NCBI GenBank assembly: GCA_937868025.1
Contig: CALMLJ010000610.1
Coordinates: 1-25,545 of the forward strand
DNA length: 25,545 nucleotides
Reading direction: 5' to 3'
Source: an uncultured Acidimicrobiaceae bacterium
GTDB taxonomy: Bacteria > Actinomycetota > Acidimicrobiia > Acidimicrobiales > Microtrichaceae
Part shown: piece after piece, positions 1-25,545 of the stretch
Layout: every line of letters begins with the position of its first letter
Position numbering within the stretch: the stretch's first letter is position 1
Translations under genes and position numbers: made by a program
Notes under the pieces: generated by a model
Databases searched by the model: none
What the model saw: the letters and a program-made list of their open reading frames with translations, nothing else
What the model was told of the DNA's origin: nothing

Positions 1-23
1 GACAAGGCCGAACAGATCAAACT

Positions 24-134
24 TCCTTGATGGCCTCGGCCACCTCCGCTCAGGCTCGCTCCTTCGTCCCTCAGGAGCTGCTCACGCTTCGGTACCTCGG
101 CGTCCTTGACGGCCTCGGCCACCTCCGCTCAGGC
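24..134. repeat. Pair of 32-bp direct repeats, 79 bp apart
   Basis: Positions 24-55 and 103-134 carry the same 32-base sequence with one difference (T at 31, C at 110). The right copy contains the stop codon (TCA at 129-131) of the minus-strand gene that follows. The 47 bases between them are purine-rich on the minus strand and contain short GAGC-type motifs. This looks like a dispersed extragenic repeat that has inserted or duplicated at the 3' end of the gene. Whether it recurs elsewhere in the genome cannot be seen here. Confidence 0.8.
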
Positions 135-695
135 CGGCGAGGTCAGGAACCACTTCGGACGGGCATCGTCGGGGGTGCTCAGCTGCACACCCCACGACTT
201 CAGCACGATGGCCGGGGCGCCGAGCACGAGGACGTCGCCCACCTGCCGCACGAACCGGCTCTGGTGCTTGATGTCGCCGATGCCGGCCTTCTTCTGGTCG
301 GCGTAGAACGCCGGCTCGTTGGCGACCGCGGACTCGAGACTGCGGGTGTTGAGGTTGACGGTGCCGTCCGACGTCGTGGTCCACGGGAGGAGCGCGCCGA
401 GCGCCGTGAGCGATCCCTCCGACACCTCGCCGAGGTCGAGGTTGACAACGACCACCGGGGCCCCGGCGACGCCGTCGACCACAGCGATCGTGTACGGCGT
501 GTGCTGGTACGCCATCGCCCAGCAGAGCTGACCGAGCAGGCCACTGGCGGCGGTATCGCCCGTGATGGTCGCTCCGTCCTCGACGATGTCGACGCTCAGG
601 ACCGGGCCCTCGTCGGCTCGAGGCGAGAGCACTGTGTACACCGCGCCGTCGAGGTGGGTCTTGCGCCGGTGAACCTTCAGCCGCTGTTGCTCCAT
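129..695 (-). CDS. Conserved-looking protein of unknown function (188 aa)
   Basis: I do not recognise this family. The 188-residue product has no signal peptide and no membrane segment. It has a mixed alpha/beta composition with valine-rich strands around residues 70-90 and 165-175, and no cysteine cluster or nucleotide-binding motif. The ATG at 693-695 is chosen because a TAACGT box (704-709) lies 8 bases upstream, matching the leaderless promoter pattern of this window. It lies 101 bases downstream of the acyl-CoA synthetase gene on the same strand, but a strong palindrome separates them, so it is probably transcribed on its own. The last codons and the stop lie in one copy of a 32-bp direct repeat, so the true C-terminus may have been altered by repeat insertion. 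Confidence 0.65.
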   Translation of the reverse strand: MEQQRLKVHRRKTHLDGAVYTVLSPRADEGPVLSVDIVEDGATITGDTAASGLLGQLCWAMAYQHTPYTIAVVDGVAGAPVVVVNLDLGEVSEGSLTALGALLPWTTTSDGTVNLNTRSLESAVANEPAFYADQKKAGIGDIKHQSRFVRQVGDVLVLGAPAIVLKSWGVQLSTPDDARPKWFLTSPA

Positions 696-703
696 GGCCG
701 GGG

Positions 704-709
704 ACGTTA
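704..709 (-). promoter_or_regulatory. Leaderless-type -10 box TAACGT
   Basis: TAACGT on the minus strand lies 8 bases before the ATG at 695. It fits the TANNNT consensus shared by other starts in the window, with slightly longer spacing. Confidence 0.45.
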
Positions 710-719
710 CGCCGGTCGG

Positions 720-767
720 CCCGCTTTCGCGGGTACTTGTCCCCAGCAGGTGATGACAAGTACCCGC
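720..767. terminator. Long palindrome with a competing small hairpin
   Basis: A perfect 13-bp inverted repeat pairs 729-741 with 755-767 around a 13-base loop. A second, shorter stem pairs 720-724 with 729-733 and so shares its arm with the larger stem; both cannot form at once. It lies just past the stop of the acyl-CoA synthetase gene (minus strand) and upstream of the gene starting at 695. It could be a terminator for the P450 operon, an operator, or a REP-like dispersed palindrome. There is no T-run. Confidence 0.55.
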
Positions 768-796
768 AGAACCGGGGGCATTGAGGGCCGAGGGGG

Positions 797-2371
797 TCAG
801 TTGACCTGCCGCTCGATGCCTTCCCAGTAGGGGGCGCGGAGGCGGAACTTCTGCAGCTTGCCGGTGGCCGTGCGCGACAGATCGTCGCGCACCTCGATCG
901 AGGTCGGGCACTTGTAACCGGCGTGGGACGTCCGGCACCACGCGATCAGTTCGGCCTCGACCTCCTCGTGCGACTTCGCCGCGAGGTCGCTTCCCGGCAC
1001 GAGCACCACGAGGGCTTTGATCGTCTCGCCCCATTTGTCCGACGGCACCCCGATCACGCACGCCTCGGCGACGTCGGCGTGGTTGAAGAGCGCGTCCTCG
1101 ACCTCGATCGAGCTCACGTTCTCACCACCCGTGATGATGACGTCCTTCTTGCGGTCGCTGATCGTGAGATACCCCTCGTCGTCGATCGTGCCGCCGTCGC
1201 CGGTGTGGAAGTAGCCGTCGATGATCGCCTCGTCGGTGGCGGCGGGATTGTCCCAGTAGCCGTTGAGGATGTGGTTCGATCGAGCGATCACCTCGCCCTG
1301 GTCGTCGACTTGGAGGTCCACGCCGAGCGCCGGTGCCCCGGCGCGGCCGAGCTTGACGGCGCGTTCCCGCGGCGTCAGATCGTCCCACTCCGAGCGCGAG
1401 CGGCTCATCGTCAACAGCGGCGACGACTCGGTGAGCCCGTAGATCTGGATGAACTCCCACCCGAGCTCGACCTCCACACGCTCGATCGTCCGCGTCGGCG
1501 GCGGAGCGCCGGCCATGACCATGCGCACGCGGTCGCGGCCCGGAACCGGGTCGAACTCGCCGTCGGCGTTCGCCGCCGCGGCGTCGAGGACCATGGCCCC
1601 CACCGCCGGGGCGGCGCACAGGTAGGTGACGCCGTGCCCTTCGATGCGGCGGAGGATCTCGGCGCCGTCGACCTTGCGCAGGACGACGTGTGTGCCGCCC
1701 ATACCGGTCACGCTGAACACCTGGCCCCAGCCGTTGCAGTGGAACATCGGCAGTGTGTGGAGGTACACGTCGCGGTCGTTCACGCTGGCCTGCCAGCCGA
1801 ACACGGCGGCATTCATCCAGAGCTGGCGGTGGGTGCAGTCGACGCCCTTCGGCCGCGCCGTGGTGCCCGACGTGTAGTTGAGCGTCGCCGTCGCGTCCTC
1901 GTCGGGCTCCCAGGCCCGGGGCTCGGTGTCGAACTTGAACAGCACAGCGTCGGATTCGGTGCCGATCACGAACGTGTGGGCGCACTCGATGTCGGCCATC
2001 GCGTCGGCGAGTTCGGGATCGACCAGGAGCACCGTGGCACCGCTCTGCTCGACGATGTAGCGCACCTCCTCGGGATGGAGGCGGAAGTTGATCGGCACGA
2101 GCACCCGACCCCATCCGCACACCCCGAAGAACGCCACGAGCAGGCGCGCCGAGTTGTGACTGACGACGGCGACGCGTTCGCCCACGCCGACGCCCAGCGC
2201 GTCGAGGCCGGCGGCGAGCGCCGCCGCGTGTTCCCCGAACTCGCGGTAGGTCAGCGAACCCCCACCGAGCGGGGCAGCGGGCTGATCGGGCTCATCGATC
2301 ACCGCAGTGCGATCGGGGTACACCCGGACCGCTCGGTCGAGGTAATCACGGACGTTCAGGTGGACCTTCAT
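797..2371 (-). CDS. AMP-dependent acyl-CoA synthetase (FadD/long-chain type)
   Basis: This 524-residue enzyme of the adenylate-forming (ANL) family is expected to activate a carboxylic acid with ATP and join it to CoA. Visible motifs are the P-loop YTSGTTARPKG (166-176), YGLTE (311-315), the TGD of the A7 core (390-392), DRKKD (406-410), GGENVSS (415-421) and the A10 catalytic lysine in TATGK (K505). Length is normal for the family. The start ATG (2369-2371) overlaps the stop of the P450 gene as ATGA, with an AAAGG ribosome site 6 bases upstream, so the two are translationally coupled. Substrate is not readable from sequence; the P450 partner suggests a fatty acid, terpenoid or steroid side chain (inference). 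Confidence 0.92.
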   Translation of the reverse strand: MKVHLNVRDYLDRAVRVYPDRTAVIDEPDQPAAPLGGGSLTYREFGEHAAALAAGLDALGVGVGERVAVVSHNSARLLVAFFGVCGWGRVLVPINFRLHPEEVRYIVEQSGATVLLVDPELADAMADIECAHTFVIGTESDAVLFKFDTEPRAWEPDEDATATLNYTSGTTARPKGVDCTHRQLWMNAAVFGWQASVNDRDVYLHTLPMFHCNGWGQVFSVTGMGGTHVVLRKVDGAEILRRIEGHGVTYLCAAPAVGAMVLDAAAANADGEFDPVPGRDRVRMVMAGAPPPTRTIERVEVELGWEFIQIYGLTESSPLLTMSRSRSEWDDLTPRERAVKLGRAGAPALGVDLQVDDQGEVIARSNHILNGYWDNPAATDEAIIDGYFHTGDGGTIDDEGYLTISDRKKDVIITGGENVSSIEVEDALFNHADVAEACVIGVPSDKWGETIKALVVLVPGSDLAAKSHEEVEAELIAWCRTSHAGYKCPTSIEVRDDLSRTATGKLQKFRLRAPYWEGIERQVN

Positions 2372-3693
2372 GAGGAGCCTTTCGGGACGAGGCGGACGGG
2401 AAGATGGCGGATCGAGGTGTGCTTGTTCGAACGGCCCCATTCGATGGGACCCGTCGACTCGAACTCGTCGACACGATCGGCGAGGACCTCGAACATGACG
2501 GTGAGCTCGCGGCGGGCCAGGGCGGCGCCGAGGCAGTGGTGGATGCCGTGACCGAACGCAAGGTGCGGGTTGGGCGAACGGCCCACGTCGAACCGACCGG
2601 CGTCGGCGAACACCGACTCGTCGCGGTTGGCTGACGGGTACCAGTGCGCCACCTTCTGTCCTGCCGCGATGCGCTGACCGCCGAGCTCCACGTCGCGGGT
2701 TGCGGTGCGGCGGTTGTAGGCGGTCGCACTGGTCCAGCGCAGGATCTCCTCGACCGCTGTCGGGAGCAGCGAGCGATCGTCGACCAGGCGACGCCACTCG
2801 CCGGGCCGTTCGACGAAGGCGTGGACCCCGCCGGCGATCGAGTTGCGGGTCGTCTCGGATCCGGCCGTGAACAGCAGGCTGAAGAACGCCTGCTCCTCCT
2901 CGGGGCTGAGCGGCGGGTCGGCCGCCAGCACCTGCCCGAGCAGGTCGCCGTCGATCGCGGCACCGTGACGCGCCACGGTGGTGCGCCGCTCGGCGATCGT
3001 GGCGTCGCCGTACGCTCGGAGTCCGAGCCCGGCGGCGGCGTACTCGTCGGTGATCTCGGTCAACGACCGGTCGCCGTAGTCGAGGATCGTGCTCGTCCAC
3101 TCGAAGAGCTGGTGACGGTCGGACTGGGGGACCCCCATCAACTGGGCGATCGTCTGCAGCGGAAGCTCGGCCGCGACGTCGGTGAGGACGTCGACCGTGC
3201 CCTCGTCGGAACAGGCGTCGAGCGCGTCGCCGACGAGCTGCTCCGCCAGTGCCCGTAACCAGTCGTCGAGGCGGGCGATGGTGCGCGGGGTGAACGCTGC
3301 CTGCGTGATCGACCGGATCCGCCGGTGGGCCGGCGGGTCGGTCATGTTCATCATCACGCCGGTGACGAACCCGGCGGGCATGTCGACGAGGGTGGTACCG
3401 CCGTTGCCGTCACGACCCGGGCCGGACTCCGAGGAGAACGTCTCGGGGTCTCGCACCACGGTGAGCACGTCGGCGTGGCGCGTGACGCACCAGAACCCCT
3501 CGCCGTCGGGAGTGTTGGGCGTCGGTGGATGCCACCAGACGGGGGCGACGCGGCGGAGCCGGTCGAACGTGTCGTGCGGGAAGCCCTGGGCGAACCGGTC
3601 GAGGTCGCACAGGTCGAGCGTCGCCAGCCATGTCGCGTCGTCGTCCACGTCGGTGGTCCCCACGGCAGGGGAGTCTTGCACCGCCCACGCCAC
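2368..3693 (-). CDS. Cytochrome P450
   Basis: A soluble bacterial-type P450 of about 441 residues, expected to hydroxylate a small or lipidic substrate with electrons from a ferredoxin. Diagnostic parts are the I-helix AGSETT (277-282), the ExxR pair E316/R319 in EEILR, and the heme loop [10 protein letters not shown] with the axial cysteine at 387. The sequence near residue 117 ([11 protein letters not shown]) and the C-terminus resemble the CYP124/125/142 lipid- and sterol-oxidising group, but this is an impression only. The GTG at 3691-3693 gives the longest frame; no ribosome site or -10 box supports it, and GTG codons 5, 11 and 16 are alternatives. It ends in an ATGA overlap with the acyl-CoA synthetase. 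No ferredoxin gene is adjacent. Confidence 0.93.
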
Positions 3694-3729
3694 GGAGTCG
3701 GCTTCGCCGGCGCCGTCTCATGCCAGAAC

Positions 3730-3735
3730 TAGGGT
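3730..3735 (+). promoter_or_regulatory. Leaderless-type -10 box TAGGGT of rph
   Basis: TAGGGT ends exactly 7 bases before the rph ATG at 3743. The same hexamer and spacing recur at 16285 and 18647. No Shine-Dalgarno sequence is present. Confidence 0.65.
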
Positions 3736-3742
3736 CGCGCCC

Positions 3743-4483
3743 ATGAGACCAGACGGCCGCGCCAACGACGAACTCCGCCCCATCACCATCGAACGTGACT
3801 TCACGACCACCTCCCACGGCTCGGTCCTCGTGTCGTTCGGCGACACGAAGGTGCTCTGCACGGCCACGGTCGAACTCGACGTGCCGCGGTGGATGAAGAA
3901 CACCGGCAAGGGATGGGTGACCTCGGAGTACTCCATGCTTCCCGGTTCGTCGCCGGACCGCATCGGTCGGGAGCGCAAGGGGCCCAAGGGCCGCACGCAC
4001 GAGATCGAGCGGCTGATCGGCCGGTCGCTGCGGGCCGTCGTCGACATGAAGGCGCTCGGTGAGCGCCAGATCCACCTCGACTGCGACGTGTTGCAGGCCG
4101 ACGGCGGCACTCGCACCGCATCGATCTCCGGCGCGTGGATCGCGCTGCACGACGCCTGCACCCGCATGGTGCAGGCCGGGCTCGTCAGCCGACACCCGGT
4201 GCTCGACCACTGCGCCGCCGTCTCGGTCGGCATCATCGAGGGGGAGCCCCGCCTCGACCTGCCCTACGTCGAGGACTCCCGCGCCGAGACCGACATGAAC
4301 GTCGTGATGACCGGCGCGGGTGGCCTCGTCGAGGTGCAGGGCACCGCCGAGGGTGTGCCGTTCAGCCGTGACGAGCTGACGTCGTTGCTCGACCTCGCGA
4401 CGGGTGGCATCACCGAGATCGTCACGCTGCAACGCGAGATGGTCGCCGAGGCGCCCTCGGCCCGCTCGTTCGACAAGCGCTGA
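3743..4483 (+). CDS. rph: Ribonuclease PH
   Basis: This 246-residue phosphorolytic 3'-5' exoribonuclease trims tRNA 3' ends using phosphate and normally forms a hexamer. It begins with the classic RPDGR (2-6). It carries [20 protein letters not shown] (82-101), which includes the phosphate-binding arginine region, and [15 protein letters not shown] (118-132). It then has the metal-site segment around DSRAETDMN. The length matches the family (about 240). The ATG at 3743 follows a TAGGGT-N7 leaderless promoter signature. It is the first gene of an rph-rdgB-galT run; rdgB begins 13 bases after its stop. The rph-rdgB pairing is common in bacteria. Confidence 0.96.
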
Positions 4484-4496
4484 TCCGGAGCGTCCG

Positions 4497-5111
4497 GTGG
4501 CTCTCGCCGTCGCTGCTGCGACCGCCAACCCCAAGAAGTTGCGGGAGATCGAGGAGATCTTCGCGTCGGCCGTCGGTGACGGCGTGGAGCTGTTGCCGCG
4601 GCCGGCGGAGCTGCCCGATGTCGTCGAGGACGGCGACACGCTCGCGGCGAACGCCGAGCTGAAGGCCCGGGCGGTGGCCGACCACGTCGACGGTGCGGCG
4701 ATCGCCGACGACACCGGCCTCGAGGTCGACGCGCTCGACGGAGCGCCGGGGGTGCGTTCGGCGCGGTTCGCCGGTGAGGACGCAGTCGATGCCGACAACG
4801 TCACGCTCCTCCTCGAACGCCTCGAAGAAGTCGACTCGACGCATCGGACGGCCCGGTTCCGCACGGTCATCTGCCTCGCCCGTCCGGGACGTGAGCCGTT
4901 GTTCGCCGAGGGAGTGTGCGAGGGCCGCATCGCGCGCTCCCCGAGCGGTGACGGGGGGTTCGGGTACGACCCCGTGTTCGTGCCCGACGACGGCGACGGG
5001 CGCACCTTCGCCCAGATGGACGCGTCGGAGAAGCACGTGATCAGCCACCGGGGCCGGGCGATGGTCGCTGCGGCCGCGTTGCTCCGGGAGTTCCTCACCG
5101 ATGAGCGGTGA
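4497..5111 (+). CDS. rdgB: RdgB/HAM1 family XTP/dITP pyrophosphatase
   Basis: This 204-residue nucleoside-triphosphate pyrophosphatase removes deaminated purine nucleotides (XTP, dITP, ITP) from the nucleotide pool. The N-terminal TANPKKL supplies the T-x-N-x-x-K signature (T9, N11, K14). ADDTGLEVDAL (70-80) is the metal and catalytic segment, GFGYDP (154-159) and SHRGRA (183-188) bind base and phosphates. The start is the GTG at 4497, preceded by GGAG (4487-4490) at 6 bases and placing the conserved TANPKK at the usual distance from the N-terminus; a longer frame upstream lies inside rph. Its end overlaps galT by 11 bases. Confidence 0.95.
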   Translation: MALAVAAATANPKKLREIEEIFASAVGDGVELLPRPAELPDVVEDGDTLAANAELKARAVADHVDGAAIADDTGLEVDALDGAPGVRSARFAGEDAVDADNVTLLLERLEEVDSTHRTARFRTVICLARPGREPLFAEGVCEGRIARSPSGDGGFGYDPVFVPDDGDGRTFAQMDASEKHVISHRGRAMVAAAALLREFLTDER

Positions 5112-6042
5112 GCTGCGGCTCGATCCGCTGACGGGCAACTGGGTCAGCATCGTCGGGAACCGCCAGGCGCGCCCGAACCTGCCGGCGACCGGCTGCCCGT
5201 TCTGTGTCGGTGGCCTCGAGGCGCCGGAGCCCTACGACACCAAGGCGTTCGTGAACCGGTGGCCCGCCTACGCCCCCGGCGAGCCGGTCGATCTCGCGGC
5301 GGCTGCGGCGACGGGACGCGCCGCGGCGGTCGGCGCTGCGGAGGTGATCCTCTACTCCCCGGTGCACGACGGCTCGCTCGGGTCGCTGGGCGTGGCGCAG
5401 GTCCGCAAGGTCGTCGACCTGTGGGCCGAGCGCACCGCGGCACTCCTGGCGCGTCCCGAAGTCGAGTACGTCCTCGTGTTCGAGAGCCGCGGCGCCGAGG
5501 TGGGGGCGACGATCCATCATCCCCACGGGCAGCTCTACGCGTTCCCCTTCGTGCCGCCGCTGCCGGCGACCGAGGCCGGGCGCTCCCGCGACATCGGTTG
5601 TGTGGTGTGCTCGTCGATCACGACGGAGCTCGACGTCGCTGAGCGTGTGGTTGTCGACGACGGCGAGTGGGCGGCCTGGGTGCCGTTCGCGTCGGGCTAT
5701 CCGTACGGCGTCGACCTGGCGCCGCGTCGGCACGTGGGTTCACTGGCCGATCTCGACGACGCCGGACGCGACTCGCTGGCCCGGATCCTCACCGATGTGC
5801 TGGGCCGTTACGACCGACTCTGGGCGGACGACCCGAAGCGCAGCCCCATCTTCCCGTACCTGATGTGGATCCATCAGGCTCCCGCGAATCACGACGGCGA
5901 GTACCACGTGCACGTGCACCTGGCGCCACCGCAGCGGGCTCCCGGCGTGGCTCGCTACGTCGCTGCGGGCGAAGCCGGCGCCGGCACGTTGTCGAATCCC
6001 ATCGTTCCCGAGGACGCTGCGGCCACGCTGCGGCGGGCCTGA
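5101..6042 (+). CDS. galT: Galactose-1-phosphate uridylyltransferase
   Basis: A 313-residue HIT-superfamily nucleotidyltransferase of the Leloir pathway, exchanging UMP between UDP-glucose and galactose-1-phosphate. It has the zinc-binding CPFC (C32, C35), the active-site HHPHGQ (139-144) with the expected nucleophilic histidine at 142, and the second histidine cluster HVHVH (269-273). The tail GEAGAGTLSNPIVPE matches the family. It is somewhat shorter than E. coli GalT. The ATG at 5101 lies inside the 3' end of rdgB, so translation is coupled. No galK or galE is visible nearby, so a related sugar-phosphate or nucleotide-transferring substrate is possible. Confidence 0.9.
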   Translation: MSGELRLDPLTGNWVSIVGNRQARPNLPATGCPFCVGGLEAPEPYDTKAFVNRWPAYAPGEPVDLAAAAATGRAAAVGAAEVILYSPVHDGSLGSLGVAQVRKVVDLWAERTAALLARPEVEYVLVFESRGAEVGATIHHPHGQLYAFPFVPPLPATEAGRSRDIGCVVCSSITTELDVAERVVVDDGEWAAWVPFASGYPYGVDLAPRRHVGSLADLDDAGRDSLARILTDVLGRYDRLWADDPKRSPIFPYLMWIHQAPANHDGEYHVHVHLAPPQRAPGVARYVAAGEAGAGTLSNPIVPEDAAATLRRA

Positions 6043-6063
6043 CCAGACGCCTGTTCTCGCCGG

Positions 6064-6081
6064 CGCCGCCGCACGGTGGCG
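6064..6081. terminator. Weak hairpin between convergent galT and aldolase-like gene
   Basis: A 7-bp stem (one G-T pair) with a GCAC loop fills the end of the 39-base gap between the two convergent genes. There is no T-run. It is a candidate bidirectional terminator by position only. Confidence 0.35.
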
Positions 6082-7103
6082 TCACCAGTTGCGCAGATCG
6101 ATCGGCCAGGTGTCGACGACCTCTCCGTCGCGAACGACGTGGACCCGCTCGTGCAACGCCATCGTGGGGTCGATGTGCGCGGGCCACATCTCGACCCGCT
6201 GTCCGATCGTGATGCTGCCGGGCGGGTCGGGCACGATCGTCGCGTGTTCGTCAGAGGTGAAGAACAAGGTGTGGGGGCCGACGACGGTCGGCTCGCCGTG
6301 GTCCATGCCGAACGCTTTGAGGCCGGCGTCGGCGACGACGAACCCGGCCTCGTCGTTGCGAGAGATGACCGTCGCCCACACCGAGAGTGCCTGGCGGAAG
6401 GGCAGGTCGAGCTGCTGGTAAGCGGTGTCCATGAGCAGGTACGAACCCGCTTGCACCTCACCGGCCCACGTGTGGAGGTCGTAGGTGCCGGTGCCGCCGG
6501 CCGAGGTGACGTCGCCGCCGACGTCGCCGTGGGCCCGGCGCAACTGGGCCATCGACAGCTCGACCTGCTCGGCGCGCCAGACCCGGTCGGTGTTGCCGAC
6601 GACGTGGCCCTCGTACCGCGCACCTCGATGCCCGCGGCGCGGGCGGCGTCGGCGAGCGCTCCGGCCCGTTCGGGCGCGATGCCACAGCGGGGGAGCCCGA
6701 CGTTGACGTCGACCAGCACCTCGAGGGGGCCGTCGCGCTGCGCGTCGACGACGGCGGCGAGCGTCTCCTCGGAGTCGATCGCGATCGTGATCCGCGAGTC
6801 GGTTGCCGCCCCGACGGAGGCGAGGTGCCGGAGCCGATCGACGTCGAGGGTCTCGTTGGCGAGCAGCAGGTCGACGCCGAGGCCGGCCTCGGCCATGCCG
6901 ACCATCTCCCGCACCGTGGCGCAGCAGAACGAGTCGGATCCGGAGCGGACCGCGGCGTAGCGCGCCAACTCGGTGCACTTGTGGGCCTTGACGTGTGACC
7001 GCAGGGCGGCTCCGGGTCGAACCGTCGCCATGGTGTCGACGTTGTAGTCGAGCTGGTCGAGGCCGATGACAAGTGCCGGGGTGGGCAGGTCGTGGGGCGT
7101 CAT
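6082..7103 (-). pseudogene. D-threonine aldolase / D-serine dehydratase-like PLP protein, frameshifted
   Basis: Two frames together make one fold-III PLP enzyme (alanine-racemase-like barrel) of about 340 residues. The N-terminal part (163 residues from the ATG at 7101-7103) contains LPTPALVI and SHVKAHKC, where K39 is the expected PLP lysine. The C-terminal part (177 residues, from about 6615) begins YEGHVVGNTD. It ends with PAHIDPTMALHERV, whose H-x-D matches the metal-binding pair of D-threonine aldolases. The frames meet at 6615-6620, between GIEVRG and YEGH, where relatives usually have a few extra residues; adding 1 (or 10) bases would restore one frame. Conservation on both sides suggests a very recent mutation or a sequencing error. 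A TAGCGT box lies 6 bases before the start. Confidence 0.85.
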
Positions 7104-7109
7104 CGCCGC

Positions 7110-7115
7110 ACGCTA
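7110..7115 (-). promoter_or_regulatory. Leaderless-type -10 box TAGCGT
   Basis: TAGCGT on the minus strand ends 6 bases before the ATG at 7103, within the 23-base gap after the glycosylase gene. It may give the aldolase-like gene its own promoter. The identical hexamer and spacing precede serB. Confidence 0.45.
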
Positions 7116-7126
7116 TCGCCGCGCCG

Positions 7127-7915
7127 TCAGTCCGGTTGGTGGACGGGGCAGAACTGGAGGGGCCGTCCGCCGACTTCGATCGTGCGCAGCTCGGTCCCGC
7201 AGCGACGGCAGTGGGACCGGTGGTACACGTACAGGCGATCGTCGCCCTCGATGCGGGCGAGGGGGCGGCCGATCTCGCGGGGATCGGTGGTGACGATCCG
7301 GTTGAGGCGAACGCCCCGCCGCAGCTGCCGTCGGGCCTCGACCCACAATCCGTCGATCTCGTCGGCGGACAGCGACGACGACGGGCGGAGCGGATGGATG
7401 CCACGGAGGAAGAGGATCTCGGCGCGGTACACGTTGCCGATGCCGGCGATCACCTGCTGGTCGAGGAGGGTCGCTCCGATCGGTTTGGTCGTCCGGCCCA
7501 GACGCTCCCCGAATCGGCGCGCGTCAGCGCTCCGCCGGAGGGGGTCGGGGCCGAGGTGGGCGGTGATCGCCGCCTTCTCGCCGGGATCGACGAGGTCGCA
7601 GCGGGCCGGCCCGGTGAGGTGCCAGGCGACCCGGTCGTTCTCGAGGCGGAGCCGGATGGTGTCGCCGGCCGGGGCGTCGGGCGGTTGGGGACGGAACTTG
7701 CCGATGAGACCGAGGTGGACGTGGAGGAGCACACCGCCGCCGAACTCGCAGAACAGGTACTTGCCGTAGGCGTCGCTGCGCACGAGCGGTTCGCCGGAGA
7801 TCAGTGCCGCCCCGTCGGCGAACCGGCCTTGCGGCGAGGTCGCGGTGACGGGCCCGCCGGCGAGCGTGGCAGCGAGATCGTCTGCGAGGCGGTGAATCGT
7901 ATGTCCCTCGGGCAT
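7127..7915 (-). CDS. nei: Fpg/Nei family DNA glycosylase (endonuclease VIII-like)
   Basis: A 262-residue bifunctional DNA glycosylase/AP lyase that removes oxidised bases in base excision repair. The mature N-terminus PEGHTIHR (P2, E3 catalytic) is the mycobacterial Nei2 type. K52 in DAYGKYLF is the conserved beta-hairpin lysine, the H2TH region is LLDQQVIAGIGNVYRAEILF (150-169), and the C-terminal zinc finger uses C236, C239, C256 and H259. The final zinc ligand is histidine instead of cysteine. The ATG at 7913-7915 is fixed by the need for P2/E3 at the N-terminus. An AATACT box (7923-7928) lies exactly 7 bases upstream. It is transcribed divergently from the RDD gene. Confidence 0.93.
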   Translation of the reverse strand: MPEGHTIHRLADDLAATLAGGPVTATSPQGRFADGAALISGEPLVRSDAYGKYLFCEFGGGVLLHVHLGLIGKFRPQPPDAPAGDTIRLRLENDRVAWHLTGPARCDLVDPGEKAAITAHLGPDPLRRSADARRFGERLGRTTKPIGATLLDQQVIAGIGNVYRAEILFLRGIHPLRPSSSLSADEIDGLWVEARRQLRRGVRLNRIVTTDPREIGRPLARIEGDDRLYVYHRSHCRRCGTELRTIEVGGRPLQFCPVHQPD

Positions 7916-7922
7916 GGCGGCC

Positions 7923-7933
7923 AGTATTACGGT
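7923..7933. promoter_or_regulatory. Back-to-back -10 boxes between nei and the RDD gene
   Basis: On the minus strand AATACT (7923-7928) lies 7 bases before the nei ATG. On the plus strand TACGGT (7928-7933) could start a leader of about 40 bases for the RDD gene, which has its own AAGGAG ribosome site at 7971-7976. The two boxes share one base, so the two polymerases would compete. Confidence 0.4.
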
Positions 7934-7981
7934 TGTCGGTCCCCGGCGAGGTCGTCGCCGGGGCGCCCCCAAGGAGTCCCG

Positions 7982-8950
7982 ATGAGCTCGCTGCCGCCAC
8001 CGCCGGAGGACCTGCCCGAGCCGACGGGCCAGCCGGTACCGGGGCTCGGCCATCCCACGGGTGCGATTTCGGGGTCGTGGCCCGAGCCGCCGGTCGACGC
8101 GCCGTCGCCGTTCGCTCCGCCCGGCGGTGGCGCGTTCGCTCCGCCCGGCGGTGGCGCGTTCGCTCCGCCCGGCGGTGGCGCGTTCGCTCCGCCCGGCGGT
8201 GGGTCGCCCGAGACCGGGCAGGGGTCGGTCCCGCCGCAGTTCCCGCCCCCGCAGCCGCCACAGTTCCCGCCGCCCCAGTTCCCACCGATCGCCGGGCAGT
8301 ACGCGGCCCCTCCCGGGCCTGGGCTGCCCGCTCCACCGGGAGGCTGGATCCAACCCGAGGCCTACGGCGAGGCTCCACCTCCGCACCTCCCACCACCCGG
8401 CGGACCCGGCGGCCCAGGCGGCCCAGGCGCTCCCTACGGTGGGGGCTACCAGGCCTATCGGCCCGGCATGCGCGCCCCGAGCTACGCCGGGTTCTGGTCC
8501 CGTCTCGGGGCGAACTTCATCGACAGCCTGATCGTGGGTGTGGTTCCGGCGATCCTCTACGGCGTCGGCATCGCGACGTCCCCGCAGGACGCGTGCACCA
8601 CGACCTACGACTCGAGCGGCGGGGTGTACACGTCGTGCGGCGCCGATCTCGGGGCTGTCGGTCCGTACCTCATCGCAGCGTTCCTCGCATACGTCCTGCT
8701 GTCGTTCTTCGTCATCGTCCGCCCCATCGGTCTCACCGGTCAGTCGATCGGGAGCCGGGCCGCCGGGGTCCGGGTCATCGACTCCGCCACGGGCCGACCG
8801 ATCGGGGTCGGCCGGTCGTTCGGACGGTTCCTGGCAGCGCTGTTCATCTCCCGCTGGTGCTGCAACCTGGGGTTCCTGTGGATGCTGTGGGACGACCGAA
8901 AGCAGACGTGGCACGACAAGCTCGCCACGGCGATCGTGGTCGACGCGTGA
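7982..8950 (+). CDS. RDD-family membrane protein with long proline-rich N-terminus
   Basis: This 322-residue protein has a disordered Pro/Gly-rich N-terminal half (1-165) and an RDD membrane domain (about 168-322). The domain shows the family arginine and aspartate in SRLGANFID (R174, D181), predicted membrane helices near 178-197, 228-247 and 284-304, and the closing WHDKLATAIVV. A short loop between helices 1 and 2 has two cysteines (C205, C219) that could form an extracytoplasmic disulphide. Residues 44-74 are about four copies of FAPPGGGA. The start is supported by AAGGAG at 7971-7976, 5 bases before the ATG. RDD proteins are poorly understood; transport or ion exchange has been suggested for some. 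The next gene starts inside its stop codon. Confidence 0.9.
   Translation: MSSLPPPPEDLPEPTGQPVPGLGHPTGAISGSWPEPPVDAPSPFAPPGGGAFAPPGGGAFAPPGGGAFAPPGGGSPETGQGSVPPQFPPPQPPQFPPPQFPPIAGQYAAPPGPGLPAPPGGWIQPEAYGEAPPPHLPPPGGPGGPGGPGAPYGGGYQAYRPGMRAPSYAGFWSRLGANFIDSLIVGVVPAILYGVGIATSPQDACTTTYDSSGGVYTSCGADLGAVGPYLIAAFLAYVLLSFFVIVRPIGLTGQSIGSRAAGVRVIDSATGRPIGVGRSFGRFLAALFISRWCCNLGFLWMLWDDRKQTWHDKLATAIVVDA
8111..8203 (+). repeat. 24-bp coding minisatellite (FAPPGGGA units)
   Basis: Three perfect 24-base copies (8111-8134, 8135-8158, 8159-8182) are followed by a fourth that diverges after about 20 bases. The unit is a multiple of three, so copy-number change keeps the frame of the RDD gene. Perfect identity at the DNA level indicates recent expansion by slippage. 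Confidence 0.95.
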
Positions 8951-10113
8951 GCGCCGCAGCGATCGTCGGGGTCGGCGAGACGCCATTCCACCGGGGCTCG
9001 CCGCTCCTCCCCGTCGAGCTCATGCTCGAGGCATCCCTTGCCGCCCTCGACGACGCCGGCCTCGACCGGACCGACATCGACGGCATCTGCCCGCCGCCGG
9101 GCTACACCAGCGCCGAGGAGCTCGCCGTCAACCTCGGGGTGACCGACCTGGCCTTCTCCGCGACCTCGTCGCTCGGCGGAGCGTCGAGCATCGCCGCCAT
9201 CCGCAACGCAGCGCTTGCGGTCCGCGGTGGCGCAGCGTCGTGCGTGCTGGTCGTCGTCGGGTGGAACGGGTTCTCGTGGTTGCGCCCCCGCGAGGGCGTC
9301 CCGGTGCCCCGGCACGGTCTCGCGCTGACGTCGGCTCAGGACGTCGTCACCGACGTGATGGTGCCCCAGGGCGCCATCGGGCCACCCCAGTTCTACGCGC
9401 CCGTCGCCAACCGGTACCGACACACGTACGGGATCGACGAGCACGATGCCGCGGCGTTCGCACTGACGATGCGTCGCCATGCCGCGAACAACGACCTCGC
9501 CGTCATGCGCGATCGCCCCCTCACACTCGAGGACTACCTGGCATCGCCGATGATCTCCGACCCGTTTCGGGTGCTCGACTGCTGCCTCGAGACCGACGCT
9601 GCCGCCGCGATCCTGGTGACCTCGGAGGAACGGGCCCGCGACCTCGCCCAGCCGGTGGTCTCGGTGCTGGGCGCCGGCGAGGGGCGCCCCGATCCACCCG
9701 ACGACATCGCCGGCCGCGACGACCTCCTGCACATCGGGCTCCACGGGGCCGCCCAACGCGCCTTCGAGGGATCCGGCGTCGGTGTCGGCGATCTCGACAC
9801 CGTCGGCATCTACGACTGCTTCACCTACATCGCCCTGCTGCAGCTGGAGGCGCTCGGGGTGTGCGGACCGGGTGAGGCGGGTGCGTTCGTGCGGAGCGGC
9901 GCCGCCGAGCTCGGTGGGGCGTTGCCGGTGAACACCCACGGTGGCCTGCTGTCACAGGGGCATGTGTGGGGGATGAACCACGTCGTCGAGATGGTGCGTC
10001 AGCTCCGGGGCACCGCCGGTGCCAGTCAGGTCGCCGGCGCCGAGGTCGGCGCGGTCACCGGGTGGGGCGACTTCGGCGATGGCACTGCGATCGTGTTGGG
10101 GGCGGGCCGATGA
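8947..10113 (+). CDS. Thiolase-fold protein, Ltp2-like (lipid-transfer/retro-aldolase type)
   Basis: A 388-residue thiolase-superfamily protein. It starts with the family pattern AAIVGVGETPFHRG and ends with NTHGGLLSQGHVWGMNH (the catalytic-type histidine is H331) and a C-terminal GWGDFGDGTAIVLG. Where a true thiolase has its nucleophilic cysteine this protein has SSLGGASSI (75-82). The lack of that cysteine, together with the YDCFTY segment (289-294) and an adjacent DUF35 partner, is typical of Ltp2-like proteins, which cleave C-C bonds in steroid side-chain degradation by retro-aldol chemistry. The GTG at 8947 overlaps the RDD stop (GTGA). The substrate here is unknown; no other steroid genes are adjacent. 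Confidence 0.88.
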   Translation: MSAAAIVGVGETPFHRGSPLLPVELMLEASLAALDDAGLDRTDIDGICPPPGYTSAEELAVNLGVTDLAFSATSSLGGASSIAAIRNAALAVRGGAASCVLVVVGWNGFSWLRPREGVPVPRHGLALTSAQDVVTDVMVPQGAIGPPQFYAPVANRYRHTYGIDEHDAAAFALTMRRHAANNDLAVMRDRPLTLEDYLASPMISDPFRVLDCCLETDAAAAILVTSEERARDLAQPVVSVLGAGEGRPDPPDDIAGRDDLLHIGLHGAAQRAFEGSGVGVGDLDTVGIYDCFTYIALLQLEALGVCGPGEAGAFVRSGAAELGGALPVNTHGGLLSQGHVWGMNHVVEMVRQLRGTAGASQVAGAEVGAVTGWGDFGDGTAIVLGAGR

Positions 10114-10508
10114 CGGGGTTCCCGGAGTCCGACCCGGGCGCGTCGGGCCTCCACGCCCGTTGGTACGAGGCCAACCGGCTCGCCGGTCGCCTGACGGCCC
10201 AGCGCTGCGAGTGCGGCCGGTGGCGCACCCCTGCCCGCTACCGGTGTCCCGGGTGCGGCACCGACGTGTGGTCGTTCGAGCCGGTCGCTCCCGTGGGACG
10301 GGTGGTGAGCTGGACGATCACCCGCCGTCCGCTGCACTTCGCGTTCGCCGAGGCCGTGCCCTACGGCATCGTGGTCGTCGTCACCGACGAAGGCGTTCGC
10401 TTCCTGTTGCAGTACCGGGGTGACCCCGACGAGATCGCGATCGATGACGAGGTTGGCATTGCGGTCGATCGCTTCGGGGTGCCGTACGCCGATTCCCGAC
10501 CCGACTGA
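10110..10508 (+). CDS. DUF35 / OB-fold zinc-ribbon protein (thiolase partner)
   Basis: A 132-residue protein with an N-terminal helix, a rubredoxin-like zinc ribbon with ligands C33, C35, C46 and C49 (first pair spaced CxC, second CxxC), and a C-terminal OB-fold beta domain. DUF35 proteins bind beside thiolase-fold enzymes and are needed for activity of the Ltp2-type aldolases and some 3-ketothiolases. Its ATG overlaps the stop of the upstream gene (ATGA), so subunits should be made in matched amounts. Both stop codons at this convergent junction lie within a hairpin stem. Confidence 0.88.
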   Translation: MTGFPESDPGASGLHARWYEANRLAGRLTAQRCECGRWRTPARYRCPGCGTDVWSFEPVAPVGRVVSWTITRRPLHFAFAEAVPYGIVVVVTDEGVRFLLQYRGDPDEIAIDDEVGIAVDRFGVPYADSRPD

Positions 10509-10538
10509 CCCGACTGACCGGCCGACGCGGGTCAGTCG
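10502..10538. terminator. Bidirectional hairpin covering two stop codons
   Basis: A perfect 10-bp inverted repeat pairs 10502-10511 with 10529-10538. The left arm contains the stop of the DUF35 gene and the right arm the stop of the minus-strand gene. The left arm is partly duplicated (10511-10519), so a shorter-loop alternative stem is possible. No T-run follows. Confidence 0.6.
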
Positions 10539-10909
10539 CAGCCGGGCACCGGGTTCCGCAGCTCGAGTTGTGGCACCCCGGCGGCGTCGGGGCCCGTGTA
10601 GCGCCAGTACTCGGTCTCGGTGCGGAGCCAGCCACTGGCCCGAACCTCGTCGAGTCCATCGGGCCCGGCCGGCGTTGCGTAGTCGAGGGCGGGGTCGGTC
10701 AGGCGGTCGGCGTCGATCGCCGTGATGACGATCCGCTTGTCGTACTCGCACGCCGTCTGCTCGGCCGCCGCGACCGGGCCCCCGCCGTGGGTCACGAGCA
10801 CACCCGCAACGGTCGCCGATGCGGCCAGCGACATGAGGACACCCATGGCCGAGAAGCCACCCTGTCCCCGAGTTCGGACGCGGTTCGTCCACCAACCAGC
10901 CTGCTGCAT
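10532..10909 (-). CDS. Small pilin-like exported or membrane-anchored protein
   Basis: 125 residues, family not firmly recognised. A basic N-terminus (TNRVRTRGQGG) leads into FSAMGVLMSLAASATVAGVLV (about 19-39), one hydrophobic helix preceded by Gly-Gly, laid out like a type IV prepilin. The usual Glu at +5 of the mature protein is Gly here. The remainder, starting ACEYDKRIVITAI, resembles the globular part of actinobacterial pseudopilins, with two cysteines (C54 and C124) that could form the C-terminal disulphide. The start ATG has AGGAAG at 8 bases (10918-10923). No other pilus gene is in the window. A simple single-span lipid-independent membrane protein is the alternative. Confidence 0.6.
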   Translation of the reverse strand: MQQAGWWTNRVRTRGQGGFSAMGVLMSLAASATVAGVLVTHGGGPVAAAEQTACEYDKRIVITAIDADRLTDPALDYATPAGPDGLDEVRASGWLRTETEYWRYTGPDAAGVPQLELRNPVPGCD

Positions 10910-11026
10910 GTCCCCAACTTCCTGATTCGTCGATTGACCTCACTTGGTTCGACGGCTGCAGGAATCGTCTTGAGAAAAGAGTCGCCCGGTCCCTCAACTT
11001 CCGGCGGACGCGGTCGAGGGCCTCGA

Positions 11027-11476
11027 TCAGTCGTCGGCGTGACGCACGATCAGCACCGGGCACGGCGCATGGTGCGCGGCGTACTCCATCACCGATCCCG
11101 AGACGAGGCGGCGAAACCACCCCTTGTCGCTTGCGCCGACGACCAGCACGTCGGCGTTGCGTTCGGCGGCCAGGCGGCAGATCTCGCGGCCGGCGTCGTT
11201 GCCTTCGACCACGGTGACGGTGGCGGGTTCCCCGAGTGCGGCAATCGTCGATTCCAGATCGGACTGGGCCCGTGCCTCATCGGCGCGGTGGGCGGCCTCG
11301 GCCTCCTCCTCGGTGATGAGCGGCCCCTCGAATCCGCCGGCGCTGTCGTTGGGGTCCTCCTCCTCGGGGATGACGCGTACGATCTCGATCTCGAGATCGG
11401 GATGGAGCAGCGCGACCGCTCCGTGCGCGGCGGTGATCGCTGCGGTCGTCCCGTCGGTGGCGATGAGTGCCTTCAT
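11027..11476 (-). CDS. Universal stress protein (UspA domain)
   Basis: A 149-residue single-domain Usp. It begins [10 protein letters not shown], has the central [13 protein letters not shown], and ends with the nucleotide-binding style [34 protein letters not shown], close to the G-2x-G-9x-G-(S/T) pattern of ATP-binding Usps. Usp proteins are small cytoplasmic ATP-binding or dimer-forming stress regulators with no fixed enzymatic role. A clear AGGAG ribosome site lies 5 bases before the ATG at 11474-11476. It is transcribed divergently from clpP across a 139-base region, so stress-linked co-regulation is plausible. Confidence 0.92.
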
Positions 11477-11615
11477 GGGTGCTCCTCTGTGGATCGGGCG
11501 AAGTCGGCTCGATGACCTGGTCCGTACTTCAGCACAGTTGTGCCTGCTCCGTCGGGGCGCGCCGTCGAACGCCGGCGGAACCTCGTCGGCGGTCAGCGCA
11601 GCTAACCTGACCGGA
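11477..11615. promoter_or_regulatory. Divergent usp/clpP promoter region
   Basis: The region holds the clpP box TAACCT (11603-11608), 7 bases before the clpP ATG, and a 5-2-5 inverted repeat GCACAGTTGTGC (11532-11543) that could be an operator. I looked for a ClgR-type site and saw no convincing one. The usp promoter is not obvious. Confidence 0.5.
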
Positions 11616-12212
11616 ATGTCTTCAGATCTCTCGATTCCCCCGATGATGAGCAACGGCTTCGACCCCGCCGGTGACGTCCAGAACAAGCTGCTCAAGAACC
11701 GCATCGTCATCCTCGGTTCCGAGGTCAACGACCAGATCGCGAACCTCATCGCGGCCCAGCTGCTCTACCTCGACGGCGAGGACGACTCGGCCGACATCTG
11801 GCTGTACATCAACTCGCCCGGCGGCTCGGTGACGGCCGGCCTGGCCATCTACGACACGATGAACTTCATCAAGCCCAACGTGGCCACCGTGTGCATGGGC
11901 CTTGCTGCGTCGATGGGCCAGTTCCTGTTGTGCGCCGGCGAGAAGGGCAAGCGCTTCGCCCTGCCGAGCGCCCGAATCATGATGCACCAGCCGTCCGGCG
12001 GCTTTCAGGGCCAGGCGGCCGACATCAAGATCCAGGCCGAGCAGATGGTGTACATCAAGCAGATGCTGTCCGAGCGCATCGCCGAGAACACCGGTCAGAC
12101 CGTCGAGCAGATCATCAAGGACTCCGACCGTGACCGTTGGTTCACCGCCGAGCAGGCCAAGGACTACGGCATCATCGACCGGGTCATCGTCCGCCGCGGC
12201 GAGACGAGCTGA
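11616..12212 (+). CDS. clpP: ATP-dependent Clp protease proteolytic subunit
   Basis: A 198-residue serine peptidase that forms the tetradecameric barrel fed by ClpX or ClpC. The catalytic triad is visible: S99 in GLAASMGQ, H124 in MMHQPSGG and D173 in the [11 protein letters not shown] segment. The oxyanion-region INSPGGSV (65-72) is intact. The ATG at 11616 is supported by the TAACCT-N7 leaderless signature; Met10/Met11 are alternatives closer to the mature N-terminus. It stands alone, without clpX or a second clpP next to it, and is closed by a strong terminator. Actinobacteria usually carry two clpP genes, so this may be half of a hetero-oligomer encoded elsewhere. Confidence 0.97.
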
Positions 12213-12240
12213 TCGCACGTCGACATCGATCGACAACAGA

Positions 12241-12276
12241 AACGGCCCGCTCACTCGATCGAGTGAGCGGGCCGTT
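12241..12276. terminator. Perfect 36-base palindrome, bidirectional terminator
   Basis: The 18-base arms 12241-12258 and 12259-12276 are exact reverse complements, and pairing can extend outward to CAG/CTG with one bulged A. It lies 28 bases after the clpP stop and 31 bases before the stop of the convergent CAP-domain gene. It has a GC-rich stem without a long T-run, as expected for a two-way terminator in a high-GC genome. Confidence 0.85.
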
Positions 12277-12307
12277 CTGATTGCGGGGCGACCTCGGTCG
12301 GGTCGGG

Positions 12308-12757
12308 TCAGCCTCGGAACACTTCGACGACGTACACGAGCCCGCCGTTCTGGGCGACGCCGATCCCGACGGAGCTGTAGCCACCGTTGAGGATCGCCTC
12401 GCGGTGCTTCGCCGAGTTCATGAACCCGTTGTGGGTCTCGTCGATGCTGCGGGCGAAGCCGACGTTCTCGCCGAGCACGGACCAGCTGCCCTCGATGCCG
12501 TCGGTGAGCCGGCTGTGGGAGAGCGAGCGGCTCGCCGCCAGCTTCTGCGCCCACGCCTGCGCCTTGTCGGCGGCGTTCTCGTCCCAGGCCAGTTCGGGGA
12601 GGCCACGCCTGGCCCGCTCGCTGTTGATGAGGTTCTGGGCCTTGCCGCTGAACTCGGTCGGCTTGCAGCCGGTGCTCAGGGTCGCGACCCCGAGGAGACA
12701 GACCGTGATGAGCGCAAGTACGCGGAAACTCGGACGACGGCGTGACGTGTCAGTCAT
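12308..12757 (-). CDS. CAP-domain (SCP/PR-1-like) lipoprotein
   Basis: 149 residues. A basic N-terminus and hydrophobic stretch end in LSTGC, giving a likely lipoprotein or signal-peptidase site with C31 as the first mature residue. The rest is a CAP domain: LINSERARRGLPEL (43-56), SHSR with the conserved histidine, GENVGF, and HREAILNGGYSSVGIGVA. CAP proteins are exported, fold as an alpha-beta-alpha sandwich, and in bacteria have mostly unknown function. GGAGGAG just before the ATG (12755-12757) is one of the strongest ribosome sites here, and a TAGGTT box at 12794-12799 would give a leader of about 30 bases. Confidence 0.9.
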   Translation of the reverse strand: MTDTSRRRPSFRVLALITVCLLGVATLSTGCKPTEFSGKAQNLINSERARRGLPELAWDENAADKAQAWAQKLAASRSLSHSRLTDGIEGSWSVLGENVGFARSIDETHNGFMNSAKHREAILNGGYSSVGIGVAQNGGLVYVVEVFRG

Positions 12758-12793
12758 GGTGCTCCTCCAGCAGAACCCCTCATGTAGGCCGAG

Positions 12794-12799
12794 AACCTA
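12794..12799 (-). promoter_or_regulatory. Probable -10 box TAGGTT of the CAP-domain gene
   Basis: TAGGTT on the minus strand lies 36 bases upstream of the ATG, leaving room for a short leader that carries GGAGGAG. This is a contrast to the leaderless starts elsewhere in the window. Confidence 0.4.
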
Positions 12800-12842
12800 A
12801 CACGACTCCGAGGCCCAATGTTGCATTCTGATGACGAAAGGA

Positions 12843-13280
12843 TTACGGATTGAGCTTCAACCCACAACTCCTGTCGGCAAAATCCGCGACGTGTTGAGCA
12901 GGTTCCTGAATCTCGGCCAACTGCTGGCGGAGCAACGTGAGGTCGACGGGGACCTCCTCGCCGTTGGCACCGGGTGCCTTGGTCACGGCGCGCACCGCGC
13001 CGCTGACCGCGTCGACGACCATCCGGACGTCGTCGTGGATCTCGTCGGGAGCGACGTCCTGGAGTTCACGGAGCGCTTCGAGGCGCTCGGTGATCCGCCG
13101 CTGATCGTGCTTCTCGATGGCGGTGACCAACTCCTCGAGCTGGTAGTCGTCGCGCAGGCGACCGCAGAACTGGTCTTCGCTGCTCGTGCACGCGGTGAGG
13201 CCGACTGACCCCGACAACACGGCCATCGCGACCGCCCCGACCTGTCGGCGGAAACGGGCGGCGTCGTGGCGCACGATCAC
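12843..13280 (-). CDS. Small lipoprotein of unknown function
   Basis: 145 residues. A basic N-terminus (MIVRHDAARFRRQ) and hydrophobic segment end in the lipobox LTAC, with C31 as the lipidated residue. The mature part is mostly helical with many charged residues (EELVTAIEKHDQRRITERLEALREL), and has a further cysteine pair (C39 and the C in DRSCGL near the end) that could bond. I do not recognise a family. Its GTG (13278-13280) overlaps the rpe stop (GTGA), so it is translated from the rpe mRNA, though no functional link with the pentose phosphate pathway is evident. Confidence 0.82.
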   Translation of the reverse strand: MIVRHDAARFRRQVGAVAMAVLSGSVGLTACTSSEDQFCGRLRDDYQLEELVTAIEKHDQRRITERLEALRELQDVAPDEIHDDVRMVVDAVSGAVRAVTKAPGANGEEVPVDLTLLRQQLAEIQEPAQHVADFADRSCGLKLNP

Positions 13281-13981
13281 GCCCCGGTCGCCGCCGCCTC
13301 GCCGAGTCGCCGGATCTCGGCCGTGGCATGGCCCAGCCCCTCGGGATCACGGAAGAGCGCACTGCCGGCGACCAACACGTTGGCCCCTGCTGCGGCGGCA
13401 CCCGACACCGTCGCCGGTGACACACCGCCGTCGACCTCGAGGTCGCAGTCGTAGCCGCCCTCGACGATCCAACGCCGGATCTCGGCGACCTTCGGTTCCA
13501 TCGACGACAGGTAGGCCTGCCCACCGAAACCGGGGTTCACCGTCATGACGAGCACCATGTCGACGAGGTCGAGAACGTGACGGATCGATGACGCTGGTGT
13601 TGCAGGGTTGAGCGCGACGGCAGGCGACGCGCCCAGCTCGCGGATCGCCCCGAGCGTGCGGTGCAGGTGGAGGCATGCCTCGGCGTGGACGATGATCACC
13701 TGACAGCCGGCTTCGACGTAGCGAGCCATCAGCTTGTCGGGCTCGACGACCATGAGGTGCGCCTCGAACGGCACGGCGACGAGGTCTCGGGTGGCAGCGA
13801 TGACGTCGGGCCCGAAGGTCAGGTTGGGGACGAAGACGCCGTCCATCACGTCCCACTGGATGCGGTCGACGCCGGCCTTCTCGAGGGCCTGGCACTCCTC
13901 GCCCAACCGGGCGAAGTCGGCGGGGAGCACGGACGGGGCGATGTGGATCTCTCGGTCGGTACCGGGCGTGTCGAGGGACAT
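13277..13981 (-). CDS. rpe: Ribulose-phosphate 3-epimerase
   Basis: This 234-residue TIM-barrel enzyme interconverts ribulose-5-phosphate and xylulose-5-phosphate in the pentose phosphate pathway. Visible motifs are IAPSVLPADFARLGEE (14-29), WDVMDGVFVPNLTFG (43-57) with catalytic D44, EAHLMV with H75, MTVNPGFGGQ (146-155) and EVDGGV with catalytic D184. The position that usually holds the first metal-binding histidine (H-x-D-x-M-D) is glutamine here (Q42). The ATG at 13979-13981 is supported by a TAGTTT box 6 bases upstream. The promoter region is shared with prmA and filled by 23-bp tandem repeats. Confidence 0.95.
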   Translation of the reverse strand: MSLDTPGTDREIHIAPSVLPADFARLGEECQALEKAGVDRIQWDVMDGVFVPNLTFGPDVIAATRDLVAVPFEAHLMVVEPDKLMARYVEAGCQVIIVHAEACLHLHRTLGAIRELGASPAVALNPATPASSIRHVLDLVDMVLVMTVNPGFGGQAYLSSMEPKVAEIRRWIVEGGYDCDLEVDGGVSPATVSGAAAAGANVLVAGSALFRDPEGLGHATAEIRRLGEAAATGA

Positions 13982-13987
13982 CGCCCC

Positions 13988-13993
13988 AAACTA
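13988..13993 (-). promoter_or_regulatory. Leaderless-type -10 box TAGTTT of rpe
   Basis: TAGTTT on the minus strand ends 6 bases before the rpe ATG. The tandem repeat array begins 1 base beyond it. Confidence 0.55.
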
Positions 13994-13994
13994 G

Positions 13995-14063
13995 CGCTGA
14001 CCGCACTGGCGGCTCGCCGCTGACCGCACTGGCGGCTCGCCGCTGACCGCACTGGCGGCTCGC
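13995..14063. repeat. Three perfect 23-bp tandem repeats in a divergent promoter
   Basis: Copies at 13995-14017, 14018-14040 and 14041-14063 are identical. Each copy junction forms a 5-2-5 palindrome GCGGCTCGCCGC (14009-14020, 14032-14043, 14055-14066). The array fills nearly all of the space between the -10 boxes of rpe and prmA and so must contain both -35 regions. A 23-base period does not keep a reading frame, arguing against a coding role. There are no spacers, so it is not a CRISPR. Confidence 0.97.
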
Positions 14064-14068
14064 CGCCG

Positions 14069-14074
14069 TACCCT
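14069..14074 (+). promoter_or_regulatory. Leaderless-type -10 box TACCCT of prmA
   Basis: TACCCT ends 7 bases before the GTG at 14082, with no ribosome site between. It lies 5 bases past the end of the 23-bp repeat array. Confidence 0.55.
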
Positions 14075-14081
14075 GCTGGAC

Positions 14082-14894
14082 GTGGATTCGATCGAGATCG
14101 TGGTGGACGCCTCCGAGGCCGAGCTGGCCGGGGGCATCATGTGGGCGACCGGCGTCGCGGGGATCGAGGAACGCTCCCAGCCCGATGGGCGGGTGAAGCT
14201 GATCGCCGGCGTCCCCGAGGAACACAGCGACGACGTCGCCGCAGCGCTCGACCGGCACTGGCCCGTCGTTCGCGGGCGGATGGACCCCGACCAGTGGGTC
14301 GACAGTTGGCGGCCGTACGCCAAGGCGGCGCGCCTGAGCGGGGGCATCGTCGTGCAGCCGCCGTGGATCGCTCCCATCGCCGAACCGGGCGACCTCGTGG
14401 TGTCCCTCGACCCCGGTCGAGCCTGGGGTCACGGGGCGCATCCGTCCACGCTGCTCGCCGCCGAGGACCTCCTCGCAGCCGGAGGGCTCGACGGTCGGCG
14501 CGTCCTCGACGTCGGGTGCGGCAGCGGTCTCCTCGCCATCGTCGCGGCGATCAGAGGAGCCCACACCGTCGTCGCCGTCGACATCGACCCGGCCGCCGTC
14601 GAGGCGACGCTCGCCAACGCGATGGTCAACGGCGTGGGGGACCTCATCGAGGTGTCGTCCACGCCCGTCGCCATCGTCGACGGTCCCTTCGACCTCATCG
14701 TGGCCAACATCGGCCTGTCCGTGCTGGCCGACCTCGCCACCGTCCTCACCGGACACCTGGTCGAGGGCGGAGCGATCATCCTGAGTGGGCTCCTCGACGA
14801 TCAGGTCGATGCCGCAATCGCCGCCTATCCCGCGCTCACCGAAGTGCGGCGCCGCGAGCTCGACGGGTGGGGCTCGGTGATCCTCACTCGCTGA
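14082..14894 (+). CDS. prmA: PrmA-like ribosomal protein L11 methyltransferase
   Basis: 270 residues. An N-terminal ferredoxin-like domain of about 90 residues is followed by a class I SAM-dependent methyltransferase domain. The segment DPGRAWGHGAHPST (110-123) is the PrmA signature (DPGxAFGTGxHxTT), VLDVGCGSGLLAI (141-153) is SAM motif I, VDIDP (166-170) is motif II, and ANIGLSVL (208-215) replaces the usual NILAxPL. PrmA trimethylates ribosomal protein L11. The substitutions in both motifs leave room for another protein substrate. The GTG start is chosen from the TACCCT-N7 pattern. It is convergent with serB. Confidence 0.8.
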   Translation: MDSIEIVVDASEAELAGGIMWATGVAGIEERSQPDGRVKLIAGVPEEHSDDVAAALDRHWPVVRGRMDPDQWVDSWRPYAKAARLSGGIVVQPPWIAPIAEPGDLVVSLDPGRAWGHGAHPSTLLAAEDLLAAGGLDGRRVLDVGCGSGLLAIVAAIRGAHTVVAVDIDPAAVEATLANAMVNGVGDLIEVSSTPVAIVDGPFDLIVANIGLSVLADLATVLTGHLVEGGAIILSGLLDDQVDAAIAAYPALTEVRRRELDGWGSVILTR

Positions 14895-14926
14895 GGCCGA
14901 CAGATCGATCAGGTCGGCGGGGCCTC
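14893..14926. terminator. Nested inverted repeats between prmA and serB
   Basis: GAGGCC (14893-14898) can pair with GGCCTC (14921-14926), and GCCGAC (14896-14901) with GTCGGC (14913-14918). Together they span the 14-base gap and the stop codon of serB. Candidate bidirectional terminator; stems are short. Confidence 0.4.
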
Positions 14927-16162
14927 GGTCACGACGCCGTCGGCCTCGTCGGCCGCCTCGACCTCGGACCGGCGGACCCCCAGCACGAAGAGGATGGCGT
15001 CGAGGTAGGGCACGTTCACCGAGGTGTGGGCGGCATCCTGCACCACCGGCTTGGCGTTGAACGCGATGCCGAGCCCGGCCGCCGCCAACATGTCGAGGTC
15101 GTTTGCGCCGTCGCCGACGGCCACCGTCTGGTCGACGCTGATGCCCTCGACGCGGGCGACCTCCTCCAGCAGTTCGGCCTTGCGGGCGCGGTCGATCACC
15201 CGCCCGACGACGTTGCCGGTGAGTACGCCGTCGACGGCCTCCAGCTCGTTGGCGAACGCGTGGTCGAGCCCGAGTTCGTCGCGCAGGTGATCCGTGAAGT
15301 ACGTGAAGCCGCCCGACACGATCGCGATCTTGAAGCCGAGGCGTTGCAGCGTTCGGACGAACGTGCGAGCGCCGGGCGTGAGGCGCACGCGGTCGCGGGC
15401 CCGGAGCAGGTCGGCGTCGGTCAGACCGGCGAGCAGCGCCACCCGTTCGCGTAGGGCCTGCTCGAAGTCGAGCTCGCCGGCCATCGCCCGTTCGGTGATG
15501 TGGCGGACCTCGTCCCCACAGCCCGCCTCGTCGGCGAGCAGCTCGATGACCTCGTCCTGGATCAGGGTCGAATCGACGTCGAGCACCACGAGGCGCTGGG
15601 CGCGGCGCCCGAGACCCTCGGGTTGCAGGGCGATGTCGAGCCGGTGGACCCGGGCGAGGTCGACCAGGTCGCGGCGGAGCGACTCGACGTCGGCCCGGTG
15701 CACCGCCAGCTCGTACGCCATCACCGGGTAGCGGGCGATGCGCACGATGCGGTCGATGTTGCCACCGCAGCCGCGGATCGCGGTGGCGACGGCGCTGAAG
15801 TGCGTGGACGTGACCGTCGGAGCGATGACCGTGACGACGAGCCCGGGGCGGCGATCGGTGGGTGTGGCGTCGACCTCGTCGAAGGTGACCTGGAGATCCT
15901 CCTGGTAGCCGAACAGCAGCAGGTCCTTGCGGAGCGAGTCGTTGGTGCCGTCGGCGGTCGTCGGGATGGTCGCAACGACCCCGAGGACGAGGTGACCGCG
16001 GACCACCACCTGTTCGACGTCGCCGATCGACGCGCCCGCGGCCGTCAACAGCGACATGAGGTTGGACGTGACGCCGGGGTGGTCGGGACCGGAGACGGTG
16101 ATGAGGAGGGTCTCAGTCGTCGGGTCGTTCGGACCGGTGGGGTCGGCCGGGTTCGCCTGCAC
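14909..16162 (-). CDS. serB: Phosphoserine phosphatase with tandem ACT domains
   Basis: 417 residues. Two ACT domains (about 18-95 and 108-180) precede a HAD-type phosphatase domain, the SerB2 architecture of actinobacteria. It carries out the last step of serine synthesis, phosphoserine to serine. HAD motif I is VLDVDSTLI (D195 nucleophile, D197), motif II is VSGG (282-285), and motif IV is GDGANDLDM (350-358). ACT domains bind amino acids, so feedback control by serine is likely. The GTG at 16160-16162 gives the longest frame and is supported by a TAGCGT box 6 bases upstream. It is divergent from the RNA methyltransferase gene. Confidence 0.95.
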   Translation of the reverse strand: MQANPADPTGPNDPTTETLLITVSGPDHPGVTSNLMSLLTAAGASIGDVEQVVVRGHLVLGVVATIPTTADGTNDSLRKDLLLFGYQEDLQVTFDEVDATPTDRRPGLVVTVIAPTVTSTHFSAVATAIRGCGGNIDRIVRIARYPVMAYELAVHRADVESLRRDLVDLARVHRLDIALQPEGLGRRAQRLVVLDVDSTLIQDEVIELLADEAGCGDEVRHITERAMAGELDFEQALRERVALLAGLTDADLLRARDRVRLTPGARTFVRTLQRLGFKIAIVSGGFTYFTDHLRDELGLDHAFANELEAVDGVLTGNVVGRVIDRARKAELLEEVARVEGISVDQTVAVGDGANDLDMLAAAGLGIAFNAKPVVQDAAHTSVNVPYLDAILFVLGVRRSEVEAADEADGVVTEAPPT

Positions 16163-16168
16163 GCCCCA

Positions 16169-16174
16169 ACGCTA
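16169..16174 (-). promoter_or_regulatory. Leaderless-type -10 box TAGCGT of serB
   Basis: TAGCGT on the minus strand ends 6 bases before the serB GTG, supporting that start. The remaining divergent region (16175-16284) also contains the 10-base palindrome GGTGATCACC (16210-16219), a possible operator. Confidence 0.5.
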
Positions 16175-16284
16175 CCGGGGACACCCCACCGGACCTGACA
16201 TCGGGGGCCGGTGATCACCACCGAATGTGCGTCGCTGGTTGATGGGTGTCTCGCTCGGCGACGAACGTGAGCGTGCCCGCAGCG

Positions 16285-16290
16285 TAGGGT
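16285..16290 (+). promoter_or_regulatory. Leaderless-type -10 box TAGGGT
   Basis: TAGGGT ends exactly 7 bases before the GTG at 16298, identical in sequence and spacing to rph and to the gene at 18660. Confidence 0.65.
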
Positions 16291-16297
16291 CGGCAGC

Positions 16298-17446
16298 GTG
16301 AACCGGACCGACCCGCTCGACCTCGTGACGACCGGTGTGGCCGTCGGGGGAGCGGGTATCGCCCGCGACGGTGACGGTCGCGTCGTGTTCGTCGAGGGTG
16401 CCCTCGTGGGTGAACGGGTCAGCGTCGAGATCGTCGAGACGAAGAAGTCGTTCCGCCGTGGTCGGGTGCTCGACGTGCTCGAACCGGCGCCCGGTCGGGT
16501 GCTCCCGAGCTGTCCCGAGATCGCCAACGGCTGCGGTGGGTGCGACCTCGCCCACGCATCGCACGCGGCGCAACGCGAGATGAAGGCGGCGATGGTCGCC
16601 GACTCGTTACGACGTCTCGGTCGCCTCGCCGACCTTCCCGACATCGACCCGGGCCCCGACCTGGCCACGACCGGATTCCGCACCACGATCCGCGCCGCAG
16701 TCGTCGATGGACGCGCCGGCCTGCGCCACCGCCGGTCCCACGATGTCGTCACTGTGGCCTCGTGCGAGGTCGCGCATCCGGTCGTCGAGGGGATGTTGGT
16801 GAACGGCCGCTACGGCGACGCCGACGAGGTGACGATCCGGGTGGGCGCCGACACCGGCGAGCAGGCCGTGTTCGTCGGCGGCAGTGAGCCGGACGAGGGC
16901 ACGGTCATCCACGAGGAGATCGCCGGTCGCCGCTTCCGGATCTCGCCTCGTTCGTTCTTCCAGACGCGCGCCGACGGCGCCGCCGCCCTCGTGTCCGTCG
17001 TCGACGAGGCGATCGGCCCCGACCCGACCGGCACCCTCGTCGACCTGTGCAGCGGTGTGGGCCTGTTCGCGGCGACGATCGGCGACCGCTTCGATCGGGT
17101 CGTTACCGTCGAGTCGAACCGGTCGTCGGTCGCGGACGCTCGAGTGAACCTTGCTCACCTCGGTGACAGGGTCGCAGTTCGGTCCTCCACGTTCGAACGA
17201 TGGACGCCCGAACCGGCCGACGTCGTGATCGCCGACCCCTCCCGGGCCGGCCTCGGCAGGGAGGGCGTCGCCAACGTCGCCGCGACCGGCGCCCCACTCG
17301 TGGTGCTGATCAGTTGCGACGCCGGCTCGCTCGGGCGCGATGCCGGGCTCCTCACCGCGGCGGGCTACCGCCTCGACGCGATCACCCTCGTCGACCTGTT
17401 CCCCAACACGGCTCACGTCGAAGTCGTCAGCACCTATCGGAGGTAG
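16298..17446 (+). CDS. TrmA/RumA-family RNA (uracil-5) methyltransferase
   Basis: 382 residues. A short N-terminal TRAM-like beta domain (VAVGGAGIAR, FVEGALVGERV) is followed by an iron-sulphur cysteine set (C72, C79, C82 and probably C156) and a class I methyltransferase domain. Motifs are FFQT, VDLCSGVGLFA (248-258), IADPSRAGLG (the DPPRxG motif) and the catalytic-cysteine loop LISCDAGSLGRD with C340. Relatives methylate U54 in tRNA or U747/U1939 in 23S rRNA; which one applies here cannot be read. The loop has Ala-Gly where most relatives have Pro-Ala. Its last two codons and stop encode the GGAGGT ribosome site for a mini-ORF. Confidence 0.9.
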   Translation: MNRTDPLDLVTTGVAVGGAGIARDGDGRVVFVEGALVGERVSVEIVETKKSFRRGRVLDVLEPAPGRVLPSCPEIANGCGGCDLAHASHAAQREMKAAMVADSLRRLGRLADLPDIDPGPDLATTGFRTTIRAAVVDGRAGLRHRRSHDVVTVASCEVAHPVVEGMLVNGRYGDADEVTIRVGADTGEQAVFVGGSEPDEGTVIHEEIAGRRFRISPRSFFQTRADGAAALVSVVDEAIGPDPTGTLVDLCSGVGLFAATIGDRFDRVVTVESNRSSVADARVNLAHLGDRVAVRSSTFERWTPEPADVVIADPSRAGLGREGVANVAATGAPLVVLISCDAGSLGRDAGLLTAAGYRLDAITLVDLFPNTAHVEVVSTYRR

Positions 17447-17449
17447 CGC

Positions 17450-17473
17450 ATGCCCACCCGGAGATCCTCATGA
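17450..17473 (+). CDS. Seven-codon mini-ORF (possible coupling leader)
   Basis: ATG CCC ACC CGG AGA TCC TCA TGA encodes MPTRRSS. It has a strong GGAGGT ribosome site (17439-17444) 5 bases upstream, and its TGA overlaps the ATG of the next gene (ATGA at 17470-17473). Its size prevents any homology support. It may simply be a chance frame, or it may deliver terminating ribosomes to the downstream start. Confidence 0.35.
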   Translation: MPTRRSS

Positions 17474-18639
17474 GCGGCAACGGCCCGCTCGGCCCCTCGG
17501 ACGAGCTGCTCGTCCACCAGTACGCCGACACCTTCGCGACGGTCAGCCAGAGCGACCTCTCGTGGACGGAGAAGGTGTGCGCCATGGCGGCCGCCCGTGA
17601 CGGCAGCATGCAACTCGGCTTCGGCCTGGGCAAGTACGTGAACCGCGACGTCATCGATGCCTACGGCGGTGTCGCCGTCGGCAACGAGAACCGGGTCGTG
17701 CGGGCCAGCCGGCAGCTGGCGCCCGAGTTCGAGTCGACCGCGGTCGGGCCCCTGACCTACGAGATCGTCGAGCCGATGCAGGCCGTGCGGTTCGCACTCG
17801 AACCGACCGAGCACCAGCCGATCTCCTACGACGTGACGTTCCGCGCCGTGCTGCCGGCGCGGCTCGAAGGGCGTGACGCATCACGTAGTCCGTCGGGAGC
17901 GCGGGTCGCCGCCGACCTCACGCGCTACCACCAGATCGGCGTCGCGTCGGGTTGGGTCGACGTGGACGGCGTGCGTACCGAAGTGCACGACGACGAGTGG
18001 ATCATGACCCGCGACCACAGCTGGGGAGTCCGGTACCACGTGGGTGAGCACCCTCGCGATCTCGCGCCGCCCCATGAGTTGGACACGATCGAAGGACTGC
18101 AGTGGCGGTTCGGCTGGTCGCCGGCGTTGATGACGACGGGCGACGGCGAGCCGTACGGCATCCACCACTTCTTCCAGGAGCTCGACGCGTTCGGATTCCA
18201 GCAGCGCAAGCTGTCCGGCGGCATCGAGTGGCCCGACGGTCGTGTCGAGGAGTTCGCCGCCCTCCGTCCCGAGCTCACCTACGACCCCGCCAACCGACGT
18301 CTGATCGGTGGGGTCCTCCACTTCACGATGGCCGACGGGACGGCGCGGCCGATCGAGATCGAGCCGGCGGGCGACGCCGGGTTGCACCTCGGTCTCGGCA
18401 AGTACTTCGGTCTCGACGGCCACTGGCACGGTGCGTGGCGGGGCCCGCTCTTCGTCGAGGGAGAACACGTGCCCGACACCCGGCCGATCGACGTGCAGCG
18501 CCGGATCCATCAGATCCGCGACAACCTCGTCCGCTACCACGACCCGGCGACCGGTGGGACCGGGCTCGGCAACTACCAGTCCACGATCGCCGGCGCCTGG
18601 CCCGACCTGGGCCTGGGGCAGGACACCAGCTTCATGTGA
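17470..18639 (+). CDS. Uncharacterised lipocalin-like / hydratase-like protein (389 aa)
   Basis: A 389-residue cytoplasmic-looking protein without signal peptide. It is rich in aromatic and charged beta segments such as FGLGKYVNRDVIDAYGG (51-67), WIMTRDHSWGVRYHVGE and GLHLGLGKYFGLDGHWHGAW. The overall layout, with a central RDHSWG block, is like an actinobacterial family that I associate with mycobacterial hypothetical proteins and with CrtC-type hydratase or AttH-like double-lipocalin folds. This is pattern memory, not proof. GGAG (17460-17463) lies 6 bases before the ATG. It is 23 bases after the RNA methyltransferase and is preceded by the overlapping mini-ORF. Confidence 0.8.
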   Translation: MSGNGPLGPSDELLVHQYADTFATVSQSDLSWTEKVCAMAAARDGSMQLGFGLGKYVNRDVIDAYGGVAVGNENRVVRASRQLAPEFESTAVGPLTYEIVEPMQAVRFALEPTEHQPISYDVTFRAVLPARLEGRDASRSPSGARVAADLTRYHQIGVASGWVDVDGVRTEVHDDEWIMTRDHSWGVRYHVGEHPRDLAPPHELDTIEGLQWRFGWSPALMTTGDGEPYGIHHFFQELDAFGFQQRKLSGGIEWPDGRVEEFAALRPELTYDPANRRLIGGVLHFTMADGTARPIEIEPAGDAGLHLGLGKYFGLDGHWHGAWRGPLFVEGEHVPDTRPIDVQRRIHQIRDNLVRYHDPATGGTGLGNYQSTIAGAWPDLGLGQDTSFM

Positions 18640-18646
18640 GGCGGCG

Positions 18647-18652
18647 TAGGGT
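18647..18652 (+). promoter_or_regulatory. Leaderless-type -10 box TAGGGT
   Basis: TAGGGT ends exactly 7 bases before the ATG at 18660, within the 20-base gap after the preceding gene. It suggests that the three-gene lipoprotein operon has its own promoter. Confidence 0.6.
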
Positions 18653-18659
18653 TCCGCCC

Positions 18660-19478
18660 ATGTCGTCACGCCGCCGATTCGTCGCGCTCGTGAGCGCTGT
18701 GGTGCTGGTGGCTGCTGGTTGCAACGGGGGCGGTGGCGACTCGGCCTCGACGACCGTGGCACCGGGTGCAGCGGGGGTCAGCGAGTTGTCGTTCGAGATC
18801 GTGAGCCGGTCTCCCCACGACACCGCAGCGTTCACCGAGGGCTTCACCTTCGGCGACGGCGGGCGCCTGTTCGAGAGCCTCGGGTTGGAGGGCAACTCCT
18901 CGGTCCGCGAGGTCGATCCCACGACGGGAGCGGTCATGGGGGAGTCGCGCCTCGACCCCGCGCAGTTCGGCGAAGGCCTCGCGGTGGGTCCCGACGGGCT
19001 CGTGCAACTGACGTGGAAGGACGGCGTCGCCCACCGCTGGTCGATCGACGACCTCACCGCAACGGGCGTGTTCGAGTACGAGGGCGAGGGCTGGGGCCTC
19101 ACGTTCGACGGCGAGGAGTTCGTCCAGAGCGACGGCTCGCCGACCCTCACCCGCCGCGACGCGGCGACGTTCGAACCGACCGCCACCGTCGACGTCACCC
19201 GCGGCGGCGATCCCGTCGACGAGATCAACGAACTCGAGTGGGTGGACGGGGTGATCTGGGCGAACGTGTGGCACTCCGACGAGATCCTCCGCATCGACCC
19301 GTCGACCGGTCACGTGACCGGCGTGATCGACGCGTCGGCGCTGTGGGAGGCCCCGGAGCGGACCGCCGAGATGACCCTCAACGGCATCGCCCATCGGCCC
19401 GGCGACCCGCCGAACCGACTGTGGCTGACCGGAAAGAACTGGCCCGAGATGTTCGAGGTCGAGGTGACGGAGCGATGA
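18660..19478 (+). CDS. Glutaminyl-peptide cyclotransferase, lipoprotein
   Basis: 272 residues. A signal peptide ends in VAAGC (C21 likely lipidated), then a Gly/Ser/Thr linker and a five-bladed beta-propeller of the plant/bacterial glutamine cyclotransferase family (Glu_cyclase_2). Signature segments are FTEGFTF, FGEGL, GWGLTFDGEEFVQSDGS, INELEWVDGVIWANVW, IDPSTGHVTGVIDAS and LNGIAHRP followed by LWLTGKNWPEMFEVE. The enzyme converts N-terminal glutamine of exported proteins to pyroglutamate and would act on the outer face of the membrane. It overlaps the next lipoprotein gene by ATGA. Confidence 0.92.
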   Translation: MSSRRRFVALVSAVVLVAAGCNGGGGDSASTTVAPGAAGVSELSFEIVSRSPHDTAAFTEGFTFGDGGRLFESLGLEGNSSVREVDPTTGAVMGESRLDPAQFGEGLAVGPDGLVQLTWKDGVAHRWSIDDLTATGVFEYEGEGWGLTFDGEEFVQSDGSPTLTRRDAATFEPTATVDVTRGGDPVDEINELEWVDGVIWANVWHSDEILRIDPSTGHVTGVIDASALWEAPERTAEMTLNGIAHRPGDPPNRLWLTGKNWPEMFEVEVTER

Positions 19479-19951
19479 GCAAACGCAGGTCGAGGATCGT
19501 GGTCGTAGCGTTGGCACTCGTCGGCGCGGTCGGGTGCGGTGGCACCGACTACGAGTCGTTGCACCGCGGCGAGTGCCTGCCGAGCACGGCGAAGGTGGTG
19601 GGGGAGCGTGAGCCCGCCCCGCCCACGGTCGATTGCTCCGAACCGCACCGCTACCAGGTCTACGGCGTGACCCAACTCGACGGACCCCGCACCTATCCGG
19701 GCGAGGAGGTGGTCGACCAGGAGGCGGAGCATCAGTGTTTCCTGCTGTTCGAGCCGAACCTCGGCTACCCCGCGGCGCAGATGCCCGACGACGTGAAGGT
19801 GGTCTACCTTCAGCCCACCGAATCCAGCTGGAACGACCAGGCCGACCGCGAGGTGGAGTGCCTGCTGATCTACGACGACGACACCACGGGGGACGCAGTG
19901 ACCGAGAGCAACGAGCCGGCGACCGAGACCACGACGGGGGGAGACGCGTGA
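19475..19951 (+). CDS. Septum_form-like small lipoprotein
   Basis: 158 residues. The N-terminus MSKRRSRIVVVALALVGAVGC gives a signal peptide with C21 as probable lipid anchor. The mature part has HRGECL, VDCSEPHRYQVYGV and a later C...C pair (HQCFLLF, EVECLLIY), the pattern of the Septum_form (PF13845-type) domain, whose members are exported actinobacterial proteins with disulphides. The C-terminus is a Thr/Glu-rich tail. The ATG overlaps the cyclotransferase stop. The mature protein after lipidation begins with Cys, so it is not itself an obvious pyroglutamate substrate. Confidence 0.82.
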   Translation: MSKRRSRIVVVALALVGAVGCGGTDYESLHRGECLPSTAKVVGEREPAPPTVDCSEPHRYQVYGVTQLDGPRTYPGEEVVDQEAEHQCFLLFEPNLGYPAAQMPDDVKVVYLQPTESSWNDQADREVECLLIYDDDTTGDAVTESNEPATETTTGGDA

Positions 19952-20829
19952 CCGACATGAAGATCGGTTGGTCGCTCCCCACCATGATCGCCGGGATCGA
20001 CGGCCCCACCGTGCTCGAGTGGTGTCGGCGCATCGAGGCGGACGGCTATTCGACGATCGGGTTCGGCGAGCGCATCGCCTACCAGAACCTCGAGCTGTTC
20101 TCGGTGCTGGCGGCGGCCGCTGCCGTGACCGAGCGGGTGCGCCTGATCTCCACCATCGTGGTGCTGCCCATGCACGCCGAGGCGTGGGTGGCCAAGCAAT
20201 CGGCGACCCTCGATGTGCTCTCCGGCGGTCGGTACACGCTCGGCGTCGGGGTCGGCGGACGCAACGAGGACTACCGAACGCTGGACTCGCCGTTCGACCA
20301 CCGGTTCGATCGGCTCGACCACCAGGTCGACCGCATTCGTTCGTTGTGGGCCCAGGAGTCGCCGGGCGAGGGCCTCGACCCCGTCGGTCCCAAGCCGGTC
20401 CAGGAGCACCTGCCGATCCTGAGCGGTGCGATGGGTCCGAAGTCGATCGCTCGATCGGCGCGCTGGGCGGACGGGATCGCCGGGTTCGAGATGGACCCGT
20501 CGGCCGACGCCCTCGGGCGAAGTGTTGCTGCGATGGACGCGGCGTGGGAGGCGGCGGGCCGTGACACCGCCCCCTACCGCATGACGAGCTTCTGGTGCGC
20601 GCTCGGCCCCGATGCCGAGAGCCAGTTGCGCTTGTACGCGGCGCGCTACCTGTCGGTGTTCGGCGCCGAGTTCGCCGACGCGCTGGCGGCGTCGTGCACC
20701 GCGGCGGGGCCCGACGCGATCCGCCGCGCTGTCGACGACGCCCGCGCCGCCGGTTTCGACGAGATCCAACTCGTGCCGACGACGACCGACATCGCCGAAC
20801 TCGACCGGATGGCCGAGGTGCTTGCCTGA
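19948..20829 (+). CDS. LLM-class (F420-dependent type) oxidoreductase
   Basis: A 293-residue luciferase-like TIM-barrel protein. It begins MKIGWSLPT, then has WCRRIEADGYSTIGFGERI, VRLISTIVVLPMHAEAWVAKQSATLDVLSGGRYTLGVGVGG (about 64-105) and PILSGAMGPKSIARSARWADGI, all typical of the actinobacterial group that uses coenzyme F420. The bound cofactor could instead be FMN. The GTG at 19948 overlaps the upstream stop (GTGA) with GGGGGGAG just before it; the ATG three codons later is an alternative. It is the last gene of the operon and is closed by a hairpin. The substrate is unknown. Confidence 0.9.
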   Translation: MTDMKIGWSLPTMIAGIDGPTVLEWCRRIEADGYSTIGFGERIAYQNLELFSVLAAAAAVTERVRLISTIVVLPMHAEAWVAKQSATLDVLSGGRYTLGVGVGGRNEDYRTLDSPFDHRFDRLDHQVDRIRSLWAQESPGEGLDPVGPKPVQEHLPILSGAMGPKSIARSARWADGIAGFEMDPSADALGRSVAAMDAAWEAAGRDTAPYRMTSFWCALGPDAESQLRLYAARYLSVFGAEFADALAASCTAAGPDAIRRAVDDARAAGFDEIQLVPTTTDIAELDRMAEVLA

Positions 20830-20881
20830 CGCGGCCGAGTGCGATGGACGCCGGGTCAGCCGGACCCGGGCCCACCACGAC

Positions 20882-20910
20882 GAACGACCGAGGCCAGGCC
20901 TCGGTCGTTC
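20882..20910. terminator. Perfect 14-bp hairpin between LLM and csp genes
   Basis: Arms 20882-20895 and 20897-20910 are exact reverse complements around a single A. It lies 52 bases after the oxidoreductase stop and 37 bases past the csp stop, so it can serve both convergent genes. No T-run. Confidence 0.8.
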
Positions 20911-20947
20911 ATCTCGATCTCTCGGTTGAGAAGCGTCTCGTCGGTGG

Positions 20948-21148
20948 TCAGATGACCTTCACGTTCTGGGCTTCCTCGCCCTTGCGGCCCGGAGCGACGT
21001 CGAACTCGACGGCCTGGCCTTCCTCGAGTGAGCGGTAGCCGCTTCCTTCGATGTTGGAGTAGTGGACGAACACATCATCGCCTCCCTCACGTGAGATGAA
21101 GCCGTAGCCCTTCTCAGTGTTGAAGAACTTCACGGTCCCTGTTGCCAA
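20948..21148 (-). CDS. cspA: Cold-shock domain protein
   Basis: A 66-residue single cold-shock domain that binds single-stranded RNA or DNA and melts secondary structure. RNP1 is KGYGFI (13-18) and RNP2 is VFVHY (26-30). The start is unusual: the only in-frame start giving the conserved [10 protein letters not shown]-terminus is a TTG (21146-21148), preceded by the purine run AGAGAAGAGAA. The nearby upstream ATG (out of frame) would encode an unrelated short peptide. A TACACT box (21203-21208) would give a leader of about 45-50 bases, in keeping with the regulated leaders of csp genes. Confidence 0.94.
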
Positions 21149-21202
21149 CGGATTCTCTTCTCTCGCATTGAACGAGCCCTTGTGGCCCGCTCGAATGAGG
21201 TC

Positions 21203-21239
21203 AGTGTAGGCAGCCTTTCCCGCCCGGTGGGCGGGAAAG
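21203..21239 (-). promoter_or_regulatory. csp promoter with an inverted repeat over the -35 region
   Basis: TACACT on the minus strand (21203-21208) is a good -10 box. A perfect 11-bp inverted repeat (21215-21225 with 21229-21239, 3-base loop) covers the spacer and the -35 position. This is the layout of an operator. It also lies just upstream of the divergent SNF2 gene promoter (TATGGT at 21273-21278). Confidence 0.5.
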
Positions 21240-21272
21240 TTCGGACCTCGAACACCTGTTCGTGTCGCGCGC

Positions 21273-21278
21273 TATGGT
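21273..21278 (+). promoter_or_regulatory. Leaderless-type -10 box TATGGT of the SNF2 gene
   Basis: TATGGT ends 7 bases before the ATG at 21286. It selects this ATG over the in-frame GTG at 21262 and the ATG at 21274, neither of which has a ribosome site. Confidence 0.55.
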
Positions 21279-21285
21279 GTCCGTC

Positions 21286-24144
21286 ATGGCAGACGGGGCC
21301 ACCGATCGGTGTGACGACTGGACGGCGGCGGTCACGTTCGTGCCGGCCGATCCGCCGCGGGCGTCGAGTCTCGCGTGCTGGCGGCCCGACGCGGCCACGG
21401 GCCTGTTCGCCGACGATCCGGGTGCCGACGCGATGCTCGACGTCGTGGTGCCTCGCGGCGACCGGCCGCGTCGTGAGTCGGTGGCCGTCCGGCAGGTCAC
21501 CCTGGCCGACGCCATCGTGCCGCTGCTCGAGCTCGACGGTGCTGCGCCCGGGGTGCCGCCGGCGTCGGTCTCGGCGCGATGGTGGTCGGCGGCGACGGTC
21601 GTTGCGCTCGACCTGATCGCCCGCGGTCATCTCATCCCGGCCGTGACGACGGGCGGGTGGGACGCCTGGCAGATCGACCCCCTCGAACCGGCCGACCACG
21701 CCGTGCTGGCTCGGCTCGTGGCGGCATGCCCACCCGAGGCGCATGCGATCGCAGCACCGTCGGGCCGGTCCGAGGTGGCCGACCCGGCGTGGCTGTTGCG
21801 ATCGTTCCTCGACGCCGTGGCCGACGCGTTCGTCCGTACGGCCGCGGCGCCGCTCGCGCTGGGTTCGCACCTGTTCGCCGGCGCAACCCCGTCGCCGGCC
21901 GAGCCGCTCCGACCGTGGATCGGTGCAGCCTTCGGCCACCTCACCAGCGCCACCCGCCTCGGGCTCCGCGTCGACCTCGTACAGGAACGCAGCGACGACG
22001 AGACCACCGCCCGGTTCGACGTCGTCCTCCAGCTGCGCAGCACGCAGGATCCGTCATTGGTCGTCGACGCCGACGAGTTGGCCGACTGCCCGCCGATGCT
22101 CCGGGCGCGTCTCGGTGCCGGCGCCGGAGCCGAGTTGTTGGTCGCCCTCAGCCGAGCGGCTCGGTGGTGGCCGACGCTCGACCGGGTGCTCGACCACGAC
22201 GAACTCCCCGGTCGCGTCGCGGTCGACGTGGACGAGATCGAAGATCTCATCGAGGTCGCGGAAGACCTCGAGGCCGCCGGTGTCGAGGTGCTGTGGCCGG
22301 CGTCGTTCGTCGCCGATCTCCGACCCCGCCTCGTCGCGTCGGCGCCTCCTCCCGTCGCCGGCAAGGAGCCGATGGTGGGGTTGGGCACGCTGCTCGACTT
22401 CCGGTGGGAGGTCCTGTGCGACGGGGTGCCACTCGACGACATCGAGCTCGACGCGCTCGCCGACGCCAAGCGCGGCCTCGTCTGGATGCGGGGCCGTTGG
22501 GTGCGCACCGACGCCGAGGTGATGCGCCGCATCCGCCAGGTCCCGAGTGGCCTCGACGGCCCATCGGGCCTGGCGGCAGCCCTGGCCGGCGAGGTGGTCG
22601 ACGACGACGGGGCCACGGTCGAGGTCGTCGCCGCCGGCTTCGCCGACACCCTGCGCCTGCGGCTCGGCGAGCTGGCGGGTCTCCGCGAGGAGGCCGAGCC
22701 CGAGGGGCTGGCCGCGACGCTCCGCCCGTATCAGCGACGTGGCGTGGCGTGGATGGCCGACCTGTGCCGGGCCGGTCTCGGGGGAGTCCTGGCCGACGAC
22801 ATGGGGCTCGGCAAGACCGTGCAGGTCATCGCCCTCCACCTGGTCCTGGCGCGATCCCGCCCGATCGCTGCGCCGACCCTGGTCGTGTGTCCCACGTCGG
22901 TGCTCGGCAACTGGGCGCGGGAGATCGCCCGGTTCGCTCCCGACGTCCCGGTCCGCAAGCTGTCGGGTCCCGATCGAAGCCTCGCCGGCCTGGCGTCCGA
23001 CGAGATCGTGCTCGTCACCTACGGCGTGATGCGGCGCATGGCCGACGACCTGGCCGAGGTCGGGTGGGGTGTGGTCGTGGCCGACGAGGCGCAGTCGATC
23101 AAGAACCCCCGGGCGCGTACGTCCCGGGCGATCCGTAGCATCCCCGCCGACGCCCGGATCGCCCTCACCGGTACCCCGGTCGAGAACCGCCTGAGCGAGC
23201 TCTGGGCCCTGCTCGACTGGACGACGCCGGGCCTCCTCGGCAGCGCCGAGCACTTCCGCACCCAGTTCGCGGTGCCGATCGAGCGTCGGGGCGTTCGCAC
23301 GACGTCCCAGCGACTGTCCCTCCTCACCAAGCCGTTCATGTTGCGGCGCCGCAAGACCGACGACGGCGTCGCCCCCGACCTGCCGAGCCGTACCCAGCAC
23401 GATGTGGTGGTGCCGCTCAGCGTCGAGCAACTGTCGATGTACGAGGCGCTGGTGCGGGAGTCACTGTTCCAGATCAACGGATCCGAGGGCGCCACCCGCG
23501 TGGGCATGGTGTTCCGGCTGCTGACGGCGCTCAAGCAGATCGCCAACCACCCCGGTCAGTACCTGCACGAGATCGACGGGCCGCTCGACGGTCGGTCGGG
23601 CAAGCTCGACGCCACTGTGGAGCTGGTCGGTGCCGCCGTCGAGGGCGAGGAGCGTGTGCTGGTCTTCTCGCAGTACGTCGAGATGTGCCATCTGCTCCGG
23701 CGCCGGTTCGCCGAGGAGGGCATCGACGCGGAGGTGCTGCACGGTGGCCTGTCGGCCGACGCCCGCGACCGCCTCGTCGACCGGTTCCAGGCCGGCGACA
23801 TTCCCGTGCTCGTCATCTCCCTCAAGGCCGGCGGCACCGGCCTCAACCTGACCGCCGCCACCCAGGTCGTCCACTTCGACCGGTGGTGGAACCCCGCCGT
23901 CGAGGACCAGGCGACCGACCGGGCGTGGCGCATCGGCCAGACCCGACCGGTGGTCGTCCACCGCATGATCTCGGAGGGCACGATCGACGAACGCATCGCC
24001 GAGATGATCGAACGCAAGCGTTCGCTCGCCGAGAGTGTGGTCGGTGGCGGCGAGACGTGGATCGCCGATCTCGACGACCGCCAACTCGCCGAGCTGGTGA
24101 CACTCCGGTCGGCGGCCCACTTCCGTTCGGGGGTCCTGCTGTGA
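21286..24144 (+). CDS. SNF2-family DEAD/DEAH ATPase (HelZ/RapA-like)
   Basis: 952 residues. An N-terminal region of about 360 residues without recognised motifs leads into the bacterial SNF2-associated domain (LLDFRWEVLCDG from 369, ALADAKRGLVWMRGRWV). The SF2 ATPase core follows: Walker A DMGLGKT with K510, CPTSVLGNWAREI, Walker B DEAQ (600-603), LTGTPVENRLSELWALLDW, VLVFSQY (from 792), GGTGLNLTAATQVVHFDRWWNPAVEDQATDRAWRIGQ with D865 and motif VI R879-Q885. Such proteins translocate on double-stranded DNA and remodel protein-DNA complexes; the bacterial role is largely unknown. The SWIM-protein gene starts inside its stop codon, a pairing also seen in mycobacteria next to HelZ. Confidence 0.95.
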   Translation: MADGATDRCDDWTAAVTFVPADPPRASSLACWRPDAATGLFADDPGADAMLDVVVPRGDRPRRESVAVRQVTLADAIVPLLELDGAAPGVPPASVSARWWSAATVVALDLIARGHLIPAVTTGGWDAWQIDPLEPADHAVLARLVAACPPEAHAIAAPSGRSEVADPAWLLRSFLDAVADAFVRTAAAPLALGSHLFAGATPSPAEPLRPWIGAAFGHLTSATRLGLRVDLVQERSDDETTARFDVVLQLRSTQDPSLVVDADELADCPPMLRARLGAGAGAELLVALSRAARWWPTLDRVLDHDELPGRVAVDVDEIEDLIEVAEDLEAAGVEVLWPASFVADLRPRLVASAPPPVAGKEPMVGLGTLLDFRWEVLCDGVPLDDIELDALADAKRGLVWMRGRWVRTDAEVMRRIRQVPSGLDGPSGLAAALAGEVVDDDGATVEVVAAGFADTLRLRLGELAGLREEAEPEGLAATLRPYQRRGVAWMADLCRAGLGGVLADDMGLGKTVQVIALHLVLARSRPIAAPTLVVCPTSVLGNWAREIARFAPDVPVRKLSGPDRSLAGLASDEIVLVTYGVMRRMADDLAEVGWGVVVADEAQSIKNPRARTSRAIRSIPADARIALTGTPVENRLSELWALLDWTTPGLLGSAEHFRTQFAVPIERRGVRTTSQRLSLLTKPFMLRRRKTDDGVAPDLPSRTQHDVVVPLSVEQLSMYEALVRESLFQINGSEGATRVGMVFRLLTALKQIANHPGQYLHEIDGPLDGRSGKLDATVELVGAAVEGEERVLVFSQYVEMCHLLRRRFAEEGIDAEVLHGGLSADARDRLVDRFQAGDIPVLVISLKAGGTGLNLTAATQVVHFDRWWNPAVEDQATDRAWRIGQTRPVVVHRMISEGTIDERIAEMIERKRSLAESVVGGGETWIADLDDRQLAELVTLRSAAHFRSGVLL

Positions 24145-25334
24145 GCGCCGGGTCGCCGATGCGCACGACGTCGTGGGGCGCGGCGTGGATCGAGCGGATG
24201 GTGGCGGCGCGCACGTTCGAGGGCACCGAGCTGAGCCGGGGCCGGGGCCTCGCCGCCCGGGGGGCCGTCGACGAGTTCACCGTCGAGCCGGGTTCGGTCG
24301 GTGGTGTGGTCCGGGGCCGCAGCTCGCTCGAACGCAGGGTCCGGGTCGGCGTCCGTCGGTTCACCGACGAACAGTGGGCGACGGTTCGCGCGACGCTGGC
24401 CGGTTCGAGCCGGCTGGTCGCCGCCGTGCTCGAGGGCGCGCTGCCCGAGGCGTTGCACGACCGCCTCGAGGCGGTCGGCTGTGGTCTGCTCCCCGGTGTC
24501 CGTGACGTCTCGATCGACTGCAGTTGCGGCAACCTCGCCGAGTCGTGTGTCCACGCGGCCGCAGTGGTGTGTCGCCTCGCCGAAGCGCTCGATGCCGACC
24601 CACTGCTGTTGGTGATGTTGCGTGGGGGCGATCGGTCGGCGTTGGTGCAGGGCATGGTCCCGGTGTCATCGGGTCGTGATCGTGAACGCGCCGCCGCCGA
24701 TCAGCGGGTGTCAGCGATCCCGGGTCGTCCCGCCGATCCGACGATGTCGGCCGCCACGGCGTGGAAGCGCCGTCTCGGCGAGATCCCGACGATCGATCGC
24801 CGCCGCCGTGCCCCCGGTCGGCCGCGGGTGGGGGCCGCCCCGCCGTCCGCCGAACTCGGCTTCGACCAGGCGGGTCTCGATCGCCTGGTGCGCGATGCAG
24901 CTGCCCGGGCCGGTGCGCTGTTGGGAGCGCCGGCCTCGGGTGCGGGCCTCGATCTCGACCTGATCGCCGACGCCGTCCGCCGGAGCGCCTCGGGCACGCT
25001 TGCGGCGCCCGACTCCGTGTCGGCGGTGGTCGCAGCGGCGGCGGGCTGCCCGCCCGAATCGGCGCCCGCGCTCACCGAGGCCTGGCGTCATTGTGGGCCA
25101 GCCGGCATCGACGTGCTGCTGCGACCCCGTCGTCTCGGTCCCGATGAACTCGAGCTGATCGCTGCGACGTTCGAGATCGAGGTGAAGGCGCGGTCCACCG
25201 GCGCGGTCCTCCCCGGTGGGCGCCAGATCCGTCGGGCCGACGACGGCACCTGGATCGTGTTGGCGTCCGACGATGTCGCCGGCTGGCGCATCGTCGACGC
25301 AGCAGCCGACCTCGACGACCTCACCATCGACTGA
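24141..25334 (+). CDS. SWIM zinc-finger protein, partner of SNF2 ATPase
   Basis: 397 residues. The N-terminal domain has AAWIERMVAARTFEGTELSRGRGLAARGAV and a SWIM motif CxC-x6-CxH with C127, C129, C136 and H138, a zinc-binding fold that contacts DNA or proteins. Next comes a basic, low-complexity linker (about 175-235, with GRPADPTMS and RRRRAPGRPR; the RRRAPGRPR part is AT-hook-like). The C-terminal domain of about 160 residues is unrecognised. The GTG at 24141 overlaps the SNF2 stop (GTGA), implying equimolar production and probably a complex. It could target or clamp the ATPase on DNA (inference). Confidence 0.88.
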   Translation: MSAGSPMRTTSWGAAWIERMVAARTFEGTELSRGRGLAARGAVDEFTVEPGSVGGVVRGRSSLERRVRVGVRRFTDEQWATVRATLAGSSRLVAAVLEGALPEALHDRLEAVGCGLLPGVRDVSIDCSCGNLAESCVHAAAVVCRLAEALDADPLLLVMLRGGDRSALVQGMVPVSSGRDRERAAADQRVSAIPGRPADPTMSAATAWKRRLGEIPTIDRRRRAPGRPRVGAAPPSAELGFDQAGLDRLVRDAAARAGALLGAPASGAGLDLDLIADAVRRSASGTLAAPDSVSAVVAAAAGCPPESAPALTEAWRHCGPAGIDVLLRPRRLGPDELELIAATFEIEVKARSTGAVLPGGRQIRRADDGTWIVLASDDVAGWRIVDAAADLDDLTID

Positions 25335-25341
25335 CCCACAC

Positions 25342-25357
25342 CGGCGCTGGAGCGCCG
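25342..25357. terminator. Short hairpin between SWIM gene and histidine kinase
   Basis: CGGCGCT (25342-25348) pairs with AGCGCCG (25351-25357). It is followed by GGGTCAGACGCG-type short direct repeats (25361-25390) that run into the stop of the convergent kinase gene. Candidate bidirectional terminator. Confidence 0.4.
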
Positions 25358-25387
25358 CCCCGGGTCAGACGCGGGGTCAGACGCGGG

Positions 25388-25545
25388 TCAGGCTGGGGGA
25401 GTGGGGAGCTCGAACCCGACGGCGGCTCCGCCCCCGTGGTTGCCGGCGAACACCCGCCCGCCATGGCCCTCGATGATCTGGTTGACGATCGCGAGCCCGA
25501 GGCCCGATCCCGGCGCGGTCCGGGCCTCGGTCGCCCGGTAGAAGC
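25388..25545 (-). CDS. Sensor histidine kinase, C-terminal fragment
   Basis: The minus strand from the window edge reads FYRATEARTAPGSGLGLAIV, then NQIIEGHGGRVFAGN, HGGGAAVGFELP, and stops at TGA (25388-25390). This is the end of a HATPase_c domain: the F box (FYRA), the G2 box (GSGLGLAIV) and the final strand (GGAAVGFELP). About 52 residues are visible and the gene continues past 25545. In the intact protein this domain binds ATP and phosphorylates a histidine to pass a signal to a response regulator, which should lie beyond the edge. Confidence 0.88.
   Translation of the reverse strand, partial: FYRATEARTAPGSGLGLAIVNQIIEGHGGRVFAGNHGGGAAVGFELPTPPA

What the first reader, a model, noticed from the sequence alone, without database searches (positions are those of the whole stretch)
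704..21288. Window-wide leaderless promoter signature TANNNT-N6-8-start codon
Six genes have a TANNNT hexamer ending exactly 7 bases before the start codon: 3730 (TAGGGT), 11603 (TAACCT), 14069 (TACCCT), 16285 (TAGGGT), 18647 (TAGGGT) and 21273 (TATGGT). Four more on the minus strand have spacing 6 or 8: 7110 (TAGCGT), 13988 (TAGTTT), 16169 (TAGCGT) and 704 (TAACGT). A further weak box (AATACT) lies 7 bases before nei. None of these genes has a clear Shine-Dalgarno site. By contrast usp, the CAP gene, the RDD gene, csp and operon-internal genes such as rdgB do. At this base composition a TANNNT match at a fixed position is rare (my rough estimate is below 1% per site), so this is not chance. 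It implies that most lead genes here are transcribed from the first base of the start codon and are translated without a leader.
Basis: partly seen in the sequence, partly recalled or inferred. Interest (0 to 1): 0.75.

Follow-up and report, generated by a model that had tools for sequence, protein, structure and literature searches.

The report
Leaderless-gene promoter signature in an actinobacterium
Ten genes in this stretch carry the same short motif (TANNNT) 6 to 8 bases before their start codon and no clear ribosome-binding site, so they are likely transcribed from about the first base of the start codon and translated without a leader, a habit already described for actinobacteria; in related genomes the same motif peaks at gene starts and is about three times rarer than expected inside genes.

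Summary
In the window 10 of 1,479 ATG/GTG triplets on both strands have such a box at 6-8 bases, and they are these ten gene starts. With starts called blind to the motif, TANNNT at 6-8 ranks first of all three-letter patterns (84 of 412 lead genes, 6.2 expected); proteobacterial lead genes show no peak. Orthologs often keep the box (clpP 23 of 35, trmA 18 of 24, serB 14 of 19; but rph 3 of 37). Shine-Dalgarno matches of 5+ bases: 2 of 101 box-led orthologs against 28 of 95 others. Inside genes the hexamer falls to 0.36 of expectation, at the exact -10 geometry. Best reading: a -10 element placed so that transcription likely starts at the start codon, the 'TA-led' leaderless genes that Zheng 2011 reports in 86 of 89 actinobacterial genomes. 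No transcript end was mapped. Real and well supported, but a known kind; the strong in-gene purge is the less expected part.

The parts
704..709 (-). TAACGT box, 8 bases before ATG 695 (gene 129-695, no Pfam match)
   Evidence: no relative in the loci held
3730..3735 (+). TAGGGT box, 7 bases before ATG 3743 of RNase PH (rph)
   Evidence: TAACGT at spacing 8 in the two closest relatives L093, L094; box in 3 of 37 orthologs in all
7110..7115 (-). TAGCGT box, 6 bases before ATG 7103 of an alanine-racemase-like gene
   Evidence: box in 10 of 19 orthologs
7923..7928 (-). weak box AATACT, 7 bases before ATG 7915 of nei-like DNA glycosylase
   Evidence: AATACT in 2 and CAGACT in 11 of 18 relatives at about the same place
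7928..7933 (+). TACGGT 48 bases upstream of ATG 7982 (RDD protein), which has AAGGAG: likely leadered contrast
11603..11608 (+). TAACCT box, 7 bases before ATG 11616 of clpP
   Evidence: box in 23 of 35 orthologs
12794..12799 (-). TAGGTT 36 bases upstream of ATG 12757 (CAP protein), which has AGGAG: likely leadered contrast
13988..13993 (-). TAGTTT box, 6 bases before ATG 13981 of ribulose-phosphate 3-epimerase (rpe)
   Evidence: box in 13 of 33 orthologs
14069..14074 (+). TACCCT box, 7 bases before GTG 14082 of prmA-like methyltransferase
   Evidence: box in 8 of 15 orthologs
16169..16174 (-). TAGCGT box, 6 bases before GTG 16162 of serB-like phosphatase (ACT-ACT-HAD)
   Evidence: box in 14 of 19 orthologs
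16285..16290 (+). TAGGGT box, 7 bases before GTG 16298 of a TRAM-domain RNA methyltransferase (trmA/rumA-like)
   Evidence: box in 18 of 24 orthologs
18647..18652 (+). TAGGGT box, 7 bases before ATG 18660 of glutamine cyclotransferase-like gene, 20 bases after the stop of the gene before it
   Evidence: box in only 2 of 12 orthologs
21203..21208 (-). TACACT 54 bases upstream of the likely TTG start 21148 of the cold-shock protein: likely leadered contrast
21273..21278 (+). TATGGT box, 7 bases before ATG 21286 of SNF2-family helicase
   Evidence: box in 2 of 2 orthologs

Best explanation
The ten TANNNT hexamers lie 6-8 bases before ten start codons that lack a clear Shine-Dalgarno site, and are likely sigma-70-type -10 elements that would start transcription at or within a base or two of the start codon, so that these genes are predicted to make leaderless mRNAs. 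In the predicted mechanism the housekeeping sigma factor recognises the -10 hexamer with no need for a fixed -35 box; RNA polymerase starts on the purine of ATG or GTG; and the ribosome, probably a 70S ribosome with initiator tRNA, takes the 5'-terminal AUG/GUG directly. The same hexamer placed 36-54 bases upstream would give ordinary leadered genes (RDD and CAP with a Shine-Dalgarno site; csp with a TTG start). Shown here: positions, conservation, exclusion of Shine-Dalgarno sites, and depletion of the hexamer in coding DNA. Inferred: promoter activity, transcript ends, ribosome route.
For: Positional peak with motif-blind starts: G020 26 of 146 lead genes at spacing 6-8 against 2.0 expected, and zero at spacings 0-5 and 10-14. 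Scan of all patterns of three fixed letters over 412 Acidimicrobiia lead genes: TANNNT at 6-8 ranks first, 84 against 6.2. Proteobacterial control 8 of 184 lead genes against 6.2 expected. Orthologs: clpP 23/35, trmA 18/24, serB 14/19, prmA 8/15, rpe 13/33, alaR-like 10/19; the mean over ten decoy motifs is 0.6 to 2.2 per family. Shine-Dalgarno of 5 or more bases in 2 of 101 box-led orthologs against 28 of 95 others in eight families, Fisher p = 3e-8. clpP natural experiment: in the orthologs L084, L211, L213 and L216 TANNNT lies further upstream and a GGAG-type site stands before an ATG. TTG start codons: 0 of 142 box-led starts against 13 of 455 other starts in the Acidimicrobiia sets, p = 0.016. 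No -35 signal, and G or CG just before the hexamer, as described for the mapped M. tuberculosis promoters (PMC3898074, passages). Inside genes, given TA, T at the sixth position is 439 against 1,233 expected (0.36) while T at the other positions 3-13 is 0.93-1.04; the depletion holds in all three phases on both strands.
Against: No transcript 5' end is mapped in this organism or a close relative. rph orthologs mostly lack the box (3 of 37) and 14 of 34 without it have a Shine-Dalgarno match instead, so box-leading is not a fixed trait of a gene. The glutamine cyclotransferase box is kept in 2 of 12 orthologs and nei has a strict TANNNT at 6-8 in 1 of 18. In prmA the same box at the control distance 26-28 turns up in 4 of 15. 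Two genes that I count as leadered or operon-internal also show boxes in some orthologs (CAP 2 of 13, thiolase 1 of 2). With a looser 4-base criterion the exclusion of Shine-Dalgarno sites is weaker (G020 lead genes 9 of 36 box-led against 40 of 108 others). G019 has few box-led genes (11 of 206 lead genes) and a weaker in-gene depletion (0.71, with TANNNA 0.68). Rows within a family are partly close relatives and not independent.
Confidence: 0.9

Rival explanations
1. The genes are ordinary leadered genes whose start codons were placed too far upstream; the true starts lie downstream of a short leader.
For: In GC-rich genomes start calls are uncertain; my blind caller put the clpP start nine codons downstream and the SNF2 start four codons upstream.
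Against: rph aligns from residue 1 in most relatives listed; nei starts with MPEG, and the proline at position 2 is the catalytic residue of this family (recalled), so that start can hardly move. Box-led orthologs almost never have a Shine-Dalgarno site of 5 or more bases at the box-led start (2 of 101), and where the clpP box is further away a Shine-Dalgarno site stands before an ATG.
Confidence: 0.05
2. The AT-rich box is a non-canonical ribosome-binding signal on a leadered mRNA rather than a promoter element.
For: GeneMarkS-2 authors report bacteria with AT-rich non-SD ribosome-binding sites (PMC9581028, passages).
Against: The same hexamer sits 36-54 bases upstream of three genes in this window that look leadered; it is depleted in coding DNA on both strands and in all phases, which fits a DNA-level signal and not an mRNA signal; it equals the -10 motif found at mapped M. 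tuberculosis start sites (PMC3898074, passages).
Confidence: 0.04
3. The pattern is a chance effect of base composition or of choosing starts to fit the motif.
Against: Blind starts reproduce it in the window and in relatives; decoy motifs of the same letters reach far lower counts; proteobacterial lead genes show no peak.
Confidence: 0.01

Closest known systems
TA-led (leaderless) genes of Actinobacteria, Zheng et al. 2011 (PMC3160421; abstract, one section and passages read)
   Same: TANNNT about 12 bases upstream of the start (counted from the first T; here 12-14), high-GC form with an uninformative middle, around 20% of genes; here 47 of 220 called genes in G020 before subtracting decoys (decoy mean 5.6).
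   Different: Spacing in the Acidimicrobiia sampled is spread over 6, 7 and 8 (34, 20 and 30 lead genes summed over four sets; 8 at spacing 9); the paper's main text does not name Acidimicrobiia.
Leaderless transcriptome of Mycobacterium tuberculosis, Cortes et al. 2013 (PMC3898074; passages read)
   Same: TANNNT -10, no conserved -35, CGN often before the hexamer, transcript start overlapping the start codon in 26% of genes with a primary start site, ATG and GTG both used.
   Different: There transcript ends are mapped; here they are inferred.
Mycobacterial leaderless translation, Shell et al. 2015 (PMC4633059; passages read)
   Same: ATG or GTG, not TTG, works at the 5' end; box-led starts here are 83 ATG, 59 GTG, 0 TTG of 142.
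   Different: No translation data here.
Selection against spurious -10 motifs, Froula and Francino 2007 (PMC1939733; abstract, one section and passages read)
   Same: -10 motifs are under-represented in coding DNA of many bacteria (24 of 42 genomes).
   Different: Here the depletion is measured with amino acids, codon usage and TA phase held fixed; it is 0.27-0.45 in nine Acidimicrobiia sets (the window among them) and 0.50-0.99 in the other Actinobacteria and Proteobacteria sampled, but 0.71 in G019.

Membership tests
TA-led leaderless genes of Actinobacteria | TANNNT with its first T about 12 bases before the start codon | tested here: met
   10 window genes at 12-14 bases; peak in samples of relatives
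TA-led leaderless genes of Actinobacteria | no Shine-Dalgarno site before the start codon | tested here: met
   0 of 10 in the window with 5 or more matching bases; 2 of 101 box-led orthologs against 28 of 95 others; weaker with a 4-base criterion
TA-led leaderless genes of Actinobacteria | start codon is ATG or GTG, not TTG | tested here: met
   0 TTG in 142 box-led starts; 13 of 455 others; p = 0.016
TA-led leaderless genes of Actinobacteria | promoter of the -10-only type without a conserved -35 | tested here: met
   information profile of 130 aligned boxes, no signal upstream beyond a weak G/CG just before the hexamer
TA-led leaderless genes of Actinobacteria | mapped transcript 5' end within 5 bases of the start codon | not testable with these tools
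   no RNA data; needs dRNA-seq
TA-led leaderless genes of Actinobacteria | ribosome engages the 5'-terminal start codon | not testable with these tools
   needs reporter or ribosome profiling
selection against spurious -10 motifs in coding DNA | hexamer rarer in coding DNA than its composition predicts | tested here: met
   439 against 1,233 at the sixth position and no depletion of T at the other positions 3-13; 8 against 49 in the window under synonymous shuffling

The most novel reading that the evidence does not exclude
In Acidimicrobiia one three-letter hexamer (TANNNT) is by itself a sufficient promoter and, by its distance to the start codon, also sets the translation mode: at 6-8 bases leaderless, at about 35 or more bases leadered, as a rule with a Shine-Dalgarno site.
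Probability: 0.45. Interest if true: 0.5.

Novelty: new member of a known kind. Interest (0 to 1): 0.35.

Why it matters
Leaderless starts matter for gene annotation in a large, mostly uncultured actinobacterial class (class assignment inferred): the hexamer at 6-8 bases points to start codons that composition alone misplaces (clpP and SNF2 here). The in-gene avoidance profile reads out the -10 geometry from DNA alone, without RNA data, and could be used to gauge how self-sufficient the -10 element is in any uncultured lineage. Otherwise the finding extends a published actinobacterial habit to another genome.

Tried and rejected
Motif-blind start calls in G019 gave few box-led genes (11 of 206 lead genes). 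The other lead starts there were mostly GTG (153 of 195), so its start calls may be poor, but its in-gene depletion is also weaker (0.71); left unresolved. A conserved -35 box was sought and not found. The idea that the depletion is aimed at spurious leaderless proteins was tested by asking whether in-gene TANNNT followed by ATG/GTG at 6-8 is rarer still; it is not (39 of 439, against 386 of 4,756 for TANNNG), so it more likely concerns transcription as such. That TA avoidance across codon borders explains the depletion was rejected by conditioning on TA phase; without that step TANNNA is low too (0.50-0.66 in the window, G020 and mixed sets). I first took enrichment of NANACT at spacing 6 as a sign of weaker boxes, but that pattern includes TANACT; the cleaner sign is CANNNT, 16 of 412 at spacing 6. 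Rfam found no RNA family in the window. Paper searches: leaderless with Acidimicrobi (2 papers: one on anti-Shine-Dalgarno types, passages read; one on sterol degradation, listing only), leaderless with Ilumatobacter (none), transcription start site with Acidimicrobi and promoter (2 papers, listing only), leaderless genes with metagenome terms (listing of 12 of 225), and avoidance of promoter motifs (listings; one paper then read in part). I saw no mapped transcript ends for the class in these, but subscription papers are not held. Rows dropped before counts: ortholog rows with N near the start, with identical start regions, with the alignment beginning after residue 15, with a score under a quarter of the family's best, or within 110 bases of a contig end; called genes with a low coding score, near contig ends or without an upstream neighbour. 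L187 is in the mixed set but, by oversight, not as one of the named sets; one search does include it. The gene 129-695 found no relative in the loci held, so it has no ortholog test.
Full report
What was claimed.

Check. The ten boxes are present at the stated coordinates and spacings. The window has 22 TANNNT on both strands (52 expected by dinucleotide shuffling). Ten of them stand 6-8 bases before an ATG or GTG; of 1,479 such triplets on both strands and in all frames ten have a box there, and these are the ten gene starts. Three more lie 48, 36 and 54 bases before the starts of the RDD, CAP and cold-shock genes (the csp distance is corrected by one codon because the table was made for 21145 and the likely start is TTG 21148). 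So 13 of 22 sit at gene fronts. The lead genes as I count them are 17 (starts 695, 3693, 3743, 7103, 7915, 7982, 10909, 11476, 11616, 12757, 13981, 14082, 16162, 16298, 18660, 21148, 21286), of which ten have the box. Genes were named with Pfam.

Which organism. No genome of the window is held. I treat it as an Acidimicrobiia-like actinobacterium (inference).

Positional test in relatives. A gene caller that uses codon usage and a start-codon preference only, never upstream sequence, was run on 264 kb of G020, 40 kb of G023, 400 kb of G019 and other loci. In G020, 26 of 146 lead genes have TANNNT at spacing 6-8 (2.0 expected from spacings 15-44), with none at spacings 0-5 and 10-14. G023: 10 of 22; Acidimicrobiia loci around rph: 22 of 78; further relatives: 26 of 170; G019: 8 of 211 against 0.3 expected; Nocardioides and other Actinobacteria: 8 of 90; GC-rich Proteobacteria: 8 of 184 against 6.2 expected, no peak (their operon-internal genes: 3 of 87 against 0.4). 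A scan of all patterns of three fixed letters over 412 lead genes put TANNNT at 6-8 first (84 against 6.2), and over 164 operon-internal genes put it first too (16 against 0.5), followed by GAG and GGA, the Shine-Dalgarno core. Allowing nearby in-frame starts, 36 of 144 lead genes (decoy motifs mean 4.2) and 11 of 76 internal genes (decoys 1.4) of G020 are box-led, close to the roughly 20% reported for Actinobacteria.

Orthologs. Boxes at 6-8 bases are kept in clpP 23 of 35, trmA 18 of 24, serB 14 of 19, prmA 8 of 15, rpe 13 of 33, alaR-like 10 of 19, SNF2 2 of 2; in few of glutamine cyclotransferase 2 of 12, rph 3 of 37, nei 1 of 18; also CAP 2 of 13 and thiolase 1 of 2, and rdgB, operon-internal here, 0 of 39. 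Means over ten decoy motifs are 0.6-2.2 for the first six; the box at the control distances 16-18 and 26-28 is found in 0 to 2 per family except prmA (4 of 15 at 26-28). Outside the class, rph has the box in 7 of 69 (decoys 1 to 6). Box-led orthologs (spacing 6-9) have a Shine-Dalgarno match of 5 or more bases in 2 of 101 cases, the others in 28 of 95 (p = 3e-8; related rows are not independent). The consensus used fits the anti-Shine-Dalgarno tail given for Acidimicrobiia in PMC10783764 (passages). In four clpP orthologs (L084, L211, L213, L216) TANNNT lies further upstream and a GGAG-type site stands before an ATG (in L216 the script picked a later codon and counted none), as expected if the box sets the transcript start. 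In rph the window and its two closest relatives are box-led, while many others show a Shine-Dalgarno site (14 of 34 not box-led): the mode appears to switch over evolution. nei is a special case: the window and 2 of 18 relatives have AATACT, 11 of 18 have CAGACT, 3 of 18 have TANNNT at 7-9 bases, 2 have neither. CANNNT is enriched at spacing 6 in general (16 of 412 against 1 to 7 at the other spacings up to 39), so the leaderless class may extend a little beyond strict TANNNT.

Anatomy. 130 aligned boxes, some of them chance hits, show no -35 signal and a weak G or CG just before the hexamer; M. tuberculosis promoters are described in a similar way (PMC3898074, passages). Start codons of 142 box-led genes are 83 ATG, 59 GTG and no TTG, which fits the finding that ATG or GTG, not TTG or CTG, works at the 5' end in mycobacteria (PMC4633059, passages).

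The hexamer inside genes. With protein sequence and codon usage held fixed, TANNNT in coding DNA is 8 against 49 in the window, 166 against 801 in G020 and 259 against 1,351 in other Acidimicrobiia. Because TA across codon borders is itself avoided, I conditioned on TA and its phase: T at the sixth position is 0.36 of expectation (439 against 1,233 in 643 genes), T at the other positions from 3 to 13 is 0.93-1.04, and the only other marked dip is A at the third position (0.61). The depletion holds in each phase and on each strand (0.21-0.47) and in each of nine sets including the window (0.27-0.45); G019 is 0.71 with TANNNA 0.68. Other groups, from small samples: Nocardioides G057 0.50, other Nocardioides 0.99 (46 against 46), Arenivirga 0.67 (TANNNA 0.69), Brevibacterium 0.76, Arcanobacterium 0.92, Zoogloea 0.80, other Proteobacteria 0.81 and 0.89. 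This does not depend on any start call and suggests that the hexamer itself is costly inside genes, as expected of a self-sufficient promoter element. In-gene hexamers followed by ATG/GTG at 6-8 are not further depleted (39 of 439).

Compared with what is known. Zheng et al. 2011 (PMC3160421; abstract, one section and passages) define TA-led genes by TANNNT about 12 bases upstream and find them in 86 of 89 actinobacterial genomes at around 20%. Leaderless transcription in up to 40% of transcripts was predicted for 21.6% of bacterial species by the GeneMarkS-2 authors, as told in PMC9581028 (passages). Under-representation of -10 motifs in coding DNA is known from PMC1939733. The window is therefore a clean new case of a known kind. 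What I did not see in my searches is a transcript map for Acidimicrobiia or this depletion measured there.

Verdict. Observation confirmed, interpretation supported, novelty low, interest moderate because of the strength of the avoidance signal.

Noticed in passing
window 13995-14066: Three perfect tandem copies of a 23-base unit (CGCTGACCGCACTGGCGGCTCGC) fill the gap between the divergent rpe and prmA boxes; no other copy in the window at up to 2 mismatches.
   Followed up: partly
window 5955-7103 (-): The alanine-racemase-like gene seems frame-shifted: Pfam finds the N-terminal domain in the frame starting at 7103, while codon usage favours another frame for 6082-6552. Sequencing error or decay cannot be told apart.
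   Followed up: partly
nei orthologs L343-L348, L192, L351, L352, L354, L356: CAGACT instead of TANNNT stands 5-8 bases before the nei start in 11 of 18 relatives: a conserved deviant -10-like box for one DNA-repair gene.
   Followed up: partly
loci L143-L162 (G019): A relative with 72% identical RNase PH has few box-led genes (11 of 206 lead genes) and a weak in-gene depletion (0.71): possible partial loss of the habit, or poor start calls at very high GC.
   Followed up: partly
Acidimicrobiia against Nocardioides loci: With blind starts the box is spread over spacings 6, 7, 8 and 9 in Acidimicrobiia (34, 20, 30, 8 lead genes over four sets) but concentrated at 6 in Nocardioides G057 (10 of 13), hinting at a different start-site preference.
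   Followed up: no
window 8109-8202: A 24-base unit repeated 3.9 times without mismatch inside the RDD gene; by reading, it codes a Pro/Gly-rich repeat.
   Followed up: no
   Followed up: partly
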